Shown piece after piece: positions 1 through 57,359 of a stretch of DNA of 57,359 nt (positions are counted from its first letter, which is position 1; every line of letters begins with the position of its first letter). The notes beneath the pieces were generated by a model. It ran no database searches and was not told where the DNA came from. It saw only the letters and a program-made list of their open reading frames with translations. The translations under genes were made by a program, and so were the position numbers. The stretch comes from Oscillospiraceae bacterium (GTDB lineage: Bacteria; Bacillota; Clostridia; Oscillospirales; Ruminococcaceae), in contig JAFRJM010000021.1 of assembly GCA_017432285.1 (NCBI GenBank), forward strand, positions 1-57,359, read 5' to 3'.

Positions 1-24
1 ATTGAGATTTATTATTCTTTTGTT

Positions 25-105
25 GGCAAGGTGGACTTGCCCGAATAACCGCCCGACCTATCCGACACAATGCGCAAGTGCCGGATAGGAACGGCAAAAT
101 TTTTT
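25..105 (+). other. Two hairpins and a T-run at the window edge, no gene seen
   Basis: A 6-bp hairpin (GGCAAG/CTTGCC, 25-41) is followed by an 8-bp stem (CCTATCCG at 57-64 with CGGATAGG at 82-89) and, ten bases later, six T at 100-105. Read on the plus strand this could be the 3' end and terminator of a gene or small RNA that begins left of the window. No tRNA, tmRNA, RNase P or SRP RNA consensus was recognised, so identity is open. Confidence 0.35.
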
Positions 106-137
106 ACACTTCTATTACTTCTTTATCGCACATCAGT

Positions 138-168
138 AAAGGTCGCCGGAGACCATCCGGCGACCTTT
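138..168. terminator. Bidirectional intrinsic terminator
   Basis: A perfect 12-bp stem (138-149 with 157-168) with a 7-base loop lies just after the stop of the carboxypeptidase gene. The flanks are T-rich on the plus side (TTTATTCTCTTT) and weaker on the minus side. It probably ends the minus-strand carboxypeptidase transcript and also blocks read-through from the left. Confidence 0.75.
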
Positions 169-175
169 ATTCTCT

Positions 176-2248
176 TTAACCCTCTTTAGGCGTGTATGCT
201 CCGAGATATTCCTCAAGAGTGACTCCCTCTTCTGTTATTGCTTTGGCTACTTCTTTTCCCACATAGCGGAAATGCCACGGTTCAAATCCGAATCCGGTGA
301 TATCCCTGGTTCCTTTATCATAACGAAGGATAAAACCATAGTCTGAGCAATGTTCCAAAAGCCATTTATACTCTTCAGTCTGTGCGAATTCGACGCTGAG
401 AAGCGTTCCCTCATTTCCAGTAACATTTACGTCAAATGCGACACCTAGCTGATGTTCAGAGGCTCCCGGAGGATTTACCACGAGTTCTGCGGCAGCTTCT
501 CCCAGCTGGGCGACCTTGCTTTCATACATGCTTGCCTGCTGATCGTAACTGATGTATCCAGACACGAATGAAAGGTGGATGTCTTCTTCCTCAGCATCTT
601 CCAACATCTTGCTGAAAGCGTTCATAGCTGTCTCATCTACACCACCGTAGTTTTCCGGTAGACGGTGCTCTTTGTTAACAAGAACTATCGTCTCTCCTCC
701 AACAGTCGCATACCACACACCATCGTCATCCTGCTGCAAATCTGACTTAGGGATCACATCGGTAAATGGCTCTTCTTCCTTCTGACCTGACTGTCCGCTC
801 GGAGTGGATGGCTGCGGATTGCCCTGCTCCTGCTCATCCTTTCCAGGTACGGGATCAACAGATGGTACTGTTCTGTTCTTAAATAACATTGTTCCGATAA
901 TTGCTGCAAGAAGGATCAAGGCCATAATGACCGCCGCTTTTTTGACCCAGCCAGCTTGGACGATAGACATAACGTCCTTTATCTTATTCTTTTCGGGGCT
1001 CTTTTTTTCTTCAGCAGTTTCCAGACCATCTATTTCACTTCTAAACAAATCAGAGATCGTAGTCTCATCAGATTCTTCTGAAACTGGCTCAACATCTTCA
1101 ACCGACTGTTCACTTAGTTCCTCAATAGGCTTATCCTCAAACAATATATCTGTATCGGGGACCTCCGCTTCAACTTCATCATCCGCTGCAGGTGGCAATG
1201 ATGTTTCGTCAGATTTTATATGTATTGTTTCGTCAGGAACAGCCAAAACCGCCTCACGCTTCTCATTCTCATCAGCGGATGTTTCTTCTGCAGGCAGAAT
1301 ATCAGTTACTGCAGGTATGAATTCCGTTACTTCAGGTGTCTCTTCATTTACTGCCTCTTCAATTTCCGGGGCTGTTTCTGCAGCTTCGGTTATCTCATCG
1401 GCAAACTCCTCTTTTTCCTGTTCGGCCAGTTCCTCACCTCTGAGTTCCTGATATGTTCCTTCTTTTTCATCAGCATCTACAAGGCCAAATGTTGCCAGCA
1501 GAACTTCTTCCACAGACTGATCGGCTGCTGCATTGCTCAGCACTCCATCTTTAGGCAAAGGGAATGTATATTTCCTTGTGATCCCTAAATAACATTTTCT
1601 TCTGAAAACTACCTCATAGTCATCGTCGAAAGCCAGCATCTTAATTACATCGCCGTCTTTGGCAGAGAACGGCAGGATCTCATTTGCCGTAATGATTCCT
1701 CTGTCAGACACAGTACAGAAACCATCCCTGGATGCAAGTCTTCCGACATCAAGTCCATAAGCCAGCAGCGTGCCAAAAAGAAGGAGTCCGTCCAGTACTC
1801 CCATTGCAAACAAGGAACTGGTATCTCCGGTGTTATGATACAGCACAAACATTATTGCTGTAACAGGAACAGCACCAAAAAGAAAATATGTGAAGTGTTC
1901 AAGAAAACTCTGTCTTCCAACAGAACGGAAGATCCTATTCTGCTGTTTCTGGGTGAGCATGACCGCATAGACTGATCTTTCAATGACATCTTTTATAGCA
2001 GTGATCTCCGAAAGAGACTGCAAGCCCTTAATGCCCGCTGCAAGCGCTGTGGTATAGCACAGCAGCAGAATACTCATCCTGTACCTGTCAAGAAAATCAG
2101 GCAATTCATAAAAAGCGGAAGCCAGACCAGCACCGAGAAACAAAATCGTGATCACACCCCAGATAACTGCATCTATAGTGCAGCCTCGGAGCGTACGCTT
2201 CAGGTCTCTCTGATAATTCCTGCCTTCTTTTTTGCTATTCTTGCTCAT
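176..2248 (-). CDS. Membrane-anchored VanY-type D-alanyl-D-alanine carboxypeptidase with long acidic linker
   Basis: The last roughly 190 of 690 residues form a peptidase M15B (VanY) domain. The zinc-binding pattern SEHQLGVAFD (His-x6-Asp) and the EPWHFRY motif with the third ligand His are both intact. Such enzymes trim the terminal D-Ala from peptidoglycan stem peptides outside the membrane. The N-terminal 250 residues hold about four hydrophobic segments. A very acidic low-complexity stretch (about 265-420) follows, then one more membrane segment near 440-460 that places the peptidase outside. An N-terminal membrane domain of this size is not part of classical VanY, so the front half may sense or scaffold. 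The start has GGAAAGG five bases upstream and a good promoter (2285-2313). Confidence 0.88.
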   Translation of the reverse strand: MSKNSKKEGRNYQRDLKRTLRGCTIDAVIWGVITILFLGAGLASAFYELPDFLDRYRMSILLLCYTTALAAGIKGLQSLSEITAIKDVIERSVYAVMLTQKQQNRIFRSVGRQSFLEHFTYFLFGAVPVTAIMFVLYHNTGDTSSLFAMGVLDGLLLFGTLLAYGLDVGRLASRDGFCTVSDRGIITANEILPFSAKDGDVIKMLAFDDDYEVVFRRKCYLGITRKYTFPLPKDGVLSNAAADQSVEEVLLATFGLVDADEKEGTYQELRGEELAEQEKEEFADEITEAAETAPEIEEAVNEETPEVTEFIPAVTDILPAEETSADENEKREAVLAVPDETIHIKSDETSLPPAADDEVEAEVPDTDILFEDKPIEELSEQSVEDVEPVSEESDETTISDLFRSEIDGLETAEEKKSPEKNKIKDVMSIVQAGWVKKAAVIMALILLAAIIGTMLFKNRTVPSVDPVPGKDEQEQGNPQPSTPSGQSGQKEEEPFTDVIPKSDLQQDDDGVWYATVGGETIVLVNKEHRLPENYGGVDETAMNAFSKMLEDAEEEDIHLSFVSGYISYDQQASMYESKVAQLGEAAAELVVNPPGASEHQLGVAFDVNVTGNEGTLLSVEFAQTEEYKWLLEHCSDYGFILRYDKGTRDITGFGFEPWHFRYVGKEVAKAITEEGVTLEEYLGAYTPKEG

Positions 2249-2284
2249 TGTGCCCTTTCCGAAACAATAACTTATCTAATGATT

Positions 2285-2313
2285 ATTATATTTAAAATAA
2301 TGTAGTAAAGCAA
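2285..2313 (-). promoter_or_regulatory. Sigma-A-type promoter of the carboxypeptidase gene
   Basis: On the minus strand TTGCTT (2308-2313) and TATAAT (2285-2290) are separated by 17 bases, about 35 bases upstream of the start codon. This makes the carboxypeptidase gene separately transcribed from trmL-mfd-pth. Confidence 0.7.
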
Positions 2314-2350
2314 AATCTATAGAGTCCTAAACCTAGTTATTCTGTTTGGC

Positions 2351-2857
2351 CTAAAGAACATCCGGTTCTTCTCTTCCTGTCAGCTGCCCTTCGGTTCTTA
2401 GGTTCATAAAACCCTGCTGTTTCAGTGCCTCGTATACACCTATAGCTACAGCGTTGGAAAGATTGAGGCTTCTGGCGGTATCGTCATCAAGCATGGGAAA
2501 ACGGACACATCTGTCATAATTCGCTGCAAGGATCTTTTCGTTTATCCCCCTATCCTCTCTTCCAAACACCAGATAGCATCCATCCGGATAGCTTACGTCT
2601 GAGTATATATTCTTCCCCTTTGTAGTAAAGAAAAACATCTCACCAGTGTTCTTTTCGAAGAACTCTTTTGTGCTCTCATAGTAGGTTATATCCAGAAGAT
2701 GCCAGTAGTCCAGTCCGGCTCTCTTTAGTTTTTTGTCATCAACAGTGAACCCCATCGGCTTGACCAGGTGAAGTCTAGAGCCTGTAGCTGCACAGGTCCT
2801 TGCTATATTTCCGGTATTCTGCGGTATCTGAGGTTCAAGCAACACTATGTTTATCAT
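2351..2857 (-). CDS. trmL: tRNA (cytidine/uridine-34 2'-O)-methyltransferase, SpoU family
   Basis: This is a small single-domain SPOUT methyltransferase of 168 residues, the usual TrmL length. Family signatures are visible in order: PQIPQNTGNIARTC near the N-terminus, LVFGREDRG in the middle and the knot motif around RSLNLSNAVAIGVYE near the C-terminus. TrmL methylates the ribose of the wobble base of tRNA-Leu isoacceptors using S-adenosylmethionine. The start overlaps the mfd stop by four bases (ATGA), so it is translationally coupled at the end of a pth-mfd-trmL run. AAGGA lies nine bases upstream. Confidence 0.93.
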   Translation of the reverse strand: MINIVLLEPQIPQNTGNIARTCAATGSRLHLVKPMGFTVDDKKLKRAGLDYWHLLDITYYESTKEFFEKNTGEMFFFTTKGKNIYSDVSYPDGCYLVFGREDRGINEKILAANYDRCVRFPMLDDDTARSLNLSNAVAIGVYEALKQQGFMNLRTEGQLTGREEPDVL

Positions 2858-5800
2858 GAAGCGTTTTCCTTATCCTTTTTGTTTTCTGCCGTCTCTCTGA
2901 GCACATCAATGATCTTGAATATTGCTTCTAACGGATCTTCACCGCTGAGTAGATTGATAGATAGATACTTTTTCCCTCTGGCAGCGTAATACACTCTTCC
3001 CGGAAGTTCTGCAACAGCTCTCTTTATCTGCTCACTGCTCAAGGAATCACAGTAGAGCAGTACTGAATCTTTCTGTTGCCGGATCTCATATATACCAAGC
3101 CTTGCAGCATTGGATCTTGCAGATGACACAGAGCATAGCAGCCTGACACATTCGGGGAGAACTCCAAAACGGTCTCTGAGTTCCTCTACCACCTCATCGT
3201 AATCCGCCTTGCACGTTATATCGGCTATACGTTTATACATCTCGATGCGGTTCTCGTTGTCAGGGATGTAGCTTTCCGGAATATAGGCAGATATCTGTAG
3301 ATCTATCTTGCACTCCTTCTCCGTTTCTGGAGCAGGCAATCCCTGTTCATCACGTACAGCCTGTTCAAGAATACGGACATAAGTGTCATATCCTACGTTC
3401 TGGATATGTCCGCTCTGTCTTGCAGACAGCACATTTCCAGCACCGCGTATCTGAAGGTCTCGCATAGCTATCTTGAATCCGGAGCCAAATGAGGTGAAAT
3501 CCCTGATCGCTGCTAGACGCTTTGCGGAGACTTCCGTCAGGATCTTATCCTTTCGGAACAAGAACCATGCGTATGCTCGTCTGCTGGATCTTCCTACTCT
3601 TCCTCGTATCTGATACAGCTGAGCGAGCCCAAGATTATCTGCATCCTCAACGATAAGTGTGTTGCAGTTGGCAACATCAACACCCGTTTCAATTATAGTT
3701 GTGCAGACCAGAATATCGCATTCACCTTCCACCAGTCTCTTCCACACGCTGGACAGAGCTTCTTCATTCATCTGTCCGTGTGCAACTTCTATCCGGGCTT
3801 CAGGAATCATCTCCCTGAGCTGCGCTGCAGTCCGGTCGATAGTATCTACCCTGTTGTGAAGATAATATACCTGTCCGCCGCGGCTGAGTTCCCTGCGGAT
3901 GGCATTGCGTACAGTGGATTCGTCATACTCCGCAACATATGTCTGTACAGGATGCCTGTCCACCGGCGGGTTCTCGATGACGCTCATATCGCGTATGCCG
4001 CTCATAGCCATGTTTAATGTACGCGGTATAGGTGTGGCAGATAAAGTTAAGACATCAACATTCGGGAATTTCTCTTTCAGTTTTTCTTTATGCGCTACTC
4101 CAAATCTCTGCTCCTCATCCACTATGAGAAGTCCGAGTTTTTTGAACTCCACATCTTTCTGCAGAAGTCGGTGTGTACCGACAGCGATGTCCACTGACCC
4201 ATTGCGTATGCCTGCTATACCTGCTTTTATCTCTTTGGTAGATGCAAACCTGGAAAGCATAGTAACTTTGATTGGATATGCCTCCATCCTTTCAAGGATA
4301 GTCCGGTAATGCTGGAGAGCAAGAATGGTCGTCGGAACAAGAAATGCCACCTGATAACCGTCTGATATCGCTTTGAAAGCAGCTCTTAGAGCTACCTCTG
4401 TCTTTCCTACCCCCACGTCTCCGCAGAGGAGGCGGTCCATTGGTTTTCTGGACTGCATATCGTGTTTTATCTCGTCTGAACTTCTTAGCTGATCTTCCGT
4501 CTCTTCATATGGGAACCTGAGTTCAAAATCCCTTTGCCAGTCAGTATCCTCCGAGAACATGATCCCTTCTGTTTTTTCACGCTTTGCATAGAGTTCTATC
4601 AGCTCCTTGGTCATCTCACGGACAGACCGGTAGACTTTTTGTTTAGTCTTCTGCCATTCACCCGAGTTAAGTCTGTCGAGAACGACCTTACCATCATCCT
4701 TGGATGATACATAAGGACTTACCATATCCAGTCCGGTGACTGGTACATAAAGAGTGTCTCCTTCTCTGTAACGGATCTTTATATAATCAGCAACGTAACC
4801 ATGGTGGTCTATACGGTTTATGCCATCAAAAATGCCTATACCGTGGTTGCGGTGTACAACATAATCTCCTTTTTTAAGATCCTCAAGGCTTCCGAAAGCC
4901 TCAGAGGATCTTTTAGCGCGCTGAGATACACGCCTTGTGGGCTTTGCTTCATTGGTAGATGTAATGAGAACAAGCTTCAGCGGAGCTATCTCAAATCCGG
5001 ATGAGAGTATCCCTTTGAGAATAGATACCTTTCCTGCAGGAGGGAACCCTTCGTCTCCTGTCTCTGCTGCAATTCCTTCTGCCACAAGATCATCACATAG
5101 CGCTTTGGCTGCCCTGTCTGTTCCCGCAAGGACTACTGCCCTGTATCCGGCATACAGATATCCCTGAAGGTCCTCCTTAAGGACAGCTACTTCTCCTGAC
5201 CATCTTGGGACGGCATTAGAGTTGAAATTGACTACTGCTTCAAGCGGAACATCTCCAACTGAGCGAGGAAATACATCACAGAGTATCCTGTTCCTTCCGG
5301 ATACTTCGTTATGATAATCCACAAAGAATTTGCCGAGAACGGTATCATACATACCGTTGGCAGCGAGAGCTTCCATATCAAAGGTGTACCGCTCCATTAC
5401 AGTCTTGAAGCGTTCCTCGAGTTCCTTAGGCTCTGCCAAAAACAGAACGGCATCAGGGAGATAATCCAGAACCGTCTCCGGCGTATCGTAACAGGCAGAG
5501 AGATATCTGTCTGTGCATACCGGAAGAATCCCGTCTCTGAGATCTGTGAGATCACGCTTAACTGCGTGCTTGAGTTGTCCCTCCGGGATCTTGTCAAGAA
5601 AATCACTGATAAGAGCTACCGCATCTTCTCCGAGCGATATCTCTCTTGCAGGAGGGATCTCGCACCTCACTCGGTCCACGGTCCTTCTCTGTGTATCCGT
5701 AGCAAATTCAGATATTCTCTCTATCTCTGTATCAAAAAACTCTATTCGTACAGGGAAATCTCTGTCCACAGGGAAAATATCCAGTATCCCTCCGCGCTGA

Positions 5801-6318
5801 GCATACTGACCTCGGCCTTCAACCCTGTCACATCTTGTGTATCCCGCAGATACAAGCCTCGCGCACAACGAGCGTATCTCCTCATCAGCACCCTTTTCAA
5901 GAACTATACCTCTGTCAAGGTATACCTTCTTGGGCATTGTCAGCAGACAAAGTGCCTCAACTGAACAGCAGATCACTTTCAGCTGTCCCCTTGCTGCTTT
6001 CCCAAGTGCAGTGAGCCTGGCTATCTCCTCATCGTGTGATATGCCTTCCACATCCAGCAGCGTGATCTCGCGGGACGGGAGCGCCTCAACCTCGGAGAGC
6101 CCAAGCGAACGCATGTCTTCTGCAGCTCTGTAGGCATCGCCGTCATTGTCGCACACAAAAATTACCGGGCGGCATGAAGCCATGGCAAATGCCGCGGCTG
6201 CAACCGTGCGGTGTATTTTGTGGACTCCGAACAGAGCAGATACTCTTCCCGGTTTCTTTACCGATGTGCAGAGGGTCTTTATCTGTTCGCTTACGGCTAT
6301 CTCCTCAAGAATGGTCAT
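2854..6318 (-). CDS. mfd: Transcription-repair coupling factor Mfd
   Basis: At 1154 residues the protein has the full length of Mfd. The N-terminal part is the UvrB-like region. Near the middle lies the RNA-polymerase interaction domain (GDYVVHRNHGIGIFDGI), followed by a superfamily 2 translocase with Walker A GDVGVGKTEVA, the DEEQ box (IVDEEQRFGV), the TLSATPIPRTL motif and the helicase C region with QIRGRVGRS. The C-terminal TRCF domain (YIPESYIPD) is present. The protein displaces stalled RNA polymerase at lesions and recruits UvrA. It follows pth by two bases, and its own ribosome-binding site is weak, suggesting coupling to pth. Confidence 0.98.
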   Translation of the reverse strand: MTILEEIAVSEQIKTLCTSVKKPGRVSALFGVHKIHRTVAAAAFAMASCRPVIFVCDNDGDAYRAAEDMRSLGLSEVEALPSREITLLDVEGISHDEEIARLTALGKAARGQLKVICCSVEALCLLTMPKKVYLDRGIVLEKGADEEIRSLCARLVSAGYTRCDRVEGRGQYAQRGGILDIFPVDRDFPVRIEFFDTEIERISEFATDTQRRTVDRVRCEIPPAREISLGEDAVALISDFLDKIPEGQLKHAVKRDLTDLRDGILPVCTDRYLSACYDTPETVLDYLPDAVLFLAEPKELEERFKTVMERYTFDMEALAANGMYDTVLGKFFVDYHNEVSGRNRILCDVFPRSVGDVPLEAVVNFNSNAVPRWSGEVAVLKEDLQGYLYAGYRAVVLAGTDRAAKALCDDLVAEGIAAETGDEGFPPAGKVSILKGILSSGFEIAPLKLVLITSTNEAKPTRRVSQRAKRSSEAFGSLEDLKKGDYVVHRNHGIGIFDGINRIDHHGYVADYIKIRYREGDTLYVPVTGLDMVSPYVSSKDDGKVVLDRLNSGEWQKTKQKVYRSVREMTKELIELYAKREKTEGIMFSEDTDWQRDFELRFPYEETEDQLRSSDEIKHDMQSRKPMDRLLCGDVGVGKTEVALRAAFKAISDGYQVAFLVPTTILALQHYRTILERMEAYPIKVTMLSRFASTKEIKAGIAGIRNGSVDIAVGTHRLLQKDVEFKKLGLLIVDEEQRFGVAHKEKLKEKFPNVDVLTLSATPIPRTLNMAMSGIRDMSVIENPPVDRHPVQTYVAEYDESTVRNAIRRELSRGGQVYYLHNRVDTIDRTAAQLREMIPEARIEVAHGQMNEEALSSVWKRLVEGECDILVCTTIIETGVDVANCNTLIVEDADNLGLAQLYQIRGRVGRSSRRAYAWFLFRKDKILTEVSAKRLAAIRDFTSFGSGFKIAMRDLQIRGAGNVLSARQSGHIQNVGYDTYVRILEQAVRDEQGLPAPETEKECKIDLQISAYIPESYIPDNENRIEMYKRIADITCKADYDEVVEELRDRFGVLPECVRLLCSVSSARSNAARLGIYEIRQQKDSVLLYCDSLSSEQIKRAVAELPGRVYYAARGKKYLSINLLSGEDPLEAIFKIIDVLRETAENKKDKENAS

Positions 6319-6320
6319 AT

Positions 6321-6932
6321 CTATTGTCTGCCTTTTCCGTTGTATTTGCTTTGAGCAAGAGTGAACTCTCCCCGGGTCATGAGGTCCACTGCTGCGGCTA
6401 TATCCGGATACCTGCTTTGAACAGCTTCCATATCCTCCTTAGACGGCTTCCCCAATACATAATCCACAAGTTCATCTCCGGAAGGAGCATCTCCACCGAT
6501 TCCGATGCGTATCCTCAGGAATCCATCGCTGCCAAGCTGGGATATTATGCTCTTAAGTCCATTATGCCCGCCTGCAGATCCTTTCTCTCTGAGCCGTATA
6601 GTTCCGGGGGCGAGAGTGATATCATCACACAGAACTATCACATGATCCGCTGGAACTTTATAGAACTTTGCGGCCTCCCCGACGCTGTTGCCGGAGCGGT
6701 TCATATATGTCAAAGGTTTAAGGAACAGGACCTGTTCCTCTCCGTACTTAGCTGTTGCTGTCAGTCCCTGGAATTTGCTTTTGGTAACATTGACACCTTT
6801 ATCTTTCGCCAGATAATCAAGCGCAAGAAAACCCATATTATGTCTGGTTCCCTGATACTTCTCGTCCGGATTTCCCAATCCGACTATTATCCAAGATACG
6901 CCGCTCTTTTTTCTAAACCACTTGCTAAACAT
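6321..6932 (-). CDS. pth: Peptidyl-tRNA hydrolase
   Basis: The protein cleaves peptidyl-tRNAs released early from ribosomes. Hallmarks are IVGLGNPDEKYQGTRHN at the N-terminus with the catalytic His of TRHN, LKPLTYMNRSG, DDITLAPG and GSAGGHNGLKSI. Length, about 203 residues, is typical. The ATG at 6932 is preferred because AGAGG stands nine bases upstream. A GTG 21 bases further up (6953) would add seven residues and lacks a comparable site. The neighbours mfd and trmL are in the same direction. A hairpin with a bulged base (about 6960-6983) lies between this gene and lepA. Confidence 0.96.
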   Translation of the reverse strand: MFSKWFRKKSGVSWIIVGLGNPDEKYQGTRHNMGFLALDYLAKDKGVNVTKSKFQGLTATAKYGEEQVLFLKPLTYMNRSGNSVGEAAKFYKVPADHVIVLCDDITLAPGTIRLREKGSAGGHNGLKSIISQLGSDGFLRIRIGIGGDAPSGDELVDYVLGKPSKEDMEAVQSRYPDIAAAVDLMTRGEFTLAQSKYNGKGRQ

Positions 6933-7007
6933 ATGTTCTTTCCTCTCGCACACATCAAGCCCCGAGATTGTTATATCTCAGGGTGTCGTGTTTCTGAATG
7001 ATATATA

Positions 7008-8819
7008 TCAGTCGTCCAGTTTCAGGACAGCTGTGAATGCTTCGCTTGGGACCTCAACGCTGCCGAACTTACGCATACGTTTCTTTCCCTCTTTCTGCTT
7101 CTCAAGAAGTTTCTTCTTTCTTGATATATCACCGCCATAGCACTTTGCAAGAACATCCTTGCGCAATGCTTTAACAGTCTCCCTTGCTATGATCTTCCCG
7201 CCCACAGCTGCCTGGATAGCTACTTCAAACAACTGGCGGGGAATATATTCCTTCAGCTTTTCCGCTGTTTTCCTTCCCCTGGCATAAGCGTTGTCTGCGA
7301 ATACTATAAATGACAAGGCATCGATAGGATCTCCGGCAATAAGAAAGTCCAGACGCACCAGTTTGCTCTCCCGATATCCCTTCATCTCGTAGTCGAACGA
7401 GGCATAACCTTTCGTTCTGCTCTTGAGGGCATCAAAGAAGTCATAGATTATCTCAGCAAGCGGAAGCTCATAGTGAAGATCCACTCTTGTCTTGTCCAGA
7501 TACTGCATGTCGTAGTAGATGCCTCTTCGGTTCTGGCAAAGATCCATGATCGCTCCAACATAATCCGTAGGCGTGAGAATGTGGGCATCGACCACTGGCT
7601 CCTCTGTCTTGGATATGAAAGCAGGATCCGGATATGATGTCGGGTTGTCTATCTCGATAACTTCACCGTTAGTAAGCGTGATGCGGTATACAACACTGGG
7701 GATAGTCGTAATGAGGTCAAGGTCAAACTCTCTCTCCAAGCGTTCAGTGATTATCTCCAGATGAAGCAGTCCAAGGAATCCACACCTGAATCCAAAGCCA
7801 AGAGCACTGGATGTTTCAGGTTCAAAAGACAGTGACGCATCGTTGAGCGACAGTTTAGCCAGTGCATCTTTCAGGGATTCATAATCCGCTCCGTCTGCTG
7901 GGTAGATACCGCAGAAAACCATCGGGATAGCTTTACGGTATCCCGGCAGAGCCTCCTCACATGGGTGCTCCGAAAGAGTAACGGTATCGCCCACACGTGT
8001 GTCTGAGACATTCTTTATACTTGCCGTGATATATCCTACTTCGCCAGCAGTTAGCTCCTCGCACGATTCCATGGAAAGAGCCCTCATGTGCCCTACTTCC
8101 ACCACCTGGAATTCCGCTCCGGTGCCCATCATAAGTATCTTGTCTCCAGGGTGCACCGATCCGTCAAAAACCCGTATATATGTGATGACGCCCTTGTAAC
8201 TGTCATATGAAGAATCGAAAATAAGGCATTTCAGATTTGCATCCGGGTCTCCTTTAGGAGCTGGGATATCTGTTACTATCCTCTCAAGAACTTCATCCAC
8301 ATTCGTTCCAAGTTTCGCCGAGATGAGCGGTGCGTCATCCGCAGGTATTCCTACGAAGTCTTCCAGCTCCATCTTGCAGCGGTCAGGATCAGCAGATATA
8401 AGATCTATCTTGTTTATAACAGGCAGTATCTCCAGATCATTGTCTACTGCGAGATACGCGTTAGCCAGAGTCTGGGCTTCGACACCCTGCGTCGCATCGA
8501 CGATAAGGATAGCTCCTTCGCATGCCGCAAGAGAGCGTGACACTTCATAGTTGAAGTCCACATGTCCAGGAGTATCTATGAGGTTGAATTCATATGTGTT
8601 TCCGTCTTTTGCTTTATATTCAAGAGAGACGGCGCTAGCTTTTATAGTAATGCCTCTCTCCTGCTCAAGTTCCATCCCATCCAGCAATTGTCCGCGCATA
8701 TCACGTGACGAAACAGACCCCGTCAGCTCCAGGATACGGTCTGCCAGAGTGGATTTTCCATGATCGATATGAGCGATTATGGAAAAGTTGCGTATATAGT
8801 TTTGCTTATTATTCGCCAT
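7008..8819 (-). CDS. lepA: Elongation factor 4 (LepA), ribosome back-translocase GTPase
   Basis: The 603-residue product begins with the GTPase domain: [18 protein letters not shown] (P-loop), [15 protein letters not shown] and [12 protein letters not shown]-like domains and the LepA-specific C-terminus (the segment around [19 protein letters not shown]) follow. EF4 acts on stalled ribosomes. The ATG at 8819 matches the family start. A GTG at 8867 would add 16 non-family residues. No Shine-Dalgarno sequence precedes 8819; instead a TTGTCG-17-TATAAT promoter ends seven bases before the ATG, which would give a leaderless or nearly leaderless mRNA. Confidence 0.96.
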
Positions 8820-8826
8820 GGCAATT

Positions 8827-8855
8827 ATTATATAGAAAAGCCTGTATTCCGACAA
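8827..8855 (-). promoter_or_regulatory. Promoter abutting the lepA start codon
   Basis: On the minus strand TTGTCG (8850-8855), a 17-base spacer and TATAAT (8827-8832) are followed seven bases later by the lepA ATG. A second -10-like TATAAT with TG extension lies about 40 bases further upstream and could give a normal short leader, still without a ribosome-binding site. Confidence 0.6.
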
Positions 8856-8933
8856 GGGTTTAGACACATTATAGCAACTGGTTTCGCCTTTGTAAGAGAA
8901 ATCTTAATGTTGAACTGTACACCTCTGTGAAAG

Positions 8934-8962
8934 TTGATTTTTGACGATAAATCTACTATTAT
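8934..8962 (+). promoter_or_regulatory. Promoter abutting the SGNH-like gene start
   Basis: TTGATT (8934-8939), a 17-base spacer and TATTAT (8957-8962) end six bases before the ATG at 8969. Transcription would begin at or next to the A of the start codon. No Shine-Dalgarno-like sequence is present. Confidence 0.6.
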
Positions 8963-8968
8963 GAGACC

Positions 8969-10183
8969 ATGGACGAGAATGAGAAAAACACAAACTTTTC
9001 CTTCGAACCGGAAGAAGAAAATACCGCTGCATGGGATGAACCGGTAGACGAGAACTTGGAAGCTGAGGAAGAGACTGAGAAGGAGGTCTCTGTTGAAGAA
9101 GTTCCCGCGGAACCTGAACAGGAGATCTCTCCTCCCAAAGCGGATGATGATTCCGTTTCCAATGAGGATTTCGACTTCGACGCAGCCGTTACAGAACAGA
9201 TAACGGCTCAGATCGAAGCATTTTACAGCGCCCAGGAGGCAAAAGAGCAGAATTCTGCCGGTGAAGCTCCTGCTTCAAATGCTCAGAAACCAGCAAAAAA
9301 AGACGCTTCTGAGCAGACATCAAAAGCTCGAAAAGAGGAAATAAGGAAAAAACGAGCCAGCAGAAAAGAATCTGAGAACAAAAAGAAAAAAAGAATGCGC
9401 AGATTGCTGTTCTTCGGCGTGATTTTCCTTATTGCATTCGTCATCGGCATCACGGCTCTGGTAGACCTGGTCCGTGTGTTGGTCAGAGGAAGGACATATA
9501 ATGTCGGTCCTCTCCCACGAGATGAAGTCATAATACACACTGTTCCCGTTTATTATGATTACACTCAGCCGGTATATGAATCCTCACCTGTCCAAGACAG
9601 TTATTTCGCAAATGCGCTGTTCTTGGGTGACACGCGTGTCCAGTGCCTAGATCTCTATGGGGTCGGCAATTTCAAGACATTGCTCTACGGAACGTCGATT
9701 AACGTATCGAATGCATTGTCCTATGACTGCAAGAGTTCGGATGGTACAGACGGAACACCTAACGATAAAGTGCTTCTCAATGATTATGACAAGATCTACC
9801 TGAACTTCGGTATCAATGAACTGGGCTGGCCAAACTCTGACTCGTTCGCTACCAACTACAGATTGCTTGTAGAGGAGCTGAAAGCCAAATGTCCTAACAG
9901 TGTGATCTACATCTGCAACATCATGCCAATCTCCAGACTGCGCGACGGAAAGAATCAATACGTCACCAACGACAGGATAAAATCATACAATGATCTCCTT
10001 CAGACTGTCGCCGAAGACACCAAGACCTATTATCTGAACTGCTACGAATGTATTGTCGATGAAGAAGGCTTCCTGCCTGCAGAACTGAACAGCGATGGTA
10101 TCAACCTGTACGAAGAAGGCTGTCAGATCTGGTACAATTACCTTAAATCTCATACTGTAAATCCGGAGGATTATTCAAATTGA
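8969..10183 (+). CDS. Single-pass membrane protein with SGNH/GDSL hydrolase-like extracellular domain, catalytic residues altered
   Basis: Residues 1-120 are acidic and low in complexity, 120-145 very basic, 146-172 a membrane helix, and the rest an SGNH-like domain. The block I position reads FLGDT (222 Thr where the nucleophile Ser of GDS is expected). Block III is intact (GINELG, Asn283). Block V reads DGINL (376-379), with Asn where the catalytic His is expected. SGNH enzymes usually de-esterify cell-wall or polysaccharide acyl groups, but this copy has lost the Ser and His by simple alignment, so it may bind rather than cleave. It is followed by a DUF4358 lipoprotein with a four-base overlap, implying a joint envelope role. 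The start appears leaderless. Confidence 0.8.
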   Translation: MDENEKNTNFSFEPEEENTAAWDEPVDENLEAEEETEKEVSVEEVPAEPEQEISPPKADDDSVSNEDFDFDAAVTEQITAQIEAFYSAQEAKEQNSAGEAPASNAQKPAKKDASEQTSKARKEEIRKKRASRKESENKKKKRMRRLLFFGVIFLIAFVIGITALVDLVRVLVRGRTYNVGPLPRDEVIIHTVPVYYDYTQPVYESSPVQDSYFANALFLGDTRVQCLDLYGVGNFKTLLYGTSINVSNALSYDCKSSDGTDGTPNDKVLLNDYDKIYLNFGINELGWPNSDSFATNYRLLVEELKAKCPNSVIYICNIMPISRLRDGKNQYVTNDRIKSYNDLLQTVAEDTKTYYLNCYECIVDEEGFLPAELNSDGINLYEEGCQIWYNYLKSHTVNPEDYSN

Positions 10184-10647
10184 AAAAAACATTAGTTATC
10201 ATTTTTGCATTTGTTATGTTATTTGCTCTTGTCTCCTGCGGCGAGTCCAAACCCAGTTTCACGATGGACACAAAAGCACTGGTAGATGATCTCCACAAAG
10301 CTCAGCTTTTCCTTGATACTTTAACCCCGATCTCAGAAAACGCACTCAACAAGGTCATAGGGGTCAAGACAGACCACATAGTAGAGTTCACATATGAGAT
10401 GGGAACCGGTGTTACCGGTGAAGAGCTCTGCGTTATCACATGTGACAGCGAAGAAGCTGCAAAAGAAGTATTCGAACAGGTCAAAGCTCACAGAGACGAT
10501 TACATCAAACAGTATGAAAGCTATGCTCCGGATGCCATCCCACGTATGGAATATGCAGTATTGGAACAGAAAGGTGTATATGTCGTATACGTTGCTGCTG
10601 AAGCAAATACAATGGCAGTATCAATCTGCGGCGATTACCTTAAATAG
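10180..10647 (+). CDS. DUF4358-type lipoprotein
   Basis: The 155-residue product starts with a lipoprotein signal peptide (basic MKK, hydrophobic core, lipobox ALVSC) and should be lipid-anchored outside the membrane. The remainder resembles DUF4358 proteins, small lipoproteins of unknown function that often accompany SGNH-type genes in clostridia. The start codon is TTG, overlapping the stop of the upstream gene as TTGA, so translation is coupled. A strong terminator follows. Function is unknown; partnership with the upstream membrane protein is inferred from overlap. Confidence 0.75.
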   Translation: MKKTLVIIFAFVMLFALVSCGESKPSFTMDTKALVDDLHKAQLFLDTLTPISENALNKVIGVKTDHIVEFTYEMGTGVTGEELCVITCDSEEAAKEVFEQVKAHRDDYIKQYESYAPDAIPRMEYAVLEQKGVYVVYVAAEANTMAVSICGDYLK

Positions 10648-10663
10648 TCTTCAACAAACAATA

Positions 10664-10695
10664 AAGCACAGGACAATGTCCTGTGCTTCTTTTTT
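10664..10695. terminator. Bidirectional intrinsic terminator between convergent genes
   Basis: AAGCACAGG pairs with CCTGTGCTT around a short loop, with CTTTTTT on the plus side and TTTATT on the minus side. It separates the lipoprotein gene from the convergent membrane protein gene. Confidence 0.88.
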
Positions 10696-10706
10696 ATACT
10701 CAGTTT

Positions 10707-11432
10707 TTATGCGTTCTCTGGTTCCTCGTAGTTCCTTACAGCTACGATGTGATATTCTTCTCCGTCACGCTCAATAACGTAAGTCATATTTTTGACGAAT
10801 ATCAATTTATCCTCAGTGTTAGCTGCTGGATCCAGAATAATGCTTTGGTCATACTGCATATATGCTACTGTCAGGATACGTTTCTTTCCGTCTCTTTCGA
10901 TATTAGTTATCTGCGGTATGCTGTTTCCAATCAAGCTCGTGATCGGAATGATATAGGTATCGGTTTCCGTATCATATACGAACGTCAGATCGGCATCTAC
11001 GACATTTGCGTGTTCCCTCAGATTGTCCTCCCCGTACATCTTCGAAAAGTACCTGTCCACTTCGACAGAAGGAATCATCATTTGATCGTATTCGTTCTTG
11101 GTATACTTTTCCGTATCTTCTCTCTGAAGCACCGCCCAAATCGCTGATTCAACCAATATATTGTTGTCTGCTTCGTCCACCGATTCAAATGGTACAGGAT
11201 TCAGTCCTACCAGCGGAGAAATAAGCTGCGTGTAAGCATCCACATCATCTGCCGGGTTCAGTTTACTGTTGATAGCCCTGGCAGCCAGTGTAACAACAGA
11301 AATGACACCAATCACAGCAAACAGCAGGAAAATGAAGCCGCGTATCTGTCTTGCCCTGCGTTTGCGCCGCTTGACACGCTGCAGTATTTTTTGCTGATCT
11401 ATAGATTTTTTGTTTTTCTGGCTTTTTGCCAT
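10707..11432 (-). CDS. Uncharacterised single-pass membrane protein
   Basis: A basic N-terminus of about 35 residues rich in Lys and Arg leads into one membrane helix (about 33-55) and an extracellular domain of some 180 residues. No family is recognised. The domain contains long beta-like stretches ending in a repeated hydrophobic/charged pattern (YVIERDGEEYHIVAVR). The ATG at 11432 is chosen because GAGGAAG lies upstream; a longer start at 11477 would overlap the preceding gene. It follows the RDD-family gene directly and probably shares its transcript with SppA. Confidence 0.65.
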   Translation of the reverse strand: MAKSQKNKKSIDQQKILQRVKRRKRRARQIRGFIFLLFAVIGVISVVTLAARAINSKLNPADDVDAYTQLISPLVGLNPVPFESVDEADNNILVESAIWAVLQREDTEKYTKNEYDQMMIPSVEVDRYFSKMYGEDNLREHANVVDADLTFVYDTETDTYIIPITSLIGNSIPQITNIERDGKKRILTVAYMQYDQSIILDPAANTEDKLIFVKNMTYVIERDGEEYHIVAVRNYEEPENA

Positions 11433-11454
11433 ATCAAACTTCCTCGTATATTTT

Positions 11455-12186
11455 TTAATAACTTCTGTATACCACACAGGTATCAGACAATCTGTCGTTC
11501 AGGGATCTGTGGTCTTTCCCCAGAACAAGAAGATTTCCCACAACTGTAAAATCAGACAGGAATTTGCCGAAAGACGCACGGAAAAATGACTGCCACCAAG
11601 TAAGTGGGCCTCCGGTATTCAGATCGACCACATTCAGGCGCAACGCCATCTTGCCCAATGTTGCCCCTGTCCATTTTACCATAAGAGTCTGATAGACGAG
11701 AACAAACAGGATCCAGAAACACATGCCCAGAGGGAGGTCAAAGAAGAACGGTCTGGACGCAAGATCACCAAAAAGGTTGGTGCTGGCTATAAAACCGCAC
11801 GTACCGATCACACCCTCAATTGCGAGATCAAGCATACGGGCGAAAAATCTCACCCAGAAGCCGCCCGGAAGCCAGTGATTTGCTTCATAAAGCTGTTCCG
11901 CCTGCGATTTCCACTCCCTGGGAATCTGAGCTGCTATTTCTTGTGGAGCAGACGTGTCATAATAGACGAATGTCTGGCTGCTTTCAGCGGTCTCTTGTGG
12001 GAGTTGTTCCTGTCTCTGGTCGTAAACCCTACTTTCTTCAGTGACTTCTTCACTCCAAGTCTCGTTGCTTTCCGGATAAGGAAGGACAGCAGGCCGTGCC
12101 TCCTGCGATTCGACTTGAACATAAGTCTCTTTGACTGCATCTTCCTGTCCCTCCGTATTCAAATTATTTATATAATTATCCTGCAT
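11455..12186 (-). CDS. RDD family membrane protein
   Basis: The first about 110 residues are polar and rich in Gln and Glu. The C-terminal half is an RDD domain with the diagnostic ARMLDLAIE at its first helix and the conserved GATLGKMALRLNVVD segment. About three membrane helices are visible. RDD proteins are integral membrane proteins of mostly unknown transport or ion-related role. The ATG at 12186 is within the 3' end of sppA (overlap of 11 bases) and has GGTGAGG upstream, so it is probably translated by coupling. A start at 12243 would overlap sppA further. Confidence 0.8.
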   Translation of the reverse strand: MQDNYINNLNTEGQEDAVKETYVQVESQEARPAVLPYPESNETWSEEVTEESRVYDQRQEQLPQETAESSQTFVYYDTSAPQEIAAQIPREWKSQAEQLYEANHWLPGGFWVRFFARMLDLAIEGVIGTCGFIASTNLFGDLASRPFFFDLPLGMCFWILFVLVYQTLMVKWTGATLGKMALRLNVVDLNTGGPLTWWQSFFRASFGKFLSDFTVVGNLLVLGKDHRSLNDRLSDTCVVYRSY

Positions 12187-13120
12187 AGAAACGAACCTCA
12201 CCGTTTCTCTCTTCCAGCATTTTCTTGAATGTCTGGGCATCACTCTGAGGTATAGCCCTTATGATATTGCCCAAAAGCGCTGAATACCACGCTTCCTCAG
12301 CTACGTACGGATAATCCTCATATTGAACGCCAAGCTCATCTTCAAAAGCATACAGGGAATCATCACATTCCATGATCTCATCTATAAGACCATTGTTCAG
12401 TGCCTGAGTCGCTGTGTATGATCTTCCGTCCGCGATCTTTCTCAGCTGACTGCGGTTGTAGCCGCGGGATTCCTGAACGATATCTAAGAACCTTTCATAA
12501 TACTCATCGACCTCAGACTGCAGAATATCTCTCTGCTCGTCAGTTAATGCGCTGTACATGTTGCCCATAGCCTTGTTTTCGGAGGAGCGGATATACTCTA
12601 CTTTGATTCCGAGCTTCTCAGCCAGTTCAGATATTTCCATGAGTTCCATGTAAACACCGATTGAACCTACCTCAGCTGTTCTCTCAGCAGTTATATAGTC
12701 CGCAGCTGCACCAATATAATAAGCTCCTGAAGCCATGAGGCTCATGCAGCCCGCTCTGATTGGACGCCCAGTCGTCTCCTTGTACTCCATTAATGCCTGA
12801 TATATCTTGTCTCCGTCATAGACATATCCGCCGGGGGAATCTATGGCGAGGAATATACCTTTATTTGCATCATCATTCATGATCGTATCGATGTATTCGC
12901 AAATGGCGTGAGTGGAAAGACTCACTTCGTTTCCAAAAACATCATATGATGTCTCGCCGATAGTTCCATATATCCCGATTACGGAAACATAAGGTTCATT
13001 TGTCAGTGAGCTGCCACGTCCAAAACCGGGAATAAATCCAGAATAGTTGAGGCCGACTATTCCGGTCAGGAGAACGATGACGCATACGATTGCAATTGAA
13101 ATGATCTGTTTGTTTTTCAT
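12176..13120 (-). CDS. sppA: Signal peptide peptidase SppA, short single-domain form
   Basis: This is a peptidase S49 protein of 314 residues anchored by one N-terminal membrane helix (6-24). The catalytic dyad is visible as Ser131 in SLMASGAYY and Lys183 in SSENKAMGN. The IDSPGG motif (about 94-98) precedes them. These proteases degrade cleaved signal peptides and some membrane proteins at the outer membrane face. The ATG at 13120 has GGAG upstream, and a promoter lies at 13154-13181. The gene heads an operon with the RDD and single-pass membrane protein genes. Confidence 0.9.
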   Translation of the reverse strand: MKNKQIISIAIVCVIVLLTGIVGLNYSGFIPGFGRGSSLTNEPYVSVIGIYGTIGETSYDVFGNEVSLSTHAICEYIDTIMNDDANKGIFLAIDSPGGYVYDGDKIYQALMEYKETTGRPIRAGCMSLMASGAYYIGAAADYITAERTAEVGSIGVYMELMEISELAEKLGIKVEYIRSSENKAMGNMYSALTDEQRDILQSEVDEYYERFLDIVQESRGYNRSQLRKIADGRSYTATQALNNGLIDEIMECDDSLYAFEDELGVQYEDYPYVAEEAWYSALLGNIIRAIPQSDAQTFKKMLEERNGEVRFYAG

Positions 13121-13153
13121 GTTAATCTCCGTGAATTGTTGCAAGTACACTAT

Positions 13154-13181
13154 ATTATACATTATTAATTATTATTTACAA
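13154..13181 (-). promoter_or_regulatory. Promoter of the sppA operon
   Basis: On the minus strand TTGTAA (13176-13181), a 16-base spacer and TATAAT (13154-13159) lie about 35 bases upstream of the sppA start. Confidence 0.65.
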
Positions 13182-13208
13182 CTTAACCACTATCTGCCAT
13201 TTTCAGTA

Positions 13209-13217
13209 TGATATAAT
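13209..13217 (+). promoter_or_regulatory. Extended -10 promoter of the lipoprotein / surface polysaccharide genes
   Basis: TGATATAAT is an extended -10 element 30 bases before the ATG of the plus-strand lipoprotein gene. No good -35 box is present at 16-18 bases, consistent with extended -10 dependence. Confidence 0.5.
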
Positions 13218-13247
13218 TAACCTACCGAAATGGAGGTATTCCCCTTT

Positions 13248-13742
13248 ATGAAAAAGTTTCGTTTGGTATTAGCAGTTATTATTATCCTAGCTATTCTTTC
13301 AGGCTGTTCTTCCAAAAAAGAGCCTGAACAGCAAAACAGCGGTCTGGAACCGTTACCTGAGATCCCTACATATGAAGGGACATCTGTTGCCGGTTCACCA
13401 TTTGTCGGAGCTTTCAAATGCAGCTGGTCCGCTCTTGAGCACAGCAGCACTGATGATCCATCGTGGGAAGGGCGGATCTCCACTTTCACATGCAAAGAAG
13501 ATGGCTCTTTCATTCTTGTTTTCAATTCCCTTGAAGAAACAGGCACGGTCTCTGTTTCGGGTACAGTGTCTGTTAAAGACGATATAGCTACCTGTACGAT
13601 AAAAGAGCGTTCATCTGATTCCTATCTGGGAAGCGACATTGAGACTTTCCAGCTTAAACTGATAGATGCGAATGAACTGAGATATAAAGGCGATCAGCAA
13701 GGGCTGGTCGCAGACCGCGACATCTTCACGAAAGAAGGATGA
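13248..13742 (+). CDS. Small lipoprotein of unknown function
   Basis: The 164-residue protein begins with MKKFR, a hydrophobic core and the lipobox ILSGC, so it should be a membrane-attached lipoprotein. The mature part looks like one small beta-rich domain (alternating strands such as GTVSVSGTVSVKDD). No family was recognised. The ATG at 13248 is preferred over an upstream in-frame start because GGAGG lies at a proper distance (13232-13236). The next gene begins at its stop codon, which suggests a shared function at the cell surface. Confidence 0.72.
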   Translation: MKKFRLVLAVIIILAILSGCSSKKEPEQQNSGLEPLPEIPTYEGTSVAGSPFVGAFKCSWSALEHSSTDDPSWEGRISTFTCKEDGSFILVFNSLEETGTVSVSGTVSVKDDIATCTIKERSSDSYLGSDIETFQLKLIDANELRYKGDQQGLVADRDIFTKEG

Positions 13743-13747
13743 CCTTA

Positions 13748-15070
13748 ATGGCTCTGGATTTTCTTATCCTTTATGAGCATATCGTACGTGAATTAGACTG
13801 TGACGCACTCCTTATGGCTGAGCTGCGTCGCAGAGGTTATTCTGTCGAACTTTTCCAGCTAATGGACAGAAAAAAGATCAAATACTTTTTCTGGAAAAAG
13901 CCAAAAGTCATAGTGACTTCCGCTATGTACGATAACGAGACGCTTAACTCATTTGTTTACAACAATGTTGGCAAAGTAGACCGCGTGGTTAACCTCCATT
14001 GGGAAGAAGTACTGAGCAGAGAACAGGAAGAAAGTAACTTCTATAACCTCAACGAGAATGCAGCAAAATGTGTTCATGTCTGCTGGGGCAAAGCTGCAAA
14101 AGACCGTATCGTAAAAAACGGTGTTCCAGAGAAAAACGCTGTCATTACCGGAGCTATCCATCTTGACTTCTTCCTGCCGCAGTTCGCTTCCCTGTTCAAA
14201 ACCAAGGAACAGCTTGCTGACGAGTTCGGTCTGGACAAAAACAAAAAATGGTTCTGCTATATCAGCTCTTTCTCATGTGCACAGATGGACGACAAGGAAA
14301 TAGCAGAACTCAACGATATGACCAACCTTGACTTTACTGGTTTCAAAGCTGTCGGCAACAGATCCATGAGAGTCACTCTGGACTGGTTTGACCGTCTTCT
14401 TGATGAACATCCGGAGATAGAGCTCATTTATAGACCTCATCCCAGCGAGTGGGATAGTCCTCCTCTTGCAGAGATGAGGCAGAAACACTCCAATTTTCAT
14501 GTGATCACCAACTATACGGTAAAGCAGTGGATAAAAGTCTGTGATCTGCTTGGGACATGGCTGAGCACATCGATAGCTGAGATATACTATGCAGGTAAAA
14601 ACTGTGTCGTCATACGTCCTGAGCGGCTCTATGATGACTACGATCCTGTGACCTATGAAGGATGCAATGCAGCAGATTCGTACGAAAAACTGAACGAATA
14701 TGTTACCAGTCCCTCAATGGAATTCCCGATAGATGTTCCTCTCCTTAAGAGCCACTATGATGTTATCGATGGATATCCTTCCTATATGCGCATATGTGAT
14801 CTTCTGGAAGAAGTATATAAGAATCCTCCGAGAGACCACCCGTTCTCGGAAGGATATAAGCCGCATTTCAACCTGATCAAATTCATCGCCTTATGGGTCT
14901 TTTCTGTGATGCGGTCCCTTCATATAAACCCTCACTGGTTTGACTTTTTAGGTATGAAGCTTACCGATACGGTTGAGAGGATGATAAACTACCACACCAA
15001 AGCCCATGTGGATCCGGAAGATCTGGAAAAACTAATTGATCAGATGAGATCTTGCATCGAGGAGAAGTAA
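13748..15070 (+). CDS. Putative surface polysaccharide biosynthesis protein, GT-B/CDP-glycerol-transferase-like fold
   Basis: The 440-residue protein has no signal peptide and looks like a two-Rossmann-domain (GT-B) sugar or polyol phosphate transferase. The C-terminal domain carries IYRPHPSEWDSP, similar to the H-P-x-E segment of CDP-glycerol glycerophosphotransferases and surface carbohydrate proteins. A later stretch, GTWLSTSIAEIYYAGKNCVVIRP, resembles the usual donor-site loop. Exact reaction is unknown. The ATG at 13748 is favoured by AAGAAGGA eight bases upstream; an ATG at 13739 (ATGA overlap with the lipoprotein gene) would add three residues. The LtaS-like membrane gene follows by six bases. 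Confidence 0.68.
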   Translation: MALDFLILYEHIVRELDCDALLMAELRRRGYSVELFQLMDRKKIKYFFWKKPKVIVTSAMYDNETLNSFVYNNVGKVDRVVNLHWEEVLSREQEESNFYNLNENAAKCVHVCWGKAAKDRIVKNGVPEKNAVITGAIHLDFFLPQFASLFKTKEQLADEFGLDKNKKWFCYISSFSCAQMDDKEIAELNDMTNLDFTGFKAVGNRSMRVTLDWFDRLLDEHPEIELIYRPHPSEWDSPPLAEMRQKHSNFHVITNYTVKQWIKVCDLLGTWLSTSIAEIYYAGKNCVVIRPERLYDDYDPVTYEGCNAADSYEKLNEYVTSPSMEFPIDVPLLKSHYDVIDGYPSYMRICDLLEEVYKNPPRDHPFSEGYKPHFNLIKFIALWVFSVMRSLHINPHWFDFLGMKLTDTVERMINYHTKAHVDPEDLEKLIDQMRSCIEEK

Positions 15071-15076
15071 CAAGAA

Positions 15077-15733
15077 ATGTCCAACGAATCCATTCAAAAG
15101 ATGTACCGGTTCGTATCATGGTCATTGATATATGCACTGGTCATCCCTGCATTCTGTACGGTGATACCTGAACTGCTTAGGTCAGGAAAACCAGACCTTA
15201 AAATGCTGGGCTATCTGTGGAATCACATGCTGACCTACAGATATGCTCTTCCGGTGTTTCTTTTCCTGTATATCTTCCTTCTTCTGCTTTCTTTGAAGCT
15301 CTCGGTTCCTACGCTTATCCTTCCTCTTATTTCCCTTGCATTTGGAACTGTCTCCTATGATCTTATTAATCTGAGAGGCACACCACTGCTGCCGAGCGAT
15401 TTCGCAAACATTATCAATGGAATAGTAGCCTTGGCAAAAGGTTATAAGATAAGAAAACCATCCGGTATATGGACCGTAGTGATAATAATTGCCGTTCTGT
15501 GGTTCATCACATTGTTTGCAAGGATACGTACATCATCTGTCAAAAAATGGGTAAAAGTCCTTCTCCTTATTTTCGCTATTGGTTCCCTTGTGGGCTGCGT
15601 CTTCTATTGCTCATCGATACTGTCAGATGCCGATATCCTCTCTCAGCTTGGAAGAGTAGACAGCGCAGGTATTGCAGATGCGTTTGAAAAAAACGGATTC
15701 TTCCCGGAATTCTTTGCAAGAATGTTCCTGTAA
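15077..15733 (+). CDS. LtaS-like polytopic membrane protein lacking the phosphoglycerol transferase domain
   Basis: The 218 residues contain about five membrane helices and the RGTPLLPSDF motif found after the membrane helices of lipoteichoic-acid-synthase-like sulfatase-fold proteins. The extracellular catalytic domain that normally follows (about 400 residues) is absent. The gene ends with a normal stop, and a strong terminator starts 20 bases later, so this is a complete stand-alone unit rather than a visible frameshift. A role as partner of the upstream transferase-like protein is inferred. Alternative: remnant of a once longer gene. Confidence 0.62.
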   Translation: MSNESIQKMYRFVSWSLIYALVIPAFCTVIPELLRSGKPDLKMLGYLWNHMLTYRYALPVFLFLYIFLLLLSLKLSVPTLILPLISLAFGTVSYDLINLRGTPLLPSDFANIINGIVALAKGYKIRKPSGIWTVVIIIAVLWFITLFARIRTSSVKKWVKVLLLIFAIGSLVGCVFYCSSILSDADILSQLGRVDSAGIADAFEKNGFFPEFFARMFL

Positions 15734-15752
15734 CATTTTATATTAGAAAGTT

Positions 15753-15784
15753 AAAACGCCCGGATCACGATCCGGGCGTTTTTT
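15753..15784. terminator. Strong bidirectional terminator
   Basis: AACGCCCGGATC pairs with GATCCGGGCGTT around CAC-type loop bases, with T-runs on both strands. It separates the LtaS-like gene from convergent nagB. Confidence 0.92.
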
Positions 15785-15800
15785 GATTCTTTAGCTAAGA

Positions 15801-16592
15801 TTACAGTCTCTCTGCTTTCTCAATATCGAGGAAGTATTTGTATGTGTCGACAGTGAGTTCTCCGCATGCTGCTTCATCGCAGGCAATAATGGCTCCGTTA
15901 TGCAGCTGAAGAGCACTGCATGTCCATTTCTGTGAAACACCGCCCTCTACTGTGGCAGCAAGAGCACGCGCCTTGTTATGGCCGTTGATGAGCACAAGGA
16001 CCTCTTTGGAATCTGTGACAGTTCCGATACCGACAGACAGTGCCTGTGCAGGAACTGCTTCAGGGTCATTTCCGAAGAAACGGGAGTTAACGATCCTTGT
16101 ATCAGTTGTCAAGTTTCTAAGGCCAGTGCGTGAGGTAAGTGAAGTATACGGCTCGTTGAACGCCAGGTGCCCATCTACTCCGATTCCTCCCATGAAGAGA
16201 TCGATGCCGCCATAAGATGCGATCTTCTCCTCATATTTTGCACACTCTTCCTCAGGATCCTCAGCCATTCCATTAAGAATGTTGATGTTCTCAGGCTTCA
16301 TGTCCACCAGATGATCGAAGAAATTGTCATGCATGAAATACCAGTAACTCTGATCATGCTCATGAGGAAGCCCAAGATACTCATCCATATTGAAAGTAAC
16401 TACATTGCTGAAGCTGAGCTCGCCTTCCTGATTCATACGAGCAAGTTCCTTATATACCCCAATAGGGCTTGATCCTGTCGGAAGTCCAAGCACGAACGGC
16501 CTGTCTTCTTTATGATTTCTAATTTTATTAGCGATATAGTTCGCTGCCCATTTGCACATATTGTCATAGTTTTCCTGAATAACTACTCTCAT
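15801..16592 (-). CDS. nagB: Glucosamine-6-phosphate deaminase
   Basis: The enzyme interconverts glucosamine 6-phosphate and fructose 6-phosphate plus ammonia. Length (263 residues) and motifs are canonical: LGLPTGSSP (phosphate loop), FNMDEYLGLP with the catalytic Asp, GGIGVDGHLAFNEP with the active-site Asp and His, and TVEGGVSQKWTCSALQLH. AGGAG precedes the ATG. It lies 16 bases behind a beta-helix acyltransferase-like gene, and both appear to be controlled by the glmS-type ribozyme upstream. That arrangement would turn nagB down when GlcN6P is abundant, opposite to a purely catabolic role and compatible with NagB acting in GlcN6P synthesis (inference). Confidence 0.97.
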   Translation of the reverse strand: MRVVIQENYDNMCKWAANYIANKIRNHKEDRPFVLGLPTGSSPIGVYKELARMNQEGELSFSNVVTFNMDEYLGLPHEHDQSYWYFMHDNFFDHLVDMKPENINILNGMAEDPEEECAKYEEKIASYGGIDLFMGGIGVDGHLAFNEPYTSLTSRTGLRNLTTDTRIVNSRFFGNDPEAVPAQALSVGIGTVTDSKEVLVLINGHNKARALAATVEGGVSQKWTCSALQLHNGAIIACDEAACGELTVDTYKYFLDIEKAERL

Positions 16593-16608
16593 TTTAATAC
16601 TCCTATTT

Positions 16609-17265
16609 TCAGATTTTTTCTGTTACTACGCCATTGTCTTTGTAAATGCTGTTTGCAGGCACTACGCCGCGCACACACGATGTGGGATAAACACTGCTGT
16701 TCCTCCCTATCACCGTCCCGGGATTGCACACTGCATTGCATCCGACTTCAACGTAGTCTCCAAGCATAGCCCCGAATTTCTTTATCCCGGTCTCGATGTT
16801 CTCTGTGCCGTTGTGGACCACTACCAGCTTTTTATCACTCTTAACATTGGATGTGATTGAGCCGGCACCCATATGGCTGTAGTACCCAAGTATTGAATCC
16901 CCGACATAGTTATAATGCGGTGTCTGAACGTGGTCAAAAAGGATCACATTTTTTAATTCCACAGAGTTCCCTACAACACAGCTCGCACCGACCAGCGCTG
17001 ATCCTCTGATAAACGCGCAGTGACGGACTTCTGTCTCCGGTCCGATGATACATGGAGCTCCCAGATATGCGGTCGGGAACACTTTCGCGGTCTTGTGGAC
17101 CCATACCTGAGGTTCTCTTTCTTCATAGTCATCCCCAAGCGTAGGACCGAGTTCAAGGATGAGATCCTTGATCCCTTTCAATGCTTCCCAGGGATAAGTG
17201 AATTGCTTCAGATAATCTGCAGCAAGCGTATGATCAAGGTCATACAAATCTTTAATTGTATACAT
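16609..17265 (-). CDS. Left-handed beta-helix acyltransferase-like protein (GlmU C-terminal type)
   Basis: After an alpha-helical start of about 55 residues, the protein is a hexapeptide-repeat left-handed beta-helix. The segment YNYVGDSILGYYSHMGAGSITSNVK corresponds to the acetyltransferase part of GlmU. The N-terminal pyrophosphorylase domain is missing, so this is a stand-alone 218-residue form. It may acetylate glucosamine 1-phosphate or a related amino sugar. The link with GlcN6P metabolism is strengthened by nagB immediately downstream and the ribozyme upstream. AGGAG lies five bases before the ATG. Confidence 0.78.
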   Translation of the reverse strand: MYTIKDLYDLDHTLAADYLKQFTYPWEALKGIKDLILELGPTLGDDYEEREPQVWVHKTAKVFPTAYLGAPCIIGPETEVRHCAFIRGSALVGASCVVGNSVELKNVILFDHVQTPHYNYVGDSILGYYSHMGAGSITSNVKSDKKLVVVHNGTENIETGIKKFGAMLGDYVEVGCNAVCNPGTVIGRNSSVYPTSCVRGVVPANSIYKDNGVVTEKI

Positions 17266-17284
17266 GTAAACTCCTAAATGTTGA

Positions 17285-17315
17285 TTTTCATAACAGCATA
17301 ATATGGTTAGGGGCA
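17285..17315 (-). promoter_or_regulatory. Leader hairpin between ribozyme and start codon
   Basis: On the minus strand ATGGTTA pairs with TAACCAT and continues with GGG/CCC, giving a stable stem between the ribozyme and the beta-helix gene. No U-run follows, so it is probably an RNA-stability or access element in the leader rather than a terminator. Confidence 0.4.
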
Positions 17316-17339
17316 GCCCTTAACCATTTTCTGTATGTA

Positions 17340-17483
17340 TCAGCATCGGGAGAATCTCTGTTACAGTATTGATTCTGCTTTTTCTCTTCTCTCTTACGAC
17401 CTGCTAAAGCCGTGGCAGCATCCGCCGAGTCTTTCGATAACTGCCATCCTCGTCAACCTATCACGGTCCTGGCGCTATAACCG
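17340..17483 (-). ncRNA. glmS-type self-cleaving ribozyme/riboswitch
   Basis: Read on the minus strand, the glmS ribozyme core appears in order: TATAGCGCCAGG (predicted cleavage between A at 17476 and G at 17475), a short P1 (GACC/GGTT), GTTGACGAGG, TTATCGAAAG, CTCGGCGGATG and a P2 stem TGGCAG/CTGCCA. A further hairpin (about 17351-17376) sits where the accessory P3/P4 region is expected. In this class GlcN6P is the cofactor for self-cleavage, which exposes the mRNA to decay. Normally glmS follows; here the first gene is the beta-helix acyltransferase-like gene and then nagB. The identification rests on conserved core bases seen by eye. Confidence 0.92.
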
Positions 17484-17517
17484 ACCAAACTCCTCAAGAA
17501 TGGATAACGGTCATTTA

Positions 17518-17553
17518 GAAAAATCCATGGAAAGAACCTAACCTTCCATGGAT
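17518..17553 (-). terminator. Intrinsic terminator upstream of the ribozyme
   Basis: ATCCATGGAA pairs with TTCCATGGAT on the minus strand and is followed by TTTTTCT. It most likely ends the transcript of the DUF5684-type gene. A TATAAT lies just before it (about 17561-17566), so it could instead form the first hairpin of the ribozyme-bearing leader. The rest of the 331-base gap (17266-17596) is the ribozyme and its flanks. Confidence 0.6.
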
Positions 17554-17596
17554 ATCATTATAGTATATTCAGGCACCTGTTTCCCACTTTTTTTGA

Positions 17597-18046
17597 TCAC
17601 AGATCCTTCCCATAGTAGTTGCTTGATCCAACACCAAGTATCATGCGGAAAAAGCGCGGGAACACAAGAAGCCCTAGCGTAAAAAAGATACCTTTCCCGT
17701 AACATTTTGAAAGCTTATTGCTCTCAATGATGTTAAGGAAAAACATAAAGACACTGAGCACCGAAGAAATGTGAGTCCAGACAGTTGTCACATCGGGATC
17801 AGAAAGCGCAGATATCATGCCTACGATCAAACCCATCACAGAGTAAAAGATCCCGTATTTACCTTTCCAGCACACCTCATACTCTTCATAAATGTTGAGG
17901 ACTGGAACCAGACTATGCCAGCCTGGCTTTCCTGCTTTAGAAAGTATCTTCCAGTTTCCTATTACCTGAAGGACATACCAAAGTGCTGCCATCTCAAGCG
18001 CAAAAATCAAGCCATGCAAAAAGGTTTTCAGAATCAAAGCAAACAT
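17597..18046 (-). CDS. DUF5684-type small membrane protein
   Basis: The 149-residue protein has four membrane helices. The loop NWKILSKAGKPGWHSLVPVLNIYEEYEVCWKG contains the AGKPGWHSLVPVLN-type motif of DUF5684 membrane proteins, sometimes found next to or fused with signal peptidase I. Function is unknown. AAAGGA precedes the start. It follows the MFS transporter gene and seems to end that transcript, given the terminator about 45 bases downstream. Confidence 0.75.
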   Translation of the reverse strand: MFALILKTFLHGLIFALEMAALWYVLQVIGNWKILSKAGKPGWHSLVPVLNIYEEYEVCWKGKYGIFYSVMGLIVGMISALSDPDVTTVWTHISSVLSVFMFFLNIIESNKLSKCYGKGIFFTLGLLVFPRFFRMILGVGSSNYYGKDL

Positions 18047-18082
18047 TTTCTAATTCCTTTCTCTACTATACCAAAACACCCT

Positions 18083-19273
18083 TTATTTGACGGGGTGTTT
18101 CTTTTCATAAGCGTGAATCAATGCGTAAATCGTTCCTCCGATTATCAACGTCAGAGCACCATAACCCCAATATGTATTTCTGTAACCGAATTTTTCCACA
18201 GCAATACCGCCCAGGATCGGTGAAAGAACATTCCCTGTATCCTGCCCGATAAAGCAAGTACTGCTGACGACTCCGGCACGTTCTTTCCCATTCTTCTTGA
18301 CACATGTCGCCTGTATCCCTTGTGACCCGGCGGACATTCCCACAGCTTTGAAGCATGCAGAAATGATAAGAGCTATAGTAGATCCTGCCGCTCCGGTAAT
18401 AACACCTGATAAAGCCATTGCCAGCAGTGAAGGATAAATTACACGGTCGATCCCTTCTCTATCCACAAGCTTTCCGAATACAGGCTTAGTGAGAAACATC
18501 CCGACAGAATAAGCTGTGAAGAACAGTGAGAATCCTGCAATTCCTCTTTCTTTCCCAATAAGCGCAATAAAGGCATTATCCAGTCCACTGCATGCACTGA
18601 AGAACGCAAGGATTGCAGCATACGGAAGAACCGGAATAAGTATTATATCGTTGAATGAAAGTTTCTTGAACTTTATCTCTTTCTTCTCGTCCTCATATCT
18701 GACCATTAGGAGGCATATCATAGCACATATACTGAGAACAGCGCTTCCAAGGAAACAGGCAGTATACCCAGAATGCTCAATAAGGAATACACCTATACTG
18801 GGTCCGAGAGACTGGGATATGACATGCCCAAGTGAAAGCCACCCCATTCCTTCTCCGAGCCTAGACTCAGGAATAAATACTGTTCCAAATGCCATAACAG
18901 CAACGCTGGCAAAAGAAAAAGCTGCCCCCTGAAGTATCCTGCAGACAGCCATAAGACGTACATCTTTAGCAAAGATATGAAGTACAGCTATACCGACGCT
19001 ACATATGATTGTAATAAGAATAAGGCGCTTTCTGTTGACCTGGTCGGAAAACATGCCCGCAATGGGACGAAGGAGCATAGCTGTAAGTGACATAAGCGAA
19101 ACGACGAAGGATGCTGTTTTAAGATCTGCTCCAAGATCTATGCAATATGAACTTACCATCGGAACGATGGTCCAGAAGGCAGAGTTCAAAAACATACTTG
19201 TGAGAAATACGCATATGAACGAGCGGTTCCATACCTTTTCTGTGATGATCTCAGTGCTGTTTACTTCAGACAT
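18083..19273 (-). CDS. Major facilitator superfamily transporter
   Basis: The 396 residues form about twelve hydrophobic helices. The MFS loop 2-3 motif is present as AGMFSDQVNRKRLI, and its repeat-half counterpart appears around GKLVDREGIDRVI. The family includes drug and sugar/organic acid carriers. Substrate cannot be told from sequence. Its place at the downstream end of the esterase region (next to the alpha/beta hydrolase) suggests export or import of a reaction product such as a released acid or sugar; this is inference. Confidence 0.88.
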   Translation of the reverse strand: MSEVNSTEIITEKVWNRSFICVFLTSMFLNSAFWTIVPMVSSYCIDLGADLKTASFVVSLMSLTAMLLRPIAGMFSDQVNRKRLILITIICSVGIAVLHIFAKDVRLMAVCRILQGAAFSFASVAVMAFGTVFIPESRLGEGMGWLSLGHVISQSLGPSIGVFLIEHSGYTACFLGSAVLSICAMICLLMVRYEDEKKEIKFKKLSFNDIILIPVLPYAAILAFFSACSGLDNAFIALIGKERGIAGFSLFFTAYSVGMFLTKPVFGKLVDREGIDRVIYPSLLAMALSGVITGAAGSTIALIISACFKAVGMSAGSQGIQATCVKKNGKERAGVVSSTCFIGQDTGNVLSPILGGIAVEKFGYRNTYWGYGALTLIIGGTIYALIHAYEKKHPVK

Positions 19274-19314
19274 AAGATAGTCTCTCTTTCAGATTTTTCC
19301 CGCGGACTATTATA

Positions 19315-20217
19315 TCACTCCACAGGCAAAATTGGAGTATTATCTACCGGCGTGTAATATCTTCCGGTATTCACAACGTTCTCATAGAATCTGACTGCAT
19401 CATCTGCAAGATCTTCGTAAATATCAAGCATATGGCCAAAGCTTGAGTGGATGATGAGTTTGCAGTGAGGCAGACACTTTCCTGTGCGTATCATCAACTC
19501 AGGACGCGAGATCACGTCTTCCATGCCTCCCAGCATAAGCACAGGCGTTTCGATCGTTTTCAGCGCTTCCTGAAGCTTCTCTTCAGTTCTGTATTTCACC
19601 ATAGCCGGTCCGAAGTTTATCCTCAGCGTCTCCTCGGATTCATATGTTTCCTCATATCCCGGCTCTTTTCTGATGGACATGCAAGTATCCAGACAGATCT
19701 TGCGGCGTTCAATCAGACCAGCATCATCTGTCGGATAGAAGAATACAGGAGGCAATGTACAGAACGTTGATGTCGTTATGTCTCTGTCTTCAGGAACATC
19801 ATTTCCTTTGAGCACTCCCTCAATGTCGCACCTGCTCGGGTCTAACGGCCCCGCTACAAGTGCAAAGAAGCATATAAGCCTATCCGGATGGTTCACGCAA
19901 AGATGCCAGCCGACACCGGATCCATGTGAAGCCCCGGAATATACGAACTTGTCCACACCGAGCTTATCTGCAAAAGCTACGACATCGTCTGCATAGCGGT
20001 CAAACCACCCCAATCCGAAGTTATCCGTAGTGTGCGATGACTTCCCATACCCGCGATTCGTCAGCAGAAAAACATGGAATCCCCTGCGCGATAATTCTCT
20101 CTCAAAGGAATAACTGGTGTAATCATGGTCTATTTGGCTGCAGAAGACATAACGGTCCCCGCTGCCATACTCCTCGTAGTAGATATCTGTTTTTTCATCT
20201 ATTGATAGATATGGCAT
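19315..20217 (-). CDS. Alpha/beta hydrolase
   Basis: This is a 300-residue canonical alpha/beta hydrolase without signal peptide. The nucleophile elbow YSGASHGSG gives Ser97 in G-x-S-x-G. The acid is probably the Asp in LGGMEDVIS, and the base is the His of SSFGHMLD near the C-terminus. It is unrelated in length and motifs to the type-B esterases next to it and more like small esterases or haloperoxidase-like hydrolases. GGAG precedes the start, and the gene lies 34 bases downstream of an esterase, so it belongs to the same gene cluster. Confidence 0.88.
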   Translation of the reverse strand: MPYLSIDEKTDIYYEEYGSGDRYVFCSQIDHDYTSYSFERELSRRGFHVFLLTNRGYGKSSHTTDNFGLGWFDRYADDVVAFADKLGVDKFVYSGASHGSGVGWHLCVNHPDRLICFFALVAGPLDPSRCDIEGVLKGNDVPEDRDITTSTFCTLPPVFFYPTDDAGLIERRKICLDTCMSIRKEPGYEETYESEETLRINFGPAMVKYRTEEKLQEALKTIETPVLMLGGMEDVISRPELMIRTGKCLPHCKLIIHSSFGHMLDIYEDLADDAVRFYENVVNTGRYYTPVDNTPILPVE

Positions 20218-20251
20218 CTCTTTTTTTCTCCTTTTTTCACGAATCTAACGA

Positions 20252-21844
20252 TCAGCCGTTTGCGTAGAAAGACGGATCATTCGGTATCATAAGCTGCGGC
20301 AGCAGATCGCGCAGTGCAATGTCATGATTTGTACGTACCTCTGTCCTGCCGTTATCCCAGATGATCGTCGAATAGTTGTCCGCTGTTGAGGGCGGCAGAT
20401 ACGGAACAAGATCATTGTTCGGATCTCCATTGTGTGCGAATGAAGTCCAGCATGCGCACATCTCATCCTGTATGCGTTCAGTCTCTCCGTTCGGAATATA
20501 ACGGGATTCGGAATAATCTGCGATGTGTATCACAAAATCATTCTCAGCACCATGCCATGGTATTGTTCCACCGTTAACAGGCAGCTTCTGGTTGAACAGG
20601 TACATATAGCAGGGAGCTCCGCCCTGTGCGCTCTTCAGATCCACTAAATGCATACAGCTCGCACGGTGGCCCATATCTGTAAATATAGCCTCTGTCGGAT
20701 CATGGTCAGGATACACTTCGGAATAAACCCTTTTTACTTCGTCAGCCTTATCGCCAAACCACGCTTTCATTGCGTGATCCTTGTCTTCTTCGGTCCAGTC
20801 ATGGCGGTTCTTTTTAAGAACAGGATCATCATTCCACCGGGCTGCACTGGTATTGCGCTCTCCCTGAGTTGCACCTAAAAACAAGGGTATATTCTTCACC
20901 TCAGGCCGCAGACCGACATCAAACGGGTTACCAGGGAAAAAGTCATTAAACGGCTGGCTCCATGTTGCGCGATACCCAAACTTAGGTGTAGTCTCACGCA
21001 TTGCTTCAAGCGCTTTTACGCTTAGAGTAGAATACGGAAGAGCCTTAAGCTGTTCTACATCACCTTCAGGTATGCCGAGCAGTTCAAAAGTGCGCTTGGC
21101 TATTGCACGTGCGCATTCCATGCTTGGATAGATAGCGTCCTCAGGCGGCATGCCTGCCATAACTATCGCTTTGTGATATAGCCCGTCTGCGGCAGATATC
21201 TGCATAAGGTTTACAACTTTTCCGCCGCCTCCGCTGTGTCCGAACAGCGTAACATTGTTGGGGTCGCCCCCGAAATTCTCTATGTTTACCTGCACCCATT
21301 TAAGCGCAGCGATAATATCCAAAAACTCAAGGTTGCACGAATTGCGGTATTCAGGTCCGTATTCCTCAAGATCTAATAATGCAAGGCAATTCAGACGGTG
21401 GTTAGAAGCTATGACTACGACATCTCCGAAAGCCGCCATGCTCTCTCCGTTGAACTCGGCACTGGAGCCAAATGCATGTCCTCCCCCGTGAAGCCAGAAC
21501 ATGACCGGCTTCTTTGCTTTCTTGTCGATCGTCGGTGACCAGATCTTCATAGTCTGGCAGGCTTCCCCCTCAGGCCAGATGACCGGAGGATAAAGAATAT
21601 TGCCAACTGGAGGCAGCTGATTTGAAGCTACACTTGGGCATATTGGACCCTCAACCAGAGCATCTCTCACTCCTTCCCATTTTGCAGGGGGATGCGGTTC
21701 CTCAAATCTTTCGGCATCCGCGTATTTTACTCCAAGAAAGGTATATACACCGTTCCTTATCATCCCGCGGAGTTTTCCGGAGGCTGTATCCACCTCGGCA
21801 ATCCCCGGTCCATACTCAAGACTTTTTATTTTAGTGACTACCAT
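20252..21844 (-). CDS. Type-B carboxylesterase, divergent member
   Basis: This 530-residue cytoplasmic protein (no signal peptide) has the whole type-B esterase layout. The oxyanion motif is WLHGGGHA (about 118-123), the nucleophile is Ser204 in FGHSGGGG, the acid is Glu329 in GATQGERN, and the base is His431 in PWHGAEND. It shares the N-terminal LRG and FLGVKYA elements with its paralogues but belongs to neither of the tandem groups. It ends the esterase series and lies 12 bases from the next upstream esterase, so both are cotranscribed. AAGGAG precedes the ATG. Substrate unknown. Confidence 0.92.
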   Translation of the reverse strand: MVVTKIKSLEYGPGIAEVDTASGKLRGMIRNGVYTFLGVKYADAERFEEPHPPAKWEGVRDALVEGPICPSVASNQLPPVGNILYPPVIWPEGEACQTMKIWSPTIDKKAKKPVMFWLHGGGHAFGSSAEFNGESMAAFGDVVVIASNHRLNCLALLDLEEYGPEYRNSCNLEFLDIIAALKWVQVNIENFGGDPNNVTLFGHSGGGGKVVNLMQISAADGLYHKAIVMAGMPPEDAIYPSMECARAIAKRTFELLGIPEGDVEQLKALPYSTLSVKALEAMRETTPKFGYRATWSQPFNDFFPGNPFDVGLRPEVKNIPLFLGATQGERNTSAARWNDDPVLKKNRHDWTEEDKDHAMKAWFGDKADEVKRVYSEVYPDHDPTEAIFTDMGHRASCMHLVDLKSAQGGAPCYMYLFNQKLPVNGGTIPWHGAENDFVIHIADYSESRYIPNGETERIQDEMCACWTSFAHNGDPNNDLVPYLPPSTADNYSTIIWDNGRTEVRTNHDIALRDLLPQLMIPNDPSFYANG

Positions 21845-21856
21845 ACTAATTACTCC

Positions 21857-23422
21857 TTATATAGGGAATCTCCTCCACGGGACTATCTTGTTGTGAAGTT
21901 CCAGAAGATCTTTGTCGTGGCCTATGCCAAGCCTTGTGTCTGTATCAAATATCATTGTTGCCGGAGAGCCTTTTGTCCAGCGCGGCCAATCAGCAATGCT
22001 GCTGTTATTAGGATCTCCCGTTCTAGCGAAACTGATAAGCACATTGCTTAATTCTTTTTCAACACGTTCACTGACATCAGGTATCTGCGCTGCAGGCATA
22101 CGTTCTACGTTGTGCAGCAGGAAAGGTATCTCTGACCCATGATGTGCAGGAAGGCCCCCGAAAATCGGACTCTCCAACGCAAACACATAATTCCAGCATG
22201 GAGCTCCGAATTCCTCTTTCATCTCGCACCAGCGCACTATCTGTGTGCGGAACATCGTTTCAAAATATATAAGGTCCAGAGGGTCCTTTCCTGGATAAGC
22301 TTTCGTCCAGCAAGAGAGTATCTTGGATGTCTGATCCCCATAGATAGAATGAAGTCTTTCCATCCGTTCCACATCGGACCACCTTGACTTGTTCTGAATA
22401 ATATCCCAGTGCCAGCCTGATTCTCCAAGTGCAGACCCTACAATACAAGGTATCTTTTGCGCTTCCGGACGAAGTCCGTAATCAAACGGATATCCGCAGA
22501 AATACTCATTGGGAAGGACAGTCCTGCCTACATACCTGTATTCCCCGTCTTTCATATAAGCTGCGCTGTCTTCAGAGTAAGCCGCCATATATCCTTCAAG
22601 CAGCTTTCTGTAGTCCACCGTCTCTAGCTGGTGGACATCCGAATCGTTTAGTCCAAGTTTTTCCAACGTTTTATGCACTATATTGTATCCGTTGTGCTCT
22701 TTCTTTGGAAAAACCATATTCGAAGAAACTGCGCTCTCCATTACGCATTTATGGAAGAGCCCATCCGCGGCAGGAGTCTGCATCAGCGCCCACTGTTTGC
22801 ACCCGCCTCCGCTGTGCCCAATTATGGTGACATTAGAGGGATCACCTCCAAAAGATGCGATGTTGTCCCTTATCCACTTAAGCGCTGCAACAAGATCCTC
22901 GAGGCCGAGGTTTGCTGTGTTCCTGTACCGATCCTCATCAAACGGGGAAAGATCCAAAAAGCCCAGAATAGCTATGCGATGGTTGACTGACACAAATACC
23001 ACGTCACCATAACTGGAGATATTGAATCCATCCGTCGCAACTGTATCGTTTGCATTTCCGGCATGAAACCCGCCTCCGGGTATCCATACAACTACAGGCA
23101 GTTTGGCTCTTTTATCAATAGACGGTGTCCATATATTGAGGTTGAGACAATCTTCACTTTCAGTGCTTGGAACAGTACCCTGCAGCAGAGGGACGTAGTC
23201 CCTTCTGGCTTTTCCCATAGCAGTTGTAAGGCATCCATCACCGCGGACAAACGCATCTTTGGTCCCGGTCCATCTTGCCGGCTGAGGATGCGAGAATCGC
23301 TTTGCCGTTCCGTAGGGCACACCAAGAAAATGGTGGATCCCACGGTATGTGTATCCACGCAAACGTCCTCCGGTTGTCTTGACTACCGGAGCATCATTTC
23401 CGCAATAGAACAGATTGGCCAT
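21857..23422 (-). CDS. Type-B carboxylesterase, divergent member
   Basis: The product is 521 residues. Nucleophile Ser204 (IGHSGGGC), acid Glu in VGSALGESGWH and base His in AHHGSEIPF are in place, and ESEDCLNLNIW is a classical type-B signature. The oxyanion motif reads WIPGGGF, with Pro where His is usual. ATG 23422 is chosen because it aligns with the MNRRFYC start of its paralogues. A GTG at 23434 with GGAG eight bases upstream is a real alternative and adds four residues. It follows the aldo/keto reductase gene. Confidence 0.92.
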   Translation of the reverse strand: MANLFYCGNDAPVVKTTGGRLRGYTYRGIHHFLGVPYGTAKRFSHPQPARWTGTKDAFVRGDGCLTTAMGKARRDYVPLLQGTVPSTESEDCLNLNIWTPSIDKRAKLPVVVWIPGGGFHAGNANDTVATDGFNISSYGDVVFVSVNHRIAILGFLDLSPFDEDRYRNTANLGLEDLVAALKWIRDNIASFGGDPSNVTIIGHSGGGCKQWALMQTPAADGLFHKCVMESAVSSNMVFPKKEHNGYNIVHKTLEKLGLNDSDVHQLETVDYRKLLEGYMAAYSEDSAAYMKDGEYRYVGRTVLPNEYFCGYPFDYGLRPEAQKIPCIVGSALGESGWHWDIIQNKSRWSDVERMERLHSIYGDQTSKILSCWTKAYPGKDPLDLIYFETMFRTQIVRWCEMKEEFGAPCWNYVFALESPIFGGLPAHHGSEIPFLLHNVERMPAAQIPDVSERVEKELSNVLISFARTGDPNNSSIADWPRWTKGSPATMIFDTDTRLGIGHDKDLLELHNKIVPWRRFPI

Positions 23423-23450
23423 AGTTTCCCCCACGTATTTTTCTCCATTA

Positions 23451-23489
23451 AAGGAAGCGGTGCAGCAGCTTATGCCACACCGATTCCTT
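23451..23489. other. Hairpin between aldo/keto reductase and esterase genes
   Basis: AAGGAA-CGGTG pairs with CACCG-TTCC with one mismatch and an inner loop. The T-run stands on the plus side only, so in the minus transcript it is more likely a processing or stability element than a full terminator. Confidence 0.4.
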
Positions 23490-23511
23490 TTTTAAGTCTT
23501 AAATCTTTGAA

Positions 23512-24516
23512 TTAGAAGCGGATCGGTCCGTTGATCCTTGGGTCAGAACCATCGAAGTCGATGTTAGCATCGATAGCTGCATCTATCCTCTTGATCTGAT
23601 CTTCTGTCAGTGTCCAGTCAAATGCACCGCAGTCTTCGTTGGCTTCTTTTCTGTTACGGACGCCTACGAGAGCTGTGGAGACATAATCCTTCTGTGTCTG
23701 CCAGTTAATAGCGACCTGAACCTGCGGCTTACCGACTTCTTCTGAGATCTCATCAAGAACATTGACGACCTTCATGACTTTGCTGAAGTGCGGCTCCTTG
23801 AAGAACGGATAGAAGAAGTTTCTGGGGTCACGGCCGACGAATGTAGGCGCCTCACGGAATTCGCCGGAGAGGATGCCTGCACCGATGGATCCGTATGTGC
23901 AAACGTTGAGCCTGTTGGCTGCAGCCCATTTCATCAGTTCTTCGTCTCTTCTGACAACCATTGAATACGGCGGCTGAATAGCGTCGATCTGACATACGCG
24001 CTGGCACTCTACTATCTGATTTCTCTGGAAGTTGCTGAGACCGACAGCACGGATCTTGCCCTGCTTTTTGAGGGTCTTCATTGCTTCCATTGTCTCAGAG
24101 AAAGGTGTATCCAGATCCGGCCAGTGTACAAAGTACAGGTCGATATAATCTGTTCCAAGTCTTCTCAGAGACTGTTCACATTCATAAAGAACGTTCTCAT
24201 ATCTGCCATCACGTGCATAGAAAGCTTCTGTACGAACAGCTTTAAGTGTGGTCTTTGCAGCGCCGACCTTTGTGGCCACGATTATCTTGCTGCGGTCGAG
24301 CTCTTTGAGTGCTCTACCAACAACTGTCTCGGAATATCCTGCGCCGTAGTCAGGAGCTGTATCAATGATATTTACACCATTCTCTACCATTGCGTGAATA
24401 GCATCAATGCAATCCGCATCATTGACTTCGCCGTATCCCGCGGCTCCCATTTCCCAAGTACCAACACAGATGGAAGAAACCTCTGTATTGAGTCCGCTAA
24501 AGAATTTGTACCTCAT
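23512..24516 (-). CDS. Aldo/keto reductase
   Basis: At 334 residues this is a typical soluble NADPH-dependent reductase with a TIM barrel. The catalytic tetrad is visible: Asp and Tyr in IDTAPDYGAGYSE, Lys in VATKVG and His in DLYFVHWPD. The NADP-binding end includes the segment TALVGVRNRKE. It closely resembles the clostridial and bacterial branch acting on sugar aldehydes and ketones, but the substrate is not deducible. It sits between esterases, consistent with reducing or oxidising a sugar or aldehyde set free by them. GAGGT precedes the ATG. Confidence 0.93.
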   Translation of the reverse strand: MRYKFFSGLNTEVSSICVGTWEMGAAGYGEVNDADCIDAIHAMVENGVNIIDTAPDYGAGYSETVVGRALKELDRSKIIVATKVGAAKTTLKAVRTEAFYARDGRYENVLYECEQSLRRLGTDYIDLYFVHWPDLDTPFSETMEAMKTLKKQGKIRAVGLSNFQRNQIVECQRVCQIDAIQPPYSMVVRRDEELMKWAAANRLNVCTYGSIGAGILSGEFREAPTFVGRDPRNFFYPFFKEPHFSKVMKVVNVLDEISEEVGKPQVQVAINWQTQKDYVSTALVGVRNRKEANEDCGAFDWTLTEDQIKRIDAAIDANIDFDGSDPRINGPIRF

Positions 24517-24608
24517 ACCAGATCTACCTCATTTCTTAAGTTATGTTACTTATATTTTACTCTTTTGGGGTCCAAATGACTAATAAAATATGGATTCCAG
24601 ACCTTCAT

Positions 24609-26192
24609 TTATGCTTCCGGTTCAGGCATCTTGATATCTACGAATGAGTTGCTCATCTTTGCTTTCTTCTGATATTCACTCAGCAACTCACGGTCGTAGT
24701 CATAACGCATCTCGCACTGTTTATCAAAGATCATGGTTCCGCACTCGCCGGTCTTATACTGCTTCCACTCCGGCACATCTCCGCCATTGGGGTCGCCGTT
24801 TGTTGCGAAATTGATCCACGCCTGATGCATCTTCTGGCTAAGTGCTACTGCATCCGGTTCATTGAGAGCATCAACATATTCTGTATTGCCAAAGACCAGG
24901 GGCAAGCAGATTCCGTGATATGACGGCATTCCGCCGAAATATCCGAGCTGATAGCTGATCATGTAGTTCCACACTTTATTTCCAAAGCCCGCCATCGCAT
25001 CTGCGAACTCTACTGTCCCCTGACGTGTTGAGCGGTCCAGGTTGTAAAGATCCATGATATCGCGTCCGGGATATGCTTTCTCAAACAGATCGATCATGTA
25101 GTCTTTATCATCGCCAAAGAGCTCTGTCAGCATCTCCTGACGTTTCTCGGCAGAAACAGTATACGGTGTGAACGTCGGCATGTAGAGAACAGTTTCGCAA
25201 AGAACAGATCCGCATATTACCGGAATACTCTTCGCATGCTCACGGAAACCAAAATCAAGCGGTGCACCAAGATACCAGTCATTGTGGACCGGCCCAAGCA
25301 TCATGCCAACATTCATTCCTTCGCCTTCGAAATCTTTGCATACACTCAGGAATGCTTCACGGAGTTTCTCAAATGGAACCTTCTTGATCTCCTCAAATGT
25401 TTCTTTTGTCAGCCCGAGCTTTGCGACCAGAGCATTCGCCATCATCTTGCTCACCTTGGGCTGTCTGTCCTCAGTGTCTGCAATATGCATAAGACCGCTC
25501 TGGAAGATAACACGGTTGTAAAGACCGTCTGCTGCTGGAGTCTGGAGAAGAGTCTGGATCTTTCCGCCACCGCCGGACTGGCCGAACAATGTAACATTGT
25601 CCGGATCACCGCCGAACTTGTCGATGTTTTTCCTTACCCATTTCAGTGCTTCTACAATATCAGCCATACCTGCGTTTCCGGAGTTCCAGTATTTCTCACC
25701 GAAATCTGACATATCAAGGAATCCCAGGATGTTCAGACGATGGTTGAACGATACTACGACAAGATCGCCGTCTCTGCAAAGGTTTGCACCGTCATAGCTC
25801 ATCTGCTCCACGGATGATCCAGTGGAGAATCCACCGCCGTGAACCCATACCATTACCGGGCGTTTACGTCCGAATTCCGGTTTTGTTGTCCAAACGTTGA
25901 TATACTGGCACTTCTCGTCCTCCGGCCAGAACCTGTATCCGAACAGAGGCTGCTGGGTAAGTGCGTTCATCGTTGAAACATCAGGCTTCTGTACTGTAGG
26001 TGCGACAGGGCCATAAGTAACTGCTTCCACAACGCCATCCCAATGCTCAATAGGCTTCGGGGCTTCATAGCGCTCTGCCTCTGCATAGGGGATGCCGCGG
26101 AAATAATAGAGGTCATTGACGAAACAGCCGCGAACTTTTCCGGCAGCCGTCATGACTTCTGTGCGTTCATCACAGTAAAATCTACGGTTCAT
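24609..26192 (-). CDS. Type-B carboxylesterase, trio member 1 (downstream)
   Basis: The 527-residue protein carries HGGG at 118-121, nucleophile Ser206 (LFGQSGGGG), Glu333 (GSVLCET) and His426 (SYHGICLPLVF). The usual EDCLYLN signature has become DEKCQYINVW, a mark shared by all seven group-A copies. There is no signal peptide, so it acts inside the cell. Its start (MNRRFYCDERTEV) is the same as in the next two upstream paralogues, pointing to recent duplication. It is the last of three genes under the promoter at 29453-29481. Acyl and alcohol preference is unknown; variation is greatest at 235-320, the probable specificity region. Confidence 0.94.
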   Translation of the reverse strand: MNRRFYCDERTEVMTAAGKVRGCFVNDLYYFRGIPYAEAERYEAPKPIEHWDGVVEAVTYGPVAPTVQKPDVSTMNALTQQPLFGYRFWPEDEKCQYINVWTTKPEFGRKRPVMVWVHGGGFSTGSSVEQMSYDGANLCRDGDLVVVSFNHRLNILGFLDMSDFGEKYWNSGNAGMADIVEALKWVRKNIDKFGGDPDNVTLFGQSGGGGKIQTLLQTPAADGLYNRVIFQSGLMHIADTEDRQPKVSKMMANALVAKLGLTKETFEEIKKVPFEKLREAFLSVCKDFEGEGMNVGMMLGPVHNDWYLGAPLDFGFREHAKSIPVICGSVLCETVLYMPTFTPYTVSAEKRQEMLTELFGDDKDYMIDLFEKAYPGRDIMDLYNLDRSTRQGTVEFADAMAGFGNKVWNYMISYQLGYFGGMPSYHGICLPLVFGNTEYVDALNEPDAVALSQKMHQAWINFATNGDPNGGDVPEWKQYKTGECGTMIFDKQCEMRYDYDRELLSEYQKKAKMSNSFVDIKMPEPEA

Positions 26193-26218
26193 TTTTTCTC
26201 TCCTTCTTTAGTTTATGT

Positions 26219-27799
26219 TCAAGCCTTTTTTGGTTTTACTACCCTGAAGAATGAATCAGTGAAATTGGAATATTCCTTATAATCTGCAAGCAATTTGCTG
26301 TCATGTCCATAGCGCATCTCGCACTGCCTGTCGAAGATCATCGTTCCGCCCTCACCGGCTTTAAACGGTTTCCATTCCGGTACATCGCCGCCGTTAGGAT
26401 CACCGCTCGTTGCAAAATTGATCCATGCCTGATGCATCTTCTGGCTGAGGCATACTGCATCCGGCTCGTTGAGCGCGTCAACATATTCTGTGTTGCCAAA
26501 TACCAGAGGCAAACAGATACCGTGATAAGCAGGCATACCGCCAAAATAATCAAGCTGATAAGTGATCAGATAGTTATATGCTGTAGCTCCGGCTTCTGTT
26601 TTGAGTTCAGCCCATTCAACCGTCCCGGACCGGGTCGAGATATCCAGGTTGTAGAGATCCATGAGATCTCTGCCGGGATATGTCTTCTCAAACAGAGCGA
26701 TCATCTCGTCCTTCTTGTCCCCGAAAAGCTCTTCCAACATCTCCTGGCGTTTTTCTGCGGGAGAAGTATAAGGAGTAAATGTCGGCGCATACAGTACTGT
26801 CTCGCAAAGCACAGAACCGCACATGACCGGGATCTTCTTTGATTCCTCTCGCAGGCCTACTTCGAATGGATTTCCTACATAATATTCATTACGCGTCGGA
26901 GCAATAGCTCTTCCCAGGCTCTTTCCCTGTTTTGTAAACTCGTCCAATGCTTTCAAATATGCTTCGCGGAGTTTTTCAAACGGTACCTTCTTGATCTCTT
27001 CGAATGTCTCTTTGGTAAGGCCAAGATTTGCTACCATTGCTGCGGCAAGTTCCTTGCTGGCTTTTGCACCAATGTCTTCAGCACCGCGGTTGACCATCAT
27101 GCCGCTCTGGAAGATCGCCTTATTATATAATCCATCCGCTGCAGGCATCTGCATAAGTGTTCGGATCTTCATTCCGCCACCGGACTGTCCGAACAGCGTC
27201 ACATTATCAGGATCTCCGCCGAACTTATCTATGTTCTTCCTGACCCATTTCAAAGCTTCAACGATATCTTCCATACCAGCGTTGCCGGAGTTCCAGTATT
27301 TCTCTCCGAAGTCTGACATATCCAGATATCCCAAGATATTAAGCCGGTGGTTGAAAGATACTACAACAAGATCTCCGTCCCTGCACAGGTTGGCTCCGTC
27401 ATAGCTCATCTGCTCTACGGAAGAACCAGTTGAGAATCCGCCGCCGTGTACCCACACCATAACAGGGCGTTTCCTGCCGGACTCAAGTTTTTTCGTCCAA
27501 ACATTGATGTACTGGCATTTTTCATCTTCAGGCCAGAACCTGTATCCGAACAACGGCTGCTGCGAAAGAGCGTTCATGCTGGTTACATCCGGTTTCTGCA
27601 CCGTTGGCGCTACCGGGCCGTATGTCACAGCTTCTACTACTCCATCCCAGTGTTCTATCGCCTTCGGATGTTCATAGCGCTCAGCTTCTGCATATGGAAT
27701 GCCGCGGAAATAGTACAGGTCATTCAAGAAACAGCCACGTACTTTACCGGCAGCCGTCATGACCTCTGTGCGCTCATCACAGTAAAATCTACGGTTCAT
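26219..27799 (-). CDS. Type-B carboxylesterase, trio member 2
   Basis: This is a 526-residue paralogue of its neighbours with the same layout: HGGGF near 118, GQSGGGMK around the nucleophile Ser206, acid Glu in GSVLCETVLY and base His in AYHGICLPLVF. The nucleophile loop has Met where most copies have Gly (SGGGM). It differs from member 1 mainly in residues 235-330, near the expected substrate pocket lid (for example DEFTKQGKSLGRAI). Start and ribosome-binding site (AAGGAGATATGAG) are clear. The gene probably shares one transcript with both flanking esterases. Confidence 0.94.
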   Translation of the reverse strand: MNRRFYCDERTEVMTAAGKVRGCFLNDLYYFRGIPYAEAERYEHPKAIEHWDGVVEAVTYGPVAPTVQKPDVTSMNALSQQPLFGYRFWPEDEKCQYINVWTKKLESGRKRPVMVWVHGGGFSTGSSVEQMSYDGANLCRDGDLVVVSFNHRLNILGYLDMSDFGEKYWNSGNAGMEDIVEALKWVRKNIDKFGGDPDNVTLFGQSGGGMKIRTLMQMPAADGLYNKAIFQSGMMVNRGAEDIGAKASKELAAAMVANLGLTKETFEEIKKVPFEKLREAYLKALDEFTKQGKSLGRAIAPTRNEYYVGNPFEVGLREESKKIPVMCGSVLCETVLYAPTFTPYTSPAEKRQEMLEELFGDKKDEMIALFEKTYPGRDLMDLYNLDISTRSGTVEWAELKTEAGATAYNYLITYQLDYFGGMPAYHGICLPLVFGNTEYVDALNEPDAVCLSQKMHQAWINFATSGDPNGGDVPEWKPFKAGEGGTMIFDRQCEMRYGHDSKLLADYKEYSNFTDSFFRVVKPKKA

Positions 27800-27815
27800 C
27801 TCATATCTCCTTATC

Positions 27816-29393
27816 TCAATCTTTCTTCAAAGTCCTTGAGAACAGATCGCTGAATCTGGATTTCTCCTCATATTTTGTGATCAGCTCACGGTCATAGTCA
27901 TAGCGCATCTCACACTGTCTGTCGAAGAGCATCGTTCCGCCTTTCCCAGGCTTATATGCTTCCCAGCAAGGCACATCACCGCCGTTAGGATCGCCCTTAG
28001 TAGCGAAATTGATCCATGCCTGATGCATCTTCTGGCTGAGACATACCGCATCCGGTTCATTGAGAGCGTCTACATACTCCGTGTTGCCGAATACCAGCGG
28101 CAGGCAGAGTCCGTGATATGCAGGAGTTCCTCCGAAATAATTCAACTGATAAGTGATCAGATAGTTCCATACAGGAGCCTCAAATTTGGATTTATTATCT
28201 GCAAATCCGATAGTACCTTTACGGGTGGAGATATCCAGGTTGTAAAGATCCATAATGTCACGTCCGGGATATGTCTTCTTGAAAAGTTCGATCATCTCAT
28301 CCCTGTTATCACCAAAGATCTCATCCAACATCTCCAAGCGTTTCTCTTCAGAAGCAGAATTGTACGGAGTAAAGGTTGGTGCATAAAGGACCGTCTCGCA
28401 GAGAACAGAACCTGCTATCGTCGGAATAGTCCCGGCATGCTCCCTGAAACCGACCTCATACGGGTTACCGACATAATACTCGTTGCGGACCGGGGCAAGG
28501 CCCATACCTAAACGCTGTCCTCCGGATGTAAGTTCATCAGCAGATTTCAGATATGCCGCACGAAGCTCATCGAAGGTGAACTTCTTAATATCTTCGATCG
28601 TATCTTTTGTCAGTCCGAGGTTCTTCACTATTGCTGCTGCCAAGGCGCGGTTAGCCTTTCTGCTGGCTTCCTCACCGCCCGCACTGTTCATAAGTCCGCT
28701 CTGGAAGATGACTTTGTTGTAAAGGCCGTCTGCAGCAGGCATCTGGAGCAGTGTGCGGATCTTGTGTCCGCCTCCGGACTGTCCGAACAGCGTGACGTTC
28801 TTCGGATCGCCGCCAAACTTCTCAATGTTCTTCTGGACCCACTTGAGAGCTTCCACGATGTCCATCATTCCGAGGTTTGCTGAGTTCCAGTATTTATCAC
28901 CGAACTCTGACAGATCCAGATAACCAAGGATATTGAGACGGTGGTTAAATGATACGACAACAAGGTCTCCGTCTCTGCAGAGATTGGCTCCGTCGTAACT
29001 CATCTGCTCTACTGATGAGCCCGTGCCATAGCCACCGCCATGTACCCATACCATGACCGGGCGTTTACGTCCAGGTTCCGGCTTTTTCGTCCATACGTTG
29101 ATATACTGACACTTCTCATCTTCCGGCCAGAATCTGTATCCGAACAGTGGCTGCTGAGAAAGAGCATTCCTGCCTCTTACAGCCGGTTTCTGCACTGTAG
29201 GAGCGACGGGACCATATGTTACAGCCTCAAGCACTCCATCCCAGTGCTCTACTGCCTTTGGCGCTTCGTATCTCTCTGCTTCCGCATATGGGATGCCGCG
29301 GAAATAATACAGATCGTTCAAGAAACAGCCACGGACTTTTCCTGCAGCTGTCATTACTTCTGTGCGCTCATCGCAATAAAATCTTCTGTTCAT
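27816..29393 (-). CDS. Type-B carboxylesterase, trio member 3 (promoter-proximal)
   Basis: The 525-residue product has WVHGGGYGTGSS, FGQSGGGHK (nucleophile Ser206), GSVLCETVLY and AYHGLCLPLVF. It is the first gene after the promoter at 29453-29481, with a roughly 50-base leader and AAAAGGAG ahead of the ATG. A one-residue insertion and several substitutions after residue 340 (NSASEEKRLEML) set it apart from the other two. No signal peptide or membrane segment is present. Confidence 0.94.
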   Translation of the reverse strand: MNRRFYCDERTEVMTAAGKVRGCFLNDLYYFRGIPYAEAERYEAPKAVEHWDGVLEAVTYGPVAPTVQKPAVRGRNALSQQPLFGYRFWPEDEKCQYINVWTKKPEPGRKRPVMVWVHGGGYGTGSSVEQMSYDGANLCRDGDLVVVSFNHRLNILGYLDLSEFGDKYWNSANLGMMDIVEALKWVQKNIEKFGGDPKNVTLFGQSGGGHKIRTLLQMPAADGLYNKVIFQSGLMNSAGGEEASRKANRALAAAIVKNLGLTKDTIEDIKKFTFDELRAAYLKSADELTSGGQRLGMGLAPVRNEYYVGNPYEVGFREHAGTIPTIAGSVLCETVLYAPTFTPYNSASEEKRLEMLDEIFGDNRDEMIELFKKTYPGRDIMDLYNLDISTRKGTIGFADNKSKFEAPVWNYLITYQLNYFGGTPAYHGLCLPLVFGNTEYVDALNEPDAVCLSQKMHQAWINFATKGDPNGGDVPCWEAYKPGKGGTMLFDRQCEMRYDYDRELITKYEEKSRFSDLFSRTLKKD

Positions 29394-29452
29394 TTTTTCT
29401 CCTTTTATAAGTCAAAGGTGTTTTAGAAATCGGTTTTACAAATGCTAATTTA

Positions 29453-29481
29453 AGTATATCTTGACTAGACAATCCGTTCAA
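29453..29481 (-). promoter_or_regulatory. Promoter of the esterase trio
   Basis: On the minus strand TTGAAC (29476-29481), 17 bases and TATACT (29453-29458). An inverted repeat ATATCTT / AAGATAT (21 bases apart) encloses the -35 box and touches the -10 box, a possible operator. The remainder of the gap (29394-29623) holds this leader and the terminator of the binding-protein gene. Confidence 0.6.
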
Positions 29482-29559
29482 TGAAGATATGTTGATAGTC
29501 ACTATAATTCGTTATGTTGAATAACTAAATACTATGGTAATTGCACAAAACGACGAACC

Positions 29560-29588
29560 AAAAAAGAGGAAGGCCGATGGCCTTCCTC
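29560..29588 (-). terminator. Intrinsic terminator after the binding-protein gene
   Basis: GAGGAAGGCC pairs with GGCCTTCCTC around a three-base loop and is followed on the minus strand by TTTTTT. It isolates the binding-protein gene from the esterase trio. Confidence 0.88.
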
Positions 29589-29623
29589 ACTTGAAATTTT
29601 AGAGCAATTACTTATGTCAAAGA

Positions 29624-30649
29624 TTAATCAAGGAACTCTGCATATTCGTCAATGTTCTTCTCGGTGACAAGCTTCATCTCATAGTAATTGATCTTGTCAT
29701 AGCCAGCCGGCGTGTCTTTTCCGAGTATAGCCGCATGGCAGCATGTGATCATTCCGAGCGGTACGCGGTCTTTCAGTCCGAGGTCGATAGTTCCACGATA
29801 GATACCCTCGCCCTTCTTGGCTGTATAGATAAGGTTAAGAGCGATGTCGGTAGCGTCTGTTGAGAAAACACCATACTGGCTGATGTCCTTGCCTGCTCCT
29901 TTAAGGTCTGCATACCAAGCCTCAGCGATCTCAACGACCATTCCATCTGCAAGTGATGCACAGATCTGGATATCAGGCCTTGCGGAAAGCATGTTGTAGA
30001 AGCAGTCTACGAACGGCATCGTTGCCGGAACACGATAGATATCCGCACGAGGGCAGTTGTCTCTGAAGCCATCCTCGATACCGTTAGAACGGTTAGTTGC
30101 AGATTCATTGACTTCAACGCCCATCATACCATAGACGATTTTTTCTGTTTTAACGTTCTCGTTTGCCCACTCTGCTGCCATCTTTCCGATAGCATAGCCA
30201 AGATCATAATATGAGCAAAGGAATGAGTAGTCTGCATATTCACAATACTCATCATAGGACACGATAGCGACACCCTTCTCTTTCAGGTCAGCGACCATCG
30301 AAGCCATACCGGTTGGGTCGTTGTTCATAAATATGATACCGTCTGCTCCTGCAGCCACCATGTTCTCCAGGTTATTCATGGTACGGCCAGTATCATTCTC
30401 ATCCTGAGAAGTCAGGATCTTGATATTGTGTTCTTCACCGTATTTGTAGAACACGTCTACCATAAACGACATAGTCTCATTGGTGAGGTTGTTGCAGTTG
30501 AAACCAATGATCAGTTGTTTTTCCGGTTCCGGTGCAGGCTCATCACCACCAGACGGTGTAGGTGTCGGTTCAGGTGTTGAACTTTCGCCACAAGCTGCAA
30601 AAGAAAATGCAAGGACCAGCAGCATCAGTATCGCAAGGATCTTTTTCAT
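29624..30649 (-). CDS. Sugar ABC transporter substrate-binding lipoprotein (RbsB-like), orphan copy 2
   Basis: The 341-residue protein starts with MKKILAILMLL and the lipobox SFAACG, so it is anchored outside the cell. A short Pro/Glu/Gly linker leads into a periplasmic-binding fold of the ribose/galactose (Peripla_BP_4) type: LIIGFNCNNLTNETMSF, NLENMVAAGADGIIF, VSYDEYCEYADYSF. The ATG at 30649 is clear from AAGAGGAGG; longer reading frames have no such site. No ATPase or permease gene is adjacent, so it probably feeds the importer at the right end. It closely resembles the next gene upstream. Confidence 0.93.
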   Translation of the reverse strand: MKKILAILMLLVLAFSFAACGESSTPEPTPTPSGGDEPAPEPEKQLIIGFNCNNLTNETMSFMVDVFYKYGEEHNIKILTSQDENDTGRTMNNLENMVAAGADGIIFMNNDPTGMASMVADLKEKGVAIVSYDEYCEYADYSFLCSYYDLGYAIGKMAAEWANENVKTEKIVYGMMGVEVNESATNRSNGIEDGFRDNCPRADIYRVPATMPFVDCFYNMLSARPDIQICASLADGMVVEIAEAWYADLKGAGKDISQYGVFSTDATDIALNLIYTAKKGEGIYRGTIDLGLKDRVPLGMITCCHAAILGKDTPAGYDKINYYEMKLVTEKNIDEYAEFLD

Positions 30650-30681
30650 TTTTTTCCTCCTCTTCTTAAATGTATTATTGT

Positions 30682-30709
30682 TTGTGCGCACCTGATATGA
30701 TGCGCAAGA
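30682..30709. promoter_or_regulatory. Inverted repeat upstream of binding-protein copy 2
   Basis: TTGTGCGCA and TGCGCAAGA form an imperfect inverted repeat spaced by ten bases about 33 bases upstream of the start codon. It is a plausible operator for a sugar-responsive regulator. No good promoter was identified with certainty in this 165-base gap. Confidence 0.35.
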
Positions 30710-30760
30710 ATGAAACATTTGGGAAAACAAAATTACTTTTTTTATAAACTATTCTAATGA

Positions 30761-30798
30761 AAAAGAGTAAGGTGGCTCTTATTAAGACCCACCTTACT
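30761..30798 (-). terminator. Intrinsic terminator between the two binding-protein genes
   Basis: On the minus strand AGTAAGGTGG pairs with CCACCTTACT and is followed by CTTTTT. The two binding-protein genes are therefore separate transcription units. Confidence 0.85.
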
Positions 30799-30814
30799 TT
30801 TAAACTAAGATAAA

Positions 30815-31840
30815 TTAATCGAAGAATGTTGAATACTCGTCAATGTTCTCTTCTGTGACATACTTGAACTCATAGTAGTTCGTTGTGCCATATCCTGCAG
30901 GAGGATCCTGTCCGAGAATTCCTGCGTGGCAGCACTGAATCATGCCGAGCGGTACTCTGTCTTTCAGTCCGAGGTCGATCGTTCCTCTGTAAATGCCCTT
31001 GCCGTCTTTTGCATTTTTAATAAGGTTAAGAGCGATATCTGTAGCGTCTGTTGCAAATACGCCGTACTGGCTAATATCCTTACCAGCACCAACAAGGTCA
31101 GCATACCATGCCTCAGAAACGCCGGTAACCATTGCGTCTGCCAAAGATGCGCAGATCTTCATCTCCGGTCTTGCAGAAAGCATGTTGTTCCAGCAGTCAA
31201 CCTGGTCGCCGTTGAACGGGCTGCGGAAAACTTCACCGCGTGAGCAGTTATCGAGGAAGCCATCCTGGATTCCGTCTGAACGGTTAACAGCTGCTTCAAC
31301 GATCTCAACAGACATAAGACCGCAAACGATCTTCTCATCCGGGATGTGTTCATCTGCCCACTTGCCGGCCATGCTACCAATTGCATAGCCCAGATCATAG
31401 AATGAGCAGAGGAATGAATAGTTAGCAGCTTCGACATACTCATCGTAAGAAACGACAGTGATGCCTTTGTCTACCAGTTCCTGAATTGTAGGTGTCATAC
31501 CTACGGGGTCATTGATACGAACGATAATACCATTAACACCGGCAGAAACGAAGTTCTCTAGGTTATTGATTGTAACAGCAGTATCATTGTTATCCTCAGC
31601 AGTGAGGAACTTGATATTGTTCTGATTGCAATAATCCCTCATGACATCTACCATGAATGACATTGTCTCATTGGTCAGACCGTTGGTGTTAAAACCAATG
31701 CACAACTGTTTTGTTGGTTCCGGTGCCGGCTCATCTCCACCAGACGGTGCAGGTGTCGGTTCGGGTGTTGAACTTCCGCCGCAGGCTGCGAACGAAAAAG
31801 CCAATACCAACAGCATGATTAAAGCTAAAATCTTCTTCAT
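30815..31840 (-). CDS. Sugar ABC transporter substrate-binding lipoprotein (RbsB-like), orphan copy 1
   Basis: This is a 341-residue lipoprotein (MKKILALIMLL, lipobox SFAACG) of the same type and length as the next copy downstream. The C-terminal GTIDLGLKDRVPLGMIQCCHAGILG is nearly shared with that copy. Residues likely to line the sugar pocket differ in places (NGIIVRINDP versus DGIIFMNNDP), suggesting related but not identical ligands. It has its own promoter (31932-31960) and terminator and no adjacent transporter core. Confidence 0.93.
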   Translation of the reverse strand: MKKILALIMLLVLAFSFAACGGSSTPEPTPAPSGGDEPAPEPTKQLCIGFNTNGLTNETMSFMVDVMRDYCNQNNIKFLTAEDNNDTAVTINNLENFVSAGVNGIIVRINDPVGMTPTIQELVDKGITVVSYDEYVEAANYSFLCSFYDLGYAIGSMAGKWADEHIPDEKIVCGLMSVEIVEAAVNRSDGIQDGFLDNCSRGEVFRSPFNGDQVDCWNNMLSARPEMKICASLADAMVTGVSEAWYADLVGAGKDISQYGVFATDATDIALNLIKNAKDGKGIYRGTIDLGLKDRVPLGMIQCCHAGILGQDPPAGYGTTNYYEFKYVTEENIDEYSTFFD

Positions 31841-31931
31841 CCGTTTTCTCCAATCCTTTACATTTTCTTAGTCTGTCAAGACAGTTAATTTATAGCGTTT
31901 TATAAATATCCTTTATTAAACGCTCTCTTTG

Positions 31932-31960
31932 AGTATATCCGCTTTTTTCAGTGTCCACAA
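31932..31960 (-). promoter_or_regulatory. Promoter of binding-protein copy 1
   Basis: On the minus strand TTGTGG (31955-31960), 17 bases and TATACT (31932-31937). The roughly 85-base leader contains a small stem AGCGTTT/AAACGCT and a CTGTC/GACAG hairpin. The rest of the 31841-32091 gap is AT-rich with no recognised element. Confidence 0.6.
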
Positions 31961-32091
31961 GCATAACACTATGCACAATGAACAATTTTATTCAAATTGT
32001 AATTATTATTATGTATCCATTGTACATGTTGCATATCTGAATAAACAAATGTTAGTCAGTATGAATAAAGGCCCAATCGATCATATAACGG

Positions 32092-33672
32092 TCAAACATT
32101 GCCAAAAGCAACCTCGCGACCAGAACTACGGTAATCGCTTACCAGTTTTGTTTCAGCGTCAAATACCATCGTGTAGTAGTTCTTTTCATCAAATGGTTTC
32201 CACACCCCTGTCTGCGCACAACTGGGGTCACCTGTCCTTGCAAATGCAGCCCATGCAGCCCCACATGTGTCTGAACATCTCATAGCATCAACATATGTAT
32301 CAGCTGTCCAGATACCGGACGCATATGCGCCGTTGTCAAAGAAAAACGGAACATCGACTCCATGTATGGCTTTCATTGACGGATATGGCCCCTCAAAAGC
32401 AAACACATAGTTAAAGAACGGCGCTGCGCCGACTTTTGCGCGTGCACGATATCTTAATATGTTCTGCTTGAGCATACGCTGGTCATTATTAAATGCACAA
32501 TAAACGTCAGTCGGATCTGCATCATCGCCAAGCATATTCTTGTAGATCTCATAGATCTTCTTCGTCTGCTCTTCCGTATATCCTTCTTTCGCCATCTCCT
32601 TTAACGTATCAGCTGGCGTAAAGTCATACATCCTCTGATCGAAGAGAGCCCACAAACGGGCGTCATCCTTGGTATATCCGTTAATGATCGCTATATCTTT
32701 GCTGTATTCGGAGCCTTCCGCTCCGTCAAACGGGTTATAAACCACGTGCTTCCCGTCTCGAACAGACGGGAATGTCATGTACGTCCCAAGCGTTCTGGTC
32801 TTATTGATAGCTCGAAGCGTCTTAATAAGGTCTTCCGGGGTTATCTTTTGCAGCTCGTCCACATGTTCCGCGTCAATTCCGAGATAATCCATGAACTCCT
32901 TCGTGTTGTTTATTCCCGTTTGCGGATCACTCAGAAGGAATCCGCCGGATTGGACTATAGCTTTCTGGAACAGTCCTTTTGCCGCAGGCATACCCATCAG
33001 CGCACAGACCTTTCCGCCGCCGCCGGACTGTCCGAAGATAGTAACATTCCCCGGGTCTCCTCCGAATGCTTCAATATTGTCATGTATCCACTGCAGAGCA
33101 GCTACCATGTCCTGATGTCCAAGATTGATTGAATCCTTATATTTCTCACCGAATTGCGTGAGATTGATGTATCCGAATATAGTAAGGCGGTGTCCTACCG
33201 TAATGAGAATTACATCCTGTTTCTTGGCAAGATTATAGCCATCATGCCAATCTGCTTCTGCCGCGCCTGCGCAGTCGCCTCCTCCATGGAACCATACCAT
33301 GACAGGACGTTTCTTACCGTCTTCCACACCCTGAGTCCAGATGTTGAGTGCGAGACAGTCTTCTGTCTGTTTGCCGACACCCATCTCACTGCTGCGCTGC
33401 ATAAGTTTCTGCTGATCCCTGTACAGTTTTGTGCTGGTGATATCTGAGTCCTCCATACGTGGAGTGTCATGCTGCCAACTCTTAGCGACATATTCCTGAG
33501 CCAGCTTCTCGCCTTCCCACGGAATAAGAGGCTTTGGGGGCATGAATCTGTTTTCGCCGGAAGTGTCCTGAGCGTAGTGTACACCCAAAAAACGGTAGAC
33601 ACCATCAATGCATGTTCCCCTCAGTTTGCCGGCTTTAGTCGTAACGACAGGTTCTTTTTCTTTTATGATCAT
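32092..33672 (-). CDS. Type-B carboxylesterase, pair member 1 (downstream)
   Basis: The 526-residue protein belongs to a second subgroup starting MIIKEKEPVV. It has the classical TEDCLALNIW signature and WFHGGGDCAGAA. The nucleophile is Ser in FGQSGGGGK (about 216), the acid is an Asp in NGYTKDDARLW rather than Glu, and the base is His in AIHGVDVPFFF. The N-terminal part carries an insertion (residues 35-95) missing from group A. No signal peptide. A 14-bp hairpin separates it from its close paralogue upstream. Confidence 0.93.
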   Translation of the reverse strand: MIIKEKEPVVTTKAGKLRGTCIDGVYRFLGVHYAQDTSGENRFMPPKPLIPWEGEKLAQEYVAKSWQHDTPRMEDSDITSTKLYRDQQKLMQRSSEMGVGKQTEDCLALNIWTQGVEDGKKRPVMVWFHGGGDCAGAAEADWHDGYNLAKKQDVILITVGHRLTIFGYINLTQFGEKYKDSINLGHQDMVAALQWIHDNIEAFGGDPGNVTIFGQSGGGGKVCALMGMPAAKGLFQKAIVQSGGFLLSDPQTGINNTKEFMDYLGIDAEHVDELQKITPEDLIKTLRAINKTRTLGTYMTFPSVRDGKHVVYNPFDGAEGSEYSKDIAIINGYTKDDARLWALFDQRMYDFTPADTLKEMAKEGYTEEQTKKIYEIYKNMLGDDADPTDVYCAFNNDQRMLKQNILRYRARAKVGAAPFFNYVFAFEGPYPSMKAIHGVDVPFFFDNGAYASGIWTADTYVDAMRCSDTCGAAWAAFARTGDPSCAQTGVWKPFDEKNYYTMVFDAETKLVSDYRSSGREVAFGNV

Positions 33673-33703
33673 CTCTCAAATACCTCATAACTGTTTCTCG
33701 CTC

Positions 33704-33734
33704 ATGCACAGGGCAAGGTACTTGCCCTGTGCAT
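33704..33734. other. Perfect 14-bp hairpin between paired esterase genes
   Basis: ATGCACAGGGCAAG pairs with its exact complement across a three-base loop. No T-run follows on the minus strand, so it is not a standard terminator in the gene direction. It may slow decay of the upstream mRNA or be a processing site. Confidence 0.6.
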
Positions 33735-33742
33735 CTTGTGCT

Positions 33743-35344
33743 TTAGAACGAAGAAGGAAGTGTGTCCATGCCCTCAAATATCAGTTTGCGTGCTTCACTG
33801 TGGTAGTCGCTTACAAGTCTGCTTTCAGCATCAAAGAACATGGTGTAATAATTCTTCTCATCAAAGGGCTTCCATACACCGATCTGCGCGCAGCTCGGAT
33901 CACCTGTTCTTGCGAATGCTGCCCATGCTGCGCCTGCCGCGTCAGAGAGTTTCATTGCATCAACATAGGTATCAGCTGTCCAGATTCCGGTAGCATACTG
34001 CCCGTTATCGAAGAAGAACGGCACATCAACGCCGTGGATAGCTTTCATCGTCGGATACGGTCCCTCAAAGCCAAACAGATAGTGATAATACGGAGCTGCT
34101 CCAACCTTCGCTCGTGCGCGCGCTCTTTCGATATTGCTTCCGAGCTGATTGTGGTCACAGAGGAATTCGAGGAATATATCTTCAGGTTTTGCATCTTCGC
34201 CGAGCATCCCCTTATACAGTTCGTAGATCTTCTCCGCCTTCTCCTCGGTGTATTTCATATCTACGATGCGTTTCTTTGCCTCTTCCTCATTGATCCCATA
34301 CATTGACTGATCAAAGAGAGACCACAGACGTCCGTCATCCTTAGTGTTACCGTTGATCATATAAATATCTTTGCTGTATTCAGATCCTTCGGCACCGTCA
34401 AATGCGTTATATACAAAATGCTTGCCGTCAAGCACAGACGGGAATGCCATGTATGTGCCGAGAGTCCTTGTCTTGTTTATATCACGGATAGCCTGGATTA
34501 GAGCCTGCGGAGGAAGTTTCTGCAGGTCATCGACATGGTCTGCATCGATGCCAAGAAAGTCCATGAATTCTCTTGTCATATCTGCTCCGACTTTTGGGTC
34601 AGCCGCAAGGAATCCGCCGGACTGAACGATGGCTTTCTGGAACAGACCTTTGGCTGCAGGCATACCCATAAGAGCAACAACTTTTCCGCCGCCGCCTGAC
34701 TGCCCAAATATAGTAACGTTTCCCGGGTCTCCGCCGAACGCTTCGATGTTGTCATGGATCCACTGCAGTGCAGCGACCATATCCTGGTGTCCGAGGTTCA
34801 CTGAATCTTTATACTTCTCGCCAAACTCAGTGAGGTTGATGTATCCGAATACTGCAAGACGGTGTCCTACAGTGATCAGAATGACATCCTGTTTCTTTGC
34901 AAGATTGTATCCGTCATGCCAATCAGCTTCTGCAGCTCCTGCGAAGTCTCCGCCGCCATGGAACCACACAAGTACAGGACGCATCTTTCCATCGTTGACG
35001 CCCTGGGTCCAGATATTGAGAGCCAGACAGTCTTCTGTCTGCTTGCCCATTCCCATCTCACTGCTGCGTTCCATCAGTTTCTGCTGATCCCTGAACAGAG
35101 GCGTGCTTGTGATGTCATCATCCTCCATACGCGGATGGTCATGCTGCCAGCACTTTGCAACGTATTCCTGAGCCAGTTTTTCGCCTTCCCATGGGATAAG
35201 CGGTCTCGGAGGCATGAATCTGTTTTCACCGGAAGTATCCTGTGCATAATGAACACCCAGAAAACGGTATACCCCGTCGATATACGTACCTCTGAGTTTG
35301 CCAGCCTTAGTCATGACTACAGGTTCTTTTTCTTTTACGATCAT
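33743..35344 (-). CDS. Type-B carboxylesterase, pair member 2 (upstream)
   Basis: At 533 residues this is the close partner of the preceding entry: MIVKEKEPVV start, WFHGGGDFAGAA, Ser216 in FGQSGGGGK, Asp337 in GNTKDDGRLW and His437 in AIHGVDVPFFF. Its C-terminus is eight residues longer. Sequence differences from its partner are again concentrated in the central third (245-400). A GGAGG-type site precedes the ATG. It follows the ferredoxin-reductase-like gene after a GC-rich hairpin. Confidence 0.93.
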   Translation of the reverse strand: MIVKEKEPVVMTKAGKLRGTYIDGVYRFLGVHYAQDTSGENRFMPPRPLIPWEGEKLAQEYVAKCWQHDHPRMEDDDITSTPLFRDQQKLMERSSEMGMGKQTEDCLALNIWTQGVNDGKMRPVLVWFHGGGDFAGAAEADWHDGYNLAKKQDVILITVGHRLAVFGYINLTEFGEKYKDSVNLGHQDMVAALQWIHDNIEAFGGDPGNVTIFGQSGGGGKVVALMGMPAAKGLFQKAIVQSGGFLAADPKVGADMTREFMDFLGIDADHVDDLQKLPPQALIQAIRDINKTRTLGTYMAFPSVLDGKHFVYNAFDGAEGSEYSKDIYMINGNTKDDGRLWSLFDQSMYGINEEEAKKRIVDMKYTEEKAEKIYELYKGMLGEDAKPEDIFLEFLCDHNQLGSNIERARARAKVGAAPYYHYLFGFEGPYPTMKAIHGVDVPFFFDNGQYATGIWTADTYVDAMKLSDAAGAAWAAFARTGDPSCAQIGVWKPFDEKNYYTMFFDAESRLVSDYHSEARKLIFEGMDTLPSSF

Positions 35345-35377
35345 TTGTTTTCCTCCAGAATGATTGTTTAAGCATAA

Positions 35378-35403
35378 GGGGCGGCCAAACCATATGCCGC
35401 CCC
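35378..35403. other. GC-rich hairpin after the reductase gene
   Basis: GGGGCGGC pairs with GCCGCCCC around a ten-base loop. Only a weak T-rich tail (TTATG) follows on the minus strand, so termination would be partial. Confidence 0.5.
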
Positions 35404-35416
35404 ATTTAAAGAAATA

Positions 35417-36625
35417 TTAATAATACTCACCTGGGACGATCAGCTCGAGATCGCTGAGCGGGAAAGATGCGCAGGGATGGATCTCATCCGCTACTTTATC
35501 TGCCCATCTGCGTCCGTCTGTCTCCTCCGGGATAAATACTTCACCGGAAACCAGTTTAGAACGGCACCAGCCACACTCACCGCTGCGGCAGCGTGACGGA
35601 GCCTTGATGCCAGCACGCTCAAGAGCAACCAGCACAGATTCGTTGGCTGAAGCATCACACACATACTCATTCGGTCCCTGCTTGACAGTGATCTTGAAAG
35701 TCTGATCTTTCTTATCAGCAGGATATCCGGGCTGATCCCAGACTTTCTTGGTAACACCGAGCAGCTCACGGCGTACATGTTTCTTATCAAGGCCGAGTTT
35801 CTCCACTTCACCTGCTACAAAGCGATACATCGCTTCCGGTCCGCAGATAAATACGGAGTAGTCTCCTTCAGGAGCATACTTCCTGATAAGATCTGCACTG
35901 AGGAATCCGTTTTCAAAGCCTTCCTTTACTTCATCGGAGAGAACATGAACCACTTTTACTTTGTCAGTTGCAGCACAGACGGCATCCAGTTCTTTACGGA
36001 AGAGGATAGCATCTTCTGTACGGCTTCCGAAAAGGATCGTCAGGTTGAAATCTTCGAGGCCGTCGCGGATGGCATATGCCATGGACAGGAAAGGAGTGAT
36101 TCCTGAACCACCTGCCAGAGCGATGACATTTTTGCTGTCTCTGACACTTTCATAATAGAAATTGCCAAGTCCGCCGGAACCGATGATCTCATCACCGACT
36201 TTTAGATTCTCAAGCATCCAGTCTGCTGCAAATCCGCCGGGATTCTTCTTTACTGTGACAGCGTATTTGCCTTCCAGAGCCCATTTGGGTGATGAAGAAA
36301 TGGAGTAAGGACGCGTTACAAAACTGTCTCCTATCTGAAGTTTCAGCGAGACATATTCACCTGCTCTGAAAAATGCAGCAGGTTTGCCGTCTGCACGTTT
36401 CAGAATGAAAGACTTTGCATCCGCTCCCTCATGATCAATGATCTCGTCAACAACGAATTTCTGGAAGTCCGGGTGCATCGCCTTTGCGAATTCATTGATC
36501 TTGAATTCACCTTTGACATCTTTTGCAGGAGCAGCATCGATCGCCTGCTGGCGTGTCTTGCTGAGGTTGGAGAATTTCAGCATATCCAAAAGGCCTATCA
36601 GCCCTACTTTTACGTTGAGCGACAT
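35417..36625 (-). CDS. Flavin and 2Fe-2S reductase (ferredoxin-NAD(P)H reductase-like)
   Basis: The 402-residue protein begins with a short helical region, followed by a ferredoxin-reductase FAD domain (RPYSISSSP for flavin, GSGGLGNFY), an NAD(P) domain (ALAGGSGITPFLSM, ILFGSRTEDAI) and a C-terminal plant-type 2Fe-2S ferredoxin (CRSGECGWC with a fourth Cys near HPCASF). Such proteins pass electrons between NAD(P)H and a partner oxidoreductase. The ATG overlaps the stop of the phytoene-desaturase-like gene (TAATG), which strongly implies a functional pair. A start at 36691 would run into that gene and is rejected. Confidence 0.9.
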   Translation of the reverse strand: MSLNVKVGLIGLLDMLKFSNLSKTRQQAIDAAPAKDVKGEFKINEFAKAMHPDFQKFVVDEIIDHEGADAKSFILKRADGKPAAFFRAGEYVSLKLQIGDSFVTRPYSISSSPKWALEGKYAVTVKKNPGGFAADWMLENLKVGDEIIGSGGLGNFYYESVRDSKNVIALAGGSGITPFLSMAYAIRDGLEDFNLTILFGSRTEDAILFRKELDAVCAATDKVKVVHVLSDEVKEGFENGFLSADLIRKYAPEGDYSVFICGPEAMYRFVAGEVEKLGLDKKHVRRELLGVTKKVWDQPGYPADKKDQTFKITVKQGPNEYVCDASANESVLVALERAGIKAPSRCRSGECGWCRSKLVSGEVFIPEETDGRRWADKVADEIHPCASFPLSDLELIVPGEYY

Positions 36626-38166
36626 TAGTTGTTTCCTCCTTCCTTCATGTCTTTTACCGCAAGCGCGGCGCAGATATCTCCGTTGATCCATGTTGATGAA
36701 TAACCGTCACCGCGGAAAGATGCAGCACCGATATGTCTGAGACCTTTGATTGGGAAATCATCAGCCATCATCATCATACGGGATATCATGCTGTCCCAGT
36801 TGACGAGCTCGTAACCATAACTTGATCCTTCAGGCGTACCAAGGTAACGTGCAAAGGTCATAGGCGTAGATATCTCTACTTCTTCGATATACGGTGCAAT
36901 ATCTACACCATATACTTCCTTGAATCTCTCGATGTGCTGCTTCAGCAGTTTCTCTTTGAGAGGTGCATATTCTTCAGGTTTAAGATTGTCGAAATCCTCC
37001 GGTCCATACATCGTCGTGAATGATACAACACATGTTCCCTCCGGAGAGAAATCAGGAATGAGATTGTTGTAGCATAGCAGAATAATGAATTTGTTAGTGT
37101 CTATATGAGCCATGCTCTCATATTCTTTTTTGGTGTCCGCAGTACTGGGCATAAACACTGTGTAATCAGTAATTCCCAGTTCCTCTGCCGACTTGTTGAG
37201 AGCGAAGTAGGACACTACCATCCTTCCGCCATATCTGTTGCTTCTTGCAGCAGACAGTTTCTTTTCTCTTTCCGGTACCAATTCTTTCGGCATCATCTTT
37301 GCATAGATAATATCCGGATTGATGTTTGCAAGCACCTGGTCACATTCCACTTCGCCGAGAGTCGTTTTAACTCCGCAGATCTTATCTCCGTCGAACAGGA
37401 ACTCCTCTGCACGGCAGTTGAACCATGCTTCGCCGCCTAGCTCATAGAATCTCTTCATGAATGCCATAGAGATCTGATGTGATGTGTGATGAGGAATGAC
37501 TGCTTTCCTGGTGATGTACATGTGGATCATGTTCCCATAATGCAGGAAGTTTATCTCATCAAGCGGCATCCCGAGATAGCCCCAGTACACTCCAAGGATG
37601 TCGATCGCTTTCTGGGGGAGCTTCAAGGCTTTGAGGACCTTCAACGTATCGTACCCGCATGTTCTCAGCATGTTGGGGAAGTGTTTCTGCATATACTTCG
37701 GATCATTTGGAGTACCATCGTTCATATAAACGACAGCAGCGCGGATCTCTTCCATAAGGTCAAAGAAAGTGTTCATCTTATCCCTTGTTCCGGGAACATA
37801 CTCTTCCATCTTGTCAATGAATGCTTCGCGTCCCGCAGGCATTGAAACATCCATAGGAGTTCCGTCAGAATATGTGGAGATACAACGGAAGCACTCAGGA
37901 ACCGTTATCCAATCAACATCGATGCCGTCCCTCTCAAGCAGCAAACGGACATCCCCCTTGTTGTCATCAGGACCAAAGTCGCAGATCTCATGTACGCTCG
38001 GATCGAATTCGAACCGGCCTCTTACGAAGCTGGACGCACAGCCACCGGGCAGGTTGTGCTGGTCGATAAGAAGCGTCTTCTTACCTTCTTTCGCTGCTCT
38101 GACAGCAGCGCTGAGTCCGGCGTTACCGGCGCCGACTACAACGATGTCATATTTTTTTACGCCCAT
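36625..38166 (-). CDS. FAD-dependent oxidoreductase of the phytoene desaturase/carotenoid isomerase/retinol saturase family
   Basis: The 513-residue protein starts with a dinucleotide-binding motif (VVVGAGNAGLSAAVRAAKEG) and LIDQHNLPGGCASSF, typical of CrtI-like proteins. The C-terminal FAD motif region is HIGAASFRGDGYSSTWINGD. Members desaturate, isomerise or saturate polyenes and isoprenoids, but no carotenoid genes are near. The context (esterases, coupled 2Fe-2S reductase, MoxR ATPase) suggests reduction of an unsaturated compound under anaerobic conditions. It overlaps the MoxR gene by ten bases and the reductase by one. Confidence 0.88.
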   Translation of the reverse strand: MGVKKYDIVVVGAGNAGLSAAVRAAKEGKKTLLIDQHNLPGGCASSFVRGRFEFDPSVHEICDFGPDDNKGDVRLLLERDGIDVDWITVPECFRCISTYSDGTPMDVSMPAGREAFIDKMEEYVPGTRDKMNTFFDLMEEIRAAVVYMNDGTPNDPKYMQKHFPNMLRTCGYDTLKVLKALKLPQKAIDILGVYWGYLGMPLDEINFLHYGNMIHMYITRKAVIPHHTSHQISMAFMKRFYELGGEAWFNCRAEEFLFDGDKICGVKTTLGEVECDQVLANINPDIIYAKMMPKELVPEREKKLSAARSNRYGGRMVVSYFALNKSAEELGITDYTVFMPSTADTKKEYESMAHIDTNKFIILLCYNNLIPDFSPEGTCVVSFTTMYGPEDFDNLKPEEYAPLKEKLLKQHIERFKEVYGVDIAPYIEEVEISTPMTFARYLGTPEGSSYGYELVNWDSMISRMMMMADDFPIKGLRHIGAASFRGDGYSSTWINGDICAALAVKDMKEGGNN

Positions 38167-39608
38167 ATACTTTCTCCCTTCTTTAATATTTCGAGCTTAC
38201 GTTCGTAAAATTTTAAAGATTCGCTGTATTTATAGTATCCTTCACACCCATATCTCGCGATAAAGCGCGAAGAATAATATCCTATAGTGAGTTCAGTAAC
38301 AAGGATCAGTATCTCCTGACCTTCGCCCCAAACATCTTCTGCGAAAGAGAACAGTGCATCCAGTTTTGCACCCGCTCCTTTCGCCTTTTCTTTCATGTCT
38401 GAAACCAACTGCTCATAATCTGCACGGATCTCATCAAATGCTTTTCCGCTGTGCTTTCTCAGGAACGCAAGGACCGCATCGTACTTTGCCCTCGCATCTG
38501 CTGATAGTACGCCCATCCTGCGGAACCTGGTATATACTTCTTCCTCATGATCAGTGACTTCTGAAAAACCTTTACCTTCTTTGACTTCCTTCAGCACATT
38601 GCGCAGTTCAGTGACGACGTCTTCCTGTCTGATCACCTCGCTGATGCTCTCATTGACCTTATCCAGAAGCAGCCCGAGAAGAGCGAGCTTTTCATCGAAC
38701 GGAGCATCTGCTGCCCTCTTCCTGATCTCGTCAGGTGCTTTCCCTTCAAGTATCTCATTTAGCTTATAATCTGAGCGGTATTTATTGAACAGATCGTAGT
38801 ATGAAGCAAAATCATCCGCGATCTTATCATCCTGTATATACTGCCCTATAAGTGCTTTGTCTACAGCTATGCCCTGTTCTTCATATAAACGGATTATGGT
38901 GCTGAGGTCGCTCCATCCACGTGCAGTGACGAATCTCTTTCCGTTCACTGTCTCCTCAATCTTGTAGAAATTCTCTTTTCGCACTTCAAGATATGATAGG
39001 ATCGATGCATGTACCCTTGTCTGATAAGCATATGCTTTCCATGCCTCATAATCCGGCTCTATGTCCACTCTTTTCAGACGGTCCCATGTTACTACGTCGA
39101 ATTCCTTTGCATTGCGGTTATATGATACCGGGTTTCCGGCTGTGACGACGATCCAGCCATCCGGCACCTTATGGCTTCCGAACGTCTTGAACTGAAGGAA
39201 CTGCAGCATGCTCGGCGTCAAAGTCTCAGACGCACAGTTGACCTCATCAAGGAAAAGGATGCCTTCCCTGCACCCGCTGGTCTCCATGCAGTCATACACC
39301 GATGCAATGATCTCACTCATGGTGTATTCAGTGACATCAATACTCTCATTCCCATATTGCTTATGTATTATCTTGGGCAGGCCAAGCGCCGACTGTCTTG
39401 TATGGTGAGTGATGGAATATGATACGAGTCCAAGTCCCATCTCCTCAGCTGCCTGACGGACGATTGCCGTCTTCCCTATACCAGGAGGCCCCATGAGGAA
39501 GATAGGCCTCTGCTGATCCGGCTCAAGGATATATTCCCCGTATTCATTCTTTGCAGAATATGCACGGAGCGTATTGAATACCTGCTCTTTTGCCTGAGCA
39601 ATGTTCAT
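38157..39608 (-). CDS. MoxR-type AAA+ ATPase
   Basis: Of 483 residues, the first half is an AAA+ module with Walker A GPPGIGKTAIVR (near 35), Walker B GILFLDEVN (about 117) and the sensor 1 region VVTAGNPVSYN. The second half is a helical domain without recognised family. MoxR ATPases work with VWA-domain partners as chaperones that insert cofactors or metals or remodel enzyme complexes. Here a VWA protein and an LRR protein lie directly upstream, and a redox enzyme pair follows with overlapping genes. The redox pair is therefore the likely client (inference). GGAG lies eight bases before the ATG. Confidence 0.9.
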   Translation of the reverse strand: MNIAQAKEQVFNTLRAYSAKNEYGEYILEPDQQRPIFLMGPPGIGKTAIVRQAAEEMGLGLVSYSITHHTRQSALGLPKIIHKQYGNESIDVTEYTMSEIIASVYDCMETSGCREGILFLDEVNCASETLTPSMLQFLQFKTFGSHKVPDGWIVVTAGNPVSYNRNAKEFDVVTWDRLKRVDIEPDYEAWKAYAYQTRVHASILSYLEVRKENFYKIEETVNGKRFVTARGWSDLSTIIRLYEEQGIAVDKALIGQYIQDDKIADDFASYYDLFNKYRSDYKLNEILEGKAPDEIRKRAADAPFDEKLALLGLLLDKVNESISEVIRQEDVVTELRNVLKEVKEGKGFSEVTDHEEEVYTRFRRMGVLSADARAKYDAVLAFLRKHSGKAFDEIRADYEQLVSDMKEKAKGAGAKLDALFSFAEDVWGEGQEILILVTELTIGYYSSRFIARYGCEGYYKYSESLKFYERKLEILKKGESIWA

Positions 39609-39634
39609 GTTTGTTTCTCCAATTATTGGTTTTT

Positions 39635-40324
39635 TCAGAGTGAGAACTCGTCCTCATCATCTGTGTTTCTTGCAGCCGCAAGAAGCAGTGTTACCAGTTC
39701 TGTCTGATGATTTCTGCCCGCTTCTTCAACATACCTGCTTATGTTCTCTTTTTTAAGAAGACCCAGCTGTGATATCCCGCTCAAAGCAGCTGTATTGTTG
39801 GATCTCATTATGTGTTCCATTACCAGCGCTTCGTAATTGCGGATAAATTCCTTCGCCCTATCTGATGTTTCCTCTGAATGCCTTTCGGGGCACGTGCACC
39901 AGAGAAGTGTATACTGCAGTTCTTCAGGAGGATTCGTTTTCTGAGGATAGCCTCTCGCAACAAAACCTTCCAACAGTTTCGGGCATGCTCCGAATGCATC
40001 CACTTCGATAATTACATCTTTTGGAAGCACATCGATCCTCCGAAGTTCCTCACAGGAGAAGAATGCCTTTTCACATATCAGCCGGACCCCTTCAGGTATC
40101 TCTATGATCTCTAGACCGGATGCCCCAAACGCTTCCTCGCGAATGAATTTAAGGTTTCTGGGAAGTGTTATGTGCTTAAGATTCGTGCATCCATAAAACG
40201 CTACTTCGCCTATATCCTCTATCTCATCAGGAAGTATGATCTCAGTAAGGTCTTCACGCTCAGCAAAAGCACCCTCTTTGAGTCGGGTACCTTTCAGCAT
40301 CCTTTTAGTGACCGAACCTTTCAT
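39635..40324 (-). CDS. BspA-type leucine-rich-repeat protein
   Basis: The 229-residue protein has about four LRR_5 repeats in its first 130 residues (IEDIGEVAFYGCTNLKHITLP, IREEAFGASGLEIIEIP, ICEKAFFSCEELRRIDVL) and a helical C-terminal part. No signal peptide is present, so it should be cytoplasmic and a scaffold rather than a surface adhesin. It overlaps the VWA gene by 20 bases and lies 26 bases before the MoxR gene, suggesting it is the third subunit of that module. The ATG at 40324 is preferred to a TTG one codon earlier. Confidence 0.82.
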   Translation of the reverse strand: MKGSVTKRMLKGTRLKEGAFAEREDLTEIILPDEIEDIGEVAFYGCTNLKHITLPRNLKFIREEAFGASGLEIIEIPEGVRLICEKAFFSCEELRRIDVLPKDVIIEVDAFGACPKLLEGFVARGYPQKTNPPEELQYTLLWCTCPERHSEETSDRAKEFIRNYEALVMEHIMRSNNTAALSGISQLGLLKKENISRYVEEAGRNHQTELVTLLLAAARNTDDEDEFSL

Positions 40325-41636
40325 CAAGTATTTCCTCTTCCTCGAGATATAACTTCATCGCCCAATCAGGGACCCATTGTTTCCTGAAACCATCATCATG
40401 AATGATGAATGCCACGTCATAATCAGGTTTTGCAGCAGGAAACACTCCCTTACCGTCGGTAAAATACAGAAGTCCCCTGAGATCCGTAAGTTTCTTTTCT
40501 ACGATGAGCTGATTCACATAAGCAAATACCGGGCGGAAATCCGTCTCACCTAGTCCCCGGATCTCCATAGTCCTTAGGTATTCCTCAAACTTGTCTGCAG
40601 ATGTGATGTGAGCTACATCTTCTATACGGTCATCGCACTGTATGATGTACAGATTCATCCTTGTTTCGAAGCTTTCCTGACGGGCCAGGATATCATGTGT
40701 ATGACGCACGAACTTCTCAACAACTTCGCCTTTAACACTTCCGGACGTATCTATCGCTATAACAAAATCTCTTATCTTTCTCTCATCCTTATATTCAAGA
40801 GGTTCAATAAGAGGAATATTGCCGTAATGATCCATGCCGTATGTGTAGTAGTTGATATCAAACTCCTCATCAGAGAGATGCATGACCTCACCGTGGACAC
40901 CGAAATGGCGGAGGAACTCGGTGTAATCATATCTTGTGCGGTTTATGTCCCTGAGATTCTGTGTAAGGGCATCCTCATTGCCCATTACCACTTCCAGTTC
41001 AGTCTGCATTCTTTTGGAGATCTCTTCCCAGAGCTCCTCGAGATCTATATCCGCTTCTATATCGACCTGTCCTGCCCCTTTGCTGTACCACCCTGCGTGG
41101 TCATCTCCAACAAAAGGCACTCGTTCCTTATCCATCACTCCGTCAGAGTATTCATTCCTGATCAGATAATGGAATATGCGCTCTGCAGTCATGACAGGAA
41201 CTTCCGAACGAAGTTTTTTCACAAGAAGTTCCTGATCCTTCTGGCGGTTCACACGGACTGTCTCCGTGTTTAGCTCATTTATAGCATTCTCAACAGCAAC
41301 ATCCGCTGCGAGATTCCATGCACTTCTGTCTATGCTTTCACCGATGAAATTGTGCCGGAATACGCAGTGAAGCATACTGTGCAGCATACTGCGCACTACA
41401 GATGTCTGTTCCGTGCGGTACATGCTGAGAACGAACCACGGACTGTAATAGATATTCCTTCCGTCTGTGGCGAATGTCACGTCGGGATGCTGAACGAACC
41501 TGATGTTTGCAATAGCCCTGTCAAGAAAACGGAAGTTTACTAGAAGCAGATTCCGTGACAGAGTAAGTATCTCAGCCGCAAGTATCGCGGCTTTCTCATC
41601 TCTGCTATCTGCTGCATCAAACAGGTCTTCCCACAT
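40305..41636 (-). CDS. VWA-domain protein with degenerate metallopeptidase-like domain (DUF2201 type)
   Basis: The C-terminal half of this 443-residue protein has a von Willebrand A domain with the MIDAS motif DTSGS (VIAIDTSGSVKG) and the conserved Thr/Asp further on (GETDFRP, YFTDGKG). The N-terminal half corresponds to the putative metallopeptidase domain of DUF2201 proteins. The zinc motif HExxH reads HSMLH, with Ser in place of the catalytic Glu, so protease activity is doubtful. It partners MoxR ATPases in other bacteria. It is the first gene of the coupled VWA-LRR-MoxR-redox set. Confidence 0.85.
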   Translation of the reverse strand: MWEDLFDAADSRDEKAAILAAEILTLSRNLLLVNFRFLDRAIANIRFVQHPDVTFATDGRNIYYSPWFVLSMYRTEQTSVVRSMLHSMLHCVFRHNFIGESIDRSAWNLAADVAVENAINELNTETVRVNRQKDQELLVKKLRSEVPVMTAERIFHYLIRNEYSDGVMDKERVPFVGDDHAGWYSKGAGQVDIEADIDLEELWEEISKRMQTELEVVMGNEDALTQNLRDINRTRYDYTEFLRHFGVHGEVMHLSDEEFDINYYTYGMDHYGNIPLIEPLEYKDERKIRDFVIAIDTSGSVKGEVVEKFVRHTHDILARQESFETRMNLYIIQCDDRIEDVAHITSADKFEEYLRTMEIRGLGETDFRPVFAYVNQLIVEKKLTDLRGLLYFTDGKGVFPAAKPDYDVAFIIHDDGFRKQWVPDWAMKLYLEEEEILDERFGH

Positions 41637-41654
41637 ATCCGTGTTTTCTCCGTA

Positions 41655-41682
41655 CCGGAGGCTGAACGTGCTCAGCCTCCGG
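41655..41682. other. Perfect 11-bp hairpin between esterase quartet and VWA gene
   Basis: CCGGAGGCTGA pairs with TCAGCCTCCGG around a six-base loop. The T-rich tail is on the plus side; in the minus transcript no U-run follows, so it does not look like a terminator for the esterases and may be a decay-blocking stem. Confidence 0.5.
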
Positions 41683-41704
41683 TCTTTGTTTTTATAGTCT
41701 CTTG

Positions 41705-43279
41705 TTATTTTGCCTTGGCTCTCATAAATGCCATGAAAGCGTTCGGATAGTCTCCGGCGACCTTCATCAGTTCTACGAGATCTTTATCGTGCTGATAGCG
41801 CATCTCGCACTTCTTATCGAAGACCATAGTCCCGCCTTTTCCGCTCTTATAGGGCTCCCACTTCGGCACATCACCGCCGTTGGGATCACCATATGTTGCG
41901 AAATTTATCCATGCCTGATGCATCTTCTGGCTCAACGCTACGCAGTCAGGTTCATTGCATGCATCTACGTACTCGGTATTACCGAACACGAGCGGCAAAC
42001 AAAATCCGTGGTAGGACGGCATACCGCCGAAGTAGTTAAGATGGTATGTGATGAGGTAGTTATATGCAGGAGCGCCGAACTTCTCTTTCGCATCCATGAA
42101 ATCCGTGGTATCGATACGAGTCTCGAAGTCCATGTAGTACAGGTCCATAACGTCGGATCCCGGATATGCCTTCTCAAACAGAGCTACCAACTCATCCTTG
42201 TACTTGCCGAAATAATCATCCAGCAGTTTTTCCTTTTCTTCAGCCGGGAGATCATATGGATGCCATACTCGTCCAAGAGCGGCCTCACACTGTACTGAAC
42301 CTCCCATCACCGGGATCTTCTTTGCATGCTCTGTGAATCCTACATCCATAACATTTCCGAGATAGTACTCGTTCTTCACAGGGCCGAGAGCCGGCGTGGT
42401 GCGAAGACCTTGTTCAGCATAGTATTCCTCTGCAGCGAGGTATGCTTCACGGAGCTTCTCAAACGGTACCTTACGGATATCCTCAAATGTCTCCTTGGTA
42501 AGGCCAAGATTTTCGACCATCTTTGCTGCCAGTTTGCGGCGTACAGCGGTGTCTTCCACCTCGCCTGCAATGTTCATAAGTCCGCTCTGGAAGATGACTC
42601 TTGTATACAGTCCGTCCGCTGCGGGCATGGACAGCAATGTGCGGATCTTTCCGCCGCCACCTGACTGTCCGAACAGGGTGACGTTTGTCGGGTCGCCGCC
42701 GAATCTCTCGATGTTTCTCTGAACCCATTTAAGAGCTTCAACGATATCCGCCATACCTGCGTTGCCGGAGTTCCAGTATTCTTCACCGAATTCAGACATG
42801 TCCAGATATCCGAGGATATTAAGTCTGTGGTTGAATGATACGACTACGAGATCTCCGTCTCTGCAGAAGTTTGCTCCGTCATAGCTCATCTGCTCTACAG
42901 ATGAACCTGTGTCGAATCCGCCGCCATGTACCCAGACCATAACAGGTCTTTTCCTGCTTGGATCAGGGTTCTTTGTCCAGACGTTGATATACTGGCACTG
43001 TTCATCTTCCGGCCAGAATCTGTATCCGAACAGCGGCTGGGATGACAGTGAATAGGATCCTTTGACTCCGGGTTTTCTGACGGTCGGAGCTACAGGTCCA
43101 TATGTGACTGCTTCCTTAACTCCATCCCAATGCTCCATAGGTTTCGGCATCCTGTATCTTTCAGCTGTCGCATATGGAATGCCTCTGAAATAGTAAAGGT
43201 CGTTGACGAAACAGCCTCTTACCTTGCCTTCAACTGTTTCCACTTCAGTGCGGGCATCGCAGTAAAATCTTCTGTTCAT
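41705..43279 (-). CDS. Type-B carboxylesterase, quartet member 1 (downstream)
   Basis: The 524-residue protein has WVHGGGFDTGSS, FGQSGGGGK (Ser near 206), the acid Glu in GSVQCEAALG and base His in SYHGFCLPLVF. It begins MNRRFYCDARTEVETVEG, the variant of the quartet. The acid segment of the quartet has VQCE or CQCE where the trio has VLCE. The C-terminus ends in a short basic tail (MRAKAK). There is no signal peptide. It is last of four esterases and 68 bases from the VWA gene. Confidence 0.94.
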   Translation of the reverse strand: MNRRFYCDARTEVETVEGKVRGCFVNDLYYFRGIPYATAERYRMPKPMEHWDGVKEAVTYGPVAPTVRKPGVKGSYSLSSQPLFGYRFWPEDEQCQYINVWTKNPDPSRKRPVMVWVHGGGFDTGSSVEQMSYDGANFCRDGDLVVVSFNHRLNILGYLDMSEFGEEYWNSGNAGMADIVEALKWVQRNIERFGGDPTNVTLFGQSGGGGKIRTLLSMPAADGLYTRVIFQSGLMNIAGEVEDTAVRRKLAAKMVENLGLTKETFEDIRKVPFEKLREAYLAAEEYYAEQGLRTTPALGPVKNEYYLGNVMDVGFTEHAKKIPVMGGSVQCEAALGRVWHPYDLPAEEKEKLLDDYFGKYKDELVALFEKAYPGSDVMDLYYMDFETRIDTTDFMDAKEKFGAPAYNYLITYHLNYFGGMPSYHGFCLPLVFGNTEYVDACNEPDCVALSQKMHQAWINFATYGDPNGGDVPKWEPYKSGKGGTMVFDKKCEMRYQHDKDLVELMKVAGDYPNAFMAFMRAKAK

Positions 43280-43299
43280 TTTTCCCCTCTCTATGATAA

Positions 43300-44862
43300 T
43301 TATTTTCTTCTAGCGTGCATGAATGCCATGACGAAATCAGTGTTCTTCTCATATTCCTTGATCAGTTCACGGTCGAAGTTGTAACGCATCTCGCTCTGAT
43401 GATCGAATACCATGGTTGCACCATCTTCCTTGTGATACTGTTTCCACTCAGGAACATCTCCGCCGTTAGGATCTCCGTATGTAGCAAAGTTCATCCAGGC
43501 CTGATGCATCTTCTGGCTGAGTGCTACGCAATCAGGCTCATTGCAGGCGTCGACGTATTCTGTGTTGCCGAATACCAGCGGCAGGCAGAGTCCGTGATAG
43601 GAAGGCATTCCGCCGAAATACTCCATGTGATATGTAAGCAGATAGCACCAGTTAGGAGCATCGAACTGAGACTTCATATCCAGGAAGTCATAGCTTCCCT
43701 GACGTACTGTGTAGTCAAGCATATAAAGGTCCATAAGGTCGTTCTCAGGATATGATTTCCTGAAGAGCTCGATCATATAGTCCTTCTTGTCTCCAAACAG
43801 ATCTGCAAGCAACGCATCCTTTTCTTCTTCGGGAATCGTGAACGGGATGAACTCTGCATACAGCGCGGATTCGCACTGGACAGAACCAACGATCGTCGGA
43901 ACGGTCTTGGCATAATCAGAAAGTCCTACTTCGAAGAGGTCACCAGTGAAGAAATCTGTCTTCTTGGGTCCTATGGCTCCGAAGAAACCTCCCTGACCCG
44001 CGAACTCCTCCATAGTAGCAAGATATGCTTCGCGCAATTTCTCGAACGGCACTTTTCTGAACTCATCAAATGTCTCTTTTGTGAATCCAAGTCTCTCTAC
44101 CATGCGGGCAGCGACTTTGCCGGATGCACTGTTATCTCTCTGGCCGCCGCCGAGATTCATAAGACCGCTCTGGAAGATAGCCTTGTGATACAGGCCGTTT
44201 GCTGCAGGGATCTGCATCAGGTTGCGGATCTTTCCACCGCCGCCTGACTGACCGAACAAAGTCACGTTGTTGGGGTCTCCGCCAAATCTGTCGATATTTC
44301 TCTGTACCCATTTGAGCACTTCAACGATATCCGCAAGACCGGTGTTGGCTGAGTTCTCATATTTCTCGCCGAACTGTGACATGTCCATATAGCCGAGGAT
44401 ATTTAGACGATGGTTGAATGAAACAACGACCAGGTCTCCATCACGGCAAAGGTTTGCGCCGTCATAACTCATCTGCTCAACGGAGGAACCTGTTGCGATT
44501 CCGCCGCCGTGTACCCATATCATAACGGGGCGTTTGCGTCCGGGAGTCGGATCCTTTGTCCAGACGTTAAGATACTGACATCTCTCATCTTCTGGCCAGA
44601 ATCTGTAGCCGAACAACGGCTGCTGGGATAGGGCATATCTGCCAAGCACGCTCGGTTTCTGTACAGTCGGTGCAACGGGGCCGTAAGTTACAGCCTCAAC
44701 AACGCCGTCCCAATGCTCCATTGGCTTCGGCATCTCATAGCGTTCCGCAGTTGCATACGGAATGCCTCTGAAATAGTAGTGGTCGTTCAGGAAACAGCCT
44801 CTGACTTTTCCTTCAACTGTCTCTACCTCAGTGCGGGCATCGCAGTAAAATCTTCTGTTCAT
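43300..44862 (-). CDS. Type-B carboxylesterase, quartet member 2
   Basis: The 520-residue product has WVHGGGIATGSS, FGQSGGGGK, GSVQCESALY and SYHGLCLPLVF. Ile replaces the aromatic residue normally after HGGG, which could widen or alter the oxyanion pocket. The ATG at 44862 has GGAGGG five bases upstream and aligns with the paralogues. An ATG four codons earlier coincides with the ribosome-binding site and is rejected. Central residues 235-330 differ most (RDNSASGKVAARM). Confidence 0.94.
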   Translation of the reverse strand: MNRRFYCDARTEVETVEGKVRGCFLNDHYYFRGIPYATAERYEMPKPMEHWDGVVEAVTYGPVAPTVQKPSVLGRYALSQQPLFGYRFWPEDERCQYLNVWTKDPTPGRKRPVMIWVHGGGIATGSSVEQMSYDGANLCRDGDLVVVSFNHRLNILGYMDMSQFGEKYENSANTGLADIVEVLKWVQRNIDRFGGDPNNVTLFGQSGGGGKIRNLMQIPAANGLYHKAIFQSGLMNLGGGQRDNSASGKVAARMVERLGFTKETFDEFRKVPFEKLREAYLATMEEFAGQGGFFGAIGPKKTDFFTGDLFEVGLSDYAKTVPTIVGSVQCESALYAEFIPFTIPEEEKDALLADLFGDKKDYMIELFRKSYPENDLMDLYMLDYTVRQGSYDFLDMKSQFDAPNWCYLLTYHMEYFGGMPSYHGLCLPLVFGNTEYVDACNEPDCVALSQKMHQAWMNFATYGDPNGGDVPEWKQYHKEDGATMVFDHQSEMRYNFDRELIKEYEKNTDFVMAFMHARRK

Positions 44863-44876
44863 GTGTCCCTCCATAA

Positions 44877-46457
44877 TTAGTTCTTTTTGTTCTTCTTTAC
44901 ACGTACAAAGTTATATTCAAAATCTGTGTACTTCTGGAATTTCCATACAAGCTCACGGTCGAAGTCATACCTCATTTTGCACTCACGGTCAAAGATCATC
45001 GTTCCGTACTCACCTTCACGGTAAGGCTCCCACTTCGGTACATCTCCGCCGTTGGGGTCCCCGTTGGTCGCGAAATTGATCCACGCCTGATGCATCTTCT
45101 GGCTGAGTGCCACGCAATCTGGCTCATTGCATGCATCGACATATTCGGTGTTTCCGAACACCAGAGGCAGGCAGAATCCGTGATATGCTGGAGTACCTCC
45201 GAAATAATTGAGGTGGTATGTGATCATGTAGCAGTAAAGCGGAGCTTCGTGCTTGACCTTGCGGTCAAAGAACTCATATACACCTTTGCGGACGATGAAG
45301 TCCAGATTATACAGATCAAGCAGGTCATCATTCGGATAGACCTTCCTGAAGAGATTTACCATCTCTTCTTTCTTATCACCGAACAGTTCTGTCATTAGCT
45401 CGTCACGCGTCTCGTCAGACGTCTCGTTGTAAGGATAGAGCTTCGGTACATACAGTACAGTCTCACACTGGCAGGTACCGCCCATGACCGGTACTTTCTT
45501 TGCGTATTCTGTCAAACCAACTTCATTTGGGTTGCCTACATAGTAGCCGTTCCTTACCGGCTGAATGATACCATGCAGATTGATACCCTCATCAGAAAGC
45601 ACTTTGACACACTCAAGGTATACTTCACGAAGTTTTTCAAACGGTACTTTGGCGATCTCCGGGAACGTTTCTTTGGTAAGGCCAAGTTTCTCCACCATCG
45701 CTCTGGCGACTCTTCTGTTGTTGGCTGCATCTTCCACTTCTCCCGGTAGATTCATAAGACCGCTCTGGAAAATGACCCTGTTGTATAGTCCGTCTGCAGC
45801 TGGGATCTGAAGAATAGTACGGATCTTTCCGCCACCCCCAGACTGCCCGAACAAGGTAACATTGTCAGGGTCGCCACCGAACCTGTCGATGTTTCTTCTG
45901 ACCCATTTGAGGACTTCGACAATATCTTCCATACCGGCATTGCCCGAGTTCCAGTATTCCTCACCGAATTCGGAGAAATCCATGTATCCCAGGATATTGA
46001 GACGATGGTTGAAAGAAACGACTACAAGGTCTCCGTCTCTGCAGAGGTTAGCTCCGTCATAGCTCATCTGCTCTACAGATGAACCTGCGCCAAATCCTCC
46101 TCCATGTACCCACACCATTACAGGTCTTTTCCTGCCGGGTTTAGGATCCTTTGTCCAGACGTTTACATACTGGCACATCTCATCTTCCGGCCAGAATCTG
46201 TAGCCGAACAATGGCTGCGACGTCAAGGCATATACACGCGAAACGCTCGGCTTCCCTACCGTCGGAGCAACCGGTCCGTACGTTACGGTTTCTTTTACTC
46301 CATCCCAATGCTCCATAGGCTTGGGGGATTTATACCTCTCCGCTGTTGCATAAGGGATGCCTCTGAAGTAGTAATGGTCATTGAGAAAACACCCTCTGAC
46401 CCATCCTTCAACTGTCTCTACCTCAGTGCGTGCATCACAGTAAAATCTTCTGTTCAT
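44877..46457 (-). CDS. Type-B carboxylesterase, quartet member 3
   Basis: The 526-residue product has WVHGGGFGAGSS, FGQSGGGGK, acid Glu in GGTCQCETVLY and base His in AYHGFCLPLVF. The tail is strongly basic (RVKKNKKN). It is otherwise built like its neighbours, cytoplasmic, with the group-A EMCQYVNVW version of the signature. GGAG precedes the ATG. The gap to member 2 is 14 bases, so the genes are cotranscribed. Confidence 0.94.
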   Translation of the reverse strand: MNRRFYCDARTEVETVEGWVRGCFLNDHYYFRGIPYATAERYKSPKPMEHWDGVKETVTYGPVAPTVGKPSVSRVYALTSQPLFGYRFWPEDEMCQYVNVWTKDPKPGRKRPVMVWVHGGGFGAGSSVEQMSYDGANLCRDGDLVVVSFNHRLNILGYMDFSEFGEEYWNSGNAGMEDIVEVLKWVRRNIDRFGGDPDNVTLFGQSGGGGKIRTILQIPAADGLYNRVIFQSGLMNLPGEVEDAANNRRVARAMVEKLGLTKETFPEIAKVPFEKLREVYLECVKVLSDEGINLHGIIQPVRNGYYVGNPNEVGLTEYAKKVPVMGGTCQCETVLYVPKLYPYNETSDETRDELMTELFGDKKEEMVNLFRKVYPNDDLLDLYNLDFIVRKGVYEFFDRKVKHEAPLYCYMITYHLNYFGGTPAYHGFCLPLVFGNTEYVDACNEPDCVALSQKMHQAWINFATNGDPNGGDVPKWEPYREGEYGTMIFDRECKMRYDFDRELVWKFQKYTDFEYNFVRVKKNKKN

Positions 46458-46477
46458 CTTGCTCTCCTTCGCTCACA

Positions 46478-48052
46478 TCAGTTCTTTTTCTTGACGCGGA
46501 AGAAAGGATCAGCGAAATTGCTGTTCTCAACATATTTCCAGATCAGTTCATGGTCGAAATCATAGCGCATCTCGCACTTCTTATCGAAGACCATGACACC
46601 GCGCTCTCCTTCCCTGTACTGATCCCATTCCGGCACATCACCGCCGTTGGGGTTGCCGTATGTCGCAAAGTTGATCCATGCCTGGTGCATCTTCTGGCTG
46701 AGCGCTACTGCATCCGGCTCATTAAGTGCATCGACATATTCTGTATTGCCGAATACCAGCGGCAGGCAGATGCCATGATATGAAGGCATACCTCCGAAAT
46801 AATTCAGGTGATACTTGATCAGGTAGCAATAGATCGGTGCATCTGTCTTCGCCTTGCGGTCAAGATACTCATATGCACCTTTGCGGATAACGATATCCAG
46901 GCTGTACAGATCAAGGAGGTCTCCATCCGGATATGCCTTCTTGAACAGCTCTACCATCTCATCCGTCTTGTCACCGAAGACGCCTCTTACGAGTTCTTCT
47001 CTCTCCTCCTGGGAGATCGTGTACGGGTGGAACTCCTTTGCATAAAGGACTGTCTCGCACTGGACGGTACCAGCCATTGTCGGGATGTTCTTTGTCTCCT
47101 CTCTGAGACCCACTTCATTGGGGTTTCCAAGGTAGTAATCATTGCGGATAGGAGCGCAGAGTCCGCCTGTGCGTACGCCTTCTGCGTTAAGCTCATCAAC
47201 GACCGCGAGATATGTCTCCCTCAGTTTATCGAATGGGACTTTACGGAACTCGTCAAATGTATCCTTTGTGAATCCGAGTTTCTCGACCATCATCTTTGCA
47301 GCTCTTCTGCTGATGAATACATCCTCTTCCTCACCTGGTGAGTTTACGAGTCCGCTCTGGAAGATGACTCTGTTATACAAGCCGTCCGCAGCGGGTATCT
47401 GTGTCAGTGTGCGGATCTTTCCGCCGCCGCCTGACTGCCCAAACAGCGTGATGTTGTTCGGGTCACCGCCAAATCTGTCGATATTTCTCTGTACCCATTT
47501 GAGTACTTCAACGATGTCAGCCATACCGGCGTTACCGGAGTTCTTGTAGTCATCGCCGAACTCGGAGAAATCCATATATCCGAGGATATTCAGACGGTGG
47601 TTGAAGGATACGACAACGAGGTCCCCGTCTCTGCACAGGTTTGCTCCGTCATAGCTCATCTGCTCAACAGAGGAACCTGTTCCGAAGCCGCCTCCGTGTA
47701 CCCATACCATTACCGGGCGTTTACGTCCGGATTCGGGTTTCGTTGTCCAGACGTTGACATACTGGCATCTCTCATCTTCCGGCCAGAATCTGTATCCGAA
47801 CAGTGGCTGCTGTGAAAGCGCATTCATTCCTACAACGTTAGGTTTCTTTACTGTAGGTGCTACAGGACCATATGTAACAGCTTCCAGTACACCATCCCAG
47901 TGTTCCATCGGTTTAGGTGCTTTATACCGCTCTGCTGTGGCATAGGGAATGCCACGGAAATAATACAGGTCATTAACAAAACAACCCATTACCTTGCCTT
48001 CGACTGTTTCCACAACAGTGCGGTCATCGCAGTAAAATCTTCTGTTTCCCAT
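46478..48052 (-). CDS. Type-B carboxylesterase, quartet member 4 (upstream)
   Basis: The 524-residue product has WVHGGGFGTGSS, FGQSGGGGK, GTVQCETVLY and SYHGICLPLVF. It begins MGNRRFYCDD, one residue longer than its sisters. It is the first of the quartet and lies 117 bases behind the FGGY kinase. That gap holds overlapping stem-loops able to act as an attenuator (48100-48144). GGAGG lies before the ATG. Confidence 0.94.
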   Translation of the reverse strand: MGNRRFYCDDRTVVETVEGKVMGCFVNDLYYFRGIPYATAERYKAPKPMEHWDGVLEAVTYGPVAPTVKKPNVVGMNALSQQPLFGYRFWPEDERCQYVNVWTTKPESGRKRPVMVWVHGGGFGTGSSVEQMSYDGANLCRDGDLVVVSFNHRLNILGYMDFSEFGDDYKNSGNAGMADIVEVLKWVQRNIDRFGGDPNNITLFGQSGGGGKIRTLTQIPAADGLYNRVIFQSGLVNSPGEEEDVFISRRAAKMMVEKLGFTKDTFDEFRKVPFDKLRETYLAVVDELNAEGVRTGGLCAPIRNDYYLGNPNEVGLREETKNIPTMAGTVQCETVLYAKEFHPYTISQEEREELVRGVFGDKTDEMVELFKKAYPDGDLLDLYSLDIVIRKGAYEYLDRKAKTDAPIYCYLIKYHLNYFGGMPSYHGICLPLVFGNTEYVDALNEPDAVALSQKMHQAWINFATYGNPNGGDVPEWDQYREGERGVMVFDKKCEMRYDFDHELIWKYVENSNFADPFFRVKKKN

Positions 48053-48099
48053 TCGATACCTCCAATATCGATTAAATATATGCTTTCGTGTTTTCGATT

Positions 48100-48144
48100 A
48101 AAAATATGGGGATACCCCCATATGGAGCTGTTTGCTCCATATGG
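48100..48144 (-). promoter_or_regulatory. Overlapping stem-loops: candidate attenuator/terminator
   Basis: In transcript order, CCATATGGAGC (48144-48134) pairs with GCTCCATATGG (48128-48118). The latter overlaps ATATGGGG (48123-48116), which pairs with CCCCATAT (48111-48104) followed by TTTTT. The first stem and the terminator stem share six bases, so they exclude one another. This is the layout of a transcription attenuator between the sugar kinase and the esterase quartet. Confidence 0.6.
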
Positions 48145-48169
48145 AGGCTGAAACAATATGTAATACCTG

Positions 48170-49696
48170 TTATTTGTATTCGACTACTCTCTGCATGTCG
48201 CTCCAGAAACCGTCCAGGCAATCGATAGCTTTGACATAGAGGCCATACTTCTTGTCATAGATATCTTTCAGATCAGGATTCGGATAGACAGCAGGGCTGA
48301 TCGGAGACATGTTGGCGATAGCTGTCGGCAGGTCCGGATACTGTCCGGTTGCAACTGCACCGGCAATAGCGCATCCGAGAGCGCCTGTCTCGTTTGCCAT
48401 AACAGTCTCTACAGGAAGCTGCATGACGTCTGCGAACATCTGGACCCAGACTTTGGACTTGGTTGCACCGCCTGCAAGACGGATCTTCTCAGGAAGGTCT
48501 TTTCTTGTGGCCAGCAGTCTCTCAAAGTGCCAGCGATGGCAGAACACGATGCCTTCGTAGATAGCTCTGGCTACATGTTTCCTTGTGTGGTTTGCAGTGA
48601 TACCGATTATGGAGCCCTTCGCGTTCGGGTGTACGTTTGACGCAAGGATGAAAGGCAGGAACAGCGGCACGAATTCCTGAGGCGGGATCTCCTCTACCCA
48701 TTTATTGACCTCATCATATACATGTCCCTTCTCCTGCAGTTCAGGAAGCAGGTTGCGTACGAACCACTCGTTGTTTCCCGCAGATGTCGGGCTGGATTCC
48801 TCTACAAGGTATGTGCCCGGGATACAGAACAGAGAGTTCATAAGAGCTGTTCCATCTGTTACAGGAGCATTCCTGACGTATTCATTGATGGACCATGTTC
48901 CGGCGATCATCAGGACGTTCTTGTCATCGATAACACCGGTCGCAAGTGCGCATGCGTCGATATCAAATGCACCGCCGGCTACAGGGGTTCCCTCGATAAG
49001 GCCGGTCCTTGCAGCTGTATCAGCAGTGATGTAACCGCATACATCAGATGCATAGCAAAGAGGCGGAAGGGCATCCCAAACTTCTGGAATTCCGAACAGT
49101 TCAAGGAGCTTAGGATCATACTGCTGGGTATACAGGTTGACCAGGTTGGCGCCGGAATAGTCGCTGCGCTCAGCCATAGCTTTTCCTGTGAGGCGGAAAC
49201 GGACATAGTCCTTGCACTCAAATACCCACTGGATATTTGCGTAATTTTCCGGCTCATTTTCTTTCAGCCAGCGAAGAAGAACGACAGGCTGGAAAGCCAT
49301 GAGGTGCTGGATGGACATCTCGCCTGCTGCGGCCTCAGTGCCATCCTCCTGCCATTTCTGCATGATTGCATATGCACGTGTATCCGAAGAAAGGATTCCG
49401 TTGCGCACAGGCTTATCATCTTTGCCCCACAGATACAGTCCTTTGCCGTGTCCGCATACAGCGATGCATGCAACATCTTTAGGATCTGTATTGGTCTTTT
49501 CAAGGACTTCGCGAATAACCTTGCAGTTTGCATCCCACATGTCTTCCATCTCGCGCTCCGCATACAGCGGACGCTCGCAGATGGCGTCTGTGGAAACGCT
49601 GGCAACACCAAGTTCATTTCCCCTCAGGTCAAAAACAGCAGCTTTGGTTGTAGTACCGCCGTTATCAAGACCTATAAATCTTTTGTTATTATCCAT
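48170..49696 (-). CDS. FGGY-family carbohydrate kinase
   Basis: At 508 residues this is a full-length FGGY sugar kinase. The N-terminal phosphate 1 motif is FIGLDNGGTTTKAAVFDL, the catalytic Asp lies in GGAFDIDACALATG, and the ADP-binding segment is IRLAGGATKSKVWVQMFADV. The overall look is nearest to L-xylulose- or polyol-type kinases of the family, but substrate assignment is not safe. It phosphorylates a free keto-sugar or polyol with ATP in the cytoplasm. Context (HAD gene upstream, esterases on both sides, importer to the right) points to the sugar core of an esterified substrate. GGAGG precedes the ATG. Confidence 0.92.
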   Translation of the reverse strand: MDNNKRFIGLDNGGTTTKAAVFDLRGNELGVASVSTDAICERPLYAEREMEDMWDANCKVIREVLEKTNTDPKDVACIAVCGHGKGLYLWGKDDKPVRNGILSSDTRAYAIMQKWQEDGTEAAAGEMSIQHLMAFQPVVLLRWLKENEPENYANIQWVFECKDYVRFRLTGKAMAERSDYSGANLVNLYTQQYDPKLLELFGIPEVWDALPPLCYASDVCGYITADTAARTGLIEGTPVAGGAFDIDACALATGVIDDKNVLMIAGTWSINEYVRNAPVTDGTALMNSLFCIPGTYLVEESSPTSAGNNEWFVRNLLPELQEKGHVYDEVNKWVEEIPPQEFVPLFLPFILASNVHPNAKGSIIGITANHTRKHVARAIYEGIVFCHRWHFERLLATRKDLPEKIRLAGGATKSKVWVQMFADVMQLPVETVMANETGALGCAIAGAVATGQYPDLPTAIANMSPISPAVYPNPDLKDIYDKKYGLYVKAIDCLDGFWSDMQRVVEYK

Positions 49697-49723
49697 TTCG
49701 TATCCTCCAAATCGTTCTCACGA

Positions 49724-50380
49724 TTATTTAGACTTATTTAATACTATCTCTGCGATATCACGCAGTGATGTGACTCTGTATTCGGCCTCATCATAATGCT
49801 GAGGTCCGGACATCGGGTTTATATATCCTATCGTGTGCAGTCCTGCACCGGCAGCGGAGCGGATGCCGTTAGTTGTATCTTCTACAGCGAATCCGTCCTT
49901 TCCTGCCCTGGACATCCTCTCCAGAGCCAGAAGATAGATGCCTGGATCCGGCTTACTGGCACTGGTGTCAGACCCGGTCACGACGACCGGAAAATACCCG
50001 GCCAGCTTAAGCTCTTCAATAACAGGATATACAAGCTGTGAATGGGAAGCGGAAGCCAGAGCTGTCTCAACACCATTCTCATTGAGTGTCTCAAGCAGTT
50101 CCACTGCTCCATCGATAGGCTGCACCTTATCGCTTATGACATGACTCAGAATGTGAGAGTACTGCATGTTCAGCAAGTCGAGTGTATCTTCCTGTATGCC
50201 GAATTCTCTTTTCATATCTGTCCAGAATTCGATATTACCTATACCTGCGTACCCAGCAACATCTATTCCTGTGACACCGAATCCTTTAAGGATGTCCAGC
50301 TTTGCAGCCAAATGGAGGGGTTCGCTATCCAGCAGGACCCCATCCATATCAAAGACTACGAAAGTTTTGCTTTGTCTCAT
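49724..50380 (-). CDS. HAD-superfamily hydrolase, beta-phosphoglucomutase-like
   Basis: This 218-residue HAD subfamily I protein has motif 1 FDMDGVLLDSEP, motif 2 ASASHSQ, the Lys of motif 3 in SKPDPGIYL and motif 4 VEDTTNGIRSA. Members are sugar-phosphate phosphatases or beta-phosphoglucomutases. It lies 28 bases before the sugar kinase, so it may clear or isomerise phosphorylated intermediates. Its ribosome-binding site GGAGG is buried in a perfect 13-bp hairpin (50386-50417), which makes translation dependent on the upstream esterase. Confidence 0.92.
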   Translation of the reverse strand: MRQSKTFVVFDMDGVLLDSEPLHLAAKLDILKGFGVTGIDVAGYAGIGNIEFWTDMKREFGIQEDTLDLLNMQYSHILSHVISDKVQPIDGAVELLETLNENGVETALASASHSQLVYPVIEELKLAGYFPVVVTGSDTSASKPDPGIYLLALERMSRAGKDGFAVEDTTNGIRSAAGAGLHTIGYINPMSGPQHYDEAEYRVTSLRDIAEIVLNKSK

Positions 50381-50385
50381 GTTAC

Positions 50386-50417
50386 CTCCTATGGAGCGTT
50401 CCAGCGCTCCATAGGAG
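50386..50417 (-). promoter_or_regulatory. Perfect 13-bp hairpin sequestering a ribosome-binding site
   Basis: CTCCTATGGAGCG pairs exactly with CGCTCCATAGGAG around a six-base loop. The 3' arm on the minus strand contains the AGGAG of the HAD gene, four bases from its ATG. The upstream esterase stop codon is about 12 bases before the hairpin, so a terminating ribosome could open it. Confidence 0.7.
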
Positions 50418-50428
50418 CGTCGATATTT

Positions 50429-52006
50429 TTAGAGAGGCTGTTTCTTGCGGTTGCCGCCGAAGAAGCTTCTGTGCGGTGTGTACTCCCAGTTCTTGTAAAG
50501 CAGTTCGCGGTCAAAGTTCTTGACACAGCGGTTCTCTTCGCCAAATACCATGGTGTACTCTTCACCGGCATCATATGGTTTCCACTCACCTATGAACTCG
50601 TGGTTCGGATCTCCGGTGCGGGCGAAGGTTGCCCAGCACTTGGACATCTGCATTCCAAGCTTGATCGGTGTCGGCTCATGCATGCAGATGACCTTGTCTG
50701 TATTGTGGAAGATCATCGGCAGGTCGCAGCCGTGATAGGACGGCATGCCGCCCAGGAAGTGGAATGTGTAGTCGATCATATAGCTGTAAGATACGCCGCC
50801 GCCATTCTTCTTGCGGGCATCGAGATACTCAAGTGTACCTCTGCGGAACATCTTGTCCATATGATAGAGGTTCAGGATATCGTCATCCGGATATGCCTTC
50901 TTAAAGAGATCGATCATCTCATCGGTATGCTCACCAAACATGGATTTTACGCGCTCATATTTGGCTTCATCGGACATCTGGTAATCACTGAAGTCATCTT
51001 CAAAGTGATATGTCTCTGCCTCTACAGAACCTGCAATCATCGGAGTGTTAAGGCTCTTCTCTGAGAATCCGCAGGTGATCGGGTTGCCCAGATACCAGTC
51101 GTCTGCACAGGGACTGCATCCTGGCATGATTCCCTGATCAATGAGATCCGGTACTACTTCTAGATATGCTTCACGCAGTTTGTCAAACGGTACGCTCTGG
51201 ATCTTCTCTACCTCACCCTTTTCAATTCCCAGTTTGTCCATGACCGCTTTAGCAGTGGCTTTGCCGTCACGCAGTTTCTTCTCTTCATCCTGGAACGGAT
51301 ATGTAAGTCCGCTCTGGAAAATGACTTTGTGGAACAGATCTGCTGCTTCAGGGATCTGAAGGAGAGTCATGATCTTTCCGCCGCCGCCGGACTGACCGAA
51401 CAGTGTTACGTTGCCCGGGTCGCCGCCGAATTTCTCGATGTTGTCACGGACCCATTTCAGGACCAGGACTATATCTCTCATACCTACGTTGCGGGAATCC
51501 TTGAATTTATCGCTGTACTCGGACATATCAAGGAAGCCAAGGATATTAAGCCTGTGGTTGAAAGATACGACTACGATGTCATTCTCTTCTGCGAGATGGC
51601 TAGGATCATAGCTGTGCTGCTCTACTGAGCTTCCGGTAGAATAACCGCCGCCGTGTACCCATACCATGACAGGGCGTTTCTTTCCATCACCAAGGCCTCT
51701 GGTCCATACGTTGACATACTGGCAATCCTCATCTTCCGGCCAGAAATTGTATCTGAAGCACGGATCAAGACGAAGAGCAGCAGCCGGTCTGACAGACGGT
51801 TTCTGAACTGTCGGAGCTACCGGTCCGTATGTGTAGCAATCAAGGATGCCATCCCATTTTGCCGGCGTAGGCAGTTCATAACGCTTCGCGTTGGCATATT
51901 TGATGCCGTGGAAAATATAAAGTTCATCCAATTTGTACCCTCTTGCGGTACCGCCTGTTGTTTCAACGAACGGTCCTCTGTGGTCGCACCAAAAATCGTT
52001 AAGCAT
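50429..52006 (-). CDS. Type-B carboxylesterase, single member near the sugar kinase
   Basis: The 525-residue protein starts MLNDFWCDHRGPFVET, aligning with group A, and has the same numbering: HGGGY at about 118, nucleophile Ser206 (FGQSGGGGK), acid Glu in GSVEAETYHF and base His in SYHGCDLPMIF. Unlike group A it keeps an acidic residue after the catalytic HG (HGCD), the ancestral pattern. ATG 52006 is chosen for GGAGG five bases upstream; a start four codons earlier is unlikely. It lies between the MBL hydrolase and HAD genes. Confidence 0.93.
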   Translation of the reverse strand: MLNDFWCDHRGPFVETTGGTARGYKLDELYIFHGIKYANAKRYELPTPAKWDGILDCYTYGPVAPTVQKPSVRPAAALRLDPCFRYNFWPEDEDCQYVNVWTRGLGDGKKRPVMVWVHGGGYSTGSSVEQHSYDPSHLAEENDIVVVSFNHRLNILGFLDMSEYSDKFKDSRNVGMRDIVLVLKWVRDNIEKFGGDPGNVTLFGQSGGGGKIMTLLQIPEAADLFHKVIFQSGLTYPFQDEEKKLRDGKATAKAVMDKLGIEKGEVEKIQSVPFDKLREAYLEVVPDLIDQGIMPGCSPCADDWYLGNPITCGFSEKSLNTPMIAGSVEAETYHFEDDFSDYQMSDEAKYERVKSMFGEHTDEMIDLFKKAYPDDDILNLYHMDKMFRRGTLEYLDARKKNGGGVSYSYMIDYTFHFLGGMPSYHGCDLPMIFHNTDKVICMHEPTPIKLGMQMSKCWATFARTGDPNHEFIGEWKPYDAGEEYTMVFGEENRCVKNFDRELLYKNWEYTPHRSFFGGNRKKQPL

Positions 52007-52055
52007 GTTGACCTCCATTCATTTTGCTGATGTTTATTCACTGTAAATTATTGCT

Positions 52056-53063
52056 TTAATCTCCGAGTTTTCCCCAGATCTTATTCAAATAGTAGTTGAC
52101 GATATATCCGTCCTTGACCATTCTGCGGTCCCAAGGGCCATTAGGTCCGAATCTTCTTCCCATTCCGATAGCTGCTCTTCCGCCGTATTTCTCGATCAGA
52201 GCCTTTCCGACAAGGTTCTGTTCCCACATCATCTTGAGCTCTGCCGGGTGCGGGCAACGGCGGTGGTTACACACCTTGCCGTTGTACTCATCAACAGAAG
52301 AAATGACATCTGCGAAAGGCGGGAAGTCCTCTTCCCCTTCATATTCATGTCCGGAGAGGATGTAATTTACAATCTCCAGATATTTGTCGATATAAATCGC
52401 GTCAAAGACGCCGCATCCAGCTGCGATCCTGTCATAGTACGGGCGCAGGGATTCAAATTTCTCCAACACTTTCTTTACGTGCTCCACAGGAGCTTCGCAA
52501 TCCAGGAAGTTTCCATGCACTTCGTCACCAATGAACAGGATCCTTGACTGCTTATCAAGGAACTGCAGTGAACCTATAGCATGGTTCTCTTCGTTATAGA
52601 CTTCAAGCGGACGTCCCTTGAGATTGACTGTATCTCCGCCGTCAATAAAAACTATCGGGTAATCTTCAGGGAAATCTATGCCATCATAGAATCCAAACTT
52701 GAAGAAGCATCCCGGATATGATCTCGGTGACATGTATACGCAGTCAAACAGGTAGTTGTTGCATGTATGATCCCAGTGACTGTGTGTGTTGAAGATCCTG
52801 TATATAGGTTTGTCTGTCAATGTCTGGCAGAAAGCGCGAATATTGCCGGCTCCGCATCCTGAATCGATGCAGATAGCCTCGTCTTCACCTTCGATAACAT
52901 ATGTGTAGTCACCGTCGGAAAGAACTGCCCATGTTCCTGGTGCCAGTTCTGTTGCTTTGAAATACGGCTCGCTCGCCAGCTGGATATTACCCTCATAGTC
53001 CTCCAGATAGATCCAGTCAAGACTGTCAAAGCTGAGGGGCTCCATGTTCTTTTTCCACTTCAT
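52056..53063 (-). CDS. MBL-fold metallo-hydrolase
   Basis: The 335-residue protein has the metal-binding motif THSHWDHT (HxHxDH), a further His in NEENHAIGSLQF and the bridging Asp in LFIGDEVHGN, so a two-metal site is likely. The C-terminal third (from about 230) is family-specific with a HRRCPHP segment. MBL enzymes hydrolyse thioesters, lactones, phosphodiesters and other bonds. In this context a lactonase acting on an oxidised sugar would fit after the neighbouring dehydrogenase, as inference. It begins after the terminator of the transporter operon. Confidence 0.88.
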   Translation of the reverse strand: MKWKKNMEPLSFDSLDWIYLEDYEGNIQLASEPYFKATELAPGTWAVLSDGDYTYVIEGEDEAICIDSGCGAGNIRAFCQTLTDKPIYRIFNTHSHWDHTCNNYLFDCVYMSPRSYPGCFFKFGFYDGIDFPEDYPIVFIDGGDTVNLKGRPLEVYNEENHAIGSLQFLDKQSRILFIGDEVHGNFLDCEAPVEHVKKVLEKFESLRPYYDRIAAGCGVFDAIYIDKYLEIVNYILSGHEYEGEEDFPPFADVISSVDEYNGKVCNHRRCPHPAELKMMWEQNLVGKALIEKYGGRAAIGMGRRFGPNGPWDRRMVKDGYIVNYYLNKIWGKLGD

Positions 53064-53081
53064 TTCGTCCTATCCCTCTTC

Positions 53082-53120
53082 AAAAAAAGAAGCAGGGGAA
53101 AACAATCAGTTTTCCCCTGC
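53082..53120 (-). terminator. Intrinsic terminator of the transporter-dehydrogenase operon
   Basis: On the minus strand GCAGGGGAAAAC pairs with GTTTTCCCCTGC (12 bp, five-base loop) and is followed by TTCTTTTTTT. It closes the ABC importer plus dehydrogenase transcript. Confidence 0.9.
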
Positions 53121-53130
53121 ACTTTAATGA

Positions 53131-54216
53131 TTAGTCAAACTTGAATGCTACTTTGAAATCGCCGTGTCTTCCTTCAGCATATTCGAAGGCTGTTTCCCAA
53201 TCCTTAAGATCGAATATTCTGCTTACGACACCGTCTGTCTTCAGTTTGCCGTTCCTGATGTTCTCAATGACATAGGGGAAGCAATATGGGCTCAGGTGTG
53301 ATCCGAGAACGTCGAGCTCTTTGCGGTCGCCGATGATACTCCAGTCGAGTGTTGCCGGTGCGCTGAATACGCTGAACTCTACGAATCTGCCGAGCTTGCG
53401 GATCATCTGCATTCCCTGTGTTACTGAACTCGGGTGGCCTGTTGCTTCGATGTATGTGTCGCAGCCATAGCCGTCTGTGAGGTCCATGATTGCCTGTACG
53501 ACATCCATCTTACCGGGGTTCCATACGAGGTCTGCGCCGAACTCTTTTGCTTTCTCAAGCCTGTTGTCCTGCATGTCGAGAACGATGAGGCACTTCGGGT
53601 TGCGGGTACGTGCATAGGTGATCATTCCAAGGCCGAGTGTTCCGGCGCCTGCGATGACGACTACGTCTTCTGCATCGATCTGTGCACGGTCTACGCAGTG
53701 TTTGGAGCAGCCATACGGCTCAATGCAGATGCACTGCTCGAATGTCATGTCCTCAGGAATTCTGTGGATAACAGATCTGCCGCCTTTAAGTCTGACATAC
53801 TCTGCCATACCGCCGCAGAACTCATTGAAGAATCCATACATCTCGTGTGGCTGGCACATCCAGTATCTTCCGGTCTTGCAGAATTTGCACTTGCCGCACG
53901 GTGCGATCTGGTCTGCGCAGATCCTGTCGCCGGGCTTATACTCTGTTACGTTTTCGCCTACGAATGCTACGCGTCCATAGAACTCATGTCCCGGTACGAA
54001 CGGGGGCTGTACCCAGCTGGGCTGTACTCCGTCTTCGCTTCCCCAGAACATGTCTGCTCCGTGGTGGCACTTTACGTCACCGGCGCAGACGCCGCAGCCT
54101 TCAGTCTTGATGAGGATGTCATCCGGTCCGAGTTCCGGTACCGGGAAATCTTCAACATATCTGTAGTCGGTTCTGCTGTAGGCAACTAATGCCTTCATGG
54201 TTTTTGGATATTCCAT
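53131..54216 (-). CDS. Zinc-dependent medium-chain dehydrogenase (polyol/sugar alcohol type)
   Basis: This 361-residue MDR enzyme has the catalytic zinc ligands Cys in GCGVCAGDVKCHHG and His/Glu in VPGHEFYG, a structural zinc site of four Cys (CGKCKFCKTGRYWMC) and the Rossmann motif AGAGTLGLGMITYA followed by LDMQDNRL. Such enzymes oxidise sorbitol, erythritol, threonine and similar alcohols with NAD. It is the last gene of the importer operon, so the imported compound or its de-esterified product is probably its substrate. GGAGG precedes the ATG. Confidence 0.93.
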   Translation of the reverse strand: MEYPKTMKALVAYSRTDYRYVEDFPVPELGPDDILIKTEGCGVCAGDVKCHHGADMFWGSEDGVQPSWVQPPFVPGHEFYGRVAFVGENVTEYKPGDRICADQIAPCGKCKFCKTGRYWMCQPHEMYGFFNEFCGGMAEYVRLKGGRSVIHRIPEDMTFEQCICIEPYGCSKHCVDRAQIDAEDVVVIAGAGTLGLGMITYARTRNPKCLIVLDMQDNRLEKAKEFGADLVWNPGKMDVVQAIMDLTDGYGCDTYIEATGHPSSVTQGMQMIRKLGRFVEFSVFSAPATLDWSIIGDRKELDVLGSHLSPYCFPYVIENIRNGKLKTDGVVSRIFDLKDWETAFEYAEGRHGDFKVAFKFD

Positions 54217-54270
54217 TGTTTTCCTCCAATTATCAAATACTTTTTTATGTAATTAATATTTTGACAAGGA

Positions 54271-55257
54271 TTAGTCGACCTTGATCTTGGCTCTCTGCAA
54301 GTAGTCGAGTGCAACGGTGAATACGAGGATTCCGCCCTGCATGACGTACTGCCAATACTGGTTCAAGCCCATAACGGTCATTCCGTTGGTAATGATACCG
54401 ACGATGAAGATACCGTAGATAACGTTGATAACTCCGCCTTCACCACCGAATCCGTAGGAGATACCACCAACGGTGCAGGCCAGCAGGTTGTTCATCTGAT
54501 ATGAGTTACCACAGTTCGGCTGACCGGATTTGACACGGTATGTAAGAACGATACTTGCAATTGTTGCGCAGATGGATGCGATAACGAATGCGATCCTCTT
54601 TACGCGGTCAGTATTGATACCGCCAAGACGAGCGGCTTCAGAGTTGGAACCGGTGGCTGCCATGTGTCTGCCGAGGTATGTTCTCTTGCAGATGAAGTCG
54701 AGGATGACCATCAGGATACCGCAGATGATGACCGGGTTCGGTACCGGGCCGACATAGCCCTGGCCAAGCCATACAAGCTTGCTGTTCAATGCACCGATTG
54801 TCTTGGACTGGCAAAGCAGGTATGTGAAACCGTTGAGCATTGTGGAAAGACCCAAGGTCGCGATCATGGAGTTCATCTTGGTCTTTGTAACGATAAGACC
54901 GCCGATATATCCGTAGATAATGTTTACGATCGTAACCACGAAGATCGACATGATGGGATCCTTATTATAGTAGTCGCTGGAAATAAGCTCTGAATAAAGG
55001 ATGGAAGTAAAGCTCATGACACCACCCAGAGACATATCGACGTTTCCGGTAAGCATCAAGACCATCATTCCGCATCCGCACATGCCAAGGATAGCTGCCT
55101 GTCTTGCAATTGTGATGAAGTTCTCAAAGCTGAAGAACCTTGACCCGCAGAAGATCGTAAAGAAGACGACCAAGATCGTGATGATCACCAGGTTAAAGTT
55201 CGACTTAATGAACCTCAAGAAATTATTGAAATGTGTTTTAAAATCTTTCTCTTTCAT
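54271..55257 (-). CDS. Sugar ABC transporter permease (RbsC-like)
   Basis: The 328-residue integral membrane protein has about nine helices and the conserved permease region around AATGSNSEAARLGGINTDRVK. The N-terminal NVDMSLGGVMSF is typical for ribose/xylose-family permeases. It should dimerise and pair with the ATPase encoded 16 bases upstream. GAGGT precedes the ATG. Substrate class: pentoses, hexoses or related polyols. Confidence 0.94.
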   Translation of the reverse strand: MKEKDFKTHFNNFLRFIKSNFNLVIITILVVFFTIFCGSRFFSFENFITIARQAAILGMCGCGMMVLMLTGNVDMSLGGVMSFTSILYSELISSDYYNKDPIMSIFVVTIVNIIYGYIGGLIVTKTKMNSMIATLGLSTMLNGFTYLLCQSKTIGALNSKLVWLGQGYVGPVPNPVIICGILMVILDFICKRTYLGRHMAATGSNSEAARLGGINTDRVKRIAFVIASICATIASIVLTYRVKSGQPNCGNSYQMNNLLACTVGGISYGFGGEGGVINVIYGIFIVGIITNGMTVMGLNQYWQYVMQGGILVFTVALDYLQRAKIKVD

Positions 55258-55273
55258 TTGCGTACACCTCTTG

Positions 55274-56767
55274 TTATACTTCCGCGCCAGAAGCGAGGAT
55301 CAATATCTTTTCCTGATTGAATTCAGATCTGTCAAGCTCTCCGACGATCTCGCCTTCACGAACAACAAGTACCCTGTCGGACATACCGAGGAGCTCGTCC
55401 ATTTCGGAGGATACCATTATTATGGAGATTCCTTGCTCACTGAGTTCTCTCATCAGGTTGTAGATCTCACGTTTTGCACCAACGTCGATTCCTCGAGTCG
55501 GCTCGTCAAGAATGAGGATGTGACATCCTGCTGCAAGGCTCTTAGCCATGGCTACCTTCTGCTGGTTACCACCGCTCATTGATCCCGCCGGAACATCAAT
55601 GCTTGGCGTTTTGATCCTTAGCTTGTCACTGTATTCCTGTGCGATCTCTCTCTCTTTCTTAGAATCAACAACTGTGTATTTGGAAAGTTTCTTTGAGAGT
55701 GACACGACTATATTGCTCTTGATGGACATCCCCAGAAGAACACCTTCAAGTTTTCTGTCCTCTGATACAAGGCTCATTCCTGCATTTACGGCGTCAGCAG
55801 GGGTTTTTATCTTCGTCAGCTTTCCGTCGACGTAGATGTCTCCTTCCAGACGCCCGTCTGCACCAAAGACGCAACGTACAATCTCTGTCCTTCCCGCGCC
55901 AACCAGTCCGGCAAATCCGAGGATCTCACCTTTCTTGAGCTGGAACGATACATGGTTAACGTTTTTGCCAAGGAGTCCTTTTGCCTCAAGAACAACTTCG
56001 TCACCGACAGGAGTTATTCTCTTCGGGAACTCTGTGCTCAGCTCACGTCCGACCATCATCGTAATCAGCTGCTGTGTCGTAGCTTCATTTGTATTGATAG
56101 TACCTATGGTCTTACCATCGCGGAGAACGGTAACACGATCGGAGACCTCAAACACCTCTTCAAGACGGTGTGAGATATAGATCATGGAAACGCCTCTTGC
56201 TTTTAGTCTCTTGATACTGTCATACAGAACATCGACTTCGGCAACAGTAAGAGCAGCGGTCGGCTCGTCAAGGATGAGGAAGCGGCATGTGCCCTTTGCG
56301 ATAGCCTTTACGATCTCAACCAGCTGTTTCTGTGCGTTAGAAAGGAATTTGACATATTCGTTTGGATCGATATGGATATTCATCTCATCGAATATTGCCT
56401 GCGTCCTTTTCCTGAACGCTGCGAAGTCAACAAGACTTCCTTTTTTGTGCTCATCTGTCAGACAGATGTTCTCAGCTACCGTCAGTGACGGCATGAGGTT
56501 GAATTCCTGGTAGATAACTTCGATACCAAGACTTCTTGAAAGAATGGGGTCCATATGGGTGTATTCCACACCATCGATAATGATAGAGCCTTCGTTGAAC
56601 GGAATAGCACCGGAAATGGACTTGATCAATGTGGACTTGCCGGCGCCATTCTCACCAACAAGCGCATGCACTTCGCCCGGTCTAAGGTCGAAGGACACAT
56701 CATCAAGAGCTACAACGCCGGGGTATGTCTTTCTGATGTGATTTACAACTAAGCTGTTATCTGCCAT
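55274..56767 (-). CDS. Sugar ABC transporter ATP-binding protein, two ABC domains (RbsA-like)
   Basis: The 497-residue protein fuses two ABC domains. The first has Walker A GENGAGKST, signature LSNAQKQLVEIVKA and Walker B FLILDEPTAALT. The second has the degenerate Walker A GLVGAGRTE, signature MSGGNQQKV and Walker B ILILDEPTRGIDVG. This matches RbsA/MglA proteins, in which only the first site is fully active. The ATG at 56767 is chosen from GAGGT six bases upstream and from the family start; an upstream frame start at 56836 runs through an intergenic hairpin. Confidence 0.95.
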   Translation of the reverse strand: MADNSLVVNHIRKTYPGVVALDDVSFDLRPGEVHALVGENGAGKSTLIKSISGAIPFNEGSIIIDGVEYTHMDPILSRSLGIEVIYQEFNLMPSLTVAENICLTDEHKKGSLVDFAAFRKRTQAIFDEMNIHIDPNEYVKFLSNAQKQLVEIVKAIAKGTCRFLILDEPTAALTVAEVDVLYDSIKRLKARGVSMIYISHRLEEVFEVSDRVTVLRDGKTIGTINTNEATTQQLITMMVGRELSTEFPKRITPVGDEVVLEAKGLLGKNVNHVSFQLKKGEILGFAGLVGAGRTEIVRCVFGADGRLEGDIYVDGKLTKIKTPADAVNAGMSLVSEDRKLEGVLLGMSIKSNIVVSLSKKLSKYTVVDSKKEREIAQEYSDKLRIKTPSIDVPAGSMSGGNQQKVAMAKSLAAGCHILILDEPTRGIDVGAKREIYNLMRELSEQGISIIMVSSEMDELLGMSDRVLVVREGEIVGELDRSEFNQEKILILASGAEV

Positions 56768-57200
56768 AGCAGTACCTCGCATATCTCGTAGTGAATTACT
56801 CGTGATCAAATCACGAGTTTCCCGCTTCGCAGGCATTAGCCTTACTCAGGTGTAGATTTAACTCCGCATCAGAGCAATAGATTTGACCTCCACGGGACTC
56901 TACGCTCTCTATTCCAGAGAGACTGTATATTTAATCATAACTTCTTTCCGGATTGTCCCCTCTCCGTTTCTTCATCTTCTGATGAATAATGGACACATAC
57001 AGTCTATGTCTGTATGTGAAGAAAGCTATAACAAGAATACAAAATCTAATGAACTAATAGTTCCATAAGGCTACGAACATTCACATTTTTAAATCATGAG
57101 TGCTATCGCCTTGCTAATAAACCTTTATGAAGAGCAGAGTAATGGGAATCCCACACTCTGTTCTTCATAATTCGGTCACTCAATAACTATTTATCGAGGA
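56768..57200 (-). other. Hairpin-rich 433-base gap between binding-protein and ATPase genes
   Basis: Three stem-loops stand out: 57125-57170 (16-base arms with two mismatches, after the binding-protein stop), 56994-57018 (CACATACAG/CTGTATGTG) and 56798-56818 (ACTCGTGA/TCACGAGT). None has a strong U-run on the minus strand. Such stems commonly protect the binding-protein mRNA so that it outnumbers the transporter core. No gene was recognised here. Confidence 0.55.
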
Positions 57201-57359
57201 TTATTTGTCCAGATACGCTGAATACTCTTCAATGTTGTCCTCTGTGACGAATTTCAGTCCGTACCAGTTCTCCTGAGGATATCCGAAGTCCTCACCTGTG
57301 ACTGCTGAGTGCAGGCACTCGATCATTCCGATCGGGATGTAGTCTTTCAGTCCAAGGTC
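57201..57359 (-). CDS. Sugar ABC transporter substrate-binding protein, C-terminal 52 residues (5' part outside window)
   Basis: The minus-strand frame from the window edge reads DLGLKDYIPIGMIECLHS and ends NIEEYSAYLDK before TAA at 57201-57203. It is homologous to the ends of the two orphan binding proteins (DLGLKDRVPLGMI, NIDEYAEFLD). It is truncated by the window, not by mutation. As the gene directly ahead of the ATPase and permease, it is the cognate receptor of the importer. Confidence 0.9.
   Translation of the reverse strand, partial: DLGLKDYIPIGMIECLHSAVTGEDFGYPQENWYGLKFVTEDNIEEYSAYLDK

Follow-up and report, generated by a model that had tools for sequence, protein, structure and literature searches.

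The window analysed here, a stretch of 57,359 nucleotides from the genome of an Oscillospiraceae bacterium (contig JAFRJM010000021.1 of assembly GCA_017432285.1; genome G000 below), carries between positions 20252 and 52018 twelve intact genes encoding type-B carboxylesterases (COesterases) of 524-533 aa, all in the same direction on the minus strand. We give a probability of about 60% to the reading that a sugar-uptake locus has here been furnished with a set of cytoplasmic serine carboxylesterases peculiar to the species, so that acylated sugars would be imported and then stripped inside the cell. The esterase set of the whole genus, part of which lies in predicted operons with sugar-uptake and arabinose genes, also suggests that acylated sugars are imported and stripped internally, and the idea is supported because both the linkage of esterases, importer and arabinose genes and the pairing of esterases with binding proteins recur outside the window.

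Using Pfam, all twelve proteins were matched over their full length to PF00135 (E-values from 5e-73 to 4e-86; scores of 247-291 bits, the cut-off being 27), as the original prediction of twelve full-length type-B carboxylesterases in about 32 kb had it. Gene calls throughout are longest ORFs, and genes are named below by their first coordinate. Two divergent COesterases of the GHSGGG type are encoded at 20252..21844 (7e-75; 29-36% identity to other COesterases) and 21857..23434 (5e-73). Seven others form the MNRRFYCD subfamily: those at 24609..26192, 26219..27799 and 27816..29393 constitute a group confined to G000 in our tree (FastTree, 110 rows, long branches flagged), and they are joined by 41705..43279, 43300..44874 (orthologues in genomes G150, G152, G080 and G153), 44877..46457 (orthologues in G148, G150, G152 and G080) and 46478..48052. 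The COesterases 32092..33672 and 33743..35344 fall into one clade of six sequences found only in G000, and the last gene, 50429..52018, for which an alternative start moves the end to 52018 rather than 52006, encodes a relative of the MNRRFYCD subfamily (45-50% identity).

The active site announced by the original prediction is recognisable in every copy: the nucleophile serine, in a GHSGGG or GQSGGG elbow, and the histidine (Ser207 and His426 in 46478 numbering) are invariant COesterase positions in an alignment of 22 sequences that includes all twelve window proteins, and the catalytic acid at the aligned position is Glu in ten of them and Asp in 32092 and 33743. Hydropathy of the first 45 residues, a heuristic and not a signal-peptide predictor, flagged none of the twelve, in agreement with the predicted lack of signal peptides, and flagged a hydrophobic N-terminus in one of the 40 complete COesterases of G000. 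A structure model of 46478 (pLDDT 89.5) has as its top PDB match 5a2g (TM 0.89, 38% identity), from Hungatella (Clostridium) hathewayi and which we take to be Chath_Est1; the same chain is the closest solved one by sequence to 26219 (406.8 bits), and the GQSGGG elbow is common to both in the alignment. For a C21-type COesterase, no solved relative was found at E <= 1e-60.

Divergence among the seven MNRRFYCD paralogues is uneven, residues 23-222 and 421-470 being conserved (pair identity 0.80-0.92), residues 223-420 varying strongly (0.48-0.59 in blocks of 25 columns) and the C-terminal 50 residues being also divergent (0.64 or less), which is the pattern expected if the enzymes differ in substrate preference. 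COesterase paralogues are at most 79% identical to each other, and in 11 pairs, 7 of them inside the window, dN/dS (NG86, with dS saturated) is 0.012-0.107, a sign of purifying selection to be read with that saturation in mind; strain variants or pseudogenes are therefore unlikely.

The genes between and around the esterases are also on the minus strand, the cluster being co-directional throughout with intergenic gaps of at most 251 bp. An MFS transporter (18083..19273; PF07690) and an alpha/beta hydrolase (19315..20217; PF00561), 34 bp from the first COesterase, are followed within the array by an aldo-keto reductase (23512..24516; PF00248), an FAD/NAD/2Fe-2S reductase (35417..36691; PF00970, PF00175, PF00111), a CrtI-like FAD-dependent oxidoreductase (36625..38166; below NCBIfam cut-offs), a MoxR-like AAA ATPase (38157..39608; PF00004 and PF07728 above the cut-off, bpMoxR below), a BspA-type leucine-rich-repeat protein (39635..40327; PF13306), a VWA-like protein of the DUF2201 type (40305..41636; PF09967, PF13203), an FGGY sugar kinase (48170..49696; PF00370/PF02782, best NCBIfam model xylulokinase) and a HAD-type phosphatase (49724..50380; PF13419). 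Beyond the last COesterase lie a metallo-beta-lactamase-fold (MBL) hydrolase (52056..53063; PF00753), with no solved relative at E <= 0.001 and whose relatives adjoin arrays of PF00756 esterases on contigs C44 and C36, a zinc alcohol/polyol dehydrogenase (53131..54216; PF08240, PF00107), a CUT2-type ABC permease (54271..55257; PF02653, best NCBIfam model AraH) and an ATPase with two ABC domains (55274..56836; PF00005 in two stretches, best NCBIfam model of the xylose/arabinose type). Pfam thus upheld the kinase, HAD, MBL, aldo-keto reductase, dehydrogenase, redox pair, permease and ATPase of the original prediction, and with a PF13407 binding protein all parts of a CUT2-type importer are present. 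Permease, kinase and dehydrogenase all stayed below NCBIfam cut-offs, as did the ATPase among the 25 of 183 models listed for it, and a named sugar for the locus, tried on the first three, was dropped. Among the 28 genes scanned with Pfam (18083-56836) there was neither a glycoside hydrolase nor a lipid-metabolism family.

Two of the three binding lipoproteins that had been proposed are complete sugar-type genes with PF13407, at 29624..30730 (the actual start is probably internal, ahead of the lipobox-like MKKILAILMLLVLAFSFAACG, as judged by eye) and 30815..31840, both on the minus strand; of the third, another member of the 30815 family, no more than the C-terminal tail is present (57201..57359, minus strand, translation read by eye), cut at the contig end. 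The window binding protein resembles sugar-binding PDB chains weakly (best E-value 5e-8). The 30815 family was found in one of 396 family genomes (at most five candidates scored per genome) and has six near-complete copies in G000, at five loci, all six adjoining esterase-type genes. Esterase-type neighbours occur at 18 of 218 genes, which gives 0.083^5 = 3.8e-6 in a post hoc test, framed only after the pattern had been noticed; the base rate probably errs on the high side, since many of the 17 contigs sampled were known for carrying esterases. For three further fragments of the family, the visible neighbour is an esterase (C36), an MBL gene (C44) or the ABC ATPase at the window end.

The window gene arrangement is species-specific, and the same neighbourhood, which the original prediction wanted looked for in related genomes, did not turn up there: the FGGY kinase occurs in 3 of 9 genus genomes and the redox enzyme gene in 1 of 9. 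With these two and the binding family absent, at the thresholds used, from most genus genomes, we rejected the sugar genes and esterases of the window as a conserved unit; a conserved kinase-esterase unit is also opposed by genome G149, in which the FGGY kinase is followed directly by a homologue of MFS gene 18083 with no esterase between. The redox pair 35417/36625 recurs at two other G000 loci, on C34 and on C4, where a binding protein and PF00756 esterases lie some 4 kb away. Neither copy has a COesterase next to it in the short stretches of flank that were read, and we rejected the pair as a constant component of the esterase system.

The expansion itself extends far beyond the window, whose twelve genes are a fraction of the 41 COesterases of the G000 genome (a 2.13-Mb draft in 46 contigs, 54.6% complete). 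As the original prediction had supposed, such numbers are unusual: in a sample of 398 genomes of the phylum, G000 has 47 first-look candidates against at most 12 in each of 54 other listed genomes, the candidate counts covering listed genomes only and the remaining 343 being without a match at E <= 1e-70. The nine genus genomes, which come from ruminant guts, have 18-51 first-look candidates each. Among the titles listed in a search of the open-access literature, we found no account of such COesterase arrays.

AraA (L-arabinose isomerase) is present in all nine genus genomes, and in the six that could be assessed (in the other three the contig ends first) AraA, an ABC permease, an ATPase, an epimerase and COesterases lie in one cluster, with gene order type A in G150, G148, G080 and G152 and type B in G000 and G154. 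Neighbours in these loci were named by phmmer similarity to window and locus proteins, and by Pfam for part of them. The arabinose locus of G000, like the window, has an ABC carbohydrate importer, and many of its C21-type array paralogues have orthologues in G149, G150 or G148 in the tree. One form of the arabinose loci carries a conserved, probably structured RNA with no Rfam match. Outside the window, a sugar gene (sugar-binding protein, arabinose or GH51/GH43 gene) was Pfam-confirmed at 4 of the 17 COesterase regions of G000 (C21, C9, C11, C41); at the other 13, where most neighbours were read by eye from translations, none was confirmed. ABC-type genes, also by eye, adjoin the regions on C18 and C45, GH51 or GH43 lies near COesterases at four loci, and no sugar gene was recognised in the vicinity of a COesterase array of another genus (G039). 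The predicted import-and-strip system is thus supported in part: the arabinose loci and the binding-protein copies show its link of esterases with sugar import elsewhere than in the window, but the window arrangement is private and most other COesterase regions of G000 lack a confirmed sugar gene.

In the mechanism that we propose, small carbohydrates acylated with acetyl, feruloyl, p-coumaroyl or similar groups, be they sugars, polyols or glycosides, would be caught by cell-surface binding lipoproteins and taken in by the CUT2-type importer (54271-56836), which probably works with several of these proteins; in Bifidobacterium infantis, several solute-binding proteins reportedly share one permease. 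Once in the cytoplasm, the substrates would lose their acyl groups to esterases that differ in their middle regions, the sugar or polyol so released would be oxidised and phosphorylated by the dehydrogenase, the FGGY kinase and the HAD protein, and the acyl part would be processed or discarded. The arabinose/esterase locus of the genus may follow the same logic more clearly, with forage arabinoxylan fragments as the likely food. Substrates, the sharing of one permease, co-expression and the direction of flux are what we infer from the gene content, as are the parts that the MBL, aldo-keto reductase, redox and MoxR/VWA genes would play.

It is possible, although we think it unlikely, that polyspecific cytoplasmic esterases serve instead, in a general way, to detoxify or scavenge esters of plant secondary metabolites that enter by diffusion or MFS transport, the sugar genes being incidental. 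The very large and diverse repertoire, with several esterase families, would suit such a role, as would the 13 regions without a confirmed sugar gene, the MFS genes resembling 18083 that recur next to COesterases and, in G148, the OYE-type reductase, RACo-type protein and corrinoid protein near COesterases, which fit phenolic-acyl metabolism; detoxification alone, however, hardly explains an arabinose linkage found in every assessable genus genome together with the binding-protein pairing. Duplication and rearrangement in a permissive region, with neighbours that say little about function and no common pathway, is an improbable account: it agrees with the species-specific gene content and with mixed neighbours such as the MoxR, LRR and VWA genes, but not with the low dN/dS (dS saturated), the old paralogues that several genomes have retained in their arabinose array or the tightly spaced, co-directional genes.

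By analogy with 5a2g, the top match by both sequence and fold and for which the PDB entry title and the accessible part of PMC11782994 indicate polyester activity, the enzymes might deacylate lipids, galactolipids or polyesters. We hold this to be very doubtful, as an enzyme in the cytoplasm, encoded next to a CUT2 importer, would not be expected to act on polymers or membrane lipids, no window COesterase was flagged for a hydrophobic N-terminus by the heuristic, and the genes scanned include no lipid-metabolism family. Least credible is an assembly artefact from collapsed or chimeric strains, which the original prediction had named as grounds for its refutation: the genome is an incomplete draft, and contigs C44 and C36 share their first 141 bp, which lie within a binding-protein gene, but the paralogues are too dissimilar (no pair above 79%), and orthologues and arrays recur in other genomes.

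Import followed by internal stripping, our preferred reading, could be taken further, and only tentatively, to make the genus an acyl-sugar specialist that imports acylated mono- and oligosaccharides intact and sorts them internally by combinatorial binding proteins and dozens of diversified esterases. If so, each esterase, of several families, would be fitted to an acyl position or type, and the fusion of esterase arrays with arabinose operons, in one form together with a new structured RNA, would define a separate class of carbohydrate utilisation locus. It is established that the acyl groups of arabinoxylan hold back forage digestion, and some 40 genes per genome of one esterase family, apparently for cytoplasmic ester hydrolysis, could show who deacylates soluble arabinoxylan fragments. 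The arrays could also serve as a natural collection of diversified esterases and supply testable substrates for a family often studied with artificial esters.

Among known enzymes, the H. hathewayi esterase 5a2g is the closest solved relative of the window COesterases and was studied, in the accessible part of PMC11782994, on synthetic polyesters; CE_Ubrb from the bovine rumen was rejected as a relative, being described in the part of PMC5730166 available to us as a family IV enzyme and not a COesterase. B. infantis has a surplus of family 1 solute-binding proteins tied to carbohydrate import, in an account (PMC3057974) whose accessible portion makes no mention of pairing with esterases. To the assumption that the esterases of sugar-ester loci are mostly secreted, PMC6385246 and PMC11127375, as far as their accessible text goes, provide published intracellular exceptions. 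In the mannan utilisation loci of Roseburia intestinalis (PMC6385246, in part), acetylated oligosaccharides are imported by an ABC system and deacetylated inside by two cooperating esterases, RiCE2 and RiCEX, which are of the SGNH type, two only in number and directed to mannan. The closest precedent is the Xua system of Ruminiclostridium cellulolyticum (PMC11127375, from the sections available), in which decorated arabinoxylodextrins are imported and feruloyl, p-coumaroyl and probably acetyl groups are removed in the cytosol by esterases encoded in the import operon, with GH51 and GH43 enzymes in the system. Like Xua as there described, the window has an ABC carbohydrate importer and a binding-protein tail in the esterase locus, and its esterases are predicted to be cytosolic and are co-directional with the importer, in a putative operon; unlike Xua, it has no glycoside hydrolase among the 28 genes scanned, GH51 and GH43 lying only near other COesterase loci. 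Xua, by the same source, is one operon under a two-component system with two esterases, XuaH (CE1/A85 type) and XuaJ (CE20), neither a COesterase, whereas here the COesterases come in arrays of 8 (G150, G148) to 12 (window), with a CUT2-type importer and, elsewhere in the genus, with arabinose genes.

Twelve COesterases (PF00135) of 524-533 aa are encoded on the minus strand of the window between 20252 and 52018, and these Pfam matches and lengths, together with the invariant catalytic Ser and His, confirm the original prediction of twelve full-length type-B carboxylesterases with a nucleophile Ser, an acid and a His; the acid is a Glu, but an Asp in the genes starting at 32092 and 33743, which form a pair at 79% identity. 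The array lies among 28 co-directional genes (18083 to 56836) with intergenic gaps of no more than 251 bp. Seven members (24609, 26219, 27816, 41705, 43300, 44877 and 46478) constitute a family with 66-78% pairwise identity, to which 50429 is 45-50% identical, and pairwise identities set 20252 and 21857 apart as two lone divergent COesterases. The structure model of 46478 (mean pLDDT 89.5) has as best solved match the Hungatella (Clostridium) hathewayi esterase 5a2g (TM 0.89, 38% identity), again the top sequence match of 26219 among solved structures. Elsewhere in the window, a glmS riboswitch/ribozyme (17338-17487, minus strand, 71.2 bits) lies upstream of genes resembling, by eye, a nucleotidyltransferase and a glucosamine-6-phosphate deaminase, and MoxR-like and VWA genes stand beside COesterases (38157-41636), with homologues (418 and 245 bits) beside two COesterases of another genus (G141, L081:5239-8069).

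The draft genome carrying the window (G000; 2.13 Mb, 46 contigs, 54.6% complete) gave 50 COesterase HMM matches and a count of 41 full-length genes, one of which spans two fetched loci; the tree set contained 40. The nine genus genomes hold 18-51 first-look candidates (17-53 matches each), compared with 12 or fewer in each of the 54 other genomes listed from a phylum sample of 398, the remaining 343, outside that list, being without match at E <= 1e-70; such numbers are unusual. In the family sample (n=148), 72 genomes have any match, and the top candidate counts outside the genus are 23, 18, 16, 14 and 10 among the genomes listed, a list that leaves out 56 match-less genomes. PF00756 gave 35 matches in G000 versus 11-29 in the other eight genus genomes. 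The named relatives are MAGs from the digestive tracts of goat, sheep and buffalo, plus RUG11783.

In a FastTree phylogeny of 110 COesterases, a second array (contig C21 type) has many paralogues matched by orthologues from G149, G150 or G148, and some that cluster with sequences of G039, which is of another genus; this array is therefore old and its members have been kept apart. Of the window genes, 44877 and 43300 are represented by orthologues elsewhere in the genus, 24609, 26219 and 27816 form a G000-only group, and 32092 and 33743 fall inside a G000-only clade of six. Values of dN/dS were 0.012-0.107 across 11 COesterase pairs, with dS saturated. Within the family of seven, variability is far higher across residues 223-420 and the C-terminal 50 than in the remaining catalytic framework, and from general knowledge of the fold the middle stretch would shape the substrate pocket.

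The sugar-type binding lipoprotein 30815 belongs to a family with six near-complete copies at five loci of G000 and none in the other eight genus genomes (E <= 1e-40) or in the remaining 395 genomes of the taxonomic family (E <= 1e-50, with at most 5 candidates per genome scored). All six adjoin esterase-type genes: COesterases on C28 (the window) and C9, the latter also with a PAF-AH-type hydrolase, PF00756 genes on C44 and C4, and a PF00144 gene on C6. As 18 of 218 non-esterase genes in 20 random stretches have such a neighbour, five of five loci would arise by chance with a probability of about 4e-6, calculated post hoc. Three further fragments of the family adjoin an esterase (C36), an MBL gene (C44) and an ABC ATPase (window end). 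The remaining three PF13407 matches of the genome comprise one after a COesterase (C21), one with no COesterase seen in its short flanks (C38) and one whose start resembles, by eye, a LacI-type regulator (C17). MBL genes like 52056, which encodes an MBL-fold hydrolase, occur with PF00756 arrays on C44 and C36; there, L057 and L058 each hold four PF00756-type esterases in tandem, along with MBL and binding-protein genes. The two contigs start with an identical 141 bp inside a binding-protein gene, and therefore probably reflect an assembly break at a repeat.

AraA was found in all nine genus genomes, and two arrangements of its locus include COesterases (Pfam support covers G000 and part of G150 and G148). 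Type A (G150, G148, G080, G152) reads PF00756-type esterase, regulator (by eye), FGGY, AraA, noncoding stretch, permease, ATPase, epimerase and a COesterase array, of 8 genes in both G150 and G148 and cut off by the fetched stretch or contig end in G080 and G152. Type B (G000, G154) reads COesterases, MFS, one COesterase, binding protein, permease, ATPase, epimerase and AraA, followed in G000 by FGGY and a PF00756 esterase; the G154 contig stops after AraA, and those of G151, G153 and G149 stop short of the informative place.

A conserved noncoding element occupies all six type A araA-permease gaps at hand, from the four type A genomes and from truncated loci in G151 and G153: L031:6645-7062 (+), L036:5153-5540 (-), L089:5985-6430 (+), L090:12900-13350 (-), L091:2640-3085 (-) and L092:980-1430 (-). 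It has stops in all three forward frames in G150 and G148. Against Rfam, the G150 copy matches nothing at E <= 1, and three more loci match nothing at gathering. It is predicted to be highly structured (fold z-score -4.3). In the alignment of six, both sides change in 14 of 120 pairs versus 6.8 in shuffles (equalled in 0/500); pair types are no more numerous than in shuffles (97/500), and covariation exceeds them on most measures. The two longest helices are nearly invariant, so the covariation stems from smaller helices. We consider this element a candidate new structured RNA.

GH51 or GH43 genes lie near COesterases on C11 and C41 of G000, C4 of G148 and C115 of G149, and in two other genera single COesterases have ABC-importer genes close by (G147, read by eye, and G024, by phmmer). 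L079 (G066:C9) combines COesterases, PF00756-type esterases and an MFS gene with, by eye, sugar kinase-like, KDPG-type aldolase-like and sugar-acid dehydratase-like genes. A cluster conserved between L030 (G150:C17) and L037 (G148:C38) contains COesterases, a LysR-like regulator (by eye) and other hydrolases, in G150 BD-FAE, Abhydrolase_10 and PF00144 by Pfam. In L001/L034 (G148:C16, 2094-12762), COesterases lie near genes for an OYE-type reductase, a RACo-type protein, a corrinoid protein and a UroD-like protein (by eye; its L020 homologue has no Pfam match), a cluster that may demethylate and reduce phenolic acyl groups.

The proposed system of sugar import and internal de-esterification is upheld in part: the arabinose loci join COesterases to an importer, and the window neighbourhood is not conserved in related genomes. 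The cluster is probably a cytoplasmic COesterase array in a sugar-uptake locus that would deacylate imported acylated carbohydrates. We put this at about 0.6 and not higher because of that lack of conservation, because the counterparts of the window's FGGY kinase and MFS genes directly adjoin each other in G149, because Pfam confirms no sugar gene in 13 of the 17 remaining COesterase regions of G000, where most neighbours were read by eye, and because no recognised sugar genes lie near the G039 array.

Acylated oligosaccharides are imported and de-esterified in the cytosol by the arabinoxylodextrin import system Xua of Ruminiclostridium cellulolyticum (PMC11127375) and by the Roseburia mannan loci (PMC6385246), and the window locus appears organised to operate in the same way. 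By Pfam, its 28 genes include none of the cytosolic glycoside hydrolases that Xua has in its own locus, and we therefore refrain from naming it a Xua locus. As far as searches of the open-access literature show, what is new here lies in the enzyme family, in how many paralogues there are, in their fusion with arabinose genes and in the pairing of binding proteins with esterases.
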